64,000 nucleotides of DNA, taken from Bacteroidales bacterium (GTDB taxonomy: Bacteria > Bacteroidota > Bacteroidia > Bacteroidales > UBA932). Position numbers and translations under genes: made by a program. Of this stretch, positions 1 to 64,000 are shown piece by piece; position 1 is the stretch's first letter, and every line of letters begins with the position of its first letter. Below the pieces are notes generated by a model. It saw only the letters and a list, made by a program, of their open reading frames with translations, had not been told where the DNA came from and made no database searches. The stretch lies in NCBI GenBank assembly GCA_017445015.1, contig JAFSVL010000080.1, positions 17,978-81,977 on the forward strand, in the 5' to 3' direction.

Positions 1-2
1 TT

Positions 3-2039
3 TCCCTGCTGGGCGCCTTCCTGATGATGCTCGCCTTCGGGGTGGGACCTGTGCTGGCGGTGGGCGGTGCCATCGCCGTGACTTTCTGCGCCTATAACCT
101 GCAGATCATCCAGGTGGGGCACAACACCAAGATGCAGGCGCTGGCCTTCCTGCCCTGGGTGCTGGCGGCCTTTGCCTACGCTTACCGGAAAGCCCTGCAG
201 AAAAAGCCCTCGTGGCCGCTGGTGCTGCTGGGTGCGGCGGCGTTCGGCCTGACGGTCAGTTTCCAGGTCAAGGCCAACCATCCGCAGATTTCCTACTATC
301 TGGCCCTGCTGCTCTTCGGCTTCGCGCTGGCATTGCTTATTGCGTTGATTGTAAGGAACAAAGCCCTGATCGGCCGTTTTTTTGCCGTATCCGCCCTGCT
401 GCTGGTCCTGGGCGGGGTGGGCATTGCCACCAATGCGTCGAAATTGCTGCCGACGATGGCCTATACGCCGCATTCCATGCGCGGCGGCAGTTCGGACGGA
501 AAGACCTCCGGATTGCAACTCGACTACGCGACATCCTGGTCTTATGGCTGGGAAGAACTGCCCAACCTGATGATTCCGAACTTCAACGGCGGCTCTTCCT
601 CCGGACCGGTGAATCCTGCCCGGAGCGAGACCTACAAGGTGCTCAAGCGTGCCGGGCAGCCGGGCGCACGCAATATCTGCAAAAACCTGCCGCTTTACTG
701 GGGGCCTCAGCCCTTTACCGCCGGGCCGATGTACATCGGTGCGGTGACGCTGTTCCTGTTCCTGATGGGCCTGATGCTTTGCTGCGGATGGCAGAAGTGG
801 TGGCTGGCGGCCTGCACGCTGCTCGCGGTTTTTCTCGCCCTCGGCAACCACTTTATGGCGTTCACGAAGTTTTTTTACGATTTCGTGCCCCTCTACAACA
901 AGTTCCGGACGGTTTCGATGGCGCTCGTCATCCTGCAGTTCACCCTGCCGCTGCTGGGCTTCATCGCCCTCGACCGCATTATGCGCGGCAATGAGGATGC
1001 GGGAAAAGTGCGCAGGGCGGCGTTGTGGTCCTTCGCGCTGAGCGGCGGCTTCTGTCTGCTCTGTGTGCTGTTTCCGGGCATTGCCGGTGACTTCAAGGCC
1101 CCTGTTGATGAGGGAATGCCGGAAGTCCTCTCCGATGCGCTCGCCGCGGACCGGATGAGCCTGCTCCGTGCGGATGCGCTGCGTTCCCTGCTGCTCATCG
1201 CCGGCGCTTTCGCCCTGGTGCTCTGGGGGAATGCGAAACCCCGTCCCGCGGTCGCGAAGGCGGTGGTGAGCGCAGGATTCTGCATCCTCGTGCTCGCGGA
1301 TCTCTTCCTGGTGGGCAAACGCTATCTGGACGCAGATGATTTTGTCACTCCGAAGGACTTCAGCGCCCAGTTCGCGCAGCGGCCGGCGGACCGGATGATT
1401 CTCGAGGACAAGGATCTGTCGTACCGCGTTGCCGACCTGAGCGTAAACACGTTCAACGATTCCCATCCCTCCTACTGGCACAAAAACATCGGCGGCTATT
1501 CCCCTGCGAAACTACAGCGCTACCAGGAATACATTGAAGCGCATCTTTCCGGGGAACTGGCCCTGGCGAAAAAATACCTTGCCGCAGGCGCGGACCTGCC
1601 ATACCTGGACGGACTGTCGAAACTCAACTGCCGCTACCTGGTCGTTGCGGGAGACCGGCCGCCCGTACGCAATCCCTACGCCAAAGGCAATGCCTGGTTT
1701 GAAGAAGACGGTGCGCCGATAGAACTGGTTTCCTATGCGCCGAACGCCCTGCGCTACCGCTATTCCTCCGAAAAGGGCGGTAAAGCCGTATTCAGCGAAG
1801 TGTATTATCCTGACGGATGGACGCTTACGCTTGAAGATGGTACGCCCCTCGAAATTACGCTGGAAGAAGAAATCCTGCGCGGCGCCTTCCTGCCCGCAGG
1901 AGACCACGAACTTGAAATGCGCTTCGCCCCGCTGTCCTACAAGCGCGGCGAGGCGGTTTCGAGAGCGTCTTCCATCCTGTTGATCCTGCTTGTCCTGCTC
2001 TCCCTTGCCGCAGCCTCGTTCTATGGAAGTAAAAGCTAA
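3..2039 (+). CDS. YfhO-family integral membrane protein (5' partial)
   Basis: The reading frame is already open at the window edge (codons from base 3, before the first ATG at 24), so the N-terminus lies outside. About 678 residues are visible. Roughly the first 420 are rich in hydrophobic transmembrane helices; a soluble C-terminal domain follows, containing a segment like the E-V-Y-Y-P-x-G-W box seen near the end of YfhO-type proteins; a last helix sits about five residues before the end. YfhO proteins are polytopic, GT-C-like membrane proteins, and some Gram-positive members are linked to glycosylation of cell-envelope polymers; the substrate here is unknown. The stop overlaps the rsmA start by 17 bases, suggesting co-transcription. 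The family call is by recognition of layout and the C-terminal box. Confidence 0.75.
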   Translation, partial: SLLGAFLMMLAFGVGPVLAVGGAIAVTFCAYNLQIIQVGHNTKMQALAFLPWVLAAFAYAYRKALQKKPSWPLVLLGAAAFGLTVSFQVKANHPQISYYLALLLFGFALALLIALIVRNKALIGRFFAVSALLLVLGGVGIATNASKLLPTMAYTPHSMRGGSSDGKTSGLQLDYATSWSYGWEELPNLMIPNFNGGSSSGPVNPARSETYKVLKRAGQPGARNICKNLPLYWGPQPFTAGPMYIGAVTLFLFLMGLMLCCGWQKWWLAACTLLAVFLALGNHFMAFTKFFYDFVPLYNKFRTVSMALVILQFTLPLLGFIALDRIMRGNEDAGKVRRAALWSFALSGGFCLLCVLFPGIAGDFKAPVDEGMPEVLSDALAADRMSLLRADALRSLLLIAGAFALVLWGNAKPRPAVAKAVVSAGFCILVLADLFLVGKRYLDADDFVTPKDFSAQFAQRPADRMILEDKDLSYRVADLSVNTFNDSHPSYWHKNIGGYSPAKLQRYQEYIEAHLSGELALAKKYLAAGADLPYLDGLSKLNCRYLVVAGDRPPVRNPYAKGNAWFEEDGAPIELVSYAPNALRYRYSSEKGGKAVFSEVYYPDGWTLTLEDGTPLEITLEEEILRGAFLPAGDHELEMRFAPLSYKRGEAVSRASSILLILLVLLSLAAASFYGSKS

Positions 2040-2787
2040 AAAAGCACTCGGACAGCATTTCCTCACCGATGAGCGGGTGGCCCGCGCCATTGTCGATGCG
2101 CTCGGCGAGGGGGTGCGCGACGTGCTGGAAATCGGTCCGGGCACGGGGGTGCTCACGAAATACCTCCTGCAAAGGGAGGACATCGACCTGCGGATGGTAG
2201 AACTGGACCCAGAGTCCGTGGAGTACCTGCTGACGCATTTCCCGAACGTGCAGGGACGGCTTTACGAGGCGGATTTCCTGCGCTTTGACCTGGACCGCAT
2301 CTTTCCGGGGGAGTATCGCATCATCGGTAATTTCCCATATAATATCTCGTCGCAGATTTTCTTCAAAATCCTGGACGGACGCGACCGTGTGCCTGAAGTC
2401 GTGTGCATGCTGCAAAAGGAAGTGGCGGACCGTCTGGCGGAAAAGCCCGGCAGCAAGACCTACGGCATCCTGTCGGTGCTGCTGCAGGCCTGGTATGACA
2501 TCACGCCGGTATTGCAGGTCGGTCCCGGGGCCTTCTGTCCGCCGCCCAAGGTGCAGTCTGCGGTCATCCGCCTGCGCCGCAACGGCCGCACGAATCTCGG
2601 CTGTGACGAAAAGCGCTTCCGGCAGGTCGTGAAAATGGCCTTCAATCAGCGCAGGAAAACCCTGCGCAATGCGCTTAGACCCCTTCTCCCGGAGGGAGCC
2701 GATACCTCCGACCCGATTTTCGACCTGCGTGCCGAAAAACTGGGCGTGGAGGATTTTGTCCGTCTTGTCCAAAGTTTTTTCCCATGA
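2023..2787 (+). CDS. rsmA: 16S rRNA (adenine(1518)-N6/adenine(1519)-N6)-dimethyltransferase
   Basis: RsmA/KsgA dimethylates two adjacent adenines in the 3'-terminal hairpin of 16S rRNA, using SAM, late in 30S assembly. The 254-residue product has the family's N-terminal G-Q-H-F-L (10-14), SAM motif I E-I-G-P-G-T-G (36-42) and the catalytic N-F-P-Y (103-106). The C-terminal helical domain carries F-N-Q-R-R-K-T-L, typical of the family. The ATG at 2023 is chosen because the conserved M-x-V-K-A-K-K-x-L-G-Q-H-F start begins there; an upstream in-frame ATG at 1990 would add 11 residues lying within the YfhO gene. Its end overlaps the next gene by ATGA. Confidence 0.96.
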   Translation: MEVKAKKALGQHFLTDERVARAIVDALGEGVRDVLEIGPGTGVLTKYLLQREDIDLRMVELDPESVEYLLTHFPNVQGRLYEADFLRFDLDRIFPGEYRIIGNFPYNISSQIFFKILDGRDRVPEVVCMLQKEVADRLAEKPGSKTYGILSVLLQAWYDITPVLQVGPGAFCPPPKVQSAVIRLRRNGRTNLGCDEKRFRQVVKMAFNQRRKTLRNALRPLLPEGADTSDPIFDLRAEKLGVEDFVRLVQSFFP

Positions 2788-4880
2788 AAAAAATTGCATT
2801 TCTCCTGTCTGCCGTTGCAGTACTGCTCCCGGCCTGTAAAAAATCCCCGTCCGCGTGGACGGACCGCGACGTTCCCGGAAAACCGATCGAAACCTGGTCC
2901 TTCAGCCTGGACGGCCGGCAATGGGAAAAGGTCAGCGTTCCGCACAGTTACAACGCCATAGACGGCCGTTCCCCGTCCTATTACCGCGGAACGGCATATT
3001 ACAAGACCACCCTGCCGCGCTATGCGGCGGATGCCCCGCGTTACCTGCTCTTTGAGGGCGTGGGGCAGGCGGCTGTCGTGCTCGTGGACGGAGATACCCT
3101 CAAGACCCACAGCGGGGCATATACCCCCTTCTGGGTGAACGTAAGCGGCCGCGGCGGCAGCGAGGTGACCGTGATCTGCGACAACCGCGAGGACTGGGCG
3201 CGTATCCCCCTGACCTCGGATTTCAACAAGAACGGCGGTATCCATTATCCCGTGTGGCTGCTGGAATGTCCCCCGGTGCACTTCGGTGTGGAATCCTTCG
3301 GCCTATATCGCCTGCATGTCGCCACGCCCTCAGTCAGTAAAGCCGCCGCAAAGGGCCGGGCCACGACGCTGCTGCGCAATGCCAGCAGCCAGGCCAGGCA
3401 CGTGGATGTGGAATGGAAACTGGAGGACGCCGAAGGGAAGGAAGTGCTGTCCTGCCAGGTGCCTGTCGATCTTACCGCCGGCGAGGCACAAGAACTGGAA
3501 TGGAATTTCCTCCTTCAGAAACCTCATCTTTGGGATGGTATGGCCGACCCTTATCTCTATCAGGTGAGCGTGCGCGCAGGAGAGGATGTCGCCCGGACGC
3601 AGATCGGTTTCCGCTGGTATTCGCTGGACCGGGACAAGGGCTTCTTCCTGAACGGCAAGCCGTATCCCCTGCGCGGAGTGTGCATGCACCAGGACAAGGA
3701 AGGGATTGCTTCGGCATTCCGCAAGGCCGATATCGATGCGGATTATGAACTTGTCCGCGAACTGGGCTGCAATTTCCTGCGCCTGGCGCACTATCCGCAC
3801 AACGACTACGCCTTCCGCCTCTGCGACCGCATGGGCATTGTCGTCCAGACGGAGATTCCCTGGGTGAACAATTGCGGCACGGAGGCTCCTGACGCTTATT
3901 TTACCGATATTTTCAACCAGATGCGGGAGATGGTGACCTCGCTCTATAACCATCCATCCATCTGCTTCTGGGGCATGTGGAATGAACTGGATACCTGGAG
4001 CCATGAGCCCTATAAGGTGCACGGGAAACTGGATTCCTGGCGCGTGGTCCGGGAAACGGAAAAACTCTACCGTTACACCAAGAAACTCGACCCCTGGCGC
4101 AGCGTGGGCCTGACCGACGACTCCGTCTTCCAGCGTGAAGGCTACACGCAGCTCAAGGCGGATTACTATAGCGAAAACCGTTATCACGGATGGTATTATG
4201 ACTATGACCATTTCGAAGGACTGACGGGGCGGATGGAATGGATCCGGGACCGGATGGGCGTCACCAACATTTCCGAGTATGGCGTGGGGGTCAATCCGTT
4301 CTGCCATACCTGGAATCCGGAACTGATCCGCCGCGACCGCAGCGATTCCCTGCATGTCGAGGAGTTCGGAAATCTCTTCCATGAGTCCTACGCCGCACAG
4401 ATTGCCCGAATGCCCTTCCTGAACTTTACCTCCATCTGGATTCTTTCCGATTTTGCCGTAGCAAGGCGTCAGGAGGGATTCATGGACAGTGAAGACGGCG
4501 TCAACTTTACCGTAAACGAGGCCCGCAAGTACACCAACGACAAGGGTTTGGTGACACGCGATAAAAAACTTCGCAAAGATGCCTTCTATCTTTATAAATC
4601 CTGGTGGAACAAAGCGGTGGAGACGGTCCATATCACGTCGAAGCGGCTGAAATACCGTCCGGCGGGCGAGCCCTTCACGCTCACCGTCTATTCCAACGCC
4701 CCGTCGCTGGAACTCTTCTGCAATGGGGAAAAGGCGGGTTCCCTGGCAGAAAGCGGCGAGCCCACGGGCGTGGTCTGGAAATTCGATGCCCGGATGGGAG
4801 ACGGTCCCACCACCTTCCGCGTCCAGGCGCCGGACGGCACTTTTGATGAGGTAACGTTCGACGCGCTGCGTTTTGATTGA
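2784..4880 (+). CDS. Glycoside hydrolase family 2 lipoprotein (beta-galactosidase-like)
   Basis: A 698-residue predicted secreted lipoprotein: a basic N-terminus, a hydrophobic stretch and a lipobox ending at Cys18. It has the GH2 order: an N-terminal jelly-roll sugar-binding domain (about 35-190), an immunoglobulin-like sandwich (about 190-290) and a TIM barrel (about 295-590). The acid/base pair N-E is at 400-401 (in W-N-E-L-D) and the nucleophile Glu is at about 498 (in I-S-E-Y-G). A short extra beta domain ends the protein. GH2 enzymes remove beta-galactosyl, beta-glucuronosyl or beta-mannosyl residues; specificity cannot be read here. There is no SusC/D pair beside it, so this is not a classical polysaccharide-utilisation locus. 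The start overlaps the rsmA stop (ATGA), implying translational coupling. Confidence 0.88.
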   Translation: MKKIAFLLSAVAVLLPACKKSPSAWTDRDVPGKPIETWSFSLDGRQWEKVSVPHSYNAIDGRSPSYYRGTAYYKTTLPRYAADAPRYLLFEGVGQAAVVLVDGDTLKTHSGAYTPFWVNVSGRGGSEVTVICDNREDWARIPLTSDFNKNGGIHYPVWLLECPPVHFGVESFGLYRLHVATPSVSKAAAKGRATTLLRNASSQARHVDVEWKLEDAEGKEVLSCQVPVDLTAGEAQELEWNFLLQKPHLWDGMADPYLYQVSVRAGEDVARTQIGFRWYSLDRDKGFFLNGKPYPLRGVCMHQDKEGIASAFRKADIDADYELVRELGCNFLRLAHYPHNDYAFRLCDRMGIVVQTEIPWVNNCGTEAPDAYFTDIFNQMREMVTSLYNHPSICFWGMWNELDTWSHEPYKVHGKLDSWRVVRETEKLYRYTKKLDPWRSVGLTDDSVFQREGYTQLKADYYSENRYHGWYYDYDHFEGLTGRMEWIRDRMGVTNISEYGVGVNPFCHTWNPELIRRDRSDSLHVEEFGNLFHESYAAQIARMPFLNFTSIWILSDFAVARRQEGFMDSEDGVNFTVNEARKYTNDKGLVTRDKKLRKDAFYLYKSWWNKAVETVHITSKRLKYRPAGEPFTLTVYSNAPSLELFCNGEKAGSLAESGEPTGVVWKFDARMGDGPTTFRVQAPDGTFDEVTFDALRFD

Positions 4881-4894
4881 TGAGCAACATTGAT

Positions 4895-4902
4895 TACCTT
4901 TG
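4895..4902 (+). promoter_or_regulatory. -7 box TACCTTTG with -33 TTG, for the M13 peptidase gene
   Basis: TACCTTTG matches the Bacteroidota -7 consensus TAnnTTTG. A TTG lies at 4873-4875, giving a 19-bp spacer. Only 7 bases separate the box from the ATG at 4910, so the transcript should start at or next to the start codon. The -33 element lies inside the end of the GH2 gene. Confidence 0.7.
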
Positions 4903-4909
4903 TCCCGAT

Positions 4910-6937
4910 ATGAAAAAGACAATGACATTCTTCCTTGCGGCGGCGGCCCTGCTGGCCGGAGCCTGCTGCCGCGGTCCGGTGAAAACCGCCGGCATTACGT
5001 ATGAGAACATGGACACCACGGCGCGTCCGGGTGACGATTTTGCCCGTTATGCCACGGGACGCTGGGCGGCGCTGAACCCCCAGCCGCCGGAATATCCGAT
5101 GTGGGGTACGACCTCCAAGGTGCATGAGGACAATGTCAAGGCGCTGGCGGCCATGATCAAGGAAATCGCCTCCAAGCCCAACCGGAAAGGCAGCATTGAG
5201 CAGAAAATCGGAGACCTGTACAATCAGGCGATGGATTCCGTGCGGCTGAACGCCGAGGGAGCCGCGCCGATCAAGGCCCATATCGCCGAACTGGATGCCA
5301 TCTCTACCCGGGAGGAACTGCTGAGTTACTGTGCAAAGGAGCACGATGCGATGCTGTTCGGCGTGTTCATCGCCGCGGATGAGAAGGATGCGGCGAACAA
5401 TATCCTCTGCATCAGCCAGGGCGGCCTGTCGCTCGGGAACCGGGACTATTACCTTTCCGACGATCCGCAGAGCGTACGTACGCGGGCGCTGATGCAGGAC
5501 CATATGCGCAAACTCTTCGTCCTGACGGGTTACAGCGAAGATGTGGCGGCGGACAAGGTGGCGCGTATCTGGGCCATCGAAAACGAGATAGCCGTGCCTT
5601 ACTACTCGCAGGAGAGGCAGCGCATTCCCGAAGAGAATTACCACAAGATTTCCGTGGATTCCCTCCAGGCGCTTTGCGGGGAATTTCCCTGGAAAACCTG
5701 GCTCGCCGAAGCGGGCTACGGGCGCACGCAGGTGGTGGACCTGGGCCAGCCGGAGCCGGTTGTGAAGAGTTGCGAAATTTTGATGACCGCTCCGCTCGAA
5801 GACCTCAAGGCCGTCTATGCGTGGGGGATTATTTCCGGCGCTTCGTCGCTGGTGTCCGACGATTTCACCGATGAGAATTTCGACTATGCCTCCAAGCGTT
5901 TCGGAACCAAGGAGAAGAGCCCGCGCTGGAAACGGGCGGAGAGCCTGGTGGACGGCCTGATGTCCGACGCCATCGGACAGATGTATGTGAAAAAGTACTT
6001 CCCGAAGGCGGCGAAGAAGGAGATGCTGGAACTGGTTGCGAACCTGCAGACGGCGCTCGGCGAGCGTATCAGGGCGCAGGAGTGGATGTGCGATTCCACC
6101 AAGGCGGTGGCGCTTGAAAAACTGGCGGCCTATACCGTCAAAGTGGGCTATCCCGACAAGTGGGACGACCTGAGCGGCCTGGTCATCGACCCGGAGAAGA
6201 GCCTTTACGAGAACGTGCGCTCCGCTTCCGAATTCTACTGGCAGCTTAATTACGATAAGAAATATGAGAAGCCCGTCGACAAGAGCGAGTGGCACATGCC
6301 GGCGCAGATGGTGAATGCCTATTATAACCCTACGACCAACGAGATCTGCTTCCCCGCAGGCTTCCTGCAGCCGCCGCTCTTTGACCTTAACGCGGATGCC
6401 GCTGCGAATTACGGCTCGATCGGGGTCGTCATCGGACATGAAATGACGCACGGATTCGACGACCAGGGCCGTCTCTATGACAAGAACGGCAACCTTTGCG
6501 ACTGGTGGACCGAGGCCGACGGGGAGGCCTTCAAGAAACCCTGCGATGCGATGGCGGACTATTTCAGCAGTCTGTGGGTAATCCCCGGTGAACTGAAGGC
6601 GAATGGCCGTCTCTGCCTCGGCGAGAACATCGCCGACCACGGCGGACTGAACGTCGCGTTCGACGCGCTGAAACTCTGGCAGCAGAAGCACGGCCGTCTG
6701 GGAGATGACAACGGCTTTACCCCGGAGCAGCGCTTCTTCCTTTCCTATGCGACGGTCTGGGCAAGCGTGACGACGGACGACCTGCTGCGCTACCTCGTGA
6801 TGATGGATGTGCACTCGCCGGCGCGTCTGCGCGTGAACGGCGCCCTGCCGCAGATCGATGCCTGGTACGAGGCCTTCGGCATCACGGAAGGGGATTCCCT
6901 CTATGTCGCACCGGAAAACCGCGTGCGCGTATGGTAG
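4910..6937 (+). CDS. M13-family zinc metallopeptidase (PepO/neprilysin-like), predicted lipoprotein
   Basis: The product is a 675-residue endopeptidase of the neprilysin clan, predicted to act outside the cytoplasm on oligopeptides. Zinc ligands and catalytic residues are visible: H-E-M-T-H at 510-514 and G-E-N-I-A-D further on, which supplies the third ligand. An N-A-Y-Y-N-P box lies before the active site, and the protein ends R-V-W as the family does. A lipoprotein-like signal ends near Cys19. The ATG at 4910 is preferred over the one at 4877 because it begins the signal peptide and follows a -7 box by 7 nt. It overlaps the next gene by 7 bases. The family is certain; the substrate is unknown. 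Confidence 0.94.
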   Translation: MKKTMTFFLAAAALLAGACCRGPVKTAGITYENMDTTARPGDDFARYATGRWAALNPQPPEYPMWGTTSKVHEDNVKALAAMIKEIASKPNRKGSIEQKIGDLYNQAMDSVRLNAEGAAPIKAHIAELDAISTREELLSYCAKEHDAMLFGVFIAADEKDAANNILCISQGGLSLGNRDYYLSDDPQSVRTRALMQDHMRKLFVLTGYSEDVAADKVARIWAIENEIAVPYYSQERQRIPEENYHKISVDSLQALCGEFPWKTWLAEAGYGRTQVVDLGQPEPVVKSCEILMTAPLEDLKAVYAWGIISGASSLVSDDFTDENFDYASKRFGTKEKSPRWKRAESLVDGLMSDAIGQMYVKKYFPKAAKKEMLELVANLQTALGERIRAQEWMCDSTKAVALEKLAAYTVKVGYPDKWDDLSGLVIDPEKSLYENVRSASEFYWQLNYDKKYEKPVDKSEWHMPAQMVNAYYNPTTNEICFPAGFLQPPLFDLNADAAANYGSIGVVIGHEMTHGFDDQGRLYDKNGNLCDWWTEADGEAFKKPCDAMADYFSSLWVIPGELKANGRLCLGENIADHGGLNVAFDALKLWQQKHGRLGDDNGFTPEQRFFLSYATVWASVTTDDLLRYLVMMDVHSPARLRVNGALPQIDAWYEAFGITEGDSLYVAPENRVRVW

Positions 6938-8220
6938 CCCGTTTTTTCCGGGTCCTGTTGCTGCTGTTGGCGGCAGGACCTGCATTTGCCCAGCGGACGA
7001 CCGTTTTTGACGAGATCCGCAGCGATGCGAACAAGCGTGCGGGACTCGACGGGCTGTACCGGATGGAGAAAGTGGCGCTGACGCCCGCGCCGAAGGGCTA
7101 TGAAGCCTTTTATATCGCCCATTACGGACGGCACGGATCGCGTTATGCCTACTCGCCGAAGATTTTCACGAATCCCATGGCCGCGCTCGAAAAGGGCCGG
7201 AAGGAAGATAATCTGACGGAGTTCGGAAGCCGACTGCTGGATACCTTGGGAAGCCGCTGGCAGACGATGCAGTACCTGGTCGGAGATTTGACGCCCCTGG
7301 GCTGGGAACAGCATCAGTTTATCGGAAAGACGATGGTCGCGTCGTTCCCGTCTGTTTTCGGGCGGGGGAGCCGGGTGGATGCCGCATCGTCGCCCACGGA
7401 GCGCTCCATCGTCAGCATGGCTTCCTGTTGTGCGGCCATCTCCCGGGCGGCACCTATGAGCCGCATCTATGCGCATCAGGGGGCGATGGATTATCAGGCG
7501 ACGCGCCCCAACCTCCGGAACAATCCCTTCAGGTACCAGGGACCGGACCAGCCGTACCCGTATCCCTATACCGACGACGAATACCTGGAAGCCCGTTTCC
7601 CCGCCTACCGGCATATGCTGGGCCGGCTTTTCAAGGATGTGGACCTTGCGCTCGCGGACCGTTCAGCCGCCCTGCTGATTTATCAAACCAATATCATGAT
7701 GGAAGGCTGGCGCAGTCTCCCGGAGAAAGACCGGATTGACTTTACCGGCCTGATGACCGAGGAGGAACTGAACGCTTACTGGGAGGTCTGCAATTTCATG
7801 GAGTACCGGGAGTATTACAAGTACCGCACGCCCTGCTCGGCCATTGCGGACGATATGATGGCCAAGGCGGATACCCGTCTGGAACAGGGCGAGTGCGGCG
7901 CGGACCTGCGCTTCGGACACGATCATTGCCTGCTGTCCCTGCTGATGGTGCTGGATGTGGACGGAATGGGAACCGTCGCTTCCCGGGCGGAGGACATTCC
8001 GCTCTGGTTCCAGAATTTCCGCGCTCCGATGGCGGGCAACATCCAATGGGTATTTTACCGGCCCCGCGGCAAACGCGCCGGCGACGTGCTCGTGAAAGTG
8101 CTGCTGAACGGCGAGGAAATGCCGGTCGGCGGGCTTGCTCCGGTGAGCGGTCCCTATTACCGCTGGGAAGACCTGCGCGACTTCTGGAAATCCCGCACGG
8201 ACCTGTTCGTCATCCGCTAA
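6931..8220 (+). CDS. Histidine-type acid phosphatase (MINPP/phytase-like), secreted
   Basis: The 429-residue product has a cleavable signal peptide (about residues 1-20, A-F-A-Q). The catalytic R-H-G-x-R motif of branch-2 histidine phosphatases is at 67-71, its His68 being the residue that is phosphorylated. H-D-H at 330-332 supplies the proton donor H-D pair near the C-terminus. Relatives in gut Bacteroidetes include secreted inositol-polyphosphate (phytate) phosphatases; the substrate here is inferred from family only. The start ATG overlaps the M13 stop by 7 bases. The gene ends at a small hairpin that contains its own stop codon and is followed by a T-tract. With GH2 and M13 it forms a run of secreted hydrolases behind rsmA. 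Confidence 0.88.
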   Translation: MVARFFRVLLLLLAAGPAFAQRTTVFDEIRSDANKRAGLDGLYRMEKVALTPAPKGYEAFYIAHYGRHGSRYAYSPKIFTNPMAALEKGRKEDNLTEFGSRLLDTLGSRWQTMQYLVGDLTPLGWEQHQFIGKTMVASFPSVFGRGSRVDAASSPTERSIVSMASCCAAISRAAPMSRIYAHQGAMDYQATRPNLRNNPFRYQGPDQPYPYPYTDDEYLEARFPAYRHMLGRLFKDVDLALADRSAALLIYQTNIMMEGWRSLPEKDRIDFTGLMTEEELNAYWEVCNFMEYREYYKYRTPCSAIADDMMAKADTRLEQGECGADLRFGHDHCLLSLLMVLDVDGMGTVASRAEDIPLWFQNFRAPMAGNIQWVFYRPRGKRAGDVLVKVLLNGEEMPVGGLAPVSGPYYRWEDLRDFWKSRTDLFVIR

Positions 8221-8237
8221 GCGGTCGTTATTTTTTC
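8214..8237 (+). terminator. Weak hairpin plus T-tract after the phosphatase gene
   Basis: CCGC-TAA-GCGG (8214-8224) places the stop codon in the loop and is followed by TTATTTTTTC. The stem is only 4 bp, so intrinsic termination is uncertain. The T-tract begins a 19-nt motif (8228-8246) that recurs at 13381, 32486 and, degenerate, at 63667. Confidence 0.4.
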
Positions 8238-8245
8238 ATTGTTTC

Positions 8246-9244
8246 TTATAACCTGTTTTCCCGGATGAACCGGGCGAGCAGGAGGGAGGTCTTATACGCG
8301 CCGGTGGAGGTCTGGTGCTGGTTGGCGTTATAGGTGTTCTCGAAGCAGTCCGGGGTGAAAATGGCGTTGTATGCCGGGTCCTGCAGGTCCAGCCAGGGGC
8401 TGTCTCCGACCACCGGGGCGAGGTGGGCGTGCAGCGCCTCCGGACGGGCGATGTGTTCGTGGTACATCGGAATGGTAAGGAACATCAGCTGAATGCCTTT
8501 TTTCTTGCAGAGCGCCCGGATTTTCCGCACGGAACGGGCGGCATCCCTGCCTACGCCCATCGCCGCCCCGTCTTCCGGCGGACCTTCCCGCCGGTAGCGT
8601 TCCAGCACGGGCGCTTCCAGCCCGCTGGTAAACCGGATGAACCGTCCCAGATACTCCTTGTCCTTATAGACCGGTGCGCCGGGATGCTTTAGATTGTAGG
8701 AGACCAGCGCCGGATTGTCGAAGAGATAACTGTGGTTGCGCAGGGTCTGCGACCAGGCGTAGGGCGCGTTGTCCACTGAAAAGAGCGCGGGGGTGGATTT
8801 GAGTTTGAGCCAGGGGTTACGCCGGTTCTCGAAACTCTGGAACTGGCAGTTCAGATCGACGCCGGTCATACGGCGCTGTCGGTAATCGCGTATCGTATAG
8901 GTCTCGACGACCAGCAGTTTCGGATGGCACACCGTCAGCGCCTCTTCCAGCATGTAATAGGAATCGGTGATGCGGTTTCCCTGTGAGGCGAGGATGAAAC
9001 TGCGCCGGCCGAGTTCCTGCGACAGCACTTCCGGCAGCAGTCCGGTGTAGGCGTGCGAATTGCCGAGCACCAGGACGTCTATGGCGTTTTTGCGCTGTTT
9101 TCCGTATTTGTAAAGATAGTGCCAGCGCTTTCCCGTATGGTTGTTGCCCTCTTCTTGTGCAAATACGCGGCGTGCATCGAGCAGGGCGACCAGCGCACCC
9201 GCCGCCAGGACAATGACCATGACTTCCGAAATAAATTTTTTCAT
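8246..9244 (-). CDS. SGNH/DltD-like membrane-anchored protein paired with an MBOAT acyltransferase
   Basis: The 332-residue product has an N-terminal signal anchor (about 5-22). Block I of the SGNH fold is V-L-G-N-S-H, with candidate nucleophile Ser63. Near the C-terminus N-x-N-Q-H supplies a possible His partner. Proteins of this form (AlgJ/AlgX, DltD, PatB types) work with MBOAT proteins to O-acylate envelope polysaccharides or other glycans, and the MBOAT gene lies directly upstream on the same strand. The start at 9244 (M-K-K-F) is chosen over an upstream ATG because it begins the membrane anchor. A large hairpin repeat lies between the two genes. The polymer modified is unknown. Confidence 0.72.
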   Translation of the reverse strand: MKKFISEVMVIVLAAGALVALLDARRVFAQEEGNNHTGKRWHYLYKYGKQRKNAIDVLVLGNSHAYTGLLPEVLSQELGRRSFILASQGNRITDSYYMLEEALTVCHPKLLVVETYTIRDYRQRRMTGVDLNCQFQSFENRRNPWLKLKSTPALFSVDNAPYAWSQTLRNHSYLFDNPALVSYNLKHPGAPVYKDKEYLGRFIRFTSGLEAPVLERYRREGPPEDGAAMGVGRDAARSVRKIRALCKKKGIQLMFLTIPMYHEHIARPEALHAHLAPVVGDSPWLDLQDPAYNAIFTPDCFENTYNANQHQTSTGAYKTSLLLARFIRENRL

Positions 9245-9265
9245 ATCAATCAGGTTCGTAAAAAT

Positions 9266-9331
9266 GACCTGCCCTACGGGCACTTGTTGCTACGCAACCC
9301 TATCCGGGTAAAGGTGCCCGCAGGGCAGGTC
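9266..9331 (+). repeat. Structured repeat, family 1 copy A (conserved loop in an 18-bp stem)
   Basis: Arms 9266-9283 and 9314-9331 pair at 17 of 18 positions, with A-runs on the left and T-runs on the right, so it can act as a terminator in either direction. The 30-nt loop holds GTTGC-TAC-GCAAC followed by CCCTATCCGGG, the core shared with the copies at 22621-22691 and 50304-50373. It lies in the 102-bp gap between the MBOAT gene and its SGNH partner. Confidence 0.85.
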
Positions 9332-9346
9332 GTTTTTTAAGGGCAT

Positions 9347-10774
9347 TTAGAATTGGAAATAGAGGAAACGGGAATCATTGCCGATGCCATAGTGTCCGAG
9401 CAGGACGAGCAAAAGCAGCGCGAAGACCGCACAGAGCACCCGTACCGCCGGAGGCTGGCGCAGGAATTTTGCGGCGAGGGCCCCGCCCCTGCGTTCCCAC
9501 AGCACTTCCTGGAGCGCGAGCAGCAGCACGAGCGCGCAGGCGAAAATCAGTTCCGTACGGCCCAGGCCATAAGCCGGGAGCCCGGAAAAACCGTCAAAAC
9601 CAATCGCGGAAAACATCTTCATCGCGGCGGGGAAGTCCGGGGCCCGGAACAGGATCAGGGACAGCGCCCAGAGTCCGGAAACCAGGGTGATTTTCAGGGG
9701 CCGGAAGCCGTTTATGCGGCTCATCGGACGGTCCAGCGTTACCATAAACAAGGCGCAGAGGAAGCCCCAGGCGACAAAAGTCCAGGAGGCGCCATGCCAG
9801 AGGCCGCTGAGCAGGAATACGATAAATACGTTGCAGACCCGGCGTGCCGCGCCTTTGCGGTTGCCGCCCAGCGGGATATACACATAGTCTCCGAACCAGG
9901 AGGAAAGGGAGATGTGCCAGCGCTTCCAGAATTCCTTGAAGGAAGTGGACAGGTACGGCCGGCGGAAGTTGACCATCAGTTCCATCCCGAAGAGTTTGGC
10001 CGAACCGCGGGCGATTTCGGAATAGGCGTAGAAATCGGCATAAAGCTGAACGGCGAAAAGCAGCACCGCCAGCAGGGCCGGGACCCCCGCGAGGCCGTCC
10101 ACGCCCTTCCAGGCGGCATCGACATAGACGGCGACCCGGTCCGCCAGCAGCAGTTTGAGCGAAAGCCCCCAGAGAATCAGGCACAGGCCTTCGACGGCTT
10201 TGCCATAGTCGAATCCGCGCCGGGTGTCAAACTGGGGGAGCAGCCTCTCCGCCCGCTCGATGGGGCCTGCGACGAGTTGCGGGAAGAAACTGACGAAGGC
10301 AAAAAAGCGCAACGGGTTACGCGAGGGCCGGGTGCGGCCGCGATAGACATCGATGGTATAGCCGAGGGCCTGGAAAGTATAGAAACTGATGCCGACGGGA
10401 AGGATAATGTGCAGCGCGGGCGGCGTCCCTTTCCAGCCCAGCAGGGACAGCAGTGCGACGAAACTGTCCACGAAGAAGCCGGCGTATTTGAAATAGGCGA
10501 GTATGCCCAGGTTCACGGCGATATTGAGCGCCGCCCAGCGTTTGCGGGCGGCGCCTTCGCTGCCGTCGATGCGCAGGGCGGTCAGATAACTGGACAGGGA
10601 AGTAAAGGCAATCAGCAGCGCGAAGCGCCAGTCCCAGGCGCCGTAAAAGGCATAACTGGCAACCAGCAGCACGAGATTCTGCCATTCCCCGCGCCGGCTT
10701 TTCATGAGCGGAAGCCAGTACAGGATGAAAACCAGCGGCAGGAACAGTGCGTAGGAAAATGAATTGAACAGCAT
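9347..10774 (-). CDS. MBOAT-family O-acyltransferase (AlgI/DltB-like)
   Basis: The 475-residue polytopic membrane protein has many hydrophobic helices. Family marks include R-P-Y-L-S-T-S-F-K-E-F-W-K-R-W-H-I-S-L (central) and the catalytic-histidine box G-L-W-H-G-A-S-W with His327. A typical N-terminal start, M-L-F-N-S-F-x-Y, supports the ATG at 10774. MBOAT proteins of this group move acyl groups, often acetyl or D-alanyl, across the membrane for O-acylation of exopolysaccharide, peptidoglycan or teichoic acid. With the SGNH-like gene downstream it makes a two-gene acylation cassette. The target polymer cannot be inferred because no polysaccharide biosynthesis genes are adjacent. Confidence 0.92.
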   Translation of the reverse strand: MLFNSFSYALFLPLVFILYWLPLMKSRRGEWQNLVLLVASYAFYGAWDWRFALLIAFTSLSSYLTALRIDGSEGAARKRWAALNIAVNLGILAYFKYAGFFVDSFVALLSLLGWKGTPPALHIILPVGISFYTFQALGYTIDVYRGRTRPSRNPLRFFAFVSFFPQLVAGPIERAERLLPQFDTRRGFDYGKAVEGLCLILWGLSLKLLLADRVAVYVDAAWKGVDGLAGVPALLAVLLFAVQLYADFYAYSEIARGSAKLFGMELMVNFRRPYLSTSFKEFWKRWHISLSSWFGDYVYIPLGGNRKGAARRVCNVFIVFLLSGLWHGASWTFVAWGFLCALFMVTLDRPMSRINGFRPLKITLVSGLWALSLILFRAPDFPAAMKMFSAIGFDGFSGLPAYGLGRTELIFACALVLLLALQEVLWERRGGALAAKFLRQPPAVRVLCAVFALLLLVLLGHYGIGNDSRFLYFQF

Positions 10775-10780
10775 AAATCT

Positions 10781-11449
10781 TTACCTGGCAAACAAGTCCT
10801 CCATGCAAACTTGCGATTGAACGATGCCGCTATGGGCATTCTGCCTGACTCCGTAGGTTGTAATCATTACCAATTGCAGGGCTTTTTTGGACTGGGTGGC
10901 TTCACGAAACACCTCCACCTTTTTTCTCAGTTTTTCCTTGTGGTCCTTATCTATGACGAACTCCCCTGCCGAGAACTTGATTTCACAAATGTTTGTCGTT
11001 CTGTCCCGCCGGTCAATTTTTTTTGAGGCAGGCACATCTATAATTTTCAGATAGCCACTTTGCATTACCGAACAGGGCCTCGTACAAATGGTCAAACTCA
11101 TCCCATAGCGGACCTTTGCTTTTAAAAAAATAGTGTCAATGTTTGTTAAATATGAAAGTTCGTTGTCCAGGAGTTTCAAATAATAGGGAATGCCTCCCAT
11201 GGTCATATAACATTCCACAATGTCATTACGGCTCCAGTGGATACCCCTGGATATCAGGTATTTCTCTGTTTCCTGCAGCGTAAATGGCATCAGGTCATTT
11301 TGCTGGGCGCCATATTCCAAAAGTGCGAGATAGAAGTTCTTGAGTTGGATCTTCTTGGGTTTCTTGTACAATCCTGTGACCTTGAAGTCACGATATCGTT
11401 GTAGTTGTCGAATTTCGTATTTGCGTCCGATAAACAGGTTCTTGTCCAT
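10781..11449 (-). pseudogene. Decayed AAA-type ATP-binding protein (archaeal-type ATPase family common in Bacteroidetes)
   Basis: An open frame of 222 codons exists, but it is a collapsed relic. The N-terminus F-I-G-R-K-x-E-I fits this ATPase family, yet the Walker A segment that should follow is missing. Middle sequence around M-G-G-I-P-Y-Y-L-K resembles the sensor/lid region. After that the matching frame changes: at about 11110-11130 the shifted frame reads K-G-P-L-W-D-E-F-D-H-L-Y-E-A-L-F, consistent with loss of one T from a poly-T run. More than 100 residues then appear deleted before the C-terminal nuclease-like end (I-D-R-R-D-R, C-E-I-K-F-S). Base composition is more AT-rich than the flanks, suggesting acquired DNA. 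Confidence 0.72.
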
Positions 11450-11621
11450 TCAAAATAGTTTCTTGGAGAATAAAGATAGAACATTAATTTGATTTTTTGA
11501 TATTTTAGTGCGGAAAGTTGATGTTTTTTTTTCGTACTTAAAAATAGGCAACCAAATCACGGGATGGTTTCAGGCGGGCGATATTACATTCGGTCCGCTT
11601 GCATTATCGGCCCTGTTTTGG

Positions 11622-11629
11622 TAATTTTG
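11622..11629 (+). promoter_or_regulatory. -7 box TAATTTTG with -33 TTG, for the SIMPL gene
   Basis: TAATTTTG fits TAnnTTTG. TTG at 11599-11601 leaves a 20-bp spacer. The ATG at 11636 begins 6 nt after the box. Confidence 0.65.
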
Positions 11630-11635
11630 TGCTGT

Positions 11636-12334
11636 ATGGAAAAAAGCAGAGTTTGGGCTGCCGCGGCGATAGCTGCGGGGCTGGTGTTCCTGGGGCTGAT
11701 GATACCCCGGGCGGCGAGAATCAACCGCTCATACGAGCGCTTCGTGAGCGTAAAGGGCCTGTGCGAGAGGGAGGTGATGGCAGACAAGGCCATCTGGCCC
11801 ATCCAGTACAAGGTGGCGGGCAACGACCTCGCGACAGTATATGCCGAGCTTGAGGCAAAGAACGCGCTGGTGAAAAAGTTTCTGAAGGAAGGCGGCGTGC
11901 AGGACGGGGAAATCTCCGTGTCGGCCCCCACCCTCTCCGACAAACTGGCCCAGGAATACGGGTCCAACGACAGGGCTTTCCGCTACGTGGCAAAGGAGGT
12001 TATGACAGTCTGCTCGGCCGACGTGGAAAAGGTGCTGGCGCTGATGTCTAGGCAGGGAACCTTGGTGCGCAGCGGCATCGCGCCGGATAACGAATATGGC
12101 AGCCAGCCTGAATTCCTGTTCGAGGGGCTCAACTCGCTGAAGCCGGAAATGATAGAGGAGGCGACGCGCAATGCCCGCGAAGCGGCGCAGAAGTTCGCCG
12201 CCGACTCCCGCAGCAGGCTTGGCAAGTTGCGCCAGGCCGCGCAGGGCAGCTTCTCGATAGAGCCGCGCGATTCCAACACCCCGTACATAAAGCACGTGAG
12301 GGTGGTCACATCCGTGACGTACTATCTCGACTGA
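11636..12334 (+). CDS. SIMPL-domain (DUF541/YggE-like) envelope protein
   Basis: The 232-residue product has one N-terminal hydrophobic segment (about 7-24) that may be a signal anchor. It is followed by a SIMPL/DUF541 domain covering most of the rest. The pattern begins near V-S-V-K-G-L-C-E-R-E-V and continues with K-A-I-W-P-I-Q-Y-K-V. A C-terminal stretch N-A-R-E-A-A-Q-K-F-A is where family members usually have a similar A-R-x-x-A-x-x-x-A helix. Function is poorly defined; E. coli YggE is linked to oxidative stress. The gene looks intact but stands alone among broken genes on both sides. The start is chosen for the signal segment and the -7 box 6 nt upstream. Confidence 0.82.
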   Translation: MEKSRVWAAAAIAAGLVFLGLMIPRAARINRSYERFVSVKGLCEREVMADKAIWPIQYKVAGNDLATVYAELEAKNALVKKFLKEGGVQDGEISVSAPTLSDKLAQEYGSNDRAFRYVAKEVMTVCSADVEKVLALMSRQGTLVRSGIAPDNEYGSQPEFLFEGLNSLKPEMIEEATRNAREAAQKFAADSRSRLGKLRQAAQGSFSIEPRDSNTPYIKHVRVVTSVTYYLD

Positions 12335-12365
12335 GCAATCTGATTTTTTTTGATCTTTTGGTGCG

Positions 12366-12843
12366 TTAAAAATCACTTGTATCTTGTGGTGCACAGGGTT
12401 GGCTTAGTAAGCCAGCTGTGTGAGTATCATGATCATACGGCGCGGGCTTCGAAAGTTGATTGTTCCTGCTAGAAAGGTATTGCGAAGACCTCGGACGCGG
12501 GAGACTTATCAATGAGTCTTTGATGACCATCAGTCCGAAGTTCCGACCCCAATAGGTCGTGTCCAGCTGAATGACGACATGCTTCTCCTTCGCGATTTTC
12601 TGTACATACCGCATGCCCTCCAAATCTCTGGCGATAGTACGGCTGGAGACTTTGTATTTATCTGCAAACTGTTCGAGCGTCTGTTTGCCCTCAATGTAAT
12701 CCGTAATTACCTGAGCCCTATCCCTGCGATTATCCCCGTCGAAACGACGTCCGCAGTCCTTGTATTTATACCGCTGGACACGGCCTCTCAGGCCATTGTG
12801 GACCACGTTTGTGGACCCACAGAAAAAGCATTTTTTTAAGCAT
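12366..12843 (-). pseudogene. Truncated insertion-sequence transposase (zinc-ribbon N-terminal part)
   Basis: This is the N-terminal third of a transposase. A zinc-ribbon (C-F-F-C-G ... K-D-C-G-R-R-F, one expected Cys replaced by Tyr) is followed by a helix-turn-helix-like segment (L-E-Q-F-A-D-K-Y-K-V-S-S-R-T-I-A-R-D-L) and the start of the catalytic domain (Q-L-D-T-T-Y-W-G-R-N-F-G). Homology-like sequence stops after V-I-K-D; the final 45 residues are unrelated and the rest of the DDE domain is absent. The ATG at 12841-12843 is out of frame with the zinc-ribbon by one base, through a run of seven A at 12831-12837. It resembles the IS256-variant zinc-binding transposases of Bacteroidetes; that name is tentative. 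Terminal repeats were not identified. Confidence 0.68.
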
Positions 12844-12909
12844 ATCAGTATGAATGCTGCAAAGATATGAAATTCAGATTATTACAACGATTTCATCACC
12901 CGAAATGTC

Positions 12910-13308
12910 TAATAACCCCAGAGTTATTATGGAGCGGTTGACGACAAGACCGTACTGGACCCGGAGGACGATGTCGCCCATGTGAAACTTGGCGGCAAGT
13001 GGCGTATGCCCACCGATGAGGAGTGGCAGGAGCTGGAAGCCGGGTGCTCGTGGACGGGGATTGTCCAAAATGACGTTGTAGGCGTAAGGGTAACCGCAAA
13101 GAACGGCAACGGCATATTCCTCCCCGCCGCCGGCTACCGGGAAGATACCCATGCCGGCAATGTGGAGTCCAAGGGCTACTACTGGTCTTCATCCCTCTAT
13201 CCCCCTGGCCCGGATTGCGCGATGAGCATATCCTTCGAGAGGAACGGTCACTCCAGGTTCGACGGCGCCCGTTACTTCGGGCACCCGGTCCGTCCCGTTG
13301 CAGAATAA
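12910..13308 (+). pseudogene. C-terminal fragment of a FISUMP-domain lipoprotein gene
   Basis: An open frame without a credible start encodes the last 130 or so residues of a Fibrobacter succinogenes major paralogous (FISUMP) domain. Visible marks are K-T-V-L-D-P-E-D-D, W-R-M-P-T-D-E-E-W-Q-E-L, the L-P-A-A-G-Y-R core, Y-Y-W-S-S-S and the closing V-R-P-V-A-E with its own stop. Signal peptide and upstream domains are missing, and the fragment begins directly next to the transposase relic, as if cut by insertion or deletion. An apparently intact gene of the same broad type lies at 50409-51479. The product is probably not expressed. Confidence 0.72.
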
Positions 13309-13309
13309 C

Positions 13310-13758
13310 TGACCTTACCGGCATCGGCAGGGACTTCGCGATCCATAAAATAAGTACTTTTGAAAAATGGCCTGCGCAGGTAATTTTTTCATTGTTTCTA
13401 AAAGGCCCTGCCTTCGTACAAAATCGTAAAATTTGTTCGGCGACAGGGACCCGGGGGGCCTGCCTTCGTACAAAAAGCCTAAAATCTAACGCAGAGCGGG
13501 ACCTTTGGCCTTTGGGGCCTGCCCGGCAAACGGCAAGGTCCGGCAATCTGGTCAAAAACCCGTAATTTCTTCGGGGTTGCGGGACCTGAGGTCCGGCAAC
13601 CCCTTTGTTTTGGGCCAAAAAAGGACCGGTTGCCGTCCCTGATGGGTATGGGCACTGCCTGTCCGGCCAGTATCATCAGCAAGTTATGATGAAGCACATC
13701 GCGACTAACGCTGCTTCTAACTCGCCATCATGTTTAAGGGGGTAGCAAAGTCTATTTG
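13310..13758. repeat. Gene-free stretch with tandem and nested inverted repeats
   Basis: No credible coding sequence is seen. A CCTGC-GCAGG palindrome flanked by A and T runs (about 13361-13390) leads into the 19-nt motif at 13381-13399. Two tandem units share CCTGCCTTCGTACAAAA (13407-13423 and 13459-13475), spaced 52 bp. Further units each closing on GGGACC follow, then an inverted pair CGGCAACC / GGTTGCCG (about 13590-13640). Bases 13404-13503 recur inverted at 63776-63875 with four differences. Nothing recognisable was found in 13690-13758. Confidence 0.8.
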
Positions 13759-13843
13759 TGCCTCGGATGAGACTCGAACTCACACGGACATTACTGCCCA
13801 AGGGATTTTAAGTCCCTCGTGTCTACCATTCCACCACCAAGGC
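13759..13843 (-). tRNA. tRNA-Leu (anticodon TAA)
   Basis: An 85-nt cloverleaf. The acceptor stem GCCTTGG pairs with CCGAGGC, with discriminator A. The anticodon stem AGGGA/TCCCT encloses C-T-T-A-A-A-A, giving anticodon TAA. There is a long class-II variable arm, and the T-arm contains GTTCGAGTC. CCA is not encoded. A -7 box lies 6 nt upstream of the 5' end. Confidence 0.95.
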
Positions 13844-13849
13844 ATGACG

Positions 13850-13857
13850 CAAAGATA
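13850..13857 (-). promoter_or_regulatory. -7 box TATCTTTG for tRNA-Leu
   Basis: The minus strand reads TATCTTTG, ending 6 nt before the mature tRNA 5' end. It lies 12 bp from the oppositely oriented box of pepP, so the two promoters overlap. Confidence 0.65.
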
Positions 13858-13869
13858 ACAATTAATTCA

Positions 13870-13877
13870 TATCTTTG
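13870..13877 (+). promoter_or_regulatory. -7 box TATCTTTG for pepP
   Basis: A perfect TAnnTTTG box ending 6 nt before the pepP ATG at 13884, predicting a near-leaderless mRNA. No clear -33 TTG was seen. Confidence 0.6.
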
Positions 13878-13883
13878 TATGCT

Positions 13884-15266
13884 ATGTTTGGAAAGGAAGT
13901 CTATGAAGAGCGCCGCAGGGCGCTCCGGGAACGTCTCGCGGGGCAGACGGGCATCGTCCTGTTCCTGGGGAATGCGGAGTCTCCCGCGCAGTATCGGGAC
14001 AATTGCTATAAATGGCGCCAGGACAGCAACTGGCTGTATTTTTTCGGCATCGACGAGCCGCGCTTCGCGGCCATCCTGGATATTGACAACGGGGCGGAGA
14101 CCGTCTATGCCGATGACTTCACCCTCGACGATATCGTCTGGATGGGGCCGATGCCCTCCGTGCAGTCGCTCGCTCAGAAGGCGGGCGCAGAGGCCAGCGC
14201 ACCCTATGCGAAACTCTTCGACGCCGTCCGGGAAGCGCAGGCAAAGGGCCGCTGCGTGCATACGGTGCCGCCTTCGCGCTATTACAACGAAATGCTGCTC
14301 CGGCGCATGGGTATAGACGGGGCTTCCGAGCCGTTGATACGGGCAATCGTATCGCTGCGCCTTGTGAAGGAGCCGCGCGAAATCGCGCTGATCGATGCCG
14401 CCTGCGAACTCGGATACGAGATGCATACCATCGCGCGGAAAGGCATCCGTATCGGCGTAAAGGAGCAGGAAATCGTGGGGGCGATGGAGGCGGTGACGCT
14501 CGCAAAGGGCTGGGGCGTGTCCTTCCCGACCATCCTGACCCAGCATGGCGAAATCTTTCATTGCCACTCGCACGAGGCGCCGGTGGAGGAGGGGAAACTG
14601 ATGGTCATTGACGCGGGTGCCGAGGCCTCGAGCCATTATGCGTCAGATTTTACGCGCACCTATCCTACGGGCGGACGCTATACGCCGCGGCAGCGGGATA
14701 TCTATAGCATCGTCTATGAGTGCAATGAGTATGCGTTCTCTCTGACGGCGCCGGGCGTGGCGTACCGCGACGTGCACATCGCCGTGGCGCAGCGGATGCT
14801 TTCGGGCCTGAAGGACCTCGGGCTGGTCAGCGGAGACCCGGCGGAAATGGCCGCACAGGGTGTCGCAGGCCTGTTTATGCCGCACGGCCTCGGGCACAAT
14901 ATGGGGCTGGACGTACACGATATGGAAGACTTGGGCGAGGACCTGGTGGGGTATGACGACGACCAGACGCGCTCTCCGCTTCCGGGGTTGCATTCGCTGC
15001 GGATGGCCCGCCGTCTGGTCCCCGGACATGTGATAACGGACGAGCCGGGGATCTATTTCATCCCGGCGCTGATTGCCGCCTGGAAAAAGGAAAAACGCGA
15101 CGGCGGCCGCGTGAATTACGCAAAACTGGAAAAGGAATATCTCGATTTCGGCGGAATCCGTGTGGAGGATGACGTGCTGGTGACGGCGGACGGGGCCCGG
15201 AGGCTGGGTCCGCGCCGCCTGCCCGCATCGCCGGATGAAGTGGAAGAAGCCATGAAAAACGATTGA
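13884..15266 (+). CDS. pepP: Xaa-Pro aminopeptidase (aminopeptidase P, M24B)
   Basis: The enzyme removes N-terminal residues that precede proline. The 460-residue product has an N-terminal creatinase-like domain (about 1-165) and a C-terminal pita-bread domain. The five dimanganese ligands are visible: Asp243 (V-I-D-A-G), Asp255 (S-D-F-T-R), His338 (H-G-L-G-H-N-M-G), Glu387 (D-E-P-G-I-Y-F) and Glu428 (R-V-E-D-D). Length and order match the family. The ATG at 13884 is used because it follows the -7 box by 6 nt and nothing conserved lies upstream. The stop is 2 bp before the fabG ATG, so the two are probably co-transcribed. Confidence 0.95.
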   Translation: MFGKEVYEERRRALRERLAGQTGIVLFLGNAESPAQYRDNCYKWRQDSNWLYFFGIDEPRFAAILDIDNGAETVYADDFTLDDIVWMGPMPSVQSLAQKAGAEASAPYAKLFDAVREAQAKGRCVHTVPPSRYYNEMLLRRMGIDGASEPLIRAIVSLRLVKEPREIALIDAACELGYEMHTIARKGIRIGVKEQEIVGAMEAVTLAKGWGVSFPTILTQHGEIFHCHSHEAPVEEGKLMVIDAGAEASSHYASDFTRTYPTGGRYTPRQRDIYSIVYECNEYAFSLTAPGVAYRDVHIAVAQRMLSGLKDLGLVSGDPAEMAAQGVAGLFMPHGLGHNMGLDVHDMEDLGEDLVGYDDDQTRSPLPGLHSLRMARRLVPGHVITDEPGIYFIPALIAAWKKEKRDGGRVNYAKLEKEYLDFGGIRVEDDVLVTADGARRLGPRRLPASPDEVEEAMKND

Positions 15267-15268
15267 GT

Positions 15269-16006
15269 ATGGGACTTTTGGATGGAAAAGTGGCGCTGAT
15301 TACGGGCGCGTCGCGCGGCATTGGCAGGGCCATTGCGCTGAAATTCGCTTCGGAGGGGGCGGATGTCGCCTTTACGGATATTTCCGTCGATGAAAATACG
15401 CTGGCGGAGTTGCGGGCTTTCGGACATCGGGCAGAGGCTTACCGGTCTGATGCGTCCGATTTTGCGCAGGCGCACGAGGTGGTTGCAAAGGTAGCCGAAG
15501 CCTTCGGCGGTATCGATATCCTGGTGAACAATGCGGGAATTACCCGCGATACGCTCCTGCTCCGCATGGACGAAAGCCAGTGGGATGATGTGATCGGCGT
15601 GAATCTCAAATCTGCGTTCAATTTCGTTCATGCGGTGGCTCCGCTCATGGCCCGCAGGCGCAGCGGAAGCATCATCTCGCTGTCCTCGGTGGTCGGGATG
15701 CACGGGAACGCGGGACAGAGCAATTATTCGGCGTCGAAGGCGGGACTTATCGGCCTTACCAAATCCGCGGCCAAGGAATTCGGTGCCCGCGGCGTGAGGG
15801 CCAACTGTATTGCGCCGGGGTTCATCCGCTCGACGATGACGGAGGCCGTACCCGAGGAAATCCGTCAGAATTGGGTGAAAACCATTCCGATGCGGCGGGA
15901 GGGGACGCCGGAGGATGTGGCGGGCGTCGCCCTGTTCCTTGCCAGCGACCTTTCCGCCTATGTCACGGGGCAGGTGGTGAACTGCTGCGGCGGGATGGGA
16001 TGCTGA
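15269..16006 (+). CDS. fabG: 3-oxoacyl-[acyl-carrier-protein] reductase
   Basis: FabG uses NADPH to reduce 3-oxoacyl-ACP in each round of fatty-acid elongation in the cytoplasm. The 245-residue product is a classical short-chain dehydrogenase: nucleotide motif T-G-A-S-R-G-I-G (13-20), N-N-A-G, and a catalytic Ser-Tyr-Lys set in L-S-S-V-V-G ... Y-S-A-S-K. The A-P-G-F-I segment and an ending like G-G-M resemble true FabG proteins rather than other SDRs. No acpP or fabF is next to it, so a role in a side pathway remains possible. The ATG at 15269 is preferred over a TTG six bases upstream. It overlaps comF by 7 bases. Confidence 0.9.
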   Translation: MGLLDGKVALITGASRGIGRAIALKFASEGADVAFTDISVDENTLAELRAFGHRAEAYRSDASDFAQAHEVVAKVAEAFGGIDILVNNAGITRDTLLLRMDESQWDDVIGVNLKSAFNFVHAVAPLMARRRSGSIISLSSVVGMHGNAGQSNYSASKAGLIGLTKSAAKEFGARGVRANCIAPGFIRSTMTEAVPEEIRQNWVKTIPMRREGTPEDVAGVALFLASDLSAYVTGQVVNCCGGMGC

Positions 16007-16755
16007 GGCTGTTGCGCAATGTGGCGGAATGGGTGATGCCGCGGGAATGTGTTGTGTGCGGTGCGCCCCTGCTCCCTTCCGAGGAGCATATCTGCCGGCA
16101 TTGTGCTTCCGATATCCCGCTGACGCGCTATGAGGGGCGCGAGCATAATCCGATGGCCGATGCGCTGAATGCGCGCATTCAGGAACGGCTCACGGAGTAT
16201 GAGCCGTACAGCCGCGCCTGCGCCCTGTTCTTCTATAAGGCCGACAGTCCGTATGCGAATATTACAAAAGCGCTGAAATACCGGTACGACCGTTCCGGGG
16301 GGCGCTTTTTCGCTGCGATGCTGGGGCGGAGGATGGCGGCGTCTCCCTTATATGCCGATGTGGACGCGCTGGTGCCGGTGCCGTTGCACTGGACCCGCCG
16401 GTGGAAGCGCGGCTATAATCAGGCGGAGGTGATTGCCCGGGAAATGGCGTCCTGCTGGCCGGAAGCCCGGTTCTGCCCGGAAGGGCTGCGGCGCCGTTCC
16501 CGGACCCGGAGCCAGGCCCGGCTTCCCGGCGCGGCGGAGCGGGCGGCGAATCTGCGCGGAGCGTTCCGTGCGGTGCCGGGCAAATGTGCCCTGACGCCGC
16601 AGCTCCGTTTGCCGGAGTCGCGTCCGGGGCATATCCTGTTGGTGGACGATGTGTTTACCACCGGATCTACGCTCTGTGAATGCCACAGGGCCCTCCGCGC
16701 CGTCTGCGGGCCGGAGGTGCGGATTTCCGTCGCCGCGCTGGGGTTTGTGCCGTAG
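16000..16755 (+). CDS. comF: ComF-family phosphoribosyltransferase-like protein
   Basis: The 251-residue product begins with a zinc-binding double-C-x-x-C pattern (C-V-V-C-G then C-R-H-C, within about residues 13-36). It ends with a type-I phosphoribosyltransferase loop I-L-L-V-D-D-V-F-T-T-G-S-T-L. In between is the V-P-V-P-L-H ... R-G-Y-N-Q-A segment typical of ComF. ComF is needed for DNA uptake in naturally competent bacteria; in many Bacteroidetes its role is undefined. The start ATG lies inside the last codons of fabG. Its TAG stop directly abuts the stop of the convergent aminotransferase gene with no bases between. Confidence 0.92.
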   Translation: MLRLLRNVAEWVMPRECVVCGAPLLPSEEHICRHCASDIPLTRYEGREHNPMADALNARIQERLTEYEPYSRACALFFYKADSPYANITKALKYRYDRSGGRFFAAMLGRRMAASPLYADVDALVPVPLHWTRRWKRGYNQAEVIAREMASCWPEARFCPEGLRRRSRTRSQARLPGAAERAANLRGAFRAVPGKCALTPQLRLPESRPGHILLVDDVFTTGSTLCECHRALRAVCGPEVRISVAALGFVP

Positions 16756-17937
16756 TCAGCGGTACAGCTCGAAGAGTTTCCTGAAAGCCGGCAGGGAACG
16801 GCGGATCATGTCCTCATCCACGCAGTAGGCGAGCCGCACGTAGCCCGGGGCGGCAAAATCGTCACCGGGAACAATCAGAAGGCCATATTCTTTGGCCCTG
16901 TCGGAGAAGGCCTGCGCCGAGGGTTCGGGCGACTTTACAAAAAGGTAGAAGGCGCCGTCCGGCGGAACGCAACGGTATCCGATTTTGGAGAGTTCCGAAT
17001 ACAGGAGGTCCCGGTTGCGGCGGTAGGCTTCGATTTCCGGGGCGGTGTCGGCATTGAGGGCCGCCACCCGCTGGAACAGGCTCGGTGCACAGACATAGCC
17101 CAGGGCCCTTCCCGCCCCGCAGATGGCGGCGTAAATGCCCTTGGCGTCTTCCGAGCGGGGATGTATGGCGATGTAACCGATACGTTCTCCCGGCAGGGAG
17201 AGCGACTTGCTCCAACTGTAACAAATCAGGGTGTTCCGGTAGAAGTTCATCACAAACGGCGGCGCCGCCGGAGTGTAGTAAAGTTCCCGGTAGGGTTCGT
17301 CGCTGATCAGATAAACGGGATGGCCGTATGCCCGGCTGCGTTCTTCAAGGATGGCGGCAAGCCGTTTCAGGGTGGCCTCCGTGTAAATCACGCCGCTGGG
17401 ATTGTTCGGGGAATTGATGATGACCGCCTTGGTGTGTTCGCTGAGGAGCGTCTCAAAGGCGTCGAAGTCTATCTGGAAGTCCGGCTCGGTAAAGGGGACG
17501 GTCACGACCTTTCCGCCTGCCGCCTCGATAAAGACGCGATATTCCGGAAAATAAGGGGCGAAAACGATGAATTCGTCCTGAGGGCAGCGCAGGGCCCGCA
17601 GGCAGATGCAGAGCGATGCGGCGGCGCCGCAGGTCATGTAGATATCGTCCGTTCCGACCGGGGCCCCGAAGCGGCGTACAAGGCTTTCGGCGACCTTGCG
17701 ACGCACGGAGACATCTCCCTGGGCGGACGTGTAGCCGTGGATGGACGGGGTGGATGCACAGGTGGAAAGCGCGAGCGGCACGCCGCCGGGCGGCGGCACG
17801 CTGGGGTTCCCCAGCGAGAAGTCGAAGACCGCGTCTTCGCCTTCCCGCTCGCGCTTTCTCCGCCCGAACTCGAACAATTCCCGTATCACCGACCTCTTGC
17901 TCCCGAGGCCATACATTTCTTCATTAAAGTTTGCCAT
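16756..17937 (-). CDS. Pyridoxal-phosphate-dependent aminotransferase (class I/II)
   Basis: The 393-residue fold-type I aminotransferase carries its PLP lysine at about Lys244 in Y-S-W-S-K-S-L-S-L-P-G-E-R-I-G-Y. N-S-P-N-N-P-S-G, the Asp/Tyr of the cofactor pocket (S-D-E-P-Y-R) and a late R-L-A-Y Arg for substrate carboxylate also fit the aspartate aminotransferase superfamily. The substrate cannot be decided from sequence. The ATG at 17937 is chosen because it begins the conserved N-terminal helix and a TATCTTTG box ends 8 nt upstream; a much longer upstream extension would run through yidD and is rejected. Confidence 0.88.
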   Translation of the reverse strand: MANFNEEMYGLGSKRSVIRELFEFGRRKREREGEDAVFDFSLGNPSVPPPGGVPLALSTCASTPSIHGYTSAQGDVSVRRKVAESLVRRFGAPVGTDDIYMTCGAAASLCICLRALRCPQDEFIVFAPYFPEYRVFIEAAGGKVVTVPFTEPDFQIDFDAFETLLSEHTKAVIINSPNNPSGVIYTEATLKRLAAILEERSRAYGHPVYLISDEPYRELYYTPAAPPFVMNFYRNTLICYSWSKSLSLPGERIGYIAIHPRSEDAKGIYAAICGAGRALGYVCAPSLFQRVAALNADTAPEIEAYRRNRDLLYSELSKIGYRCVPPDGAFYLFVKSPEPSAQAFSDRAKEYGLLIVPGDDFAAPGYVRLAYCVDEDMIRRSLPAFRKLFELYR

Positions 17938-17945
17938 ATCTGCGT

Positions 17946-17953
17946 CAAAGATA
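17946..17953 (-). promoter_or_regulatory. -7 box TATCTTTG for the aminotransferase gene
   Basis: A perfect box on the minus strand lies in the 23-bp gap after yidD and ends 8 nt before the ATG at 17937. The gene therefore probably has its own transcript besides any read-through from rnpA-yidD. Confidence 0.6.
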
Positions 17954-17960
17954 CATTTTT

Positions 17961-18221
17961 TTACGGAACAGGGTCGTACCCGCTGCCGCCGCCGGGATGG
18001 CAGCGGAGGATGCGCTTCAGCGAAAGCCAGCCGCCCTTGAGGGGACCGTATTTGCGGAAGGCCTCCAGTGCGTATTGCGAACAGGTAGGCGTAAAACGGC
18101 ACGACGGGGGCGTGAGCGGCGAGATGCACAACTGATAGAAGCGGATCAGCAGGATAAACGGCGCGCTGAGCACCCGTTTCGCGATGTCGGCGGCGCGGCC
18201 GGTTTTCACGGCCGGCTGCAT
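17961..18221 (-). CDS. yidD: Membrane protein insertion efficiency factor YidD
   Basis: An 86-residue small protein with the YidD signature: an amphipathic N-terminal helix, Y-Q-L-C-I-S-P-L, the cysteine-containing C-R-F-x-P-T-C-S-Q-Y box, and [17 protein letters not shown] at the end. YidD assists YidC-dependent insertion of inner-membrane proteins. It overlaps rnpA by 16 bases on the same strand, the order found across bacteria (rnpA-yidD). Confidence 0.95.
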
Positions 18222-18568
18222 TTTTCACCGATATAAAGCAAAGCCCGCTTCAGGTCTTCGCAGAGCAGTGCGCTGCCCAGGGCGTCTGAGCAGTCATAGA
18301 CAAAGAGGATATCGACCCCCTCGCTGCCCACCAGTACCTTGTTCAGCCGGTAGGCTTCCCGCATACGCCGCTTCAGCAGATTCCGCATCACGGCGCGACG
18401 GAAGCGCTTTTTGGGCACCGATACGATAATGCGGTTATACGACAGTCCGGAGCCGGCGGCATAGCAGAAGCGCAGGCAGCCTTCGCGGCCCCATTTCCCG
18501 CGGGCGACGAGATCCGCGGCAGCCGTCTTTCCTGACAGTCGTTCGCATTTGGGAAGGGTGGCCTCCAT
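18206..18568 (-). CDS. rnpA: Ribonuclease P protein component
   Basis: The 120-residue basic protein binds the catalytic RNase P RNA and helps recognise pre-tRNA leaders. Family marks are the [11 protein letters not shown][14 protein letters not shown] block, split here by small changes, and an early L-S-G-K segment. It lies 8 bp after hemD and overlaps yidD. In contrast to many bacteria, rpmH is not seen upstream; the Bacteroidetes order hemD-rnpA-yidD is found instead. Confidence 0.95.
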
Positions 18569-18576
18569 ACACAGTA

Positions 18577-19305
18577 TTATCGGGAGAGAAAGACCTCGAT
18601 GGCCTTGGCGGCGGAGTTGATCTCCGGCGTGGGGCCTTTGACGGCAATCCGCATCCCCTCGGACTCCAGCGCCTTGGCGATACGATTCCCGTAAGCGATG
18701 AACTGCAGGTTCCCCTGTTCAAAACCGGGGAAATTCTCATGCAGGGAAATCAGGTCCGAGGCATTGTAGAGCACGACGAGGTCGAAATCGTGCAGATCCA
18801 GGTCCTTCAGGTCCTGCGGTACGGGTTTGATGAAGCGACCTACCTTGTAGTCGATGCCTGCATCGTCGAAAAGCCGGGTGAGGGTTTCGGAATTTCCGGC
18901 ATCGGAGGTGGTGATGAGGAATTTTTCGCCCTTGTGCTTGGGGCCGATTTGCGCCACGATGGATTCCGGCTTTCCGTTTCCGAAGAAAATCTTGCGTTTG
19001 CGGTACACGATATGTTTCTGCAGGTACATCGCGACAATCTCGGTGGAACAAAAATATTTCATCGTTTCCGGCACCTTGAACCGCATTTCCTCGCACATCT
19101 TGAAGTAGGCGTCGATGGCGATCCGCGAGGAGAATACAATGGCGGTATAATCAGGCAGGTTGATGCGCTGCGCGCGGAACTCCCTCGAACTGAGGGGCTC
19201 GGACAGGAAAAACGGGCGGAAAGTCACCTCTGCGCCGAATTTTTCCCGGAGCGCCGCATAATTGGACTGGTTGGCGGGGGTCGGTTGTGAAATCAGTATC
19301 TTCAT
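18577..19305 (-). CDS. hemD: Uroporphyrinogen-III synthase-like protein
   Basis: The 242-residue product fits the two-lobed HemD fold, starting M-K-I-L-I-S-Q-P-x-P. It has the Y-T-A-I-V-F-S-S-R-I-A segment after lobe 1 and a late I-A-Y-G-N-R-I-A-K-A-L segment. HemD closes and inverts hydroxymethylbilane into uroporphyrinogen III, the branch point to haem and cobalamin. Sequence conservation in HemD is low, and no other haem genes are nearby, so the call rests on fold-level pattern and on the DUF4271-hemD-rnpA neighbourhood seen in Bacteroidetes. The ATG overlaps the DUF4271 stop (ATGA). Confidence 0.82.
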   Translation of the reverse strand: MKILISQPTPANQSNYAALREKFGAEVTFRPFFLSEPLSSREFRAQRINLPDYTAIVFSSRIAIDAYFKMCEEMRFKVPETMKYFCSTEIVAMYLQKHIVYRKRKIFFGNGKPESIVAQIGPKHKGEKFLITTSDAGNSETLTRLFDDAGIDYKVGRFIKPVPQDLKDLDLHDFDLVVLYNASDLISLHENFPGFEQGNLQFIAYGNRIAKALESEGMRIAVKGPTPEINSAAKAIEVFLSR

Positions 19306-20012
19306 CGTAACTCGCTGTATAGCAACAATCCCGCAGGGATTAATTCGAGGGCGCAAAGATACAAAATTGTTCCTAAAACCGAGCAATGAAGCGATAAAAT
19401 TTGCATCACGTTCCAGCAGGTCAGCAGGAAGGCGACGGCGATTTCGGAGAGCAAAACCGTGCGTACAGTCATGTCGGCCGGTGAAAACGGCAACATGGCC
19501 GCGACGGTCAGCAGCATGGCCGTCGCGAGCATGATGAAAATATTGTACACGGCAAAATGATAGGCCTCCTCGAGTTCCGAAGTAAAGCGGCGCGGCTTGA
19601 AAACTGCGAAAAGCAGCCGCCGGAGCAGGAGGTATGCGGCGATGGCGGCGGCCGGAACGGTCACGCTCCAGCCCGCGGGTATGACCCCGGCGAAGGAGGG
19701 CGTATAAAGGAAATACCGGTCGGCCATCAGGCAGAAGGGCAGCAACAGGCACATCGCGACATAGTTCCGGGTATAGACGAGGCTCATGTTATGCTGGATA
19801 TGCGCGTGTTCCCGGGGGCGCGTGAGGCTGCGGAAGGTATAGGGGAAAATCCGGAGATACTCTCCCAGAGCGCTGAAAATCAGCAGGATGGCGGCAACCA
19901 TCAGGACGCGGTTCCCCGGCATGGCCAGCCAGTCCGGCATCACGGGGACGTCCGCCGGGACGGGCGGGTCCGTGAGTTCCAGCGTGCCGCTTCTGAAGAT
20001 TTCCCCGTACAT
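19302..20012 (-). CDS. DUF4271 integral membrane protein
   Basis: The 236-residue protein has about six hydrophobic helices. Family-like pieces are the Q-H-N-M-S-L-V-Y-T-R-N-Y segment and a second Y-H-F-A-V-Y-N segment before later helices. DUF4271 proteins are confined largely to Bacteroidetes and usually sit next to hemD, as here; function is unknown. It lies 8 bp downstream of the SUI1 gene and overlaps hemD by ATGA, so SUI1-DUF4271-hemD-rnpA-yidD looks like one operon. Confidence 0.82.
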   Translation of the reverse strand: MYGEIFRSGTLELTDPPVPADVPVMPDWLAMPGNRVLMVAAILLIFSALGEYLRIFPYTFRSLTRPREHAHIQHNMSLVYTRNYVAMCLLLPFCLMADRYFLYTPSFAGVIPAGWSVTVPAAAIAAYLLLRRLLFAVFKPRRFTSELEEAYHFAVYNIFIMLATAMLLTVAAMLPFSPADMTVRTVLLSEIAVAFLLTCWNVMQILSLHCSVLGTILYLCALELIPAGLLLYSELR

Positions 20013-20020
20013 ATTTTCTC

Positions 20021-20365
20021 TTAATTGGCCCTTTTTGCCTTGTAGCCCAGGGAGCTGAGCAGGGGAACGAGTTTTTCGCGAAGGTCCCCCTGCATGACAA
20101 TTTCTCCGTCCTTGGCGCTTCCGCCTGCGCCGCAGCGGGTTTTCAGCGTGCGGGCGAGGGCGGAGAGGTCTTCGGCCCTGCCGACGAACCCCTGTACCAG
20201 CGTCACCTGTTTTCCGGAGCGTCCGCTGCGCTCGAAGCGCACCGTGAGGCGCTGCCTGTCGGGAGGAAGCGTTTCGGCCTCCTCCCGCGTCTGCGTTACA
20301 TATTCAAAGTCCGGGTTGGTCGAATAGACTACCCCCAGGCGTTTTTTCCAGTCTCCTTTGTCCAT
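20021..20365 (-). CDS. SUI1/YciH-like translation factor
   Basis: The 114-residue product carries the SUI1 (eIF1-like) fold in its C-terminal two thirds. R-L-T-V-R-F-E-R-S-G-R-S-G-K-Q-V-T-L-V is followed by the C-G-A-G-G-S-A-K-D-G-E-I loop, then a Q-G-D-L-R-E-K-L segment. Bacterial YciH-type proteins bind the 30S subunit and can affect start-codon selection. The start at 20365 is favoured over an upstream ATG at 20383 because a TATCTTTG box ends 7 nt before it; the upstream start would overlap the box. Confidence 0.9.
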   Translation of the reverse strand: MDKGDWKKRLGVVYSTNPDFEYVTQTREEAETLPPDRQRLTVRFERSGRSGKQVTLVQGFVGRAEDLSALARTLKTRCGAGGSAKDGEIVMQGDLREKLVPLLSSLGYKAKRAN

Positions 20366-20372
20366 AACGGGA

Positions 20373-20380
20373 CAAAGATA
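20373..20380 (-). promoter_or_regulatory. -7 box TATCTTTG for the SUI1 gene
   Basis: The box is placed in the 17-bp gap between pgk and SUI1, 7 nt before the ATG at 20365 and only 2 bp after the pgk stop codon. Confidence 0.65.
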
Positions 20381-20382
20381 CA

Positions 20383-21636
20383 TTATTTTCTGACCGCGGC
20401 GATACCGGGAAGTTCCTTGCCTTCGAGGGCTTCAAGCATCGCGCCGCCGCCGGTGGAAACATAACTCACCTTCTTGGCAAAGCCCATGCGGGTGACGGCC
20501 GCAACAGAGTCGCCGCCGCCCACGAGCGTATAGGCACCGTTCTCGGTGGCCTTCGCCAGCAGTTCGGCGATCTTGAGGGTTCCCTTTGCGAAAGCAGGCA
20601 TTTCGAACACCCCGACGGGGCCGTTCCAGAGCAGGGTCTTGGAAGAAAGAATCACCTTCTCCCAGGTCGCGAGGGAGTCGGCGCCGGCATCCATGCCTTC
20701 CCAGCCTTCGGGAATTTCCCCGGAGGGGACGGTGCGGGTATTGGCGTCATTGGCGAAGTTGTCCGCGATGACGGTGTCCTGAGACACATAAATCTTCACG
20801 CCCTTTTCCTTGGCTTTGGCGAGAATCTCGAGCGCCTGCGGGATCAGCTCGTCCTCATGCAGGGAGTTGCCGATCTTGCCGCCCTGGGCCTTTACGAAGG
20901 TATAGCCCATGCCGCCGCCGATAATCAGGTTGTCCACTTTCTCCAGCATATTCTCGAGCACGGCGAGTTTGGAAGAGACCTTGGAGCCGCCGATAATCGC
21001 GGTGAAGGGGTGCTGCGCATTCTTCAGGACATTGTCGATGGCCTTGATTTCTCCCTCCATCAGGTAGCCGAACATCTTGTCGCCCGGAAAATAATCGGCG
21101 ATGAGGGCGGTGGAGGCGTGTGCGCGGTGCGCGGTGCCGAAAGCGTCGTTGATATAGCAGTCGGCATACGAGGCGAGTTTCTTCACGAAGGCCTTCTGGC
21201 TTTCCTTGACAGCCGCCTTGGCCGCCTTCTTCTCCTCATCGGAAGCGTCCTCGGCAAGTCCGCGGGGCTTGCCCTCTTCCTCCGCGTAGTAGCGCAGGTT
21301 TTCGAGCAGCAGGGCCTCTCCGGGCTTGAGGGACGCCACTTCGGCATCGGCCTTCTGGCAGTCGCCGGCAAACTTCACGGGGACACCCAGGCATTCGCCG
21401 ACATGCGCCGCGATGTGCTTCAGGGAAAACTTCGGGTCCACCTTCTTGGGACGGCCGAGATGCGACATGATAATCAGGGAGCCGCCGCCGGCGAGCACCT
21501 TCTTCAGCGTGGGCATCGCCGCACGGATGCGGGTGTCGTCGGTAATGTTGAAGTTTTCATCCAGGGGAACATTGAAATCTACGCGGACGATGGCCTTTTT
21601 GCCGTTAAAATCGTAAGAATCGATAAACTGTTGCAT
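20383..21636 (-). CDS. pgk: Phosphoglycerate kinase
   Basis: Pgk transfers phosphate from 1,3-bisphosphoglycerate to ADP in glycolysis. The 417-residue product has the N-lobe signature V-R-V-D-F-N-V-P and the S-H-L-G-R-P substrate loop. L-L-E-N-L-R-Y-Y and [11 protein letters not shown] follow, and G-G-G-D-S-V-A-A-V near the end binds nucleotide. An internal lysine/alanine-rich insertion (about 131-150) is a length variation also seen in other Bacteroidetes. It is transcribed from a box 38 nt upstream that faces the divergent methyltransferase promoter. Confidence 0.97.
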
Positions 21637-21674
21637 AATACGTATATTTTAATTTGTCGTTTTCACCAATCCCG

Positions 21675-21682
21675 CAAATTTA
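21675..21682 (-). promoter_or_regulatory. -7 box TAAATTTG for pgk
   Basis: Read on the minus strand, ending 38 nt before the pgk ATG, so pgk has a real leader, unlike most genes here. The opposing plus-strand box begins 14 bp away. Confidence 0.55.
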
Positions 21683-21695
21683 CGAAAAATCTGCA

Positions 21696-21703
21696 TATAT
21701 TTG
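21696..21703 (+). promoter_or_regulatory. -7 box TATATTTG for the RlmI-like methyltransferase gene
   Basis: Ends 4 nt before the ATG at 21708; if the start site lies at the usual distance, transcription begins at the start codon itself. Confidence 0.6.
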
Positions 21704-21707
21704 CGCC

Positions 21708-22655
21708 ATGGCAGAATTCCCATCGAAAAACTGGCAGGATTACGAACTGCTCGACAGCGGCTGCGGCGAAAAACTGGAGCGCTTCGGCCGGACGGTCCTC
21801 TGCCGCCCGGAGCCCAAGGCGCTCTGGGACAAAAGCCTTTCGCAAAAGGAATGGGACCGGCTCTGCCATATCCGCTTCAAATCCGGTGCCGGCTTCGGAA
21901 AAGCCGGGAAAGAGGACAGCGGGACCTGGGAGCGCCTGAAAAAATCCGACGACCAATGGTTTATCCGTTATGACGGGGTGGAGGAAGGGCTGAAACTGAA
22001 CCTGCGCCTGGGGCTGACCGCCTTCAAGCATGTGGGCGTATTCCCCGAGCAGGCACCGAACTGGAACTGGATCTATCACGCCGTCCGCGGGCTTGTCCCG
22101 GAGGGTGCCGGGTCCGGGACCGCGCCGAAGGTATTGAACCTCTTCGCATATACCGGGGCGGCGTCCCTTGCCGCAAAGGCCGCGGGCGCCGATGTGACCC
22201 ACCTCGATTCCGTGCGGCAGGTCGTCACCTGGGCCCGCGGGAACATGGAAAGTTCCGGTCTCGACGGCATCCGCTGGGTCGTCGAGGACGCGATGAAATT
22301 CGTAAAACGCGAGATTCGGCGCGGCAACCGCTATGACGGCATCATCCTCGACCCTCCGGCATACGGACATGGACCGGACGGAGAGAAATGGAAACTCGAC
22401 GAATGCCTCTTCGATATGCTGAAAGGGGTAGCGGACCTGCTTGGCGAGCACGCCTTCGTGGTGCTGAACCTTTATTCCAACGGCTATTCGGCCCTGCTCG
22501 GCGAGACGCTGGTGCGACAGGCCTTCGGGTCAGGAGGGAAAATGGAGAGCGGGGAGCTCGCCCTGCTTGACCGCTTCGGCAAAGCCCTCCCGCTCAGCAT
22601 ATTCGTCCGTTTTCAGCTGAAGGACGAAGGCTTCTGCGACCATTTACCCGGATAG
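21708..22655 (+). CDS. Class I SAM-dependent methyltransferase, RlmI/COG1092-like (rRNA)
   Basis: The 315-residue product matches the 23S rRNA m5C methyltransferase-like group. N-terminal substrate strands are followed by F-K-H-V-G-V-F-P-E-Q-A-x-N-W, the SAM loop V-L-N-L-F-A-Y-T-G-A-A-S-L, an acidic ribose-binding H-L-D-S-V and the catalytic D-P-P-A-Y-G. It lacks the PUA domain of E. coli RlmI, as Bacteroidetes members often do. The target base is therefore not certain. The start follows a -7 box by 4 nt. The last 35 bases of the gene form the left arm of a structured repeat. Confidence 0.88.
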   Translation: MAEFPSKNWQDYELLDSGCGEKLERFGRTVLCRPEPKALWDKSLSQKEWDRLCHIRFKSGAGFGKAGKEDSGTWERLKKSDDQWFIRYDGVEEGLKLNLRLGLTAFKHVGVFPEQAPNWNWIYHAVRGLVPEGAGSGTAPKVLNLFAYTGAASLAAKAAGADVTHLDSVRQVVTWARGNMESSGLDGIRWVVEDAMKFVKREIRRGNRYDGIILDPPAYGHGPDGEKWKLDECLFDMLKGVADLLGEHAFVVLNLYSNGYSALLGETLVRQAFGSGGKMESGELALLDRFGKALPLSIFVRFQLKDEGFCDHLPG

Positions 22656-22691
22656 GGTTGCGGAGCAACAGGGAGCGGAAGTCTTCGTCCT
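22621..22691 (-). repeat. Structured repeat, family 1 copy B (conserved loop in a 17-bp stem)
   Basis: Arms 22621-22637 and 22675-22691 can pair at all 17 positions, two as G-U. The 37-nt loop, read on the minus strand, differs from the loop of the copy at 50304-50373 at two positions, whereas the stems are unrelated. The left arm and part of the loop are coding sequence of the methyltransferase. It lies between two convergent gene ends. Confidence 0.85.
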
Positions 22692-22701
22692 TCCGCCGGC
22701 G

Positions 22702-25700
22702 CTAACTTCCGGCAATTTGCTTGACCGTGTCGCTGAAAGCGTCTTCAAGGTCGGCGGCCATCTTCTCGCCGTCGGGCGAGAGTCCCGCCTTCGCCATGTC
22801 CCGGAGGGTGTCGGAAAGCAGATAGATATAATTTCCGCAGGTCTCCACTTCGTCCTTGGCATAATCATAGAACTCGAGATAGAAGCGCGCATCGGCAAGC
22901 AGGTTGCGTGAAAGTTCTTCCGCGAGCGCGCCGGCATCTTCCCTGCGCCCGAGCATATAGTAGAGGCGGATCATCTCCACCACCATGTAATTATTGGTGG
23001 TAAAGCCGGCAGGAATGGCATCCAGCGGATAATGGCGCATCACCTCGCAGCATTTATCCAGCATTTCGGCGGCCCGTTCCCTCTGGCCGGCCTTGAGGAA
23101 GGCCTTGGCACAGTTCACGAACACCATCCGCACCGACATCACGCCCAGATGGGTGTACATGTTCTGGTAGTCGATGAAATAATTGCCCGCACCGAGGGCG
23201 TCCCAGCGGAACGTCTGCGTCATCAGGGCATAGAGCCTGTCGGTATTCACATAGCCGATATCCGTACTCTTGACCGTATTGCGCCAGGGCACCAGCAGAT
23301 AGGAATAGCCCTGGAATTCCAGATAGTTCCGCAGCCCGACGGCCAGGTCCCCGCCCATGTTCAGCATGTGGATGGTGCGGTCCCACTGATAACCCGAGAG
23401 CAGGTCCAGCATGAAAAGTTCGGGCTTGGTGAGATAATTCTTGTTCGGCGAAATCTCCAGCACGATCTCATCCTGGATGCGGTCCGCATCGGCGGCGCAG
23501 ACGATGCCGCTGCGCAGGGCATTGGCCTTGTTCACCGGTACGGCTATCTTGCGCGAACAGAGATAATCCATGCCGCGGTACTTGAGTTTGGGATTGCGGA
23601 AGACCGCCATCACCTCGCCGATCGGCATGACCTCGTTTTTGCTGTCGTTGATCAGCACATATTCATTCGTGCCGTAAAGGTATTGTTCGGGGCCCACCTG
23701 GAGCGGCAGCGGGGCGGACTGGTTCACCGCCCATTTCATCTGGTCGATATGCCAGTCGGTCCCCAGCAGCGAGGTATTGCAGATCCGCACGTCCGGACGC
23801 ACGTCCTCCACCTCCTGCGCATACCATACCGGGAAGGTATCATTGTCTCCGTGGGTGATGAGGATGCCGTTCTTTCCTACCGAATTGAGATAATTCGAGG
23901 CCAGTTCCACCGCGGTGCGGCGGTTGCTGCGGTCGTGATCGTCCCAGTTCTGTGCGGCCATGAGCGCGGGGACGCAGAGGCATGCCAGCGTAAGGGCCGC
24001 CGACATCGCCACGGACTCTTTCTTCTTCAGCAGTACAGGCAGGGCATGCGCCAGCGCCGCCACGGCCAGTCCGCACCAGATGCTGAAGAAATAGAAGGAG
24101 CCCGCATAGGCATAATCGCGCTCCCGCACCTGATAGGGCGGCTGGTTAAGGTAAATCACAATGGCGATGCCCGTCATGAAAAACATCAGGAACACCAGCC
24201 AGCATCCCCGCTTGTCCCGGTCGAACTGGAAGAAAAGCCCCAGCAGGCCGAGGAGCAGCGGCAGGAAATAATAGTGGTTCTTCCCCTTGTTCTTCGCGAG
24301 CAGTTCCGGGGCGTTGCCCTGGTCTCCCAGGCGGTAATTGTCGATGAACCGGATGCCGCTCTCCCAATTGCCGGCAAAGAGGTCTCCGGGCGTCTGGCCG
24401 TGGATCTCGTTCTGGCGTCCGACAAAATTCCACATGAAATAGCGCCAGTACATCCAGTTCAATTGATAGTCGAAGAAAAAGGCGAGATTTTCTCCCATCG
24501 TCGGCTTGCGGTGACGGTCCTTGGTCCGCATCACGCGGCCCTTCATGTACGTTTCATAGAACTTGACGTACTTCTCGTCGCCGCCGTTCCACATCCGCGG
24601 GAACAGCATCTTTCCCGAAGCCTTGTATTCCGCTTCGACGGGGCTGTCCACCTTTACATATTTGCCGTTCAGGGGCGCCCAGTACTTTCCTTCCTTGATT
24701 TCATAGGGCGCATCGAAGAACTGCCCGTAGATGAGCGGGGAACTGCCGTACTGTTCCCGGGAGACATAGCGCACCAGCGTAAAGGCATTGTCCGGCTGGT
24801 ACTCGTTGGTGGGCGTCTTTGCGCAGGAGCGGATAATCACTACGCTGAACACAGAAAATCCGATGAGGATGCAGGTCAGGCACAGCAGCGCCGTATTCCA
24901 GAATACCTTTCCCTTGTTGTAGGTGGAAAAAATGCCCCAGAAGCACAGCGCGAGCACCGCGACCATGAAGAATGCGGCTCCCGTGTTATAGGGCAGCCCC
25001 AGCACATTCACGAAGAACAGGTCGGTATAGGCCGCCATCTTGGGCACATACGGTACGATGATAAAATTCACCACACCCAGGATCAGCACCCCGACAAGGA
25101 AAATCTTGCAAAATTCCCAGAAGGTAAAGGTCCCGTTCTCCCGTTGCCGGTAATAGTACATGAACACCAGCGCGGGAATGGCCAGCAGGTTCAGCAGATG
25201 TACGCCGATGGAAAGGCCCATCAGGAAAGCGATCAGCACGATCCAGCGGTTGGCCCCCCTCTGGTCCGCCACTTCATACCAGCGCGTCATCGCCCAGAAT
25301 ACCAGCGCGGTAAAGAGGGACGACATGGCATACACTTCGCCTTCCACCGCCGAGAACCAGAAGGTGTCCGAGAAGCAATAGACCAGGGCGCCGGTCAGGG
25401 CTGAACCGATGATTGCAAGGGCCTGGCCGGAAGAATAGGTGCCGTCCGCCGCCTTCGGAAGCAGCCGCTTCACGAAAAATACGATGGTCAGGTAAAGGAA
25501 GAAGATGGTCAGCGCCGAGCAGAGGGCGCTCATTGCATTCACCAGTACCGCGGCATGCATATTGTCGCCGAACAGGGTAAAGAAGCGGGCGATAAGCTGG
25601 AACATCGGGTTTCCGGGAGGATGGCCCACCTCCAGCTTGTATGACGATGCGATAAATTCGCCGCAATCCCAGAAAGATGCGGACGGTTCTATCGTCAACA

Positions 25701-25776
25701 GGTAGGTCACGGCCGATACGGCCAGCGCCAGCAGCGCAGCGAGCCTGTTAAAGAGATTGAATTTCTTCTCGGTCAT
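22702..25776 (-). CDS. DUF2723 membrane protein (GT-C glycosyltransferase-like) with C-terminal repeat domain
   Basis: The 1024-residue product starts with a polytopic region (about 1-320) of the DUF2723 family. It shows an early S-F-W-D-C-G-E-F-I box with the acidic residues expected of GT-C catalytic loops, and H-P-P-G-N-P. A long extracytoplasmic segment and further helices (about 500-590) follow. Next come a soluble part with D-N-D-T-F-P-V-W-Y and a C-terminal helical, TPR-like region (about 880-1000). DUF2723 relatives are protein O-mannosyltransferase-like; in Bacteroidetes a role in glycosylation of exported proteins is plausible but unproven. The start at 25776 follows a -7 box by 6 nt. 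Confidence 0.85.
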   Translation of the reverse strand: MTEKKFNLFNRLAALLALAVSAVTYLLTIEPSASFWDCGEFIASSYKLEVGHPPGNPMFQLIARFFTLFGDNMHAAVLVNAMSALCSALTIFFLYLTIVFFVKRLLPKAADGTYSSGQALAIIGSALTGALVYCFSDTFWFSAVEGEVYAMSSLFTALVFWAMTRWYEVADQRGANRWIVLIAFLMGLSIGVHLLNLLAIPALVFMYYYRQRENGTFTFWEFCKIFLVGVLILGVVNFIIVPYVPKMAAYTDLFFVNVLGLPYNTGAAFFMVAVLALCFWGIFSTYNKGKVFWNTALLCLTCILIGFSVFSVVIIRSCAKTPTNEYQPDNAFTLVRYVSREQYGSSPLIYGQFFDAPYEIKEGKYWAPLNGKYVKVDSPVEAEYKASGKMLFPRMWNGGDEKYVKFYETYMKGRVMRTKDRHRKPTMGENLAFFFDYQLNWMYWRYFMWNFVGRQNEIHGQTPGDLFAGNWESGIRFIDNYRLGDQGNAPELLAKNKGKNHYYFLPLLLGLLGLFFQFDRDKRGCWLVFLMFFMTGIAIVIYLNQPPYQVRERDYAYAGSFYFFSIWCGLAVAALAHALPVLLKKKESVAMSAALTLACLCVPALMAAQNWDDHDRSNRRTAVELASNYLNSVGKNGILITHGDNDTFPVWYAQEVEDVRPDVRICNTSLLGTDWHIDQMKWAVNQSAPLPLQVGPEQYLYGTNEYVLINDSKNEVMPIGEVMAVFRNPKLKYRGMDYLCSRKIAVPVNKANALRSGIVCAADADRIQDEIVLEISPNKNYLTKPELFMLDLLSGYQWDRTIHMLNMGGDLAVGLRNYLEFQGYSYLLVPWRNTVKSTDIGYVNTDRLYALMTQTFRWDALGAGNYFIDYQNMYTHLGVMSVRMVFVNCAKAFLKAGQRERAAEMLDKCCEVMRHYPLDAIPAGFTTNNYMVVEMIRLYYMLGRREDAGALAEELSRNLLADARFYLEFYDYAKDEVETCGNYIYLLSDTLRDMAKAGLSPDGEKMAADLEDAFSDTVKQIAGS

Positions 25777-25782
25777 AATCTG

Positions 25783-25790
25783 CAAAGGTA
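25783..25790 (-). promoter_or_regulatory. -7 box TACCTTTG for the DUF2723 gene
   Basis: Minus-strand box ending 6 nt before the ATG at 25776, in the 18-bp gap after lgt. Confidence 0.6.
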
Positions 25791-25794
25791 CAAA

Positions 25795-26637
25795 TTATTT
25801 TGAGGTCTTTTTCCCTGCGGCGGCCGGGATCTTCCTGCGCCAGGAATATAGGACCAGGCCTGCGCCGAGCAGGATGAAGGGGATGGAGAGCAGCTGCCCC
25901 ATGTCCAGCAGCATCGCATTTTCAAACTCCACCTGTGGTTCCTTGATGAATTCGATGAAAAACCGGAAACCGAAGCAGGTCAGCAGGAAAAAGCCGAAGA
26001 AGAATCCCCGGTACACCTTGTCCAGTTTCTTGACATAGATCCAAATCATCGTCAGTCCGATCAGCAGGTAGGCCAGCGCCTCGTAAAGCTGGGTGGGGTG
26101 CTTGGGTTCAGTCTCACCGCGCAGGTCGAAGATGAAGCCCCAGGGAAGGGTTGTGACATCTCCGTAAATCTCTGAATTGAAGAGGTTCCCGATGCGGATG
26201 AGGCAGCCGGCGAAAGCGACGGTGATGCATAGCCGGTCAATGACCCAGAGGAAGTCGAAGCCTTGCCCCGTCCCGTATTTGCGGGCAAACCAGACCATCG
26301 ACAAAATCAGGGCAATCGCGGCGCCGTGGCTCGCAAGCCCGCCCTTCCAGGGCATGAAAATCTCCCAGAAGCCCTGCCAGCTTCCCAGATAGTACTCCGG
26401 CTGATAGAAGAGACAGTGGCCGAGACGTGCGCCCACGATCGTTGCAAGCAGCAGGGTATAAAGCAGCGGGTCCAGCAGTTTTTCAGAGATTCCTTCGCGC
26501 CTGAAGAACCACTGGAACAGGTAGAAGCCGAGGATGAACCCCGAGATGAACAGCAGGGAGTACCAGCGGATTTCTACGGGTCCGATATGGAAAAGATACG
26601 GACTGACGTGCCAGTGGACGTAGAGCAAAGCGTGCAT
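25795..26637 (-). CDS. lgt: Prolipoprotein diacylglyceryl transferase
   Basis: Lgt adds the diacylglyceryl group to the lipobox cysteine of prolipoproteins in the inner membrane, the first step for the many lipoproteins in this window. The 280-residue polytopic protein has the family pattern: I-R-W-Y-S-L-L-F near the start, G-A-R-L-G-H-C-L-F-Y-Q-P-E-Y-Y, K-G-G-L-A-S-H-G-A, and the signature R-I-G-N-L-F-N-S-E-I-Y-G, followed by H-P-T-Q-L-Y-E. The ATG at 26637 is chosen because it gives the normal N-terminus; a 64-residue upstream extension reads through the promoter. Confidence 0.96.
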   Translation of the reverse strand: MHALLYVHWHVSPYLFHIGPVEIRWYSLLFISGFILGFYLFQWFFRREGISEKLLDPLLYTLLLATIVGARLGHCLFYQPEYYLGSWQGFWEIFMPWKGGLASHGAAIALILSMVWFARKYGTGQGFDFLWVIDRLCITVAFAGCLIRIGNLFNSEIYGDVTTLPWGFIFDLRGETEPKHPTQLYEALAYLLIGLTMIWIYVKKLDKVYRGFFFGFFLLTCFGFRFFIEFIKEPQVEFENAMLLDMGQLLSIPFILLGAGLVLYSWRRKIPAAAGKKTSK

Positions 26638-26648
26638 TTTTTTAAATA

Positions 26649-26664
26649 TATTTTTGCAAAGATA
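26649..26664. promoter_or_regulatory. Abutting opposed -7 boxes between lgt and the efflux operon
   Basis: TATTTTTGCAAAGATA contains a plus-strand box (26649-26656) and, directly adjoining, a minus-strand TATCTTTG (26657-26664). The minus box lies 19 nt from the lgt ATG and the plus box 78 nt from the TolC ATG. Two polymerases could not occupy both at once. Confidence 0.55.
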
Positions 26665-26734
26665 TAAAAATCCTCGCTTATGGAACGGTTTTTGCGGTAA
26701 AAAAGAGTTCGCGGCCAGCGTGCCGGCTATTTTT

Positions 26735-28057
26735 ATGAAAGGATTATTGTTGATTTGTATGCTGAATGCGGCGCAGGTGGATTCATTGCCGCAGCAGCCC
26801 CTGGTCATTACGCTGGAAGATGCGATCAAGGTCGCACTCAGCGAGAACGTGTCCGTGGTAGTGGCGGATCAGGAAATTGAACGGACGAAGTACGCCAAGC
26901 GGGGCACCTATGCCTCGCTTTTTCCGCAAATTGACGGCTCGGCGTCATACCAGCGCACCATCAAGAGGCAGATGATGTACATGGACGTGCCCATTCCCGG
27001 CATGGAGGGCGGCAGCGGATTTGAAGTGGGCCGCTGGAATACCTGGAATGTCGGAGTCAGCGCGGCGATGCCCCTGGTGAACGCGGCTTTGTGGAAGAGC
27101 ATCCAGATTTCCGGCGACGATGTCGAACTTGCCGTCGAGAAAGCCCGCGGTTCCCGGCTCGAAACGGTGGGACAGGTCAAGAACGCCTACTACGGCGTCC
27201 TGCTCGCCAGGGAACTTGCCGAAGTGTACCGGCAGGTCTATGAGAATGCCGTGCAGAACCTGGACAAGGTGCAGAAGCGCAGCAATGTGCAGAAAGCGTC
27301 TGAACTGGATTTGGTGCGGGCCAAGACGGCCGTCGCCAATGCCATCCCCAACGTATATGACGCTCAGAACACCATTTATCTGGCCCTGTGGCGCCTGAAG
27401 GCCGTCATGGGCGTGGACCTGGAACGTGACATCGACGTGGCGGGCCGGCTCTCCGACTATGCCGACGCCATGCTTCTCGACGCCGGGGATTATGCCGACG
27501 CCGACCTCTCGGACAACAGCACGCTCCGGCAACTGGAAATCCAGGCGGAGCAGCTCTCCAAAACGGTTCAGCTCCAGGCGCTTGCCTACGTGCCGACGCT
27601 CTCGCTTGCCTATTCCTATTCGCTGAACGCATTGCAGAACGACTTCAATTTCAGCGCATACAAATGGTCGCCCTATTCCTTTGTGGGCCTTTCGCTCCAG
27701 ATTCCCATCTTTTCGGGCGGGAAACGCTACTATAACCTCAAGCAGGCGAAGGTGCGCAGTGCGGAACTCGACCTCCAGCGCACGGAGACGGAGCGGCAGC
27801 TCAGGATTGCCATCCGCAGTTCCGTGAATTCCATGGAAACGGCGGTCAAGACCTATGCGGCCGCGCTTGTGGCGCAGGAATCGGCCCAGAAAGCCTACGA
27901 TATCGCCGCTAAGTCCTATGAAGTGGGGCGCAGCACCCTGACGGACCTCGGGGATGCGCAACTTGCCCTTGTTCAGGCGCAGTTGAATGTAAACCAGGCG
28001 GTTTACTCGTATGTTTCCGCGAAGGCGGAGTTGGAACAAATCCTTGGAAAAGAATAA
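26735..28057 (+). CDS. TolC-family outer-membrane efflux channel
   Basis: The 440-residue product has a signal peptide (about 1-18) and the repeated long helical hairpins of TolC-like trimeric channels. Marks are L-T-L-E-D-A-I-x-x-A-L near the start (here V-I-T-L-E-D-A-I-K-V-A-L), an internal repeat around residues 60-210 and 240-430, and a late Y-x-x-G-x-x-T-L-x-D-L-x-D-A-x (Y-E-V-G-R-S-T-L-T-D-L-G-D-A-Q). It forms the outer-membrane exit duct for the adaptor and pump encoded directly downstream. The ATG at 26735 is used because it starts the signal peptide. It ends 10 bp before the adaptor gene. Confidence 0.93.
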   Translation: MKGLLLICMLNAAQVDSLPQQPLVITLEDAIKVALSENVSVVVADQEIERTKYAKRGTYASLFPQIDGSASYQRTIKRQMMYMDVPIPGMEGGSGFEVGRWNTWNVGVSAAMPLVNAALWKSIQISGDDVELAVEKARGSRLETVGQVKNAYYGVLLARELAEVYRQVYENAVQNLDKVQKRSNVQKASELDLVRAKTAVANAIPNVYDAQNTIYLALWRLKAVMGVDLERDIDVAGRLSDYADAMLLDAGDYADADLSDNSTLRQLEIQAEQLSKTVQLQALAYVPTLSLAYSYSLNALQNDFNFSAYKWSPYSFVGLSLQIPIFSGGKRYYNLKQAKVRSAELDLQRTETERQLRIAIRSSVNSMETAVKTYAAALVAQESAQKAYDIAAKSYEVGRSTLTDLGDAQLALVQAQLNVNQAVYSYVSAKAELEQILGKE

Positions 28058-28067
28058 AACAGATACA

Positions 28068-29090
28068 ATGGACAACATTTCGAAAATGGTCATCCTCGCT
28101 GCGGCAGCACTGGTGTGCGGTTGCGGCGTCAAGAAGAAAAATGAACCGGCGGCGGTGACGCAGGAAAGGATCCCCGTCGTATCGGTATCCACCGTAGAAC
28201 GCCGTGACGTGGCGCACAGCGAGGTCTATTCCTCGACGGTCCTCGCCAATGTCACCAATAACATCGCCCCGCAGACCGGCGCCCGCATCCAGAAGATTCG
28301 CGCAGAGGTAGGGGATTTCGTGAGCGCCGGGCAGATTCTCGCGGAAATGGACCGCGTGCAGCTCGACCAGGCGCGGCTCAAACTCGTCAACGACTCCACG
28401 GAACTGGCCCGCCTGCGCGGCCTCTATGAGGTCGGCGGCCTGTCCAAATCGGACTACGATGCGGCGGAACTCGGCTACAAGGTCAGCCGCACCTCCTATG
28501 CCAACCTGCTCGAAAATACGATTTTGCGCGCTCCCGTGAGCGGCGTCGTCACCGCCCGCAACTATGACCGGGGCGACATGTACACGATGACGCAGCCCAT
28601 TTTCACGGTGCAGCAGATTACGCCCGTGAAACTGCTTGTCGGCATCTCGGAGAGCGACTACAGCCGCGTCAACCGCGGCGACAAAGTCACCGTCGAAGCG
28701 GACGCGCTGCCGTCCCGCCGTTTTCAGGGGACCATCCAGCGGATTTATCCGACGATGGATGCCTCTTCGCATACTTTCAATGCGGAAGTCATCGTGCCCA
28801 ATGCGGACCGGGCCCTGCGCCCCGGGATGTTCGCCCGGGTGACGGTCACTTTCGACACCCAGAACAGCGTCATGATACCCGATATCGCCGTCATCAAACT
28901 CCAGGGCTCCGGCCAGCGGATGGCCTATGTGGTGACGGAATCAGGAGTCGCGCAGCTGCGTGTCCTGACCCTTGGCGTACACGTCGGCAAGGAGTACGAG
29001 GTGCTTTCCGGGCTTGATGAAGGGGACAAAGTGGTCGTGAAGGGGCAGTCTTCCCTGCAGGACGGCGTTAAAGTGAAGGTGGAACAATGA
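28068..29090 (+). CDS. RND efflux periplasmic adaptor (membrane fusion protein), lipoprotein
   Basis: The 340-residue product has a lipoprotein signal ending at about Cys19 (V-C-G-C). Domain order is typical: a barrel-sandwich lipoyl half (Q-T-G-A-R-I-Q-K-I-R-A-E-V-G-D-F-V), a very short alpha hairpin (about 95-140), the second lipoyl half with R-A-P-V-S-G-V-V, a beta barrel and a membrane-proximal domain. It bridges pump and channel. The stop overlaps the pump start (ATGA). The export substrate cannot be told from sequence. Confidence 0.93.
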   Translation: MDNISKMVILAAAALVCGCGVKKKNEPAAVTQERIPVVSVSTVERRDVAHSEVYSSTVLANVTNNIAPQTGARIQKIRAEVGDFVSAGQILAEMDRVQLDQARLKLVNDSTELARLRGLYEVGGLSKSDYDAAELGYKVSRTSYANLLENTILRAPVSGVVTARNYDRGDMYTMTQPIFTVQQITPVKLLVGISESDYSRVNRGDKVTVEADALPSRRFQGTIQRIYPTMDASSHTFNAEVIVPNADRALRPGMFARVTVTFDTQNSVMIPDIAVIKLQGSGQRMAYVVTESGVAQLRVLTLGVHVGKEYEVLSGLDEGDKVVVKGQSSLQDGVKVKVEQ

Positions 29091-32000
29091 GCATTTACAG
29101 GAAAGCCGTCAATAATCCGGTGACCACCTCACTGGTGTTCATCGCGTTCATGATTCTGGGTATCTTCTCGCTCTCGAAGACGAGCATCGCCCTGTTTCCG
29201 GAATTCGATTCCAACGTCATCATGGTCATGTCTTCCTATCCGGGGGCCAGTGCCGCCGATATCGAGACCAACCTGACCAAAGTGCTGGAGAATTCCCTGA
29301 ACGGTGTCGCGAATCTCAAGAAACTGAATTCCCAGTCCAAGGAAAACATCTGTATGCTGACCCTCGAGTTCGAGTACGGCATCGATATCGAGGAGGCGAC
29401 AAATGACGTCCGGGACAAGTTGGACATGGTGAATTCGATGCTGCCGGACGGCGCATCCGTTCCCGTCATTTTCAAGTTCAGCGCGGACGACATGCCGATC
29501 ATGATCCTGTCGGCGACGGCAGCGGAAAGCCTCCCCGGCCTGAACAAGATTCTCGATGACAAGGTGGCGACGCCGCTGGCGCGGATCTCCGGCGTCGGAA
29601 CCGTTTCGGTGGTCGGTGCGCCTACGCGCGAAATCCAGGTCTATTGCGATCCGGAGCGCCTCCAGGCCTACGGGCTTTCCATCGGCGCGATTTCGCAGAT
29701 CATTGCCGCGGAAAACCGCAACATCCCTTCCGGGAATGTCGATATCGGCTCCGAGACCTATACCCTGCGCGTGCAGAAGGAATTTTCCGATCCTTCCGAG
29801 ATGCTGGATATCGTCGTCGGGACTTCCGGGGGGAAAACGGTCTATCTGCGGGATGTCGCCCGTATCCGGGACGGCAGCGAGGAGCGTGAGCAGGAATCCT
29901 ATACCAATGGTCTGCGTTCCGCCCGTATCATCATCCAGAAGCAGTCCGGCGCCAATGCCGTCAATGTCATCCGGAATGTCAAGAAGACGCTGGAGAGGGT
30001 GGCGCCCACCCTGCCTTCCGATATCGAGATCAAGACGGTGGTGGATACCTCGGACAACATCATCAACACCATCAATTCCCTGAAGGAAACCATCATCATT
30101 ACCTTTATCGTGGTAATGCTGGTCGTATTTATCTTCCTCGGCCGGTGGCGGGCGACCTTCATCATCATCCTTTCCATCCCGATGGCCCTGCTGGCCTCGC
30201 TGATTTACCTCTTTGCGACCGGCAATACCCTGAACATCATTTCGATGTCGGCACTCTCCATCGCTATAGGAATGGTGGTGGACGACGCCATCGTGGTGCT
30301 GGAGAATGTGTCTTCTCACCTGGAGAAAGGGGAAAAACCCAAGGAGGCGGCCGTGCTCGCCACTTCCGAAGTGGCCATCTCGGTCGTCGCGTCCACCCTG
30401 ACGATGCTCTGCGTCTTCCTGCCCCTGACCATGATTCAGGGCATGGCCGGCATCATGTTCCGGCAGCTGGGCTGGATCGTGAGCATCATCATGATCGTTT
30501 CCACGACGGCGGCCCTTACGCTGGTGCCCATGCTCTGCTCGCGCATGCTCCGGGCGGGACGTAAGGAAGGAAAGGTGTACAAGGCGATATTCGGGCCCAT
30601 AAACCGTTTTCTCGATGCCATATCGCGCGGATATGCGCGCCTGATCGCCTGGGCGACGACGCACCGCAAGACCGTTATATTCGGCGCTTTCGGCATCTTC
30701 GTGGCCGTGGTTGTCCTGCTGGGACCGAAACTCAAGACCGAATTCTTCCCGCGGGCCGACCAGGGCCGTCTTCAGGTGAATATCGAACTGCCTATGGGAA
30801 CGGCACAGGAGGTGACCCGCGATTTTGTGGAGCGCTTCTATGACGACCTCATGGAAGCCATTCCCGAAATCGTTATCTGCAACATTACCTTCGGCCAGGC
30901 GGACACCGACAATGCGTTTGCCAATCTCCGGGCGAACGGCACGCATGTTGTCCAGATGAACATCAATGTGGGCAGCATGGAGGACCGCGAGCGCTCTGTC
31001 TTCGAAATGTCGGACATCATCCGTTCCCTGATGGGCCGGTATCCTGAAATCCGCCGCGGAACCGTCACCGAAGGCGGCGGCGGCATGGGAGCGGCCTCCT
31101 CGGTGACCATCGAGGTCTATGGTTACGATTTTGAGGCTACGGACCGCGTCGCCAAGGCCCTGCAGGCCAAGATGCTGCAGGACCCGGTATTCTCCCAGGT
31201 TACCCTGAGCCGTGACGAATACACCCCTGAATACCAGTTCGACTTTGACCGTACCAAACTGGCTCTCAACGGCTTGAATTCCAGTACGGCCGGTGCCGCC
31301 TTCAGTGCGGCGATGAGCGGCAGCCTGGCCTCCTATTACCGTGAGGACGGCGAAGAATACGATATCCGTGTCCGCTATGCACCGGAATACCGTACCAGCG
31401 TGTCGGATATGGAGAATATCGTTATCTACAACGCCTTCGGCAGGGCCGTCCGGATGAAGGAACTCGGCAATATCGTGGAAACACGGGTGCCTCCGACCAT
31501 CGAGCGAAAGGACCGGGCGCGCCTGATTTCCGTGAAGGGCATCGTCGCACGCGGGGCGGCGCTCAGCGATGCGGTGGCTTCTTCCCAGCGGGCGCTCGAT
31601 GAGACGGACATCCCTTCGGAGATTACGCCGGTCATCGCCGGAGATTATGAAGACCAGCAGGACATGTTCTCCGATTTGTTCGTGCTCATCGTTTTGATTA
31701 TCATCCTGGTGTATATGGTGATGGCCTCGCAGTTCGAATCGTTCATGAGCCCGTTCGTCATTATGTTCTCGCTGCCCTTCGCCCTGGTCGGCGTGATTCT
31801 GGGCTGCGTCCTTACGGGAACCCCGCTGGGCGTGATGGCGCTGATCGGCGTCATTATCCTGCTGGGTATCGTGGTGAAGAACGGTATCGTGCTCATCGAC
31901 TATACCATCCTCTGCCGGGAACGCGGCATGAGCGTACTGGAGGCGTCGGTTACGGCCGCGAGAAGCCGTCTGCGCCCGATTTTGATGACGACCCTCACCA

Positions 32001-32182
32001 CGGTGCTCGGTATGCTTCCGATGGCGCTCGGCAGGGGGGAAGGCTCGGAGATGTGGGTGTCGCTGGGCATGACGGTGTGCTGGGGTCTGACGGTATCGAC
32101 CCTGGTGACGCTGGTCCTCATCCCCACGGTGTATTGTGTGTTTGCCACACGGCAGGAAAATCGTAAAGCGAAAAAAGCATGA
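29087..32182 (+). CDS. RND-family multidrug/solute efflux permease (HAE1/AcrB-like)
   Basis: The 1031-residue inner-membrane pump has twelve predicted helices and two large periplasmic loops. N-terminal P-V-T-T-S-L-V-F, G-A-S-A-A-D-I-E and the proton-relay pair Asp399-Asp400 in G-M-V-V-D-D-A-I-V-V-L-E-N-V identify a proton-driven HAE-type RND transporter. A second-half G-I-V-V-K-N-G-I-V-L-I-D matches TM10. The N-terminal half resembles Bacteroidetes AcrB-like pumps; drug specificity is unknown. It is translationally coupled to both neighbours by ATGA overlaps. Confidence 0.96.
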   Translation: MSIYRKAVNNPVTTSLVFIAFMILGIFSLSKTSIALFPEFDSNVIMVMSSYPGASAADIETNLTKVLENSLNGVANLKKLNSQSKENICMLTLEFEYGIDIEEATNDVRDKLDMVNSMLPDGASVPVIFKFSADDMPIMILSATAAESLPGLNKILDDKVATPLARISGVGTVSVVGAPTREIQVYCDPERLQAYGLSIGAISQIIAAENRNIPSGNVDIGSETYTLRVQKEFSDPSEMLDIVVGTSGGKTVYLRDVARIRDGSEEREQESYTNGLRSARIIIQKQSGANAVNVIRNVKKTLERVAPTLPSDIEIKTVVDTSDNIINTINSLKETIIITFIVVMLVVFIFLGRWRATFIIILSIPMALLASLIYLFATGNTLNIISMSALSIAIGMVVDDAIVVLENVSSHLEKGEKPKEAAVLATSEVAISVVASTLTMLCVFLPLTMIQGMAGIMFRQLGWIVSIIMIVSTTAALTLVPMLCSRMLRAGRKEGKVYKAIFGPINRFLDAISRGYARLIAWATTHRKTVIFGAFGIFVAVVVLLGPKLKTEFFPRADQGRLQVNIELPMGTAQEVTRDFVERFYDDLMEAIPEIVICNITFGQADTDNAFANLRANGTHVVQMNINVGSMEDRERSVFEMSDIIRSLMGRYPEIRRGTVTEGGGGMGAASSVTIEVYGYDFEATDRVAKALQAKMLQDPVFSQVTLSRDEYTPEYQFDFDRTKLALNGLNSSTAGAAFSAAMSGSLASYYREDGEEYDIRVRYAPEYRTSVSDMENIVIYNAFGRAVRMKELGNIVETRVPPTIERKDRARLISVKGIVARGAALSDAVASSQRALDETDIPSEITPVIAGDYEDQQDMFSDLFVLIVLIIILVYMVMASQFESFMSPFVIMFSLPFALVGVILGCVLTGTPLGVMALIGVIILLGIVVKNGIVLIDYTILCRERGMSVLEASVTAARSRLRPILMTTLTTVLGMLPMALGRGEGSEMWVSLGMTVCWGLTVSTLVTLVLIPTVYCVFATRQENRKAKKA

Positions 32183-32472
32183 AAGCATTGTTTATAACCT
32201 ATAACCAGGCCTATAACGAGGAGGTTGTGGAACTGCTGGACAAGCACGGGCAGCGCGGTTTCACCCGCTGGGTGGATGTGCAGGGCCGCGGAGGGGTTGA
32301 CGGAACGCCGCACATGGGCAACCATGCCTGGCCGGAAATGAACCACGCGCTGCTGACGATGGTGGAGGATGAGATGGCGGCCGTCCTGCTCGCCGGGTTG
32401 AAGGCGATGGACGAAGCCTCTCCGAACCTGGGTCTGAGGGCCTTCGCCTGGCAGATAACGGACTGTGTTTAG
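32179..32472 (+). CDS. Small transporter-associated protein (PG0541-like)
   Basis: The 97-residue soluble protein starts inside the pump stop codon (ATGA). It resembles the small PG0541-type proteins that follow RND pump genes in Bacteroidetes, with a PII-like size and pattern: M-K-A-L-F-I-T-Y-N at the start, a central histidine-bearing H-M-G-N-H-A-W-P and a basic end. Conserved coupling to the pump suggests a regulatory or assembly role, but the function is not established. The name is given from memory of the family and the context. Confidence 0.68.
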   Translation: MKALFITYNQAYNEEVVELLDKHGQRGFTRWVDVQGRGGVDGTPHMGNHAWPEMNHALLTMVEDEMAAVLLAGLKAMDEASPNLGLRAFAWQITDCV

Positions 32473-32485
32473 TATTTATGAAAAA

Positions 32486-32504
32486 TAATTTTTTCATTGT
32501 TTCT
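32486..32504. repeat. 19-nt T-rich intergenic motif
   Basis: TAATTTTTTCATTGTTTCT is identical at 13381-13399 and 18 of 19 at 8228-8246; 63667-63684 has a near match. Here A-runs just before it (about 32479-32485) can pair with its T-run, a terminator-like shape after the efflux operon. Confidence 0.6.
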
Positions 32505-32548
32505 GAACTGTTTTTCAGCCGTTGCTGAAACAAGTCGAAAAGAATTCA

Positions 32549-32556
32549 TATATTTG
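32549..32556 (+). promoter_or_regulatory. -7 box TATATTTG for trxA
   Basis: Ends 4 nt before the trxA ATG at 32561. A TTG lies at 32522-32524 but the 24-bp spacer is longer than usual. A hairpin TTTCAGC-CGTT-GCTGAAA (32513-32530) covers that area. Confidence 0.55.
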
Positions 32557-32560
32557 CGGA

Positions 32561-32875
32561 ATGGAAACAATAATTACGAACAACAATATCGACCAGGTGC
32601 TTGCCTCCGACAAGCTGGTGGTCATTGATTTCTGGGCTTCGTGGTGCGGCCCCTGCCGTATGCTTTCACCGACCGTCGAGGAACTGGCGGGCGAATATGA
32701 AGGCAAGGCCGTCATCGCGAAATGTAACGTGGACGACTGCGAGGATGCGGCGATGCGCTTCGGCGTGCGGAACATCCCCAATGTGGTATTTGTCAAAAAC
32801 GGGCAGGTCGTGGACCGCTCCGTGGGCCTCGTCCCCAAGCAGGTGCTCGCGGACAAGATTAATGCCTTAATTTAG
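32561..32875 (+). CDS. trxA: Thioredoxin
   Basis: The 104-residue cytoplasmic disulfide reductase has the redox motif W-C-G-P-C (Cys29 and Cys32), V-I-D-F-W-A before it, and the cis-proline loop N-I-P-N-V. Length and positions are those of a plain thioredoxin with no signal peptide. The upstream ATG-less extension is rejected because the -7 box ends 4 nt before this start. It is followed after 10 bp by an outer-membrane protein gene, possibly co-transcribed. Confidence 0.96.
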   Translation: METIITNNNIDQVLASDKLVVIDFWASWCGPCRMLSPTVEELAGEYEGKAVIAKCNVDDCEDAAMRFGVRNIPNVVFVKNGQVVDRSVGLVPKQVLADKINALI

Positions 32876-32885
32876 AACAGTCCTC

Positions 32886-33470
32886 ATGAAAAAATTGATT
32901 GCAGTGGTGGCTGCGGCGCTCATTTGCACCGGCGCCTTTGCCAAGGTAGGTCTGATCGGCGGTGTTTCGTTTTCTCCCCAGAACGTATCGTTCAAGGATT
33001 TGCAGCAGTGGCATGCCGGTCTGACCTGGGAAATTCCCCTTGTTATCGGTTTCTCTCTCCAGCCCAGTCTTTTGTATGCGACCAAGGCCGGTATTGCCGG
33101 GAACGAGATGAGTGCGGAATCTCTCAAGATGGGGTATGTCCAGCTTCCCGTCCAGCTCCTTTGGGGTCCTGACATTGCGAACGGCAATTTCAAGCCCTAT
33201 ATCTTTGCCGAGCCTTATGTCGGTTATAACCTGACGCAGAACGGGCAGTGGGTGGATGTGAAAAATATCAAGGATGCAGGCAAACTGTTTGACTGGGGCG
33301 GTGGTCTTGGCGTAGGTGTAAAGCTTTTCAAGCACCTGCAGGTTACGGGCAAGTATGTCTGGAGTTTCGGCAGCATTGTCGCTGCGGACGGTGCCGTCAA
33401 CGAGGAATACAAGAACTTCGACATCAAGAGTCCCGGCGCGATCACGATTTCCGCAGCCATCCTTTTCTGA
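32886..33470 (+). CDS. Small outer-membrane beta-barrel protein
   Basis: The 194-residue product has a cleavable signal peptide (M-K-K-L-I-A ... T-G-A-F-A-K, about 1-20). It is followed by alternating hydrophobic/aromatic strands consistent with an eight-stranded barrel of the PorT/OMP_b-brl type. It ends in A-A-I-L-F, with a terminal Phe as expected for recognition by the Bam machinery. No enzyme motifs. The role is unknown; it sits between thioredoxin and a LOG-family protein. Confidence 0.72.
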   Translation: MKKLIAVVAAALICTGAFAKVGLIGGVSFSPQNVSFKDLQQWHAGLTWEIPLVIGFSLQPSLLYATKAGIAGNEMSAESLKMGYVQLPVQLLWGPDIANGNFKPYIFAEPYVGYNLTQNGQWVDVKNIKDAGKLFDWGGGLGVGVKLFKHLQVTGKYVWSFGSIVAADGAVNEEYKNFDIKSPGAITISAAILF

Positions 33471-33471
33471 G

Positions 33472-34002
33472 ATGGACGGGAAAGCTGCGGTTTTCTTTTG
33501 TTCCGCGGTTTCCGAGATCGACCCCAAGTACAACCAGGCTGCCCGGGCGTGTGTCCGTGCGGCCTGTTTGTCGGGATACGGAATCGTAAGCGGCGGCACT
33601 GTCAAAGGTTGCATGAAGGTCGTGGCGGATACCGCCGCTGCCTTGGGGGCGCCCAACAGGGGCGTGCTTCCCCGTTTCATGCGGGGCTTGGAACATCCGT
33701 CCCTCACGGAAACCCTTTGGACCGATACGATGTCGCAGCGCAAGGAACTGATGCGCTGCGGAACCTGCCTGGCCGTGGCCCTGCCGGGGGGAATCGGGAC
33801 GCTGGATGAACTTTCGGAGACCCTTTGCCTGGCGAAGATGGGGCTTTATCGCGGCCGGGTGGTCGCGCTGAACCTGGACGGGTTCTACGATGCCTACCGT
33901 GCCCAATTGGACCGTTTCGTGCAGGAGGGAATGTTGAGCGGACAGGCCCGGGCCCTGATTGATTTCCCCGAGACGGTGGAGGCGTTTGAAAAGTTGTTAT
34001 AG
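33472..34002 (+). CDS. LOG-family (TIGR00730-like) protein, possible nucleotide 5'-monophosphate phosphoribohydrolase
   Basis: The 176-residue product has a Rossmann-like fold with S-G-G-T-V-K-G-C-M early. The signature P-G-G-I-G-T-L-D-E is preceded by an R-K-x-L-M box (Q-R-K-E-L-M), which are the catalytic pieces of LONELY GUY cytokinin-activating enzymes and related bacterial proteins. These cleave N6-modified or other AMP-type nucleotides, though many bacterial members have no tested activity. The ATG at 33472 starts one base after the upstream stop; it ends 5 bp before holB. Confidence 0.88.
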   Translation: MDGKAAVFFCSAVSEIDPKYNQAARACVRAACLSGYGIVSGGTVKGCMKVVADTAAALGAPNRGVLPRFMRGLEHPSLTETLWTDTMSQRKELMRCGTCLAVALPGGIGTLDELSETLCLAKMGLYRGRVVALNLDGFYDAYRAQLDRFVQEGMLSGQARALIDFPETVEAFEKLL

Positions 34003-34007
34003 TTAAG

Positions 34008-34934
34008 ATGTCGGAACTCCTGCATACGCTTCAAGGCCTGGTGGACTCCGGAAAGGTCCCCCACGCGATACTGCTGCATGAAGATGACGGCGGCGGAGGC
34101 GTTCCCCTGGCCTTGCGTTTTCTGGAGTATCTGTTCGGCGAGTCCGGAGGTAAAATCTCTAAACTGATCCATCCGGACGTGCATTTTATCTTTCCGACAA
34201 CATCATCTTCGAAGTCCTGTCTGCCCGCCTGGCGTTCCCTGGTGCTCTCGAATCCCTACTTCCGGCAGGAGGACCTGACGGCGGCGCTCGGCATCGAGGG
34301 GAAATCGGCGATGATTGCCGTGGCGGAGGCGAAGGAGATGCTTTCGGCCCTTGCGCTCAGTGCGCTGGAGGGCGGTTACCGGGCCGTGCTGATGTATCTT
34401 CCTGAAAAAATGAACGCGGAAGCGGCGAACCGTCTGCTGAAGATGGTGGAGGAACCGCCGGCCATGACGCAGTTTGTCTTTGTGACCCATGCCCCGGAGA
34501 AGGTGCTGACGACGATTGCCTCCCGCTGCCAGCGTTACCGGGTACCGCCCCGTACCGGAGAGGACGCGCTACGGGCGAATCCACAGTTCTCCGCCGTGTT
34601 GCAGGAGATGCTGGACGCGGTTGTCCGGAAGGACCTGCTGTCGCTGCTCGAAGCGTCGGACAAGGCGGCGTCGCTGCCTTCCCGGGAAAACGTGACGGAG
34701 TTCTGCCGTTATGCGTCGGGGATGCTCCGGCAGTTGTTCCTTTTGCAACAGGGCCTGGCAGCCCTGCAGGGACCTCTTGATGCGGAATGGGTGCGCTATG
34801 GCACGGCGCTGCCCAGGACATTCCCGCGCAAGGCGCTCTCGGCCTTTGACCGGGCGGTCCTGCTGACGGGACGGAATGTGAATTTGAAACTGGTTTTTGC
34901 GGAGCTTGCCTGCTCTTTATACAATGACAGGTAA
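34008..34934 (+). CDS. holB: DNA polymerase III delta-prime-like subunit
   Basis: The 308-residue AAA+ clamp-loader protein has a V-P-H-A-I-L-L start, where active homologues have a P-loop. Here G-G-G-G replaces the usual G-x-x-G-x-G-K, so ATP binding is likely lost, as in delta-prime. It also has L-M-Y-L-P-E-K-M-N-A-E-A-A-N-R-L-L-K-M-V-E-E-P-P, T-I-A-S-R-C-Q-R-Y and a helical collar domain. The zinc-knuckle cysteines of E. coli HolB are missing. The Bacteroidetes order holB-ricT-gldH supports the call. Confidence 0.87.
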   Translation: MSELLHTLQGLVDSGKVPHAILLHEDDGGGGVPLALRFLEYLFGESGGKISKLIHPDVHFIFPTTSSSKSCLPAWRSLVLSNPYFRQEDLTAALGIEGKSAMIAVAEAKEMLSALALSALEGGYRAVLMYLPEKMNAEAANRLLKMVEEPPAMTQFVFVTHAPEKVLTTIASRCQRYRVPPRTGEDALRANPQFSAVLQEMLDAVVRKDLLSLLEASDKAASLPSRENVTEFCRYASGMLRQLFLLQQGLAALQGPLDAEWVRYGTALPRTFPRKALSAFDRAVLLTGRNVNLKLVFAELACSLYNDR

Positions 34935-34939
34935 TGACA

Positions 34940-35061
34940 GATAAGCTGTTTCAGTTTGAAGACTACGCCCCTTTGGGGCTATCCCTCCCATCGCAGGCGA
35001 TGGGCCCCTCCCACTCACGGCTGCGTGGGCGCAGACGGTCTTCAAACTGAAACACCTTATC
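34940..35061. repeat. Structured repeat, family 2 (24-bp stem with three-hairpin core)
   Basis: Arms 34940-34963 and 35038-35061 pair at 23 of 24 positions. The 74-nt interior holds GCCCC-TTT-GGGGC, then CCCATCGC/GCGATGGG, then the spacer CCCCTCCCACTCACG, then CTGCG/CGCAG. The same spacer and hairpin order appears in the opposite orientation at 63567-63676. It fills the 152-bp gap between holB and ricT and would interrupt read-through if formed in RNA. Confidence 0.88.
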
Positions 35062-35086
35062 TTATCAATATTGTACAATTTAATTT

Positions 35087-36238
35087 ATGGATAACGAGAC
35101 GATACAATATGATTGCTTCCGGGGCTGCACGGTGGTACATGATGCGGACAGCGGAGAGACCCGCTGCTCTTATCGTGAAGGCTGCTGCAAACTGGAGTCG
35201 CGCAACTGGCTGAAGGGAAACGAGGACAGTTCGAACCCTGACCTCTTTGAGGTGCGGTTCAAGAATACCCGGAAAGGGATTTACCGGAATGATTCCGGAC
35301 AAAACATAAAGGTCGGGGACATGGTCATCGTCGAAGCGGCGACGGGGCACGACCTGGGCATCGTGACCCTTTCCGGTCCCGTGGTCTTCCGTCAGATGAA
35401 GTGCAAGGGGGTTCCCGCGGACGGAGAATTCAAGAAAATCTATCATAAGGCCCGCCAGAACGACATCGAAAAATGGCAGCAGGCCATCGCGCGGGAACAG
35501 GAGACGATGATTGCCGCCCGCCGCATCGCCGCAGAACTCGGGCTGGACATGAAGATCGGCGACGTGGAATTCCAGGGCGACGGCACCAAGGCCATCTTCT
35601 ACTACATCGCCGACGGGCGAGTAGATTTCCGGCAGCTCATCAAAGTCTTTGCCGATGAATTCCGCATCCGTATCGAGATGAAACAGATCGGTGCGCGTCA
35701 GGAAGCCGGGCTTATCGGCGGCCTGGGCGTCTGCGGGCGCGAATTGTGCTGCACCAATTATGTAACGACCTTCAAAAGCATCTCGACCGCCGTGGCCAGA
35801 TGCCAGGACCTTTCGCTTAATCCCCAGAAGCTGGCTGGGCAGTGCGGGAAACTCAAATGCTGCCTGAATTACGAGGTGGCGACTTACCAGGATGCGCAGT
35901 CGCGCATTCCGCGCGTGACCGGGCCGCTGGAGTTCGAAGACGGTCAGGCGTGGCTTCGCAAGACGGATATCCTTCGCGAGAGGATGTATTTTTCTTACGA
36001 AAAGGGCTCCGATGCGGTGACGTATCCGCTGGATGCCGCCGAAGTGCGTGAAATTATCCAGATGAACCGGAACGGCATCAAACCGGAGTCGCTCAAGAGT
36101 GATCCGGAGCCCGCGGCGCCCGAATTCGTGACCGCGGTAGGGGATGATTCCATCAGCCGTTTCGACCGTCCGCGCCGTTCCAAATCCCGGGGCCGCGGCA
36201 GGCGTCAGCGGGGAGGCGGAAACCGGGGAGAAAAATGA
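35087..36238 (+). CDS. ricT: PSP1-domain protein RicT (YaaT-like)
   Basis: The 383-residue product carries a PSP1 domain (about 45-260). It has several cysteine clusters: C-C near residue 30, C-G-R-E-L-C-C and C-G-K-L-K-C-C-L-N-Y-E (about 215-260). These fit the iron-sulfur-binding RicT subunit of the Bacillus RicAFT complex, which promotes RNase Y-dependent mRNA maturation. Bacteroidetes have the PSP1 protein next to holB and gldH, but partners RicA and RicF are not seen. The basic Arg/Gly-rich tail (about 360-383) may bind RNA. It overlaps gldH by ATGA. Confidence 0.88.
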   Translation: MDNETIQYDCFRGCTVVHDADSGETRCSYREGCCKLESRNWLKGNEDSSNPDLFEVRFKNTRKGIYRNDSGQNIKVGDMVIVEAATGHDLGIVTLSGPVVFRQMKCKGVPADGEFKKIYHKARQNDIEKWQQAIAREQETMIAARRIAAELGLDMKIGDVEFQGDGTKAIFYYIADGRVDFRQLIKVFADEFRIRIEMKQIGARQEAGLIGGLGVCGRELCCTNYVTTFKSISTAVARCQDLSLNPQKLAGQCGKLKCCLNYEVATYQDAQSRIPRVTGPLEFEDGQAWLRKTDILRERMYFSYEKGSDAVTYPLDAAEVREIIQMNRNGIKPESLKSDPEPAAPEFVTAVGDDSISRFDRPRRSKSRGRGRRQRGGGNRGEK

Positions 36239-36633
36239 GAGCGCTTCTGCCGGTGCTTTTCCTGACGGCGGTCTGTGCCTGTTCCCGTCCGGTCTCCGAA
36301 GAGTATTTTATCCTGAAGGGAAATGCTCCGGACGGGGTATATGCCTTTACGCTGGATCTCTCGGACACGACCGTCACCTACGACATTTCCTTTTTCCTCC
36401 GTCCGGACAGGCGGGATCCGTCAGGTTTCCCGCTGACGGTATCCTGGTATCAGGGGGATTCGCTGCGATATACGGAAAACCTGTTCTTTCCGGCCGGAAA
36501 GGAGACAGCCCCGTATCGCAGCGGCGTGCGGATGGCCGATCCGGGGGAGTGGACGCTATGTCTGGAACCCTGCTGCCCGCCGGCGGGATTCAGCGGTATC
36601 GGGGTGATCAGCAAACGCAATGGGACACGATAA
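36235..36633 (+). CDS. gldH: GldH-family lipoprotein
   Basis: The 132-residue product has a lipoprotein signal ending at Cys16 (V-C-A-C). In Flavobacterium johnsoniae GldH is needed for gliding. In Bacteroidales without gliding the gene is retained, in the same holB-ricT-gldH order, with unknown function. Short size, a single domain and context support the name more than motifs do. The start overlaps the ricT stop, and the end overlaps trmB by 14 bases. Confidence 0.72.
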   Translation: MRALLPVLFLTAVCACSRPVSEEYFILKGNAPDGVYAFTLDLSDTTVTYDISFFLRPDRRDPSGFPLTVSWYQGDSLRYTENLFFPAGKETAPYRSGVRMADPGEWTLCLEPCCPPAGFSGIGVISKRNGTR

Positions 36634-37306
36634 ATTACGGAAATTCGCGGAGAACGAGACCTTCTCCTGTCTGATACAGCCCTCGGCGCAGGAACTGCTG
36701 CGCGACGGCTTCCTGAACCTGCACGACCATCCCCTGAAGGGCAACTGGAGCCGGGAGGTGTTTCACAACGATGCACCGATTACCTTGGAACTGGGCTGCG
36801 GAAAAGGGGAGTACACCCTCGATCTGGCCCGTCGTTTCCCGGAGCGCAATTTCATCGGCGTCGATATCAAAGGGGCAAGGTTATGGCGCGGAGCCAAGAC
36901 GGCGACCCAGGAGGCGCTGCCTAATGTCGCTTTCCTGCGGACGCGCATTGAATTTATCGGCGCCTTTTTCGCCCCGGATGAAGTCTCTGAGATCTGGCTC
37001 ACCTTCTCGGACCCTCAGCCCAGCAGTGAGAACTCCCGGCTCAGTTCCCCGGTATTCCTGGAGCGCTACCGGAAGTTCCTCGCTCCGGGAAGCCGGATCC
37101 ATCTCAAGACCGACAGCCTCCTCCTGCACCGCTATACGGTGGATGTGTGCCGGGAACAGGGGCTGGAAATATTGGCCCGGACGGAAGACCTGTATGGAGA
37201 AGAACGGCGTTTTGACCCCTGGCTCTACGAAGTGCAGACCTTCTATGAAAAGATGTTTCTCGCCAGGGGGATGGATATCACCTATCTGTGCTTTTTGCTA
37301 AAATAA
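36620..37306 (+). CDS. trmB: tRNA (guanine(46)-N7)-methyltransferase
   Basis: TrmB makes m7G46 in tRNA variable loops. The 228-residue product has the SAM motif L-E-L-G-C-G-K-G-E-Y, acidic F-I-G-V-D-I-K-G-A-R-L and a T-F-S-D-P-Q-P active-site box where many homologues have F-P-D-P-W-P. The C-terminal T-x-x-Y-E region is Y-E-V-Q-T-F-Y-E-K. These match the Bacteroidetes form of the enzyme. It is followed after 28 bp by tRNA-Ala. Confidence 0.92.
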   Translation: MGHDKLRKFAENETFSCLIQPSAQELLRDGFLNLHDHPLKGNWSREVFHNDAPITLELGCGKGEYTLDLARRFPERNFIGVDIKGARLWRGAKTATQEALPNVAFLRTRIEFIGAFFAPDEVSEIWLTFSDPQPSSENSRLSSPVFLERYRKFLAPGSRIHLKTDSLLLHRYTVDVCREQGLEILARTEDLYGEERRFDPWLYEVQTFYEKMFLARGMDITYLCFLLK

Positions 37307-37316
37307 AGAAATTTTG

Positions 37317-37324
37317 TATCTTTG
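37317..37324 (+). promoter_or_regulatory. -7 box TATCTTTG with -33 TTG, for tRNA-Ala
   Basis: TTG at 37295-37297 with a 19-bp spacer to the box; the mature tRNA begins 10 nt after it. A near-perfect Bacteroidota promoter inside the trmB 3' end and gap. Confidence 0.75.
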
Positions 37325-37334
37325 CAGTCCCGTT

Positions 37335-37407
37335 GGGGTATTAGCTCAGTTGGTAGAGCGCTAGGTTCGCAATCTAGAGGTCAGGGGTTCGACCCCCCTA
37401 TGCTCCA
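37335..37407 (+). tRNA. tRNA-Ala (anticodon CGC)
   Basis: A 73-nt cloverleaf. The acceptor GGGGTAT/ATGCTCC includes the G3-U70 pair that marks alanine tRNAs. The D-stem is GCTC/GAGC, anticodon loop T-T-C-G-C-A-A, T-arm AGGGG-TTCGACC-CCCCT and discriminator A. CCA is not encoded. The CGC isoacceptor reads GCG only, fitting a GC-rich genome. Confidence 0.95.
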
Positions 37408-37414
37408 CAAAAAC

Positions 37415-37440
37415 AGCAGGCTTCGGCCTGCTTTTTTTTT
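37415..37440 (+). terminator. Rho-independent terminator after tRNA-Ala
   Basis: AGCAGGC-TTCG-GCCTGCT (37415-37432): a 7-bp GC-rich stem with a stable UUCG tetraloop followed by nine or more T. Confidence 0.92.
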
Positions 37441-37484
37441 ACCTTTCAAGATGAACGGGGTCTAAATCATATAGAACTGTTCCT

Positions 37485-39395
37485 ATGAAAAGAATGTCTT
37501 TGCTGCTCATGGCCATGAGCGTGAGCGTGTGGGCCCAGGCCCAACTTCCCAGAATCGTCTGCGACGAGACCTGTCGCACGGAGTATCAGAAGACGCAGGC
37601 GGAAGCGCCCGCTTCCGCCGCGAAACCCAAGGCGCCGGCCCCTGCCCCCAAAGCCGCCCCGCTTCCTCGGCCTGCCTCCGTTCCGGGGTATGCCGTAGTA
37701 TCCCCTGTGGGGCGCGCCAGTGTGGAAATGATAAGCCAGGCGCCGAGGCTCGCTTCCCTGGACGGGAAAACAATCGCCGTCGTCGGCGTAAGTTTCATGA
37801 CGGGGGTCACCCATCCGGAAATCAAGCGGCTCATTAAGGAGCATTACCCTTCGGCCAAGGTCCTGCTTCTGGATGAAATCGGCTTTTCCGGCCCCTTCCC
37901 GGCTCCCGGCGTCACCCGCAGGCAGCACGAAGAATTCAGGCAAAAACTCCTGGATATGAAGGTGGACGCCGTAATTTCCGGGAACGGCGGCTGCGGCCTT
38001 TGCACGCCGAAGGAGACGGGGTCCTGTATCACCGCCGAATATCTCGGCATCCCTTCCGTCATCATCGCCGGTCCGGGATTTTCAGACCAGGCAAGGTACA
38101 CCGCCCGGAACAATGGCGTTCCCGTCATGCGTGTCGCGCAGTACCCCGGGGCCTTTGCGGCGGACTCCGAGGAGACGCTGCTCAAAAATACCCGGGAAAT
38201 CCTGTGGCCGCAGATCGTGGATGCGCTCACCCGCCCCATTACCGCAGAGGAAACGGCCCTGGCGGAAAAAGCCGGAAACGGGGATATCCGTGACGATGTA
38301 TTTTACGGTACGCTCGAGGAAATCGACAGTTATTTCCGGAAGCAGAACTGGACGGACGGCCTGCCGATCGTGCCGCCGACCTTTGAAAAAGTGACGGAGT
38401 TCATGAAATATACGCCGTATCGTTACGATGAGACCGTGGCGGTCCTGCCCATCGCCCACCGGGACACCAAGGCCTGGCATGTGGCCGTCAATGGCGTCAT
38501 GGCGGGCTGCCGGCCGGAATATATGCCGGTGCTCGTCGCGCTGACCAAGGGCATGGGAGACGGAAATTTCCGCCGAACCCTGGCCAGCACCCATGCCTGG
38601 GTACCCTATTGCTGGATCAACGGCCCCATCGCCCGGGAACTGGGCATCGACTGCGGCCAGGGGCAGATCAACGAGGAGGCCAACGTCGCCATCGGCCGTT
38701 TCATGAACCTGGCGCTGATGAACCTCTGCGGCTATTATGTAAAGCAGGACCGGATGGGTACTTTCGGTTACCCGATGCCCTGGTGCCTGGTCGAGGATGA
38801 AGAGGCTTGCAGGCGGGTCGGCTGGCAGCCTTATCACGTCCGGCGGGGTTTCTCGGCGGAGGAAAGCGTCGTGACTGTAGGATCCACCCTGCTTTGGGGG
38901 AACAATATGGCACCTTCCACGACCGATCCGCAAAAAGTGATGGAGCTCCTGGCCTGGGATATCTCGCAGCGCTGCCAGTTTGCGCTGGGAAGCGGCCGTC
39001 AGTTCACCTTCCGGACCATTTTGATGACGGAGCCCGTCGCTGCGATTCTGGCCGGGAAGTACCGTTCTCCGGAAGCGTTGGAGCGTGCGCTTGTCGAGAC
39101 GTCCCGCCGGCCGCTCAGGGAGCGCGCCTTTGCGAACTATTATGCCAATCCCGGCAGCCGTAAAGACGGCGGAGAGCACAACCTGCGGCAATACACGGCC
39201 CATCTGGGCAAAACGGAAGGCGCCAAAATGACCGCGACGCCTCTCTGGTATGATGCTTCGGACGCCTCCCTGAACACCGTTCCGACGATGAAACCCGGGA
39301 TGACCGCCTTCATCATTACCGGAGATGCCGCCCGCAACAAGGTCCAGACCATGCCGGGCGGAGGCTATGCTTCGGTCAAAGTGGAACTGCCTTAG
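37485..39395 (+). CDS. Secreted UGSC-like (seleno)protein homologue with Cys in place of Sec
   Basis: The 636-residue product has a signal peptide (about 1-20) and an Ala/Pro-rich linker (about 40-67). An N-terminal alpha/beta domain (about 95-265) matches the UGSC-type family: V-V-G-V-S-F, then C-G-L-C (170-173) where selenoprotein members have U-G-S-C, then S-C-I-T-A-E-Y-L-G-I-P-S-V. A larger C-terminal domain (about 280-635) has D-G-L-P-I-V-P-P-T, a conserved-type N-G-V-M-A-G-C (Cys342) and P-I-A-R-E-L-G-I. No in-frame TGA is present. Biochemical function is unknown; redox chemistry at the cysteines is inferred. Its stop overlaps the stop of the convergent LuxR gene. Confidence 0.68.
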   Translation: MKRMSLLLMAMSVSVWAQAQLPRIVCDETCRTEYQKTQAEAPASAAKPKAPAPAPKAAPLPRPASVPGYAVVSPVGRASVEMISQAPRLASLDGKTIAVVGVSFMTGVTHPEIKRLIKEHYPSAKVLLLDEIGFSGPFPAPGVTRRQHEEFRQKLLDMKVDAVISGNGGCGLCTPKETGSCITAEYLGIPSVIIAGPGFSDQARYTARNNGVPVMRVAQYPGAFAADSEETLLKNTREILWPQIVDALTRPITAEETALAEKAGNGDIRDDVFYGTLEEIDSYFRKQNWTDGLPIVPPTFEKVTEFMKYTPYRYDETVAVLPIAHRDTKAWHVAVNGVMAGCRPEYMPVLVALTKGMGDGNFRRTLASTHAWVPYCWINGPIARELGIDCGQGQINEEANVAIGRFMNLALMNLCGYYVKQDRMGTFGYPMPWCLVEDEEACRRVGWQPYHVRRGFSAEESVVTVGSTLLWGNNMAPSTTDPQKVMELLAWDISQRCQFALGSGRQFTFRTILMTEPVAAILAGKYRSPEALERALVETSRRPLRERAFANYYANPGSRKDGGEHNLRQYTAHLGKTEGAKMTATPLWYDASDASLNTVPTMKPGMTAFIITGDAARNKVQTMPGGGYASVKVELP

Positions 39396-40840
39396 ATCAG
39401 CCCGAGTTCGCGGGCGCGGCGTATCATGTCGGTGACGTTCTTCACGCCCATCTTCATGTAGATGTTCTGACGGTGGCGGCTGACAGTGTGCACGCTGACG
39501 AAGAGCTTTTCCGCGATTTCGGAAGAACTGAGTCCTTCCGCGCACAACTGCACAATCTCTATTTCCCTGTGTGTCAGGCCTACATTTGCGATTTCGCGGC
39601 TGCGCTCGACAAGCAGGTTTCCTATGTAGCCGGCCACGTCCTCGTTGAAGGTCTGTGCCTGTCGGGCTATCTGGTCGCAATGCTTCCGGATTTCTTCCGG
39701 CGTAAGCCCGGCGGCCTGTTTTGACAGATTCCTGATGGTCTCGATCTGCGAGTTTGACGGGTTTCTCAGATCATGGGAAAGGAAGTCTATTATCTGCTCT
39801 TTCGTGGCGTTCACATTTTCGAGTTCCCGGTTGCGGCGGCGCACTTCCCGCGCGCAGATGAGCACGAGCATGGCTCCTGCAGCCAGCAGCAGGGTGAACA
39901 GCGAAAGGATGAGTATCTGTAGGTTGCGTTTTTCAATCTGCCTTTTCGCCTCACGGGTTTCGTAGCGGGTTTCTATTTCCTGCAGGGTTTCGTCAGCCTT
40001 CTGGCGGAAATAGAGCTGGGTGTACATGTTCTGCCGCTCATAGCACAGCTGCATTTCGTCATAGCGGCCCAATCTCGGAAGAACTCTCATCAGGCGGTCG
40101 TATGCCTGCATTCGCGAGAGGTAGTCGTTGTCCCCGCAGGAGTCTATGATGGCATTGCAGAGGTCCACCATCTCTTCCCAGCGGCCTCCCTGCTGATAGT
40201 AGCGCGCACGGAACTGCGCTCCTTTTCGGAGCAGTTTTTCAAGCCCCGCGGCACGGGCTGTGGAATCGGCCATGTCGAGGTACCTGCCGGCCTCGCGGTA
40301 GAACGTTTCTTCGGGAGGGTTGTTCCAGCGGTTCTTGTTGGTGAGCAGGCTTGAGATGATATACATGGCATTCGCCTCATTTTCAGCGTTCCCGGCCTTG
40401 TGGGCCTGGACAAGGGCCTCGTGCGCATAGCCGAGCCCTTCATCGTTCCGGTTGAAATCCGGCGAGACCTCGACGTAGGAACATATCTGCGCCTTGATGA
40501 TAAGTGCCTGGGAGAGCAGGTCGGGCCAATTGCCGCTGAGGGCGAGATTTTCAGCATCCACGGCGTGCATCCATGCAACGGAATCCCTGCTGGTGGCGAT
40601 GCCGGCTCCGGCAAGCGTTAGATGCGAGCGACATTCATACCGCGGAAGGACGGCCTCCCTTGCCGCATCCAATGCCTGTGCAGCCAGGCCGGTCGCGGCA
40701 TCATAGTCCTGCCTGTCTGCCGCTGAAAGGCTTTCCGAAAGGAGGGTTTCGCACTTTTCGTCCGCGCTGCGGGGAGAGGGTGAACACTGCCAAAGCACGG
40801 CCCAAGCACACATCAAACAAAATCCGAGGCTATGTTTCAT
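39392..40840 (-). CDS. Membrane-bound TPR regulator with LuxR-type HTH and a histidine-kinase-like H-box
   Basis: The 482-residue product starts with a signal-like segment with a lipobox-like Cys19. A TPR-type helical sensor region follows (about 25-290), then one transmembrane helix (about 305-328). A coiled segment contains F-L-S-H-D-L-R-N-P with His356, the pattern of a histidine-kinase dimerisation H-box. The C-terminal LuxR/FixJ DNA-binding domain (about 418-482) carries L-T-H-R-E-I-E-I-V-Q-L-C-A-E-G-L-S-S and I-Y-M-K-M-G-V-K-N. No ATPase domain is encoded. Divergent placement next to the fimbrillin-like gene suggests local control of it through the inverted repeat between them. Confidence 0.85.
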   Translation of the reverse strand: MKHSLGFCLMCAWAVLWQCSPSPRSADEKCETLLSESLSAADRQDYDAATGLAAQALDAAREAVLPRYECRSHLTLAGAGIATSRDSVAWMHAVDAENLALSGNWPDLLSQALIIKAQICSYVEVSPDFNRNDEGLGYAHEALVQAHKAGNAENEANAMYIISSLLTNKNRWNNPPEETFYREAGRYLDMADSTARAAGLEKLLRKGAQFRARYYQQGGRWEEMVDLCNAIIDSCGDNDYLSRMQAYDRLMRVLPRLGRYDEMQLCYERQNMYTQLYFRQKADETLQEIETRYETREAKRQIEKRNLQILILSLFTLLLAAGAMLVLICAREVRRRNRELENVNATKEQIIDFLSHDLRNPSNSQIETIRNLSKQAAGLTPEEIRKHCDQIARQAQTFNEDVAGYIGNLLVERSREIANVGLTHREIEIVQLCAEGLSSSEIAEKLFVSVHTVSRHRQNIYMKMGVKNVTDMIRRARELGLI

Positions 40841-40877
40841 GCCTCCAAGATACACAATTGCGCATCCTTTGCCTAAT

Positions 40878-40917
40878 AATAATCATAATAGGGTTGAAAA
40901 ATGGTTATTTATGATTA
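40878..40917. promoter_or_regulatory. Perfect 10-bp inverted repeat between the LuxR regulator and the fimbrillin-like gene
   Basis: ATAATCATAA (40878-40887) and TTATGATTAT (40908-40917), centres 30 bp apart, about three helical turns. It lies in the divergent intergenic region 23 bp upstream of a -7 box (TAAATTTG, 40940-40947), so it is a candidate operator for the LuxR-type regulator. Confidence 0.5.
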
Positions 40918-40939
40918 TGCTTCTTGATTTTCCGGAGGA

Positions 40940-40947
40940 TAAATTTG
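40940..40947 (+). promoter_or_regulatory. -7 box TAAATTTG for the small ORF and fimbrillin-like gene
   Basis: Fits TAnnTTTG and lies 24 nt before the ATG of the 41-codon ORF. No well-spaced TTG was found; a regulator-dependent promoter would explain a missing -33 element. Confidence 0.5.
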
Positions 40948-40971
40948 CAGCCTTTACATTACCACTCGTAT

Positions 40972-41097
40972 ATGAAAACAGATATGTTTCAAAAACAGTA
41001 CATCGCACCTTTGTGTGAAGAGGCGGACCTCGCGCCCGAGAGCGCAGTCCTTCAGGCCAGTATTCAGGACTTCGTCGACGGGGGTGAACTTTCCTAA
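40972..41097 (+). CDS. Small 41-residue protein or leader peptide upstream of the fimbrillin-like gene
   Basis: ATG at 40972, stop TAA at 41095-41097. The peptide has M-K-T-D-M-F-Q-K at the start, Q-Y-I-A-P-L and a C-terminal Q-D-F-V-D-G-G-E-L-S. In Bacteroidales, short proteins with Y-I-A-P near the start and an acidic/glycine-rich end are common near surface-protein genes; the likeness is from memory. It shares a promoter with the next gene, whose start is 14 bp after this stop. There is no signal peptide. Its function is unknown. Confidence 0.6.
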   Translation: MKTDMFQKQYIAPLCEEADLAPESAVLQASIQDFVDGGELS

Positions 41098-41110
41098 ATC
41101 TTATAAAAAG

Positions 41111-42721
41111 ATGAAAAAACCAATCTTTGCAGCAGCATTCGCGGTGCTGGCTCTGGCTGCATGCCAGAAGATCCGGGAATCCGAAACGGTTCAGGAAGCC
41201 ATTGAAGTTAATGGGATAGAGGTAAAGTTGATCGCTACAATCGGCACCGGCGCCAAAGTCACCTATACGGATGACACCAACAGCCTCAAGGCTGCCTGGG
41301 AAGCGGGGGACAAGGTCTCCGTCATCAGCCTTGATTCCGGCGGCGGAGTGCTCCACAATGACATCTTCACCGCAGACGCTGCCGGCAAGAGTTCTACTTT
41401 CTCCGGCACCTTTACGGGCGCAGCCGATGCCGCCGCCGTTGTTGTCTACTATCCTGCATTTACGGAAGGCACACTCGAGACAGGCATGTCCACCGTCGCA
41501 GACGATGCGGGTTATCCCTATCTGGGCAATCTCCAGTCGGGCTCCTCCAAGTTCGGCATCATGAACGTCTCAGGATATTATCACGCATACGCTACGCCTG
41601 TGGCAATGGACCAGACGCCCGGTCATGTCTGGAAGTATACGATAATGAGGGGTGCCGCCGACCTTGCCGGTCTCAAGGAAGCTACACCTGTGATGACGGT
41701 AAGCCTGGAGCACCTGAGCGGCGTCTTCAAGATTTCGCTCAACCTGCCCGTTGCCGGCATGACCGTCAACAGGATTTCACTCAACTTCGGCAGCAACAGT
41801 TGTTTTTATGCCGGCAATACCTTTTCTGTCAACCCCGGCACGCCCTTGTCCAGCGGTTTCTATTACTCCTCGACTTCGGCCAGCATGAGATGCGGGGCCC
41901 TTTCGGCGCATCAGGGAACAGGCATTACCTTTGCGGGAACCGCCGGCACGCTGTATTTCCCGATTCCGGTCAACCCCAACAGAAGATTCTCGAACCTTGA
42001 ATCAGTGACGATTACCTGCGGTAGCGACACGTATACCGTTCCCACAGGCTATACCGGCGAAACTGAGTTCTCTCCGGGCAAAATGTACAGGATGAACGTG
42101 ACGCTTCCCAAGGTGGTCATGCAGCACAGTTTCGACAAGGATAACTTCAGTACTACCGGTACAGAAGGCATATGGTGGGGGCCTTATGATGATATTTGTC
42201 TCAAACCCCTGAGCCTTGACGGTGTTGACAGGACATGGACCTACGAAAGTTCCGACACGGAGGCCGCCACTGTCTCCTCTGACGGTGTCGTAAGCCTGAA
42301 AGGTGCTTCTGTAAGCCCGAACTCTGCAAACCATTATAGTGTGGTGTGGGCGGATGCAACCATCACTGCAACGTCTGGGGACGGCCGGGTCCTGAGCACC
42401 CGCGTTGTCGGATCGGTTTATTATCAGGCATTCGTCGGCTGGTGGGAGTATCTTCCTTATACGAAGAAGCTTTCTGTAGGAGCGACCAGCCCGCTGAATA
42501 TGAATTACCAAACGGGTACCGGCGGTACCCGGACGCTTACCACCACCGAACATTCCGGCTTTACCCTTTATTCGAGTGACCCTTCAGTGGCTACCTGGAC
42601 CGTTACAGACGAGTGGCAGTCGGCCATCACCGCTGTTGCTGCCGGGACCGCCACCCTCAGCATCGGAATCCCCGACGATTCCGGTATCGTAATTACTGTG
42701 GCAAACGTTACCGTGGAGTAA
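41111..42721 (+). CDS. Fimbrillin-like lipoprotein with C-terminal Ig-like domain
   Basis: The 536-residue product has a lipoprotein signal ending at Cys18 (A-L-A-A-C). The N-terminal part (about 25-340) fits the fimbrillin family A/Mfa-like layout: I-G-T-G-A-K-V-T-Y-T-D-D-T-N and L-K-A-A-W-E-A-G-D-K-V-S-V near the start, V-V-V-Y-Y-P-A-F, and F-S-P-G-K-M-Y-R-M-N-V-T-L. The remainder (about 345-536) has Ig-like (BIG2-type) features such as S-D-P-S-V-A-T-W and A-A-G-T-A-T-L-S. It is likely a surface or pilus-related protein. The end overlaps the convergent S46 peptidase gene by 14 bases. Confidence 0.78.
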   Translation: MKKPIFAAAFAVLALAACQKIRESETVQEAIEVNGIEVKLIATIGTGAKVTYTDDTNSLKAAWEAGDKVSVISLDSGGGVLHNDIFTADAAGKSSTFSGTFTGAADAAAVVVYYPAFTEGTLETGMSTVADDAGYPYLGNLQSGSSKFGIMNVSGYYHAYATPVAMDQTPGHVWKYTIMRGAADLAGLKEATPVMTVSLEHLSGVFKISLNLPVAGMTVNRISLNFGSNSCFYAGNTFSVNPGTPLSSGFYYSSTSASMRCGALSAHQGTGITFAGTAGTLYFPIPVNPNRRFSNLESVTITCGSDTYTVPTGYTGETEFSPGKMYRMNVTLPKVVMQHSFDKDNFSTTGTEGIWWGPYDDICLKPLSLDGVDRTWTYESSDTEAATVSSDGVVSLKGASVSPNSANHYSVVWADATITATSGDGRVLSTRVVGSVYYQAFVGWWEYLPYTKKLSVGATSPLNMNYQTGTGGTRTLTTTEHSGFTLYSSDPSVATWTVTDEWQSAITAVAAGTATLSIGIPDDSGIVITVANVTVE

Positions 42722-44702
42722 TGAATCCCAGTTCGGCGAGCAGGGCATCGGCGCGGGCGTAGTGGCGCAGGGTCCAGAGGACGAAGCGGATATCCACGCA
42801 GACGCAGCGGTTGTAGTCCGGTGTATAGAGCCAGTCGGAGGCAAGGGACTCCTTGTTTCCGTCAAATGCAAGGCCGATGATTTCCCCGCGGGCATTGAGT
42901 ACGGGACTGCCGGAATTCCCGCCGGTGATGTCGTTGCCCGTCAGGAAATTGACCGGAGGGATGCCGCGGGATGTGCGCAGCAGCGTTTCCCATCGCCCGG
43001 GTACGGCATAATCAAAGTCTCCCGGACGAATTTTTTCCAAGATGCCGCGGTGCGTGCTCTGCCAGTGTCCGTACAGTCCGTCGGCAGGGGAGTAGCCTCC
43101 TACGCGGCCGAAGCTGAGGCGCATCGTCGAATTGGCGTCCGGATATTGCAGGGCCTTTCCCCGGGCGGCGTAAACGGCGCGGATATAGCGTCTGCCCAGT
43201 TCCCGCAGTGACGGCTTTCCCTGCAGGGAGTCTGCCCGGCGGTTGAAATCGGCAATGCTTACGTCGCCGAAGAAGCGGCACAAGGGATCTCCGGCGGCAA
43301 GGCGTCCAGACGGCCAGAGGGCTTCGCACAGCGCGTCGAAGTCCCTGCCGTACTGCCGGTACAATTGTTTCTGGTACGGTCCCCAGCAGGAACTGTCCAC
43401 CTTTTCGTAATAGACTTGCAGGCTGTATCGCAGTAGCGCTTTTTCCGTATCCGGGTCGATGGAAGCGTAGTCCTTTTCAATCTGGGCGAAAACCTGCGCT
43501 TCTCGCCCTGCATCGGGCCTGCGCATGAGCGAGTTCAGGCGCGTGGCAATCAGCGCCAGCCGCGTGCCCCGCACCAGGGTTTCACGGTAATAGACGCGAT
43601 TCCTTTCGGCCTTCTCAATCGCTTTGTATCCCGATTCCAGCGCATTGAGCAAGGAATCAGGAAGCCCCAGCCGCGCTTCCTCGTCCGCCTTGGATGCTGC
43701 CACGCCGAAACGCCGGCTGCATGCCCTCTGGCCTTCCTGCAACTCCTGCACATTGCTCAGGGCGAAGAATTTGTCGGCGTATTTCCGGCGTACGGAAGCA
43801 TCCTGTTCCATCTTTTGCTTGATGATCTGCATCTGTGCTCCGCGCACTTCATTGCAGATGGGCAGCGACACTTCCGTAAGGAACCGTACCTTGGCGGCGG
43901 AGGCATAGCGGTCGGTGCGTCCGGGATAGCCCAGCACCATCGCAAAGTCTCCTTCTTTGTAGCCTTTCGAACTGATTTTAAGGTGTTTGCGCGGATGATA
44001 AGGCTTCCCGTCCCGGTAGCAGCGATACAGCGCGAAATCACATTTCTGCTGGGGCCATTCCCAATTGTCGATATCGCCCCCAAAGGCCGCGATGCCCGTA
44101 GGCGGGGCCGCCACGAGCCGCAGGTCGGTACAGGTTTCGTAGAGGGCGAGATAGTATTTTTCTCCGGCCCACATCTCGCTCAGGCTTGCTTCCAGCCCGG
44201 TTTTTTCCTTGTAGCGCGTTTCCAGGATATGGCTGAGCCTGCGCATCCCCGCGCCCTTGCCGCTACGCGAGAGTTCCTCCCTGAGCGCCTCCACTTCCTG
44301 CGTTACGTCCAGTACCTTGCGCAGAAAATAGGCGGTCTTTCCCCGGATGGGGATTTCCTCCTCCCGTGAAGCGGCCCAAAAGCCTTCCTCAAGATAATTG
44401 TGCAGGGAATCGCACAGGTTATATACATCCGAATAGGCGCAATGGTGGTTGGTCATCAGCAGGCCGTCCTCCGACACCATCGATCCGGTACAGCCGAAGT
44501 CCAGGGAAACGATGGCGTCCTTGAGCGAGACGCGCTCTTCGTCGTAAATCGTGCCGGCAGGCAGGCGGAGCCCTTCGCGCTGCATGTTCTGCACCAGGGC
44601 GCGGGAAAGGCTGTTGACCATCCACATTCCCTCGTCAGCCAGCGCTGCTGCGCACATCATGGTCCCCAGAACCGCAGAAAGCAACATTTTCCGTATCATC
44701 AT
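42708..44702 (-). CDS. S46-family dipeptidyl-peptidase (DPP7-like)
   Basis: The 664-residue periplasmic serine exopeptidase has a signal peptide (about 1-22), D-E-G-M-W at the mature end, the histidine box T-N-H-H-C and the serine box G-G-N-S-G-S-P with Ser597. Residue 615, 18 after the serine, corresponds to position 673 of Porphyromonas gingivalis DPP11. It is Gly here, as in DPP7, rather than the Arg that gives DPP11 its acidic preference, so hydrophobic P1 dipeptides are the expected products. It lies 7 bp downstream of the DUF6850 barrel gene as the last gene of the operon. Confidence 0.9.
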   Translation of the reverse strand: MMIRKMLLSAVLGTMMCAAALADEGMWMVNSLSRALVQNMQREGLRLPAGTIYDEERVSLKDAIVSLDFGCTGSMVSEDGLLMTNHHCAYSDVYNLCDSLHNYLEEGFWAASREEEIPIRGKTAYFLRKVLDVTQEVEALREELSRSGKGAGMRRLSHILETRYKEKTGLEASLSEMWAGEKYYLALYETCTDLRLVAAPPTGIAAFGGDIDNWEWPQQKCDFALYRCYRDGKPYHPRKHLKISSKGYKEGDFAMVLGYPGRTDRYASAAKVRFLTEVSLPICNEVRGAQMQIIKQKMEQDASVRRKYADKFFALSNVQELQEGQRACSRRFGVAASKADEEARLGLPDSLLNALESGYKAIEKAERNRVYYRETLVRGTRLALIATRLNSLMRRPDAGREAQVFAQIEKDYASIDPDTEKALLRYSLQVYYEKVDSSCWGPYQKQLYRQYGRDFDALCEALWPSGRLAAGDPLCRFFGDVSIADFNRRADSLQGKPSLRELGRRYIRAVYAARGKALQYPDANSTMRLSFGRVGGYSPADGLYGHWQSTHRGILEKIRPGDFDYAVPGRWETLLRTSRGIPPVNFLTGNDITGGNSGSPVLNARGEIIGLAFDGNKESLASDWLYTPDYNRCVCVDIRFVLWTLRHYARADALLAELGFITPR

Positions 44703-44709
44703 GGTCAGG

Positions 44710-46152
44710 CTAAAAAGTATAGTAAATCGAAAGACTTCCCCCCGTGCGGGCCGTGTGCCTGAGCAGGCCGTCCAGGGCGGAACTGTGGGTAAAAGCGGCG
44801 TTCACCGAAATGGCGCGCCGGCCGCCAAGCGGCAGCGACCAACGGATATCGAGCGAGCCCCCGGCCACCGGTGCGCTCAGGAAGGCGAATTCTTCTTCCA
44901 GGGGGCGCGTCAGTTGTGCGCCTTCCGCGGAAGTTTCATAGTTCCCGCTGATGCTGATTTCATCGGCTGCCGCATCGAGTGGATGCCGGTATCGTCCGGA
45001 CAGCGCGAGGCTGAACTGCCCGGCCCTCCCGCCGGCATCGAACCGGCGTTCCAGCGAGAACTGCGGTTCTATCGTCCGGAAATGCTGCGAGAAGAGCAGG
45101 GGATATTCGCGATAGCGCTGAAGCGAAGACCGCATCCGCAGGGCGGCGCTCCCGGACCATTTCCGTCCGTCGTAGGCATAGCACGCCCCCAACTGCATCC
45201 GCTCGCCCCAGTAACAGTCGCTCAGGGAAGAATAGGTGAAATAGCGGCGGACGGAGGACGCGGGGTCGAGCTCCTGCCGCTGAAGGCTTCTCATTCCGAG
45301 CATCTGCTCCAGCGACCAGTCCAGACAGAAGCGGTGCCCTCCCGAACGGAGCAGCAGTTCATCCGCATAGCGAAGCGTCTGTGTATCCCCGTAGTGGAGA
45401 TTGTTGTAGCCGGTTTCTTCCTGCGAACCATAGCTGTAGCGGGCGTGGAAGTCGTTCCGGAGCAGCAGGCGGTTCTTTTCCCATTCGAGGGAGAGGTCGC
45501 CGCAGAAGCCGTTGTTTTCCTTATAGCGGCGGTTCTCGGCGCTGGAAAAACCGGCCGACGAATAGAGCCAGAGGCCGTAGATGCGGAAGAGGTATTTCTC
45601 GCTGGTGGCGTCCACCTGCATATATTCCACCTGCTCGGTGTTGCGCAGCCAGCCCGCGGAGAGCCCCGCCCGGAAATGCTCGCCGATATACGACACGCCG
45701 GGCGCGATACTGACGTCCATCCGCGTATTTTTGTTGCGCAGGTCCTTGTGCTTCGCGAAAATGCCCGCGCGGTACTGTGCGTCGATGCCGATGCGCCACT
45801 TGCCCAGCGGGTAGGCGAGGCTTCCGCCCAGGCTGTAGGTCTCTTGCGTCACATTGCCGGGAATGGAGTCGCAGAGCATGAACGGCGTCTCGTACGGGTC
45901 GATCCAGCCCCGCCAGCGGGACTGCGTGCCATAGTCGTAGCCATATTCGAAATGTCCGTGCAGCATCAGGCCCTTCTTGACGGTGACCGCCTCGGCGCCC
46001 AGCAGGCCGCGGACGGAGAAGAGCGGGTCGTAAATGTTCCGGTAGCCGCCACCCTCCACGTTGCATTCCGCCTTGACGCGCGCATATTCCGGTCCCCGGT
46101 AGAGCGGGAACAGGCTGGTCAGCGCCACGAATATGCTCAGCAGTGCGTTCAT
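44710..46152 (-). CDS. DUF6850-type outer-membrane beta-barrel protein
   Basis: The 480-residue product has a short N-terminal signal and many alternating strands with frequent aromatic and Tyr residues. It ends S-I-Y-Y-T-F, a terminal Phe typical of outer-membrane barrels. It follows a DUF4876 lipoprotein gene and a TonB receptor gene, the set in which DUF6850 barrels occur in Bacteroidetes. No catalytic motif is visible, and the function is unknown. It overlaps the DUF4876 gene by 4 bases and is followed by the S46 peptidase gene. Confidence 0.7.
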   Translation of the reverse strand: MNALLSIFVALTSLFPLYRGPEYARVKAECNVEGGGYRNIYDPLFSVRGLLGAEAVTVKKGLMLHGHFEYGYDYGTQSRWRGWIDPYETPFMLCDSIPGNVTQETYSLGGSLAYPLGKWRIGIDAQYRAGIFAKHKDLRNKNTRMDVSIAPGVSYIGEHFRAGLSAGWLRNTEQVEYMQVDATSEKYLFRIYGLWLYSSAGFSSAENRRYKENNGFCGDLSLEWEKNRLLLRNDFHARYSYGSQEETGYNNLHYGDTQTLRYADELLLRSGGHRFCLDWSLEQMLGMRSLQRQELDPASSVRRYFTYSSLSDCYWGERMQLGACYAYDGRKWSGSAALRMRSSLQRYREYPLLFSQHFRTIEPQFSLERRFDAGGRAGQFSLALSGRYRHPLDAAADEISISGNYETSAEGAQLTRPLEEEFAFLSAPVAGGSLDIRWSLPLGGRRAISVNAAFTHSSALDGLLRHTARTGGSLSIYYTF

Positions 46153-47375
46153 TCTTCCTTGAGCCTGGGGGCGGGGATTTGGTCCACGAGGAAATCCTCG
46201 GCGGAATTGTTCGTATCGCGGTAAAAGGCAATGCCGTTTTCAACGCTTTCGAGCCGCCGCGTAATGCATTTGCCCGAATAGTGCGCCGATGTCATGATGG
46301 CCGACGAGGCGTCCACCTTCACGGGCAGGCGCTTGACGGACTGCGCGGGGCTGTCAGAGCAGTCCACGCCGTCCAGGATCCAGGCAGCGGCGATATGCCG
46401 GTAACGGGTGCCGGAACTTTCTCCGGGGGCATAACGCTCCCAGAGCGCGGCGTTGTCCATATAGTGCCGGAAGCCGCCTTCGGGTTTGAACAGCACCACG
46501 GAAGGGGAGTGGATGGAAAGGGCCCAGGCGGTGCCCTGACCGGTCATATACATCGTCATCGGCGTAACTCCCGCGGCGATTTCGTGGCCCGGAAGGGTGG
46601 CGTCATAGCAGCCGAAATGCGCGCGCTCCAGCTGCAGGCCGGAGGTGCAGCGGCCGCGGTGGTCCACGGCGGCGTGGGTGGCGACGACCGCACTTTCCCC
46701 CGGCGCAAGGGGATAGGTCTGTCCGTCGCCGGGGAAGACCCAGATCATCTGGAAGACGGGAATGGTGTCCCGGCCCGCCCAGGCATTGCTGCCGGTGGTG
46801 GAATTGGCCGGATAAAGCGTGGCGATGCAGAGGGAATCCAGGTACATCGTCTTGCCCTTTGCGCCGGTATTGTTGTAGATTTCCAGATAGCGATCCTTGG
46901 TGTAGGCCGCGCCTTCGAGCGTCGAGCAGCCGTGGTAGTAAATTTCACGGAAGACCAGTTCCCCGGGGACGGTAATGTTGAGGGGAATGTCCAGTTGTGC
47001 GGGAACGAAATGTCCCGCTTCGTCCACGATACCCTCGCGCGCCAGCAGGAAATCCGCGACGCCGCCGTTCGCGGAAATGTGCGTATCGGGGAAGTACGCC
47101 GATGCGGTAATCCCGTACCGGCCCGGCTGAAGTTCCAGGGCCGCGCGGCCTTCCGCATCCGGATGGACCGTGTAGGAGAAGGGCATTTCCTTGTTCTGGA
47201 CCGTCACGCGCACGGCGGTAAGGTCGATTTCGCCGCCCGCTTCCAGCAGGAGCTGCACGCTGAGCGCCGCCGCCCCGTGCGCTTCCGTCTTGTCGGAGAG
47301 CGTGCTCTGCAGGCAGCCGGCCGCACAGACCAGGGCCGCTGCAAGCAAGACAATATGCAGGAGCGCGCGTTTCAT
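46149..47375 (-). CDS. DUF4876 lipoprotein
   Basis: The 408-residue product has a lipoprotein signal ending near Cys21. The N-terminal region (about 25-120) is a carboxypeptidase-like beta sandwich (V-R-V-T-V-Q-N-K-E; G-R-Y-G-I-T-A-S-A). The DUF4876 part follows, with E-I-Y-Y-H-G, R-Y-L-E-I-Y-N-N-T and a late N-S-A-E-D-F. These lipoproteins appear with a TonB-dependent receptor and a barrel protein and are thought to be surface partners of the receptor; the ligand is unknown. The start overlaps the receptor stop (ATGA). Confidence 0.78.
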   Translation of the reverse strand: MKRALLHIVLLAAALVCAAGCLQSTLSDKTEAHGAAALSVQLLLEAGGEIDLTAVRVTVQNKEMPFSYTVHPDAEGRAALELQPGRYGITASAYFPDTHISANGGVADFLLAREGIVDEAGHFVPAQLDIPLNITVPGELVFREIYYHGCSTLEGAAYTKDRYLEIYNNTGAKGKTMYLDSLCIATLYPANSTTGSNAWAGRDTIPVFQMIWVFPGDGQTYPLAPGESAVVATHAAVDHRGRCTSGLQLERAHFGCYDATLPGHEIAAGVTPMTMYMTGQGTAWALSIHSPSVVLFKPEGGFRHYMDNAALWERYAPGESSGTRYRHIAAAWILDGVDCSDSPAQSVKRLPVKVDASSAIMTSAHYSGKCITRRLESVENGIAFYRDTNNSAEDFLVDQIPAPRLKEE

Positions 47376-50272
47376 CGGATGGTGAATTTGACTTCGGCCC
47401 CGAAGTAAATGGGGCTGTTCTTGTCTGCGGGATAGCCGGTGACCGAATTCTTGACGCGGCCCTTCAGGTTCAGGAAGTTGTTGGCGTAGAAGGACACGGT
47501 GGCCCATTTCATCTCCTTGGTGAGGCGCAGGTTCAGCGTCCCGTAGGGGGGATAGCCCTGCGTAAGGTAATAGGTGGCGGTGTTGGTGCTCAGGATCAGG
47601 TCCCGGTAGCGGGGGTCGCGCTCCATTTCCCGGGTAAAGGGAACGGTCCGGCCCGTGCGGTCCATGATGGAAACGGGATTGATGAGTTTGGTGTGCCGTG
47701 TATCCGCAAGGGCTGCGGCGCCGGAAATGCGGTTTCCCGCCTCGTTGTAGAAATAGGGCAGGGAACGGCCCTCGTACAGGGACGATGCGCTCGTGCGGTC
47801 CAGGAACACCATCTGCGCGGTGAGCGTCACCACCATTGCGATGGAGGGAATGTGCGTGACGATGCGCAGGTTGGCATTGATCCGTTCGCGGACGCTGGCG
47901 TTGGAAGTCCCGGTGCCGCCGGCGTAAAATCCGATGTAGGGGTAACTCCGCCCGCCCTGGCTGGACCCGTAAAGCCGGCCCTGGAGCGCGGTGCTGCGGG
48001 TATCCATCCATTGCCAGGCCCCACTGAGGCTTATGGTGGTGTGGAGCGGTTTGATGGTAGGGAATTCGAGGGTCAGTTCCACCCCGCGCTTGTGGACCGA
48101 GGTCCCGTTGCATGGCACGCTGAAGGCGATGAAGGTGGTGTCGCTGATGGAGGGCAGCGGATCTTCCCCGTTCATTACGCCGTTTTCCGTGTAAACGGGT
48201 TTTTCGCCCGAAGGAAGCACTTGTTGCGACGGCATTCCGTTTTGCCAGGTATAGCCGTAGCGGCGGTACACCATCGGCGCATAATGCGTGGCGAATCCGT
48301 AACCGCCGGTCATGTTTTCGTCATAAAAGACGAGCGAACCGCTCATTTTGCCCTGGTCGAATTCGATGCCGGCTTCCCAGTTGACGGATTTTTGGAGCTG
48401 TAACTGCGGATTGACCGTTTCCTGCCGTGCGGTGGTCAGCACCGAAAGTCCGTAGCCGCCGCCGTCGAAATCATTGTACGCGAAGGAAACCATGTCCTTC
48501 CAGGCCGGTTCCGGGTAGAGATAGAGCATCGAGGGCATCTTGCAACTGATGCCCCATCCGCCCCGAATGCTCAGTTCCCGCCAGCCTGTATTTTTGCGGA
48601 TAATGTTGAGCCTGAGGTTGGTGCGGGGCTCCAGCGCGGTGAAATTCCGGGTGTCGATGCCGCTTGCCGCAATGCCGCCGAAACGCAGTCCCGCCTGCAG
48701 TTCGATGCTCGAAATCCAGAAGCGGTATTCGAGTTTCTCCTCGGCGAAAACGGTCATGCGGTGCAGCAGGGGAATGTCGGAGAAACTGCGTTCCCGGTAA
48801 GCCGATGCCGAACCCGGAGAGGGCGGCCGCATGGCGTCAAAACGCTTTCCGGCGCCGCGGTTGCCCAGCAGCGACCATTCGCCGCCCAGGGTGGCCTTGT
48901 GCGATACGGGGCCGTAACGCCCCAGTTGCCGGGCGGTGATTTTGGCCTGTGATTCGAGGGGAAGGCCGTCCACGCTGACGTCTGAATAGTACTGGGGCTC
49001 CGTGAAGGCGCCCGCGAATTCCCCTTCATGCATCGCCGTGGTGAGCGGCGTGTAACCCGCCGAACCCTGATATTTGCGGCGTCTCGAATGCTGGGCGGAT
49101 ACGCCGCCCTTCAGCAGATATTCGATATCCGTGAGCCAGGGCTTGCCGGGCGTCCATTTGCCGCTGAGGTTCAGCCGCACGCCCATGTCGCGTTCGGCGC
49201 TCAGTTCATCCAGGACGAGGTCCGGGTCCGAACGGTCCTGTGCATCGGAAAAATGGGCGCGCAGCCGCGCGTTCAGGCTGAATTTTCCCTTGAAGTTCCC
49301 GGCCCAGCCCGCCTGGAAGTTCAGGCGCTGGTAGGCCGATGCGAGGGTGCGCACGTCGCCGGCGGCGTGTGCGTAATCGAGGTCCAGGTTCAGGACCCCC
49401 TTTTTGTCGCCGAGGGAGAATCCCTTTCCTGCGGCAATCTGCTTGAGTTGCGGGTCGGTCTTGAGGCGCACTGTCAGCGGCGAGGCCCCGGCGCGCGTCT
49501 TGACCACGACGGCCCCGGAGGTCATGTCGCCATAGACGGCGGAAGGGATGCCGCGGATGACCTCTACGGATTCGACGTTGTCCGTGGAGATCTGCCGTAC
49601 GTCCACGCCCAGGCCTGCCGTGGAGGCGGTATTGGCCGCACCCTCGTTCATCACCGTCCCGGAGGAGAGCAGTTGCAGGTTGGCGTCGTTGGAGACATTC
49701 GCCCCGTCCAGGATCAGCGCGGTTCCGGCGATATTCGCCGCCGTGTTCCCGATATCGCGGATGGACAGGCTGTTTACGCCGGTCAGCGAGGGGTTGGCGC
49801 CCATCCCGCCCGGAAGCAGCTGCATCACGTCCTTGAGGCTGGAGGGCTGCACGTGCTCGAGGGCCTGGGCGGAGATTTTCGAGGCGGAAGTAAGTTCCCC
49901 GCCTTCGCGGGCGGTAACCACCACCTCGTCCAGGGTAAGGCTGGAGGCGGCAAGACAGAGCTTCAGTCCGGAAACGTCGCCGCTCATCCTGAGGGTCTTT
50001 TTCAACGGTTCGTAACCGAGCAGGTTCACTTCCAGGGTATAACTGCCCGCCGCAAGTCCCGTGATTTCAAAACTTCCGTCCTGCGCAGATGCCGCCCAGC
50101 GGCCGTTTTCATGGATGAGGATATAGGCCATCGGCACCGGGACGCCGCCTTCCTGTTCCAGGATTTTTCCCCGGATGGAGAAGGTTGGGGGGGCGGCGGC
50201 AAAAAGGCTGCCGCCAGCCGCGTACGACGCGACAAGCAGCAGACTCTTTATGATGGAACCCCGAAGCCTCAT
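47372..50272 (-). CDS. TonB-dependent outer-membrane receptor
   Basis: The 966-residue product has a signal peptide (about 1-25) and a carboxypeptidase-regulatory-like domain (about 30-110). A TonB-box-like T-L-D-E-V-V-V-T-A leads into a plug (about 115-240) with V-E-V-I-R-G-I-P-S-A-V-Y-G-D-M-T-S-G-A-V, then the 22-strand barrel. It imports an unidentified ligand with proton-motive energy. No SusD gene is present; instead it is coupled to DUF4876 and DUF6850 genes. Upstream of it is a structured repeat separating it from the FISUMP lipoprotein gene. Confidence 0.93.
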   Translation of the reverse strand: MRLRGSIIKSLLLVASYAAGGSLFAAAPPTFSIRGKILEQEGGVPVPMAYILIHENGRWAASAQDGSFEITGLAAGSYTLEVNLLGYEPLKKTLRMSGDVSGLKLCLAASSLTLDEVVVTAREGGELTSASKISAQALEHVQPSSLKDVMQLLPGGMGANPSLTGVNSLSIRDIGNTAANIAGTALILDGANVSNDANLQLLSSGTVMNEGAANTASTAGLGVDVRQISTDNVESVEVIRGIPSAVYGDMTSGAVVVKTRAGASPLTVRLKTDPQLKQIAAGKGFSLGDKKGVLNLDLDYAHAAGDVRTLASAYQRLNFQAGWAGNFKGKFSLNARLRAHFSDAQDRSDPDLVLDELSAERDMGVRLNLSGKWTPGKPWLTDIEYLLKGGVSAQHSRRRKYQGSAGYTPLTTAMHEGEFAGAFTEPQYYSDVSVDGLPLESQAKITARQLGRYGPVSHKATLGGEWSLLGNRGAGKRFDAMRPPSPGSASAYRERSFSDIPLLHRMTVFAEEKLEYRFWISSIELQAGLRFGGIAASGIDTRNFTALEPRTNLRLNIIRKNTGWRELSIRGGWGISCKMPSMLYLYPEPAWKDMVSFAYNDFDGGGYGLSVLTTARQETVNPQLQLQKSVNWEAGIEFDQGKMSGSLVFYDENMTGGYGFATHYAPMVYRRYGYTWQNGMPSQQVLPSGEKPVYTENGVMNGEDPLPSISDTTFIAFSVPCNGTSVHKRGVELTLEFPTIKPLHTTISLSGAWQWMDTRSTALQGRLYGSSQGGRSYPYIGFYAGGTGTSNASVRERINANLRIVTHIPSIAMVVTLTAQMVFLDRTSASSLYEGRSLPYFYNEAGNRISGAAALADTRHTKLINPVSIMDRTGRTVPFTREMERDPRYRDLILSTNTATYYLTQGYPPYGTLNLRLTKEMKWATVSFYANNFLNLKGRVKNSVTGYPADKNSPIYFGAEVKFTIR

Positions 50273-50303
50273 AAGGTATCCGTCGCTTCGCGCAGGGTCT
50301 TTT

Positions 50304-50373
50304 GGCAGATGTCCTCTGCTCCCTGTTGCTACGCAACCCTATCCGGGAAAATGGTCGCAGAGGACAACCTGCC
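50304..50373 (+). repeat. Structured repeat, family 1 copy C (conserved loop, two-part stem)
   Basis: Outer arms GGCAG/CTGCC and inner arms GTCCTCTGC (50311-50319)/GCAGAGGAC (50357-50365). The 37-nt loop differs from that of copy B at two positions. A decayed second loop-like piece (TGCGCTACGCGACCCTTTC) follows at about 50384-50402. No T-tract follows in the direction of the flanking genes. Confidence 0.85.
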
Positions 50374-50408
50374 ACAGCCCTTACTGCGCTACGCGACCCT
50401 TTCAAGCA

Positions 50409-51479
50409 TTAAAGGGGCGTGCCGCTGAGTTTGGTCTTGATGCAGCGGACGGCTGCGCCGCCACGGTAGTTGAAGGCCGCGCCGTTGCAGGATCCGCCAA
50501 GCGTGGCGGCTACCATGATGCCGTAGAACTGATTGTTGAACTCTCCCTCATGTCCCGCCTTGCTGCTGGGACCGCCGGTGGAAGAGAGGATATAGGTCAT
50601 GACGTTGAGGACGGTTCCCTGCGTCGCCGTGGCGGCGGCATTGATGTAGCCGTTCGTATTGCTGATGTTGAAGCCGTCGGCATTGGCGATGGCGGTTTGT
50701 GCGGCTCCGGCCTCGACGCTCCAGTAAGGGGCGGTGACGACGGGACCGGGATCGCCCTTGAGGTCGTATTTGGATGCGGCCACGCGGCCTACGAGGTTCG
50801 CGATTTCATCCAGCGTGGGGATGTGCCAGCCGGAAGGGCAAATGCCCTGTGCGCCCTCATAGCCGGCATAATTGTCGTTATTGACAGTCTTGGGCGCCAG
50901 GCCCAGCGCAGCTTCCGCACTGTAAAGGTAGCCTTTTCTGGCTACGCTGTCCGCATTGTCGGTCAGGGTCTTGGTAGCGGCGTCAACGGGATACCAGACG
51001 CCGTTGTCCAAGGCTGTGAGGTCTTTGGAGACTTCCTTGCCTTCCGGGACATAGCGCAGGTTCTCGACAAACCAGAAGTTGCCGTCGGCGAGTTTTTTGA
51101 CGGGGTAGTCCACGCCGCCCCAGGAAACGGTTTCCAGGCGGGCCTGGCTGAGGGTGACTTCCGCGATGGCGGAGTTCGATACCGTGGCGCTGGTGAAACG
51201 CACGACGGCGGCCAGCGTGGTGACCTGGAGGTTTTCCGCGACGGTGATGGTCACTTGTGCATTGCCCTCGCCGAATTCGGGCTCCACGGCGAGCGTGGCC
51301 GTGCTTTCCGCCGTGATTTCCGCCACCCAGGCTGTATTGGCCTTGAGGTTTACGGTATAGGAGGCGCCTTCGGCCGGTACGTTGAAGAGGGTTTCATCCA
51401 CGTCGATGACGGGATCCTTGGTGCAGCCGCAGAGCGCGAATGTCAGCGCCGCAGCGGACAAAAAGAACAACTTTTTCAT
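50409..51479 (-). CDS. BACON plus FISUMP-domain lipoprotein
   Basis: The 356-residue product has a lipoprotein signal ending at Cys19 (L-C-G-C). An Ig-like BACON-type domain (about 22-108) is followed by a FISUMP domain (about 112-356). The latter shows W-G-G-V-D-Y-P-V-K, the N-F-W-F-V-E-N-L-R-Y box, I-C-P-S-G-W-H-I-P-T-L-D-E-I and a closing A-V-R-C-I-K. FISUMP proteins are surface-exposed and of unknown function; adhesion is a guess. The ATG at 51479 follows TACATTTG by 7 nt. It is probably the first gene of the receptor operon running to 42708, with a hairpin repeat between. Confidence 0.8.
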   Translation of the reverse strand: MKKLFFLSAAALTFALCGCTKDPVIDVDETLFNVPAEGASYTVNLKANTAWVAEITAESTATLAVEPEFGEGNAQVTITVAENLQVTTLAAVVRFTSATVSNSAIAEVTLSQARLETVSWGGVDYPVKKLADGNFWFVENLRYVPEGKEVSKDLTALDNGVWYPVDAATKTLTDNADSVARKGYLYSAEAALGLAPKTVNNDNYAGYEGAQGICPSGWHIPTLDEIANLVGRVAASKYDLKGDPGPVVTAPYWSVEAGAAQTAIANADGFNISNTNGYINAAATATQGTVLNVMTYILSSTGGPSSKAGHEGEFNNQFYGIMVAATLGGSCNGAAFNYRGGAAVRCIKTKLSGTPL

Positions 51480-51486
51480 AGCGGAA

Positions 51487-51494
51487 CAAATGTA
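51487..51494 (-). promoter_or_regulatory. -7 box TACATTTG for the FISUMP lipoprotein gene/receptor operon
   Basis: Minus-strand box ending 7 nt before the ATG at 51479; the only clear box upstream of the five-gene run. Confidence 0.6.
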
Positions 51495-51552
51495 AGCCAA
51501 AAATCTTGAAAATGGTCCCGCCGTACCTACAAATCCCAATAAATAATGATGT

Positions 51553-52251
51553 TTACAACTGCAAAAGGCTCCGGGCCATCGTCAAATCTTCCGGAGTGGT
51601 GATTTTGATGTTGTATCGCTCGCCTTCGATATAGGTCAGCGGAATCCCGGCGGCGCGGGCCACGGAAGCGTCGTCGGTAAAGGCGGTGTCATAGGCCTGC
51701 GAATAGGCGCCGCGCAATTCTTCCGAACGGAAAATCTGCGGGGTCTGGGCGCCGAAGAGCCTGTTCCGCTCCGGCAGCGTTCCTTCCATCGCTTCGAGCT
51801 GTCCGTCCCCGTTCCTGCAGAGGAGGTGCAGGGTGTCCGTGACGGGTACGACGGGAATCACGGCGTGCGCACCGGCCTGCATCGCCGCCATCATTTCGCG
51901 GATCTTGCCCACGGAAAGGAAGGGCCTTACCCCGTCCTGGACCAATACGAAAGCCCCGTCCGGTACCGCGGCCAGCGCATTCTTGACGGAATGGAAGCGC
52001 GTCAGCCCTCCCTCGACCAGCCGCTGCGGACAGTCGAAGGCGCTGCCCAGGCACAGGTCTTTCCAGTACGGCATCCATTCGTGCGGCAATACCGTTATCA
52101 CCTCCAGCCCGGGAAGGGCCTGCAGGAAGCGCTCGATGGTCAGCCGGAGGATGGGTTTCCCGCCGATTTCAAGGAATTGCTTGGGCAGGGAAGCGCCCAT
52201 CCGGGTGCCGCTGCCGCCGGCGGTGAAAATCCCGTAAATTTTTCTTTCCAT
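51553..52251 (-). CDS. ispD: 2-C-methyl-D-erythritol 4-phosphate cytidylyltransferase
   Basis: IspD couples MEP to CTP in the non-mevalonate isoprenoid pathway. The 232-residue product shows the nucleotidyltransferase start I-F-T-A-G-G-S-G-T-R-M-G with L-P-K-Q-F-L, a central V-Q-D-G-V-R-P-F (usually H-D-x-A-R-P) and late F-T-D-D-A-S and G-E-R-Y-N-I-K-I-T-T-P-E-D-L. The TarI branch (CDP-ribitol) has similar motifs, but no teichoic-type genes are nearby. The box TAACTTTG ends 4 nt before the ATG. Confidence 0.9.
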   Translation of the reverse strand: MERKIYGIFTAGGSGTRMGASLPKQFLEIGGKPILRLTIERFLQALPGLEVITVLPHEWMPYWKDLCLGSAFDCPQRLVEGGLTRFHSVKNALAAVPDGAFVLVQDGVRPFLSVGKIREMMAAMQAGAHAVIPVVPVTDTLHLLCRNGDGQLEAMEGTLPERNRLFGAQTPQIFRSEELRGAYSQAYDTAFTDDASVARAAGIPLTYIEGERYNIKITTPEDLTMARSLLQL

Positions 52252-52255
52252 TTCG

Positions 52256-52263
52256 CAAAGTTA
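52256..52263 (-). promoter_or_regulatory. -7 box TAACTTTG for ispD
   Basis: Minus-strand box ending 4 nt before the ispD ATG at 52251, 11 bp from the divergent mreB box. Confidence 0.6.
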
Positions 52264-52274
52264 ATCATTATTGT

Positions 52275-52282
52275 TATTTTTG
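52275..52282 (+). promoter_or_regulatory. -7 box TATTTTTG for the mreB operon
   Basis: Ends 24 nt before the mreB ATG, so this operon has a short leader, unlike ispD. Confidence 0.6.
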
Positions 52283-52306
52283 CGAGAAATCATTTTGAAG
52301 CGAACT

Positions 52307-53332
52307 ATGTCTCTTTTCTCTTTTTGGCACCAGGAACTGGCCATCGACCTGGGCACCGCCAACACCGTGATTTACCAGAACGGGCAAATCGTGTTGGATG
52401 AACCCAGCATCGTCGCCGTGGACAATTCTTCCGGAAAATGCATCGCCATCGGGCAGAAGGCCAAACTCATGCATGAGAAGGTCTATCCCGGCATCCGCAC
52501 TGTCCGTCCCCTGCGCGACGGCGTCATTGCGGACTTCAATGCGGCGGAGATGATGATCCGCGGTTTCATCAGGCAGGTCAACAGCAAGCACCGCAGCCTC
52601 TTTACCCCGAATCTCAAGATCGTGGTGGGAATCCCTTCCGGCAGCACGGAAGTGGAAATCCGTGCCGTGCGTGATTCCACGGAGCACGCGGGCGGCCGCG
52701 ACGTCTATATGATTTACGAGCCGATGGCCGCGGCCCTCGGTATCGGGCTGAATGTCGAGGCGCCCCAGGGCAACATGGTCGTGGATATCGGCGGCGGTAC
52801 TGCGGAAATCGCCGTGATTTCCCTGGGCGGCATCGTCGTGCAGGAGAGCATCAAGACCGCCGGGGACGAGTTTACTTCCGATATCCAGCAGTACATGCGG
52901 CAGCAGCACAATATCAAAATCGGCGAGATTACCGCCGAAAAAATCAAGATCGCGGTGGGCGCCGTGCTGCCGGACCTCGAGGAGGAGCCGGAGCCGTACA
53001 CCATCAGCGGCCCGAACCTGATGACGGCGCACCCCGTGGAGGCGACCATCACGCATCAGGAAATCGCGCACTGCCTGGACCGTTCCATCGCCAAGATCGA
53101 AACGTCCATCATGCATGTGCTGGAAAATACCCCGCCCGAACTTTACACCGATATCGTGAGCGAAGGGATTTACCTTTCCGGCGGCGGTGCCCTGCTGCGG
53201 GGCCTTGCGAAACGCCTGACGGACAAGATCAACATCCCCTTCCATGTGGCCAACGACCCGCTGCATGCGGTGGGCCGCGGCACCTGCGAATCGCTCAAGA
53301 ATACCGACCGTTTCTCCTTCCTGATCCGTTAG
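52307..53332 (+). CDS. mreB: Rod-shape-determining actin homologue MreB
   Basis: The 341-residue actin-fold ATPase forms filaments under the inner membrane that guide lateral peptidoglycan synthesis. Phosphate loops are visible: I-D-L-G-T-A-N-T (about 13-20) and V-V-D-I-G-G-G-T-A-E-I. The adenosine segment L-S-G-G-G-A-L-L-R-G-L also fits. The N-terminal hydrophobic M-S-L-F-S-F-W may be the membrane-binding tip. The start is supported by the -7 box 24 nt upstream; a start 12 codons earlier would extend into the promoter. It is the first of five rod-system genes. Confidence 0.97.
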   Translation: MSLFSFWHQELAIDLGTANTVIYQNGQIVLDEPSIVAVDNSSGKCIAIGQKAKLMHEKVYPGIRTVRPLRDGVIADFNAAEMMIRGFIRQVNSKHRSLFTPNLKIVVGIPSGSTEVEIRAVRDSTEHAGGRDVYMIYEPMAAALGIGLNVEAPQGNMVVDIGGGTAEIAVISLGGIVVQESIKTAGDEFTSDIQQYMRQQHNIKIGEITAEKIKIAVGAVLPDLEEEPEPYTISGPNLMTAHPVEATITHQEIAHCLDRSIAKIETSIMHVLENTPPELYTDIVSEGIYLSGGGALLRGLAKRLTDKINIPFHVANDPLHAVGRGTCESLKNTDRFSFLIR

Positions 53333-53333
53333 G

Positions 53334-54164
53334 ATGACGCGAAGCAGGGAGACAGGGACCTTATTGCTGACGGCGGCAGTCTTCATTGTCATGGAGATTG
53401 CCGCTTTGGTCCTGCTTTCCCGCAGCGCCACGCTCCAGAATATCTGGATCAACCGCTTCTCCCACCGGGTGATGGCCTTCAACTGGCGGACGGGTGAAAA
53501 TGTCCGCAGCCATTTCAGGCTCCGGGAACAGAACGAACAACTGGCCGCCGAGAACTTTACGCTCCGGGAGCAGTTGCGCCGCTATCAGGAGCAGGACCGC
53601 CGGGAGGCGGAAAACGCCCATCTGGCGGCGGGAGAAGGCCGTTTTATCTACATTCCTGCGACCATCGTGAAAATGAGCCGGAACTCCCTGCACAACTATA
53701 TCATCCTGGACAAGGGATCGGACGACGGGGTACATCCCCATTCCGGCATTATTTCCGAGCAGGGTGTCGTAGGGGTGATCCAGGCGGTGGGGAAGCGCTA
53801 TTCCTATGGCCTTACGCTGATGAACAGTTTCCTGAGCGTCAGCGCCCGCGTGGGACGGGACGGGCTGGTGGCGCCCCTGGTCTGGGATGGCGTGAGTACG
53901 TACCGGGGATACCTCAAAGGCATACCGCCCCACCGGGACATTCCCGAGGGGGAGACCGTCTATACCAGCGGATTTTCTTTCGTGTTTCCGCCGGACATCC
54001 CCATCGCCGTGACGCAGGGCGTGTCCCGTGAGGACGGTGCGACGAACAGTGTAGCGGTGAATCTTCTCCAGGATTTCGCATCGCTCCGCTATGTGACCAT
54101 CGTGGAAAATCCTTCCCGTGCGGAAATCGCCGCGCTGGAGGAAGAAAAGGAGGAAGCGCCATGA
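53334..54164 (+). CDS. mreC: Rod-shape-determining protein MreC
   Basis: The 276-residue bitopic protein has one N-terminal helix (about 11-29) and a periplasmic coiled coil (about 58-105: R-L-R-E-Q-N-E-Q-L ... R-R-Y-Q-E-Q). Two beta-barrel lobes follow, with I-L-D-K-G-S-D-D-G-V and G-V-V-G-V-I-Q-A-V-G. It links MreB/MreD to PBP2 and RodA. It starts one base after the mreB stop and overlaps mreD by ATGA. Confidence 0.92.
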   Translation: MTRSRETGTLLLTAAVFIVMEIAALVLLSRSATLQNIWINRFSHRVMAFNWRTGENVRSHFRLREQNEQLAAENFTLREQLRRYQEQDRREAENAHLAAGEGRFIYIPATIVKMSRNSLHNYIILDKGSDDGVHPHSGIISEQGVVGVIQAVGKRYSYGLTLMNSFLSVSARVGRDGLVAPLVWDGVSTYRGYLKGIPPHRDIPEGETVYTSGFSFVFPPDIPIAVTQGVSREDGATNSVAVNLLQDFASLRYVTIVENPSRAEIAALEEEKEEAP

Positions 54165-54670
54165 CCGATGCCGGCTACTTCCTGCGCCTTGCGCTGCTGC
54201 TGGTGCTGCAGGTCCTCCTGCTGAATTTTTTCAATTTCTCGCAGTATCTGGTCATTTTCTTCCTGCCTGCGGCCATCCTGTGCATTCCCGTGCGCCGGGG
54301 CGGCATTTTTGCCGTAGTGACGGCTTTTGCCGCCGGCTTCCTGACCGATTTCTTCGCCGACGGGATGCTGGGCCTTACCACCTGTGCACTCGTCCCTGCC
54401 GGGTATGCGAGGACCTGGATCCTGCTGTTGATTTTCGGCGCCGATTTCTTTGATCGCGGCGAGGACCTGTCCTTCCGCCGGCTGGGCTTCTGGCCCGTGC
54501 TGTTTGCGGTTTTCCTCACGACGCTGCTCTTCATGCTCATCTATGTCTGGGCCGACGGTGCCGGCACCCGCCCCCTGTGGTTCAATGCCGTCCGCGTGCT
54601 GCTCTCGACACTGGTGAGCACGATGCTGTCGGTTTTCACCGTCAACCTGTTTTCACCTGTAAGGCAGTAG
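54161..54670 (+). CDS. mreD: Rod-shape-determining protein MreD
   Basis: The 169-residue protein has about five hydrophobic helices and little else. It is identified by size, topology and position between mreC and the PBP2 gene. MreD is an inner-membrane part of the elongasome. It lies 3 bp upstream of mrdA. Confidence 0.85.
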   Translation: MTDAGYFLRLALLLVLQVLLLNFFNFSQYLVIFFLPAAILCIPVRRGGIFAVVTAFAAGFLTDFFADGMLGLTTCALVPAGYARTWILLLIFGADFFDRGEDLSFRRLGFWPVLFAVFLTTLLFMLIYVWADGAGTRPLWFNAVRVLLSTLVSTMLSVFTVNLFSPVRQ

Positions 54671-54673
54671 GCG

Positions 54674-56506
54674 ATGACGCTCGACCGTAAAAACAAATTG
54701 CTCGTTGCCCTCTCCCTCATGATCGCCCTGCTGCTGGGGCGGATTTTCCATATCCAGATTATGGACGGGCGCTACAAAAGCGATTCCGTGCGCAATGCGA
54801 TGGTGCGGCAGTACATCGCTCCGCCGCGCGGTATCATCTATGACCGGAACGGGGAAATCCTGGTGGGCAACAAAATGACTTACGACCTGCTCGTAACGCC
54901 CAGGGAGACAGGTCCTTTCGATACGGTGGCGCTCGCGGAAGTGCTGGATACTTCCGTCAGTTTCATCACGGAACGGATGCGTTATTACGCGGCCAACCGG
55001 CGCCGCATCGGATGGCAGAGCGTCGCCCTTATCAAGCAGCTGGGGGAAATTTCCTGCCAGCGCTTCGTGGAAGAGCAGTACCGCTTTCCCGGCTTCAAGA
55101 TCGAGATGCGGACGATCCGGGACTATCCCTTCAATGCGGGCGGCAATCTGCTCGGCTATATTTCCGAAGTGAGTCCCGAATATATGGAAAAGCACCCCGG
55201 CGAATACAGGAGCGGCGATTATTATGGCAAGACGGGGCTTGAATCGGCGCGGGAAAAGGACCTGCGCGGCGAGAAGGGTTACCGTATCTATCTGAGGGAT
55301 GCGCGCAACCGGGTGCAGACGGCCTACAATGACGGAAAAGATGACAAACTCGCCGTTCCGGGCAAGGATGTCGTCACCACCATCGACGCGCATCTCCAGC
55401 AATACGGGCAGCTGCTGATGCGGGGCAAAAAGGGCAGCGTAGTCGCCATCGAGCCGCAAACCGGCGAGATTCTCGCGATGGTCTCCAGCCCCTGTATCGA
55501 TGTGGGGGTGCTTTCAGACGTGGGCAAGCACTATGCGGAAATCGCCCGCAATCCCGGGAAGCCGATGTTCAACCGCACGGTGATGGCCTCCTATCCGCCC
55601 GGCTCGGTGTTCAAGATCGTGAACGGGCTGATCGGACTTCAGGAAGGGGTGCTCCGGCCGAATTACCACTATTCCTGCGCGCAAGGGTACATGTATTCCT
55701 CCGGACATGTCCTGGGCTGTCACGGGCATCCCTCTCCGCTCGGTTTCGACGATGCCATCATGATGTCCTGCAATGCCTATTTCTGCCATGTGCTGAAAAA
55801 TGTGCTCGAAAATCCCCGCTACGATTCCCTTTCGACGGCCTTTACGGCATGGCGGCAGTATGTGATGAGCTTCGGATTCGGTCAGAAACTGGGCAGCGAC
55901 TTCCCGGCGGAACTCGGCGGAAACATCCCTTCCGCAGCCTTCTACAACCGCAGGTACGGCCGGGGGCACTGGCGCTTCCCGACCATTGTATCGCTCTCCA
56001 TCGGCCAGGGCGAAATCGGTGCCACGCCCTTGCAGATTGCCAATCTTGCGGCAATCCTGGCCAATCGCGGATGGTACCGGATTCCGCACATCGTCAAGGA
56101 TTCGGAGGAAATTTCCATCGATCCGAAATACCATGAGCGGCACTACACGCTCGTGGACACCCTGCAATTCCAAAAGGTGATTTACGGTATGTGGAAGGCG
56201 GTCAATGCCGGCTATGGCTCCGGGGCGACGGCCACGCGCGGGAGCGTGCCGGGCCTGGACATCTGCGGCAAGACGGGGACGGCGCAGAACCCCCACGGCG
56301 ACGACCATTCGGTCTTTATCTGCTTCGCGCCCCGGGATAACCCGCGCATCGCCGTGGCCGCCTATGTGGAGAATGCCGGCGCAGGCGGCTTGACGGCCTG
56401 CCCCATAGCCTCGCTGATGGTTGAAAAATACCTGAACGGGAACATCCGCCCGGACCGGAAGAATCTGGAACAGGATATGATAAGCAAACGACTTACCCGA
56501 TATTGA
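54674..56506 (+). CDS. mrdA: Penicillin-binding protein 2 (elongasome transpeptidase)
   Basis: The 610-residue class-B PBP has one N-terminal helix (about 9-25), a dimerisation/pedestal domain with P-P-R-G-I-I-Y-D-R-N-G, and a transpeptidase domain. Active-site motifs: S-V-F-K with Ser311, S-C-N (in M-M-S-C-N-A-Y) and K-T-G-T-A. It crosslinks peptidoglycan in lateral growth with RodA, encoded directly downstream. Length and order match Bacteroidetes PBP2. Confidence 0.96.
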   Translation: MTLDRKNKLLVALSLMIALLLGRIFHIQIMDGRYKSDSVRNAMVRQYIAPPRGIIYDRNGEILVGNKMTYDLLVTPRETGPFDTVALAEVLDTSVSFITERMRYYAANRRRIGWQSVALIKQLGEISCQRFVEEQYRFPGFKIEMRTIRDYPFNAGGNLLGYISEVSPEYMEKHPGEYRSGDYYGKTGLESAREKDLRGEKGYRIYLRDARNRVQTAYNDGKDDKLAVPGKDVVTTIDAHLQQYGQLLMRGKKGSVVAIEPQTGEILAMVSSPCIDVGVLSDVGKHYAEIARNPGKPMFNRTVMASYPPGSVFKIVNGLIGLQEGVLRPNYHYSCAQGYMYSSGHVLGCHGHPSPLGFDDAIMMSCNAYFCHVLKNVLENPRYDSLSTAFTAWRQYVMSFGFGQKLGSDFPAELGGNIPSAAFYNRRYGRGHWRFPTIVSLSIGQGEIGATPLQIANLAAILANRGWYRIPHIVKDSEEISIDPKYHERHYTLVDTLQFQKVIYGMWKAVNAGYGSGATATRGSVPGLDICGKTGTAQNPHGDDHSVFICFAPRDNPRIAVAAYVENAGAGGLTACPIASLMVEKYLNGNIRPDRKNLEQDMISKRLTRY

Positions 56507-56510
56507 GAAG

Positions 56511-57800
56511 ATGACGCAAACTCTGGACAGGGGACTCAGAAAGACCGTCGACTGGTCGCTGGTGGGGTGCTGGCTGCTGCTGGTGCTCATCGGCTGGATA
56601 AACATCTACGCATCGATCCAATCGTCGGAACCGGCTTCGATATTCGACCTTCGTTATCGTTGCGGAATGCAGTTCCTGTGGATCATCGTCGCCCTGGCCA
56701 TGGGCATGGTGGTGCTTTTTGCCGTGAACCCGCGCCTGTGGGAAGTGATTTCTTCGCCCGCCTACCTGCTGGTGCTGGTGCTGCTGGTGGCGGTGATTTT
56801 CCTGGGGACCGAGCATAAGGGCTCCCGTTCCTGGTTTTCCCTCGGCAGCCTGAGTTTCCAGCCTGCCGAAATCTCCAAAATTACCACCTCGCTGCTGCTG
56901 GCGATGGTGATGAGTCAGGCGGGATTCCGCCTTTCCGTGCACCGGAACCTGCTTCGCGCCGCCTTGATTATTGGCATTCCGGCCCTGATTATCGTGCTGG
57001 AAAGGGAGACTGGGACGGCCCTTGTCTATGCGGGCTTCCTTATCGCCCTGTACCGGGAGGGGATGTCCGGATGGTACCTGTTTTTCCTGGGGATGGCCGT
57101 CGTCCTTTTTGTGCTGACGCTCGCCGCTCCGGCCTGGGTGCCTTTTGCGCTGATTGCCGCCTTCCTGCTGCCCTATCTGTTCTTTTATGTGCGTCCCATC
57201 CGCCATATGCGTCTTCGCCGCCGCTATCTGCTCCGTTCGCTGGTGGCCGCCGTCGCGGGTGTCGTCATGGTCTTTTCGACCGAAATCGTCTTCCACCGCC
57301 TGCTGCGGGATTACCAGCGCAACCGTATCGAAGTGGTGCTCGGGCTGAAGGACGACCCTGCGGGAGCGGGGTATAACGTGCGCCAGTCGATGATCGCCAT
57401 CGGCTCCGGCGGGCTGTTCGGTAAAGGTTTCCTGCGCGGCACGCAGACGGCATACGGCTTTGTTCCGGAGCAGACGACGGACTTTATCTTCTGCACCGTG
57501 GGGGAGGAGTGGGGCTTTGCCGGCTGTCTGGTTGTCCTGCTGCTCTATGCGTTTCTGATCGGCCGTATCATCGTCGATGCGGATGCGAGCCGCGAGGCCT
57601 TTACGCGCATCTACGGTTATTGCGTGGCGGGCCTGCTCGCGATGCACCTGCTCATCAATGTAGGCATGACCGTGGGGCTGGTCCCCGTCATCGGCATCAC
57701 CCTTCCGCTGATGAGTTACGGAGGGTCTTCGCTGCTGGCCTTCACGCTCATGATTTTCATTTTCATCGCCCTGCACAGGCAGGAAAAGAAATATTTTTAG
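56511..57800 (+). CDS. rodA: SEDS peptidoglycan glycosyltransferase RodA
   Basis: The 429-residue polytopic protein has about ten helices. SEDS marks are seen: F-Q-P-A-E-I-S-K near the middle, L-E-R-E-T-G-T-A-L-V-Y (usually Q-P-D-x-G-T), A-I-G-S-G-G-L-F-G-K-G-F and T-D-F-I-F-C-T-V-G-E-E-W-G-F. The usual catalytic Asp region reads E-R-E-T-G-T, a common variant in Bacteroidetes. The enzyme polymerises lipid II with PBP2. It is the last gene of the rod cluster. Confidence 0.95.
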   Translation: MTQTLDRGLRKTVDWSLVGCWLLLVLIGWINIYASIQSSEPASIFDLRYRCGMQFLWIIVALAMGMVVLFAVNPRLWEVISSPAYLLVLVLLVAVIFLGTEHKGSRSWFSLGSLSFQPAEISKITTSLLLAMVMSQAGFRLSVHRNLLRAALIIGIPALIIVLERETGTALVYAGFLIALYREGMSGWYLFFLGMAVVLFVLTLAAPAWVPFALIAAFLLPYLFFYVRPIRHMRLRRRYLLRSLVAAVAGVVMVFSTEIVFHRLLRDYQRNRIEVVLGLKDDPAGAGYNVRQSMIAIGSGGLFGKGFLRGTQTAYGFVPEQTTDFIFCTVGEEWGFAGCLVVLLLYAFLIGRIIVDADASREAFTRIYGYCVAGLLAMHLLINVGMTVGLVPVIGITLPLMSYGGSSLLAFTLMIFIFIALHRQEKKYF

Positions 57801-57828
57801 GGATGTTGAAAATCTCTGATTTTAGTGT

Positions 57829-57836
57829 TATTTTTG
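57829..57836 (+). promoter_or_regulatory. -7 box TATTTTTG with -33 TTG, for the Oar-like receptor gene
   Basis: TTG at 57806-57808 and a 20-bp spacer. The box ends 44 nt before the ATG at 57881, the longest well-supported leader in the window. Confidence 0.7.
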
Positions 57837-57880
57837 CAGCGTATAACGAACGATAAAACAGTTCAATCTAAAAAACCTTT

Positions 57881-60800
57881 ATGAAAAAATTCTTCAAGTT
57901 CCTGTTGTCGTGTGCAGCGGCAGCAGCTTTTGTCGTGTCCGCCTACGCGCAGGTCACGACATCGGCGCTTTCCGGTAAGGTTGCCGACGAAAAGGGCGAA
58001 CCCCTTCCGGGGGCGGCCGTCATCGCCGTCCATACGCCCTCCGGCTCCCAGTACTTTGCTGTGGCCAATGAAGAAGGCCGTTACAACATCCAGGGCATGC
58101 GTCCCGGCGGTCCTTACGAGGTAACTTTCTCCCTCATCGGCAATCAGACCGTCCTGGTGAAGGATATGACCCTGCTTCTGGGTGAAACCACCCAGCAGAA
58201 TGCCATCCTCGCCACCGCGACGCAGAAACTCGACGAGGTGGTCGTCGTCGCTTCCACCACGAAATTCTCTTCCGAGAAGACCGGCGCGGCGACCAACATC
58301 TCCCAGCAGATGATGCAAGACCTGCCGACGGTCAGCCGTTCCATCACCGATATCGCGAAACTCTCGCCCTATTCTTCCGGCGGGATGGGATTCGCCGGTG
58401 CCGACAGCCGTACCGCCAATTTCACCATCGACGGCGCGAATTTCAACAATAACTTCGGTCTGACCGGCAATCTCCCCGGTGGCGGAAACCCCGTTTCCAT
58501 GGATGCCATTGAAGAAATCCAGGTTGTCGTCGCTCCCTTCGACGTCCGCCAGACAAACTTCATCGGCGGCGGCGTGAACGCCATCACCAAGTCCGGTACC
58601 AACAAGTTCAAGGCTTCGGCCTATATGTACTACTATGACCTGAACACGCACGGAAAGAAGGCCCTTGGCGAGAAGGCCTCCGGCATTCCTGAGGAATACG
58701 GCCGCCAGCAGTACGGCGTTACCGTGGGCGGGCCCATCATCAAGGACAAACTCTTCTTCTTCGTGAGCGGCGAGTACACGACTTCTCCCTCCACGATGAA
58801 CAACTGGCGGCCCTCGGAAGACGGTGTGGCCGACAAGGCCAACTTTATTTCCCGTACCAAAATTGAAGATATGCAGGAGGTGAAGCGGCTTCTCCAGGAG
58901 CGCTACGGCTATGATGCGGGTTCCTATTCCAGCTATCCTGCCACTTCCACCAACATCAAGGCCCTGGCCCGCATCGACTGGAACATCACCCGGGACCACC
59001 GCCTTGCCCTGCGTTACAATTTCACGCAGAATAAGTACTATACCGGCACCAACGGAACGTCATCGAATGCCGCGGTGCGCCCCGCGGATGGATTCAATCG
59101 TCTTTCCGAGTACGGCATGGCCTTCAGCAATGCCTGCTACAATACGCAGAACAACGTCCATTCCGCATCGCTGAGCCTCAACAGCCGCATCGGCGACAGG
59201 GCGCACAACCAGCTGCTCGCCACGTACACCTATTCCGCCGATGTGCGCGGAAGCGATTCCGCGGAATTCCCGTTCATCGATATCTTGTACGGCCCGGATG
59301 TGCAGAATGGCGTCATTTCTCCTTACATCTCCGCCGGTTACGAACTGTTCACCTGGAACAACGGTGTCAAGAACCAGACCATCATCGTCAAGGACGAATT
59401 CACCTACGATATCGGCAACCATCATCTGCTCGCCGGTCTGAGTTACGAAAACCAGTTCGCGAATAACTCCTACATGCGAAACGGTACCGGTTATTACCGC
59501 TACAAGAGCCTGCAGGATTTCATCGACGAGGCCGCGCCCGAGACCGTGGCCCTGACCTACGGTTACCTCAATAACGCCGATCCTGCCAACCCTACCGCGC
59601 AGGTTACCTTCAACCAGTTCGGGCTCTATCTGCAGGACGACTGGAACATCTCCACCCGCTTCAAGCTCAACTACGGTGTCCGTCTTGACGTTCTCGCCTT
59701 CGACAGCAAGGACATCATGACCAACAACGCCATCAAGGCCGTCGATTTCGGCGGAAGGCATATCGACACCGGCGTATGGCCCAAGCCCCAGCTCATCACC
59801 TCGCCCCGCGTGGGCTTCATCTGGGACGTGTTCGGCGACAAGAGCCTGAAGGTCCGCGGCGGCGTCGGCCTCTTTACCGGCCGTCTGCCCCTGGTGTATT
59901 TTACCAACATGCCGACCAATGCCCAGATGGTGCAGAAGGTGGGTTCCATCACCACGCAGTGGAAGGGTAATGTGGGCACGCCCGACCCTCTCCTTGCAAA
60001 TTTCGCCGGTCCCATGATTACGGACAAGGCCGCCCTGCGCAACAGGCTCAACGAACTCGACCCTGCCACCTTCCCTCTGGAGATTTCTCCGGAAAAAGGG
60101 ACGATTGACAAGATCAACGGCGTCGATCCCAACTTCCGCATGCCGCTGGTCGGAAAGGCGGCCCTCGGTATCGACTATCAGCTGCCCGTTTCCTTCCCCT
60201 TCACCCTTTCCGCGGAAGGCACCTTTACCAAGACCATCCACGGCGTCCGCCTGAGCAACTATAACATCAAGGATGCCGATGGTTGGGACCGCCTTCCCGG
60301 TGCGGACAACCGCCTCATCTATCCTTCCGATTACAAGTACACCAAGTATGACGCTTTCGTGCTGACCAACACCAATCAGGGTTGGGGTTATACCGCCAAC
60401 GTTTCCATGAATATGCGGCCCATCCCGAGCCTCGGCATCATGGCGTCCTACACCCGCACCGAGTCCAAGGAAATCACCGGCATGCCCGGCTCCGACGCGA
60501 CCTCCGCCTTCACGTCGCTTTATACCGTGAACGGGCCTCAGTTCGCTACGCTTCAGCGTTCCAATTATGTGATTCCCGACCGTCTCATTGCTTCCGTGAC
60601 CTGGAACCAGAAATGGTCCCTCGAAGGGTTCGACACCCACATCTCCCTGATGTATGAAGGACGTTCTTCCAACGGATACAGTTTCCTCTATGACAGCGAT
60701 ATCAACGGCGACGGCTCCGGATATGACCTGATCTACATTCCCAGGACGCCGGACGAGATCCAGTTCGCCTCCGTTGACGACCAGCGCAAGTTCTGGGCCT

Positions 60801-61183
60801 TCGTACAGCAGGACCCTTATCTGCGCAGCCACAAGGGACAGTATGCCGAGGCATACAGCGCCTATACGCCCTGGACGCATCAGATCGACCTGCGTGTCGC
60901 CCAGGATGTGGGTGTCCGCTGGGGCAGGCAGATGCATAAGCTCCAGTTCAGCGTTGACCTGCTCAACGTCGCGAACCTCCTGAACAGCAACTGGGGAACC
61001 GGTTACTACCTTGACTGCAACAGCGGAAAGATTCTCCATTGTACCAATGTGGACCAGCTCAGCAAGGATGTCGCTCCTGTATATACCTACTCCGGCGGCG
61101 ACGCGGGACACACCTTCGCCCGCAGCAAGGAGTTCGGCCGGTGCTGGATGCTCCAGTTCGGCGTACGCTATCTGTTCAACTAA
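57881..61183 (+). CDS. Oar-like TonB-dependent receptor with carboxypeptidase-regulatory domain
   Basis: The 1100-residue product has a signal peptide (about 1-23, S-A-Y-A-Q) and a carboxypeptidase-regulatory-like domain (about 28-105). It contains a TonB-box-like L-D-E-V-V-V-V and a plug (about 130-235) with N-F-T-I-D-G-A-N-F-N-N and G-G-V-N-A-I-T-K-S-G-T-N. A very large barrel ends G-V-R-Y-L-F-N. These are Oar/OmpA-related TonB receptor traits. The ligand is unknown. It has its own promoter and is followed after 18 bp by a lipoprotein gene, suggesting a receptor-lipoprotein pair without a SusD. Confidence 0.92.
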   Translation: MKKFFKFLLSCAAAAAFVVSAYAQVTTSALSGKVADEKGEPLPGAAVIAVHTPSGSQYFAVANEEGRYNIQGMRPGGPYEVTFSLIGNQTVLVKDMTLLLGETTQQNAILATATQKLDEVVVVASTTKFSSEKTGAATNISQQMMQDLPTVSRSITDIAKLSPYSSGGMGFAGADSRTANFTIDGANFNNNFGLTGNLPGGGNPVSMDAIEEIQVVVAPFDVRQTNFIGGGVNAITKSGTNKFKASAYMYYYDLNTHGKKALGEKASGIPEEYGRQQYGVTVGGPIIKDKLFFFVSGEYTTSPSTMNNWRPSEDGVADKANFISRTKIEDMQEVKRLLQERYGYDAGSYSSYPATSTNIKALARIDWNITRDHRLALRYNFTQNKYYTGTNGTSSNAAVRPADGFNRLSEYGMAFSNACYNTQNNVHSASLSLNSRIGDRAHNQLLATYTYSADVRGSDSAEFPFIDILYGPDVQNGVISPYISAGYELFTWNNGVKNQTIIVKDEFTYDIGNHHLLAGLSYENQFANNSYMRNGTGYYRYKSLQDFIDEAAPETVALTYGYLNNADPANPTAQVTFNQFGLYLQDDWNISTRFKLNYGVRLDVLAFDSKDIMTNNAIKAVDFGGRHIDTGVWPKPQLITSPRVGFIWDVFGDKSLKVRGGVGLFTGRLPLVYFTNMPTNAQMVQKVGSITTQWKGNVGTPDPLLANFAGPMITDKAALRNRLNELDPATFPLEISPEKGTIDKINGVDPNFRMPLVGKAALGIDYQLPVSFPFTLSAEGTFTKTIHGVRLSNYNIKDADGWDRLPGADNRLIYPSDYKYTKYDAFVLTNTNQGWGYTANVSMNMRPIPSLGIMASYTRTESKEITGMPGSDATSAFTSLYTVNGPQFATLQRSNYVIPDRLIASVTWNQKWSLEGFDTHISLMYEGRSSNGYSFLYDSDINGDGSGYDLIYIPRTPDEIQFASVDDQRKFWAFVQQDPYLRSHKGQYAEAYSAYTPWTHQIDLRVAQDVGVRWGRQMHKLQFSVDLLNVANLLNSNWGTGYYLDCNSGKILHCTNVDQLSKDVAPVYTYSGGDAGHTFARSKEFGRCWMLQFGVRYLFN

Positions 61184-61201
61184 TCAGGACAAGCAAAAAT
61201 T

Positions 61202-63559
61202 ATGAAAAACATATTTAAATATTTTGTCATCCTCGCCGGTACGGCCCTGATGCTCGGGGCCTGCCAGACTCAGACCGAGGTCCTTTCCAAGGCGATTCAG
61301 ACGGACAAGACCAGCCTCGAATTCGACGGTGCGGCTCCCGTCTCCGCTACGGTTACCGTCACGGCAGACGGTGACTGGCACGCCTACTATCCTTCCTGGC
61401 TTACGGTAGAACCGGCCAACGGCTCCGGCAATACGCAGGTGACCATTACCGCTGCGCCCAACCTGGACGAATGGGATGAACTCAAGGCTCCCAGGGCGGA
61501 CAATCTCGCCTTCTGGGGCGCGGATAAGGCCATTGCCTATGTATCCGTGTCACAGGTCGGTGAGGCCGGGCTTGATGCAACCAAGTTTTTCAAGAAAATT
61601 ACCAGCATCGAAGAATTCGATCCCACATATCCCTACCTTATCATCGCAGAGGTTGACGGTGCGCTCAAGGCGGCCCAGCCCTGCGGTGCCGGAACGGATG
61701 ACGGCAGCTATGCCTATATTTTCCCGACGGATGTCAAGGCGGATGACGAAGGCGTCATCACCATGGAAAATGCGGGTCTCTGCTTCTGGTTCGACAAGGT
61801 TGAAGCCGGCTACATCCTGCGTCAGAACAATGGCAAAATGTTGTACCAGAGCGGCAGTTATGCCAATTTCTACAACACCAAGGATCCGGCCAAGGCGAAC
61901 GCCTGGACCGTCGCATTTGACGACAAGGGCCTGGTCACGCTTACCAACGTAAGCAACAACAACAAGGTTTTGCAGTATGACGGGGTCAAGTATTATGATT
62001 TCGGGGCCTGGACGTCCATCAATGAGCAATATGTGCTTCCCACGCTCTGGAAGGATTCCGCACCTCCGTCGGACGAGTTAATCGATGCGCCTGCTTCTAC
62101 CGAACTGTTTGCGTCGGCGACTTCCGTGAGCATTCCCATTACTTCCAACAAAACCTGGAAAGTGCGCTGCCACGATAAGTGGATCAAGTCCTTCACCCCT
62201 TCCGGCGAGGGTAACGGTGCCATTGAGGTAACCTTCGACGCCAACACCGGCGATGCTGCGCGTACCGCGACCTTCAAGATTATCGGCGAGACCACCAACT
62301 TCGACATTGCCCTGACCCAGTTCAAGCCCGCCAAATGCATCGCGGACATCGTGCCGATGATTATCTCTACGAGCAGCAGCACCCCCAGCGCCTATGAGAC
62401 GACGGTCGAGAATGCGGTCGTTTCCTATGTGAACGGCAACAACGCTTACATCGAGGATGCGAGCGGCGCCATCCTGCTCTACCTCAAGAATCACGGACTG
62501 ACGGCCGGAACGACCATCAGCGGCCGGATCTTCGGTTCGGGTTATCTCTACAACGGTCTTCCGGAAATCACCGCGCTCGGCACAGAGTATACCAAGGGTG
62601 AGGGCGGCACCATTCCCGCCACCGAGATGACAGTCAAGGAACTGCTTGCCGCGTACGACGCGAACATCAGCCGCCGTATCGTCCTGAAGGGCGTGAAGGT
62701 AACCGACGGCATCGACGGCAACGACCGTGACGGAAAGATCGAGCAGGACGGCAGCAGTGTTGCCTTATACGCACAACTCAAGACGATGCTCCTGACCGCC
62801 GGCAGCGAGGGCGACCTGATTGCCTATCCTGCCGTCAATAACACCACCAAGCGGCTTTCCTTCTGGGCGGACGAAGACTTTACCGCCACGCTTACCGGTA
62901 CGGTTATCAAGGTGAAGGACGTGACGGTGGAACAGGGTAAGACCGTTTCCAGCGGCGCGACCACTAATTCTCCTGCCCCCATCACCTACACTATAGCGAA
63001 CGACGGGATTGTCGCTGTCGATAACGACGGCACCATCCATGGCCTTAAGATAGGTGAAACCACCGTCCTGGCTTCCGTTGCTGCCGTCGAAGGGTATTCC
63101 GCCGCCGAGGCGAGTTTCAAGGTGACGGTGACCGAGCCGGCTCCGGGTGGCAATGAGACGATTGATATCGAGTCGTCGGCCCTCCCTACCGCTTACGGAG
63201 ATGACGTACCGGTGACCATCGGTGGAATGGAGTTCCTCTTCCATCAGACCGCTTGCTACAATGCCGGCGTCATCCAGATGAAGAAGCAGGTTTCCTACGT
63301 GGCCAACAAAGTGGCCTTTGACAAGCCGATTATCAGCGTGACCATCCTCGGCGGAGGCGCTGCGGGTACTTTCTATGCCAGCAATTATCAGTGCTTCGGC
63401 GGAACTGCCGTGAAGCCCGCTGAAGAAATCACGGGTACGGAAGTCGAGAACGGTACGAAGTATGATTTCTCCGGAAAGGGATACTCCTTCTTTATGCTGA
63501 CGGATCCGTCCACCTATGCGGGAAAACTCGTCAAGATTTCGATTGAGTACGGCGATTAA
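61202..63559 (+). CDS. Multi-domain surface lipoprotein (BACON, OB-fold-like and Ig-like domains)
   Basis: The 785-residue product has a lipoprotein signal ending at Cys21 (L-G-A-C). Domain order by pattern: a BACON-like domain (about 32-122); a lectin-like module (about 125-285) rich in short beta repeats; a second BACON-like domain (about 292-380, C-H-D-K-W-I-K-S-F); an OB-fold-like domain (about 385-565, N-A-Y-I-E-D-A-S-G-A-I-L-L-Y) of the kind found beside Bacteroidetes extracellular nucleases and adhesins; a BIG2-like domain (about 570-650); and a beta-rich end. No catalytic motif is seen. Co-transcription with the Oar-like receptor is likely. Confidence 0.78.
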   Translation: MKNIFKYFVILAGTALMLGACQTQTEVLSKAIQTDKTSLEFDGAAPVSATVTVTADGDWHAYYPSWLTVEPANGSGNTQVTITAAPNLDEWDELKAPRADNLAFWGADKAIAYVSVSQVGEAGLDATKFFKKITSIEEFDPTYPYLIIAEVDGALKAAQPCGAGTDDGSYAYIFPTDVKADDEGVITMENAGLCFWFDKVEAGYILRQNNGKMLYQSGSYANFYNTKDPAKANAWTVAFDDKGLVTLTNVSNNNKVLQYDGVKYYDFGAWTSINEQYVLPTLWKDSAPPSDELIDAPASTELFASATSVSIPITSNKTWKVRCHDKWIKSFTPSGEGNGAIEVTFDANTGDAARTATFKIIGETTNFDIALTQFKPAKCIADIVPMIISTSSSTPSAYETTVENAVVSYVNGNNAYIEDASGAILLYLKNHGLTAGTTISGRIFGSGYLYNGLPEITALGTEYTKGEGGTIPATEMTVKELLAAYDANISRRIVLKGVKVTDGIDGNDRDGKIEQDGSSVALYAQLKTMLLTAGSEGDLIAYPAVNNTTKRLSFWADEDFTATLTGTVIKVKDVTVEQGKTVSSGATTNSPAPITYTIANDGIVAVDNDGTIHGLKIGETTVLASVAAVEGYSAAEASFKVTVTEPAPGGNETIDIESSALPTAYGDDVPVTIGGMEFLFHQTACYNAGVIQMKKQVSYVANKVAFDKPIISVTILGGGAAGTFYASNYQCFGGTAVKPAEEITGTEVENGTKYDFSGKGYSFFMLTDPSTYAGKLVKISIEYGD

Positions 63560-63566
63560 ATACTTG

Positions 63567-63676
63567 TGAAAAAATTACCTGCGGCACTTTTGTTGCCTGT
63601 GCCACCCTCGGTGGCTATGTGCGGGAGGGGTCGCCCGCTGGGCGACGGCAGGAAAAGTGCCGCAGGTAATTTTTCA
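63567..63676. repeat. Structured repeat, family 2 (24-25-bp stem with two-hairpin core)
   Basis: Arms 63567-63591 and 63653-63676 are complementary apart from one extra A. The interior holds GCCACC-CTC-GGTGGC, then the spacer TATGTGCGGGAGGGG, then TCGCCC-GCT-GGGCGA. The spacer and hairpin order match, in reverse orientation, the element at 34940-35061, while the long arms are unrelated. It starts 7 bp after the lipoprotein stop and ends in a T-run, so it can also terminate transcription. Confidence 0.88.
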
Positions 63677-64000
63677 TGGTTTCTAAAGACAAGAGCCTGT
63701 GGTTCGTTTCCAGGAGGGCGGCACAAGATGGCCGCCCTCTTTGCGTTATTTCCACCCGGACAGGCAGTGCCTTCAGGTCCCGCTCTGCGTTAGATTTTAG
63801 GCTTTTTGTACGAAGTCAGGGCCCCCGGGTCCCTGTCGCCGAACAAATTTGACGATTTTGTACGAAGTCAGGGCCGGTCGTGATGAAGGACGTGCGGAAG
63901 GGGCGCCGCCGCCCGGCCCGCCCACGAGGCGGGGCCTTATGTCGAGCTGATGCTCGATCGCAATTTTAAATTATTTTTCGGATCGGAGGAGCGGAAGGAC
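63677..64000. repeat. Gene-free repeat-rich end of the window
   Basis: No credible gene. The motif tail CATGGTTTCT closes at 63684. A GC hairpin GGGCGGC/GCCGCCC spans 63716-63737. Bases 63776-63875 are an inverted, nearly identical copy of 13404-13503. Beyond 63880 there are two small hairpins (63915-63936 and TCGAGC-TGAT-GCTCGA at 63942-63957) and AT-rich sequence near 63960-63980. Confidence 0.75.

Follow-up and report, generated by a model that had tools for sequence, protein, structure and literature searches.

Mitochondrial double-hairpin and repetitive hairpin elements are mobile and combine conserved loops with variable, compensated stems. The Rickettsia palindromic elements (RPEs) lie in frame in unrelated metabolic genes and encode a conserved peptide (PMC10969869), REP/BIME sequences with RAYT (GTAG and CGTC families) are short dispersed stem-loops that are mostly extragenic with some intragenic copies (PMC3733652), and in Nematomorpha mitochondria long inverted repeats occur within translated genes, both arms encoding conserved protein regions (PMC6649704), each according to the portions of these sources cited here.

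Here we analyzed a hairpin family in a stretch of 64,000 nucleotides from a Bacteroidales bacterium (contig JAFSVL010000080.1 of assembly GCA_017445015.1, positions 17,978–81,977; hereafter the window), together with its copies in related genomes. A literature search on palindromic repeats of Bacteroidetes/Bacteroidales and on palindromic repeats in frame in bacterial genes, covering mostly freely available papers, did not turn up this family.

Three copies in the window

The preliminary description of this DNA had reported three copies of a hairpin with a conserved loop, and all of them were found where it had placed them (Table 1). The window holds three matches to the 23-nt core, and 100 shuffles gave 0.00 on average. 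All three copies lie between genes, with copy B overlapping a gene end so that the stop codon of the methyltransferase gene falls inside it; for the gene downstream of copy A, Pfam and NCBIfam returned nothing at E ≤ 1e-5. By our own reading of the sequence, the stem pairing claimed earlier stood for copy A (17 of 18) and for copy C (9 of 9, plus an outer GGCAG/CTGCC pairing), whereas copy B has, by the same kind of reading, 15 Watson-Crick pairs in 17 rather than the 17 that had been counted. Similarly, the description of the stems as unrelated applies to the outer stems, which are copy-specific, but not to the inner arms, which fall into two main subtypes: GGGCAC/GTGCCC in copy A (type 1) and GCTCCC/GGTCGCAG in both copies B and C (type 2). 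A degenerate second core-like stretch, CTGCGCTACGCGACCCTTTC, was also seen after copy C (window 50384–50402).

Table 1. Positions of the three hairpin copies, their loops and the neighboring genes in the window
Feature	Position	Strand	Remarks
Copy A, type 1, whole hairpin	9266..9331	+	Outer stem 17/18 pairs; fold at locus L011
Copy A, constant 28-nt loop	9286..9313	+	GTTGC-TAC-GCAAC hairpin, then CCTATCCGGG, then TAAAG
Stretch without counterpart in relative G503	9245..9347		Copy A, arms and A/T-rich feet
Copy B, type 2, whole hairpin	22621..22691	-	Between two convergent genes
Copy B, constant 28-nt loop	22642..22669	-	
Copy C, type 2, whole hairpin	50304..50373	+	Between two minus-strand genes
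Copy C, constant 28-nt loop	50325..50352	+	
Gene downstream of copy A	8246..9244	-	Start taken as ATG (our choice)
MBOAT family O-acyltransferase gene	9347..10774	-	PF03062; upstream of copy A
SAM-dependent methyltransferase gene	21708..22655	+	3' end reaching into copy B
TMEM260-like gene	22702..25776	-	PF11028; convergent to the methyltransferase gene
TonB-dependent receptor gene	47372..50272	-	Downstream of copy C
Fib_succ_major domain gene	50409..51479	-	PF09603; upstream of copy C

Copy number and distribution among genomes

The core GCAACCCTATCCGGG has 30 exact occurrences in the genome from which the window was taken (G000; 2,302,284 bases in 93 contigs, 80% complete), and its reversed control has none there; a longer pattern with up to three mismatches was found at 49 places (0 reversed), and a covariance model (R1) gave 52 matches at E ≤ 1, the last few of which were weak. 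The preliminary description would have given up the family if a genome search had returned only its three copies with no covariation; neither turned out to be so, and the number of copies in this genome is about 50 by both pattern (49) and model (52). Both main subtypes recur in the genome. A third subtype was observed there as well (L002 near 1500–1600 and L101 1887–2020), in which some 70 additional nt that themselves form a hairpin (ACTGACG...CGTCAGT) separate the GGG from the right arm. The element also occurs in short tandem arrays, at L400 (about 4034–4197; three copies, 69 nt apart), L425, L004, L091, L125, and L149.

Among genomes of the same genus, R1 detected the family in 25 of 101 at E ≤ 0.01, and a broader model (R2) detected it in 85 of 400 sampled genomes at E ≤ 1e-6, with at most 15 candidates scored per genome and the own genome counted. 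A search of 295 genomes sampled across the order, run with strict filters, returned the own genome and, apart from it, a single match of 22.9 bits; this weak order-level match, in G250, was inspected and rejected as a family member. An exact 15-mer searched in 150 genomes returned the own genome only, a misleading result since the covariance model later found relatives. The scan of named genomes yielded at least 112 stretches with the element, and among the matches listed, 79 of 80 were Bacteroidales or Bacteroidia assemblies, many with titles naming ruminant hosts; one listed match was a Schwartzia MAG, whose copy sits on a 4-kb contig that is probably misbinned. Overall, the family is a dispersed palindromic repeat of one Bacteroidales genus, known mostly from ruminant-gut assemblies, and is apparently non-autonomous.

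Hairpin architecture and covariation

The repeat unit consists of the constant 28-nt loop, inner arms characteristic of the family, and copy-specific outer arms, which vary by locus and in some cases extend beyond 40 nt. The loop is predicted to fold into two small hairpins. For hairpin A, 32 loops chosen for diversity across lineages showed two pairs that switch between T-A and C-G; both-side cells numbered 22, which none of 500 shuffles reached, whereas neither the number of pairs nor that of pair types exceeded shuffles (312 and 487 of 500, respectively). Any base seems to be allowed in the middle of the triloop (TTC 173, TCC 11, TGC 11, TTT 9, TAC 3, and TGG 1; n = 208), in a loop set where part of the invariance was imposed by the search expression.

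The inner stem of type 1 covaries across the genome. In the type-1 structure, built from 17 copies (16 distinct), 95.3% of cells pair, and there are 33 both-side cells, a number that none of 500 shuffles reached and that compares with 2 to 11 in slid versions; the number of pair types in this set was not above shuffles (69 of 500). Taking 127 distinct copies together, the left and right arms of a copy had a median pairing score of 16.1, compared to 3.7 when arms were combined from different copies (600 random pairs). The outer arms are near-unique, as 71 of 76 had no other match at E ≤ 0.01 in the 1.08 Mb searched, where full-length identical matches were counted as self and excluded.

Same-site copies compared across species

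Both flanks matched in 71 same-site pairs, and 52 of these were kept after 19 had been dropped (2 within one genome, 7 in tandem arrays, and 10 with flank matches below 150 nt). In the 10 pairs with 85–97% flank identity, 20.1 of 28 positions paired within a copy vs 19.3 across copies, and the corresponding figures were 22.4 vs 17.4 for the 20 pairs at 78–85% and 22.5 vs 15.8 for the 22 pairs at 65–78% identity, with 11.8 positions pairing between random copies. The 52 pairs represent 28 sites and 68 copies; pairing was better within than across copies at 21 of the sites, and the remaining 7 showed no such excess. Both arms can be seen to have changed at two own-genome sites (L026 and L028), where the copy in the relative G503 has outer arms altered on both sides; L006 and L010 were left out here: an element does occupy the G503 spacer, but the aligned copy has other arms or another subtype and could be a different one. 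Same-site copies from different species thus differ in both arms together, and the preliminary picture of a conserved loop in changing but compensated stems is supported by covariation and by these copies.

The orientation of the loop was inverted at 11 of the 28 shared sites. At one site shared by three species (L130 and L143 vs L157), the element is inverted in one of them. The same-site copies L008 and L395 are of different subtypes, and in several cysS and L164-group pairs the cross pairing is little above random; some same-site copies may be independent insertions and not diverged orthologues.

Empty sites in relatives

The search for relatives of the window stretch covered window positions 7001–27000. 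Out of 44 own-genome copies offered to the empty-site comparison, 20 had both flanks in the G503 stretches examined, and the element was present in G503 at 4 of these sites and absent at 16. The spacer was at most 15 nt long at 9 of the 16 element-free sites, copy A among them; five copies at four loci corresponded to spacers of 38–71 nt, and two, copy B being one, to much longer other sequence. The copy A site measures 103 nt in the own genome vs 4 nt in G503 (L472), with flanks 82% and 80% identical. A comparison of empty sites had been suggested earlier as a way to see whether the bare hairpin exists without its loop; at the copy A site and at the 8 other short G503 spacers, the bare hairpin was absent and so was each of its arms. 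A further clean empty site, lacking the whole palindrome, was found in G083 (L269) relative to G152 (L129) and G020 (L155), with a 2-nt ambiguity only, and the sites of L128 and L119 were not clean when compared with G083. The absence of the element in G503 or G083 could reflect exact loss rather than non-insertion.

Placement between genes and in frame within genes

Gene calls behind the following counts come from our own hexamer scorer rather than a published gene finder. The 44 own-genome copies that were placed lie between two called genes (41), at contig edges (2), or in a weak ORF (1), and the intergenic ones comprise 32 between tandem genes (17 in the same orientation and 15 in the opposite), 6 between convergent, and 3 between divergent genes. 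In sister lineages, many copies fall within long ORFs, including those for prephenate dehydrogenase (tyrA), cysteinyl- and methionyl-tRNA synthetase (cysS and metG), RsmH, DnaX, methionyl-tRNA formyltransferase (fmt), and a PP-loop protein. Of 219 distinct copies, a non-random sample from species that share ancestry, 68 lie inside ORFs with a coding score above 30 by our scorer. Loops free of stop codons in all six frames numbered 54 inside genes and 6 between genes, compared to 14 and 145, respectively, for loops with a stop in at least one frame. Among the in-gene copies, 41 are in sense and 27 in antisense orientation, and one frame prevails in each: 36 of the 41 sense copies encode a SLRDPVRAN-type peptide, and 21 of the 27 antisense copies a FARTGSRSD-type peptide.

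Depending on the species, the same variable loops of CysS and Fmt hold either this family or other palindromes, and it therefore seems that such tolerant sites in proteins are shared by several palindrome families. A second family with a loop near GGTCGCTNAAAANAAGGCCGATGC and locus-specific arms was observed in frame at the same protein sites, in cysS and fmt of G077 and, in a diverged version, in cysS of G069 (L203, L210, and L303). REP-like palindromes (TCATTTCGAGCG..., GTCATTCCCGGC...) were likewise seen in frame in cysS of G057 and G064 (L207 and L211) and in fmt of G054 and G051 (L305 and L306).

Alternative explanations

Base changes compensated across a stem are commonly taken to prove that an RNA structure is under selection, and the strong covariation and constant loop would suit a structured regulatory RNA or attenuator whose fold is kept by selection. 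Several observations make this highly improbable: Rfam at gathering score returned two tRNAs only from the whole window, and a permissive threshold applied to six loci gave one match, below gathering score and outside the element; the even split of tandem copies in the own genome reveals no strand preference; and the element is found in both orientations inside genes, with its loop inverted at 11 of the 28 shared sites. Compensated changes that occur in both orientations, between as well as inside genes, and together with loop inversions point to a mutational origin. An effect on read-through, which had been suggested from the placement at gene ends and inside operons, is not indicated by the even orientation to tandem genes, though it may still occur. 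The preliminary description had also considered a small module inserting into, or capturing, the hairpin loops of terminators already in place, and the A/T tracts at the stem feet of copy A and a few other copies would be in line with it. However, a bare hairpin would have no room at the nine short G503 sites, and at the copy A site the relative has neither loop nor hairpin, which argues that the loop was not dropped into an existing terminator. In addition, a T5 run stands at the stem foot in 5 of 38 own-genome copies vs 7 of 76 nearby control positions (a crude control), which is about equally often, and the GC stem followed by a T run of an intrinsic terminator is not a feature that sets these copies apart. 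Given the empty sites, a terminator-loop module is largely refuted in the own genome, and we find it scarcely credible as an account of the family.

As to how the copies spread, short palindromes in many copies could also represent a REP family mobilized by RAYT (Y1) transposases, whose genes match in 52 of 101 genus genomes, namely in 16 of 24 element-bearing genomes (own genome excluded) vs 36 of 76 without the element by our own row count. In one genome (G020, L152), the element stands some 295 nt past a RAYT-family gene, and in G152, G083, and G020 together the words GTAG and CGTC stand at the stem foot in 10 of 48 (control 2) and 14 of 48 (control 5) copies, each thus in a minority. On the other hand, no Y1 transposase was detected at E ≤ 1e-5 in the own genome (an 80% complete assembly), and GTAG and CGTC do not mark the stem ends of its 38 copies (0 and 4, with 3 and 8 for the reversed-word controls). 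The element was present at 2 of 30 other RAYT loci searched, in neither case adjoining the gene, and the RAYT gene of L152 (578–1950) is flanked on both sides by another palindromic repeat (CCTGGTACGGAA...), so that a RAYT gene flanked by this element was found neither at the 30 loci nor at L152. Mobilization by RAYT is accordingly improbable. In G152, G083, and G020 (L111–L157), 22 of 51 copies have a GTCATNCCCG-type REP no more than 250 nt away, compared to 0 of 44 in the own genome. We looked for a mobilizing enzyme and found none, the RAYT tests giving RAYT no support; no target-site rule was established, and for a comparison with MITEs there are the 2-nt ambiguity at one clean empty site and no autonomous partner among our findings. 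Alternatively, the loop could insert beside host sequence and repair could then copy one flank, inverted, as the second arm, as would agree with the near-unique outer arms. Comparing fmt of G005 with the element-free G037, the 5' flank homology reaches to 16 nt before the core and the 3' homology stops 37 nt after it (33 and 37 nt, respectively, against G038), and against G037 the 5' arm thus resembles native sequence whereas the 3' arm seems to be new; the insert in tyrA of G019 amounts to roughly the loop plus one arm (19 codons) relative to G005, and to 26 codons relative to G037. Such fold-back capture is nonetheless unlikely in our judgment, as neither arm is present at the nine short G503 spacers, and the fmt and cysS comparisons are confounded by mini-palindromes, possibly scars, in G037 and G038. 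With the relatives diverged and element-free sites possibly scarred, the native arm is ambiguous except in fmt of G005 vs G037.

A model of arm rewriting by template switching

The explanation that we consider reasonably probable is a non-autonomous palindromic repeat that resembles RPEs and whose arms are rewritten by template switching. A fixed tip with pairing arms between genes, and relatives in frame in housekeeping genes, looks like spreading, tolerated DNA, and we infer that the family spreads as a selfish repeat, perhaps with an enzyme acting on a single-stranded DNA intermediate that has folded. Once inserted, the stable constant tip would nucleate hairpins on the replication template, where template switching between the arms (quasipalindrome correction) would copy one arm onto the other, and the same switching would invert the spacer. 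The arms could in this way stay complementary while drifting from all other copies, without selection on RNA. The portions of the published work cited here describe template switching as homogenizing the arms of inverted repeats and inverting spacers (PMC8604942), and as creating and maintaining hairpins (PMC8794818); loop inversion and concerted arm change match these reported effects. Several points count against this explanation: complementary arms would equally be expected if selection acted on a folded structure; fmt of G005, with a 5' arm like that of G037 and a 3' arm that is not, favors copying of the host flank at insertion; within-copy and cross pairing hardly differ in the pairs with flank identity of at least 85%; 7 of the 28 sites show no excess of within-copy pairing; and the possible independent insertions, the possible exact losses, and the lack of a mobilizing enzyme and a target-site rule among our findings weigh in the same direction.

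More broadly, it seems to us an evenly balanced proposition that there are loop-constant palindromes whose identity resides in a tiny double-hairpin tip, with arms continually rewritten by template switching, with tips that in several lineages have lost stop codons in all six frames and so permit either orientation inside essential genes, and with coding palindromes in Bacteroidota that are independent of those in Rickettsia. The family offers dozens of shared sites in sister species at which the effects of selection can be told apart from those of template switching, and it would add another bacterial case of palindromes giving peptides to housekeeping enzymes.

Comparison with known systems

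Compared by description only, the mitochondrial hairpin elements are similar to this family in being mobile hairpins and different in belonging to organelle genomes. The coding palindromes of Nematomorpha share with it the presence of long inverted repeats kept inside translated genes, whereas there both arms encode conserved regions, and the portion of the source considered here describes no dispersed constant loop. Like REP/BIME sequences, the copies are short dispersed stem-loops, but they carry no general GTAG tag, conserve the loop rather than the stem, and show no consistent adjacency to RAYT genes. By its features rather than by sequence homology, the family appears to work most like RPEs. 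It differs from them in its phylum, in that the constant part is the 28-nt loop while the arms turn over at each site, and in that the window's own three copies are intergenic and not within genes. The likeness lies in palindromic repeats carried in frame inside unrelated genes, as found for 68 of the 219 copies, and in a conserved encoded peptide, as found in the prevailing sense and antisense frames of these in-gene copies.
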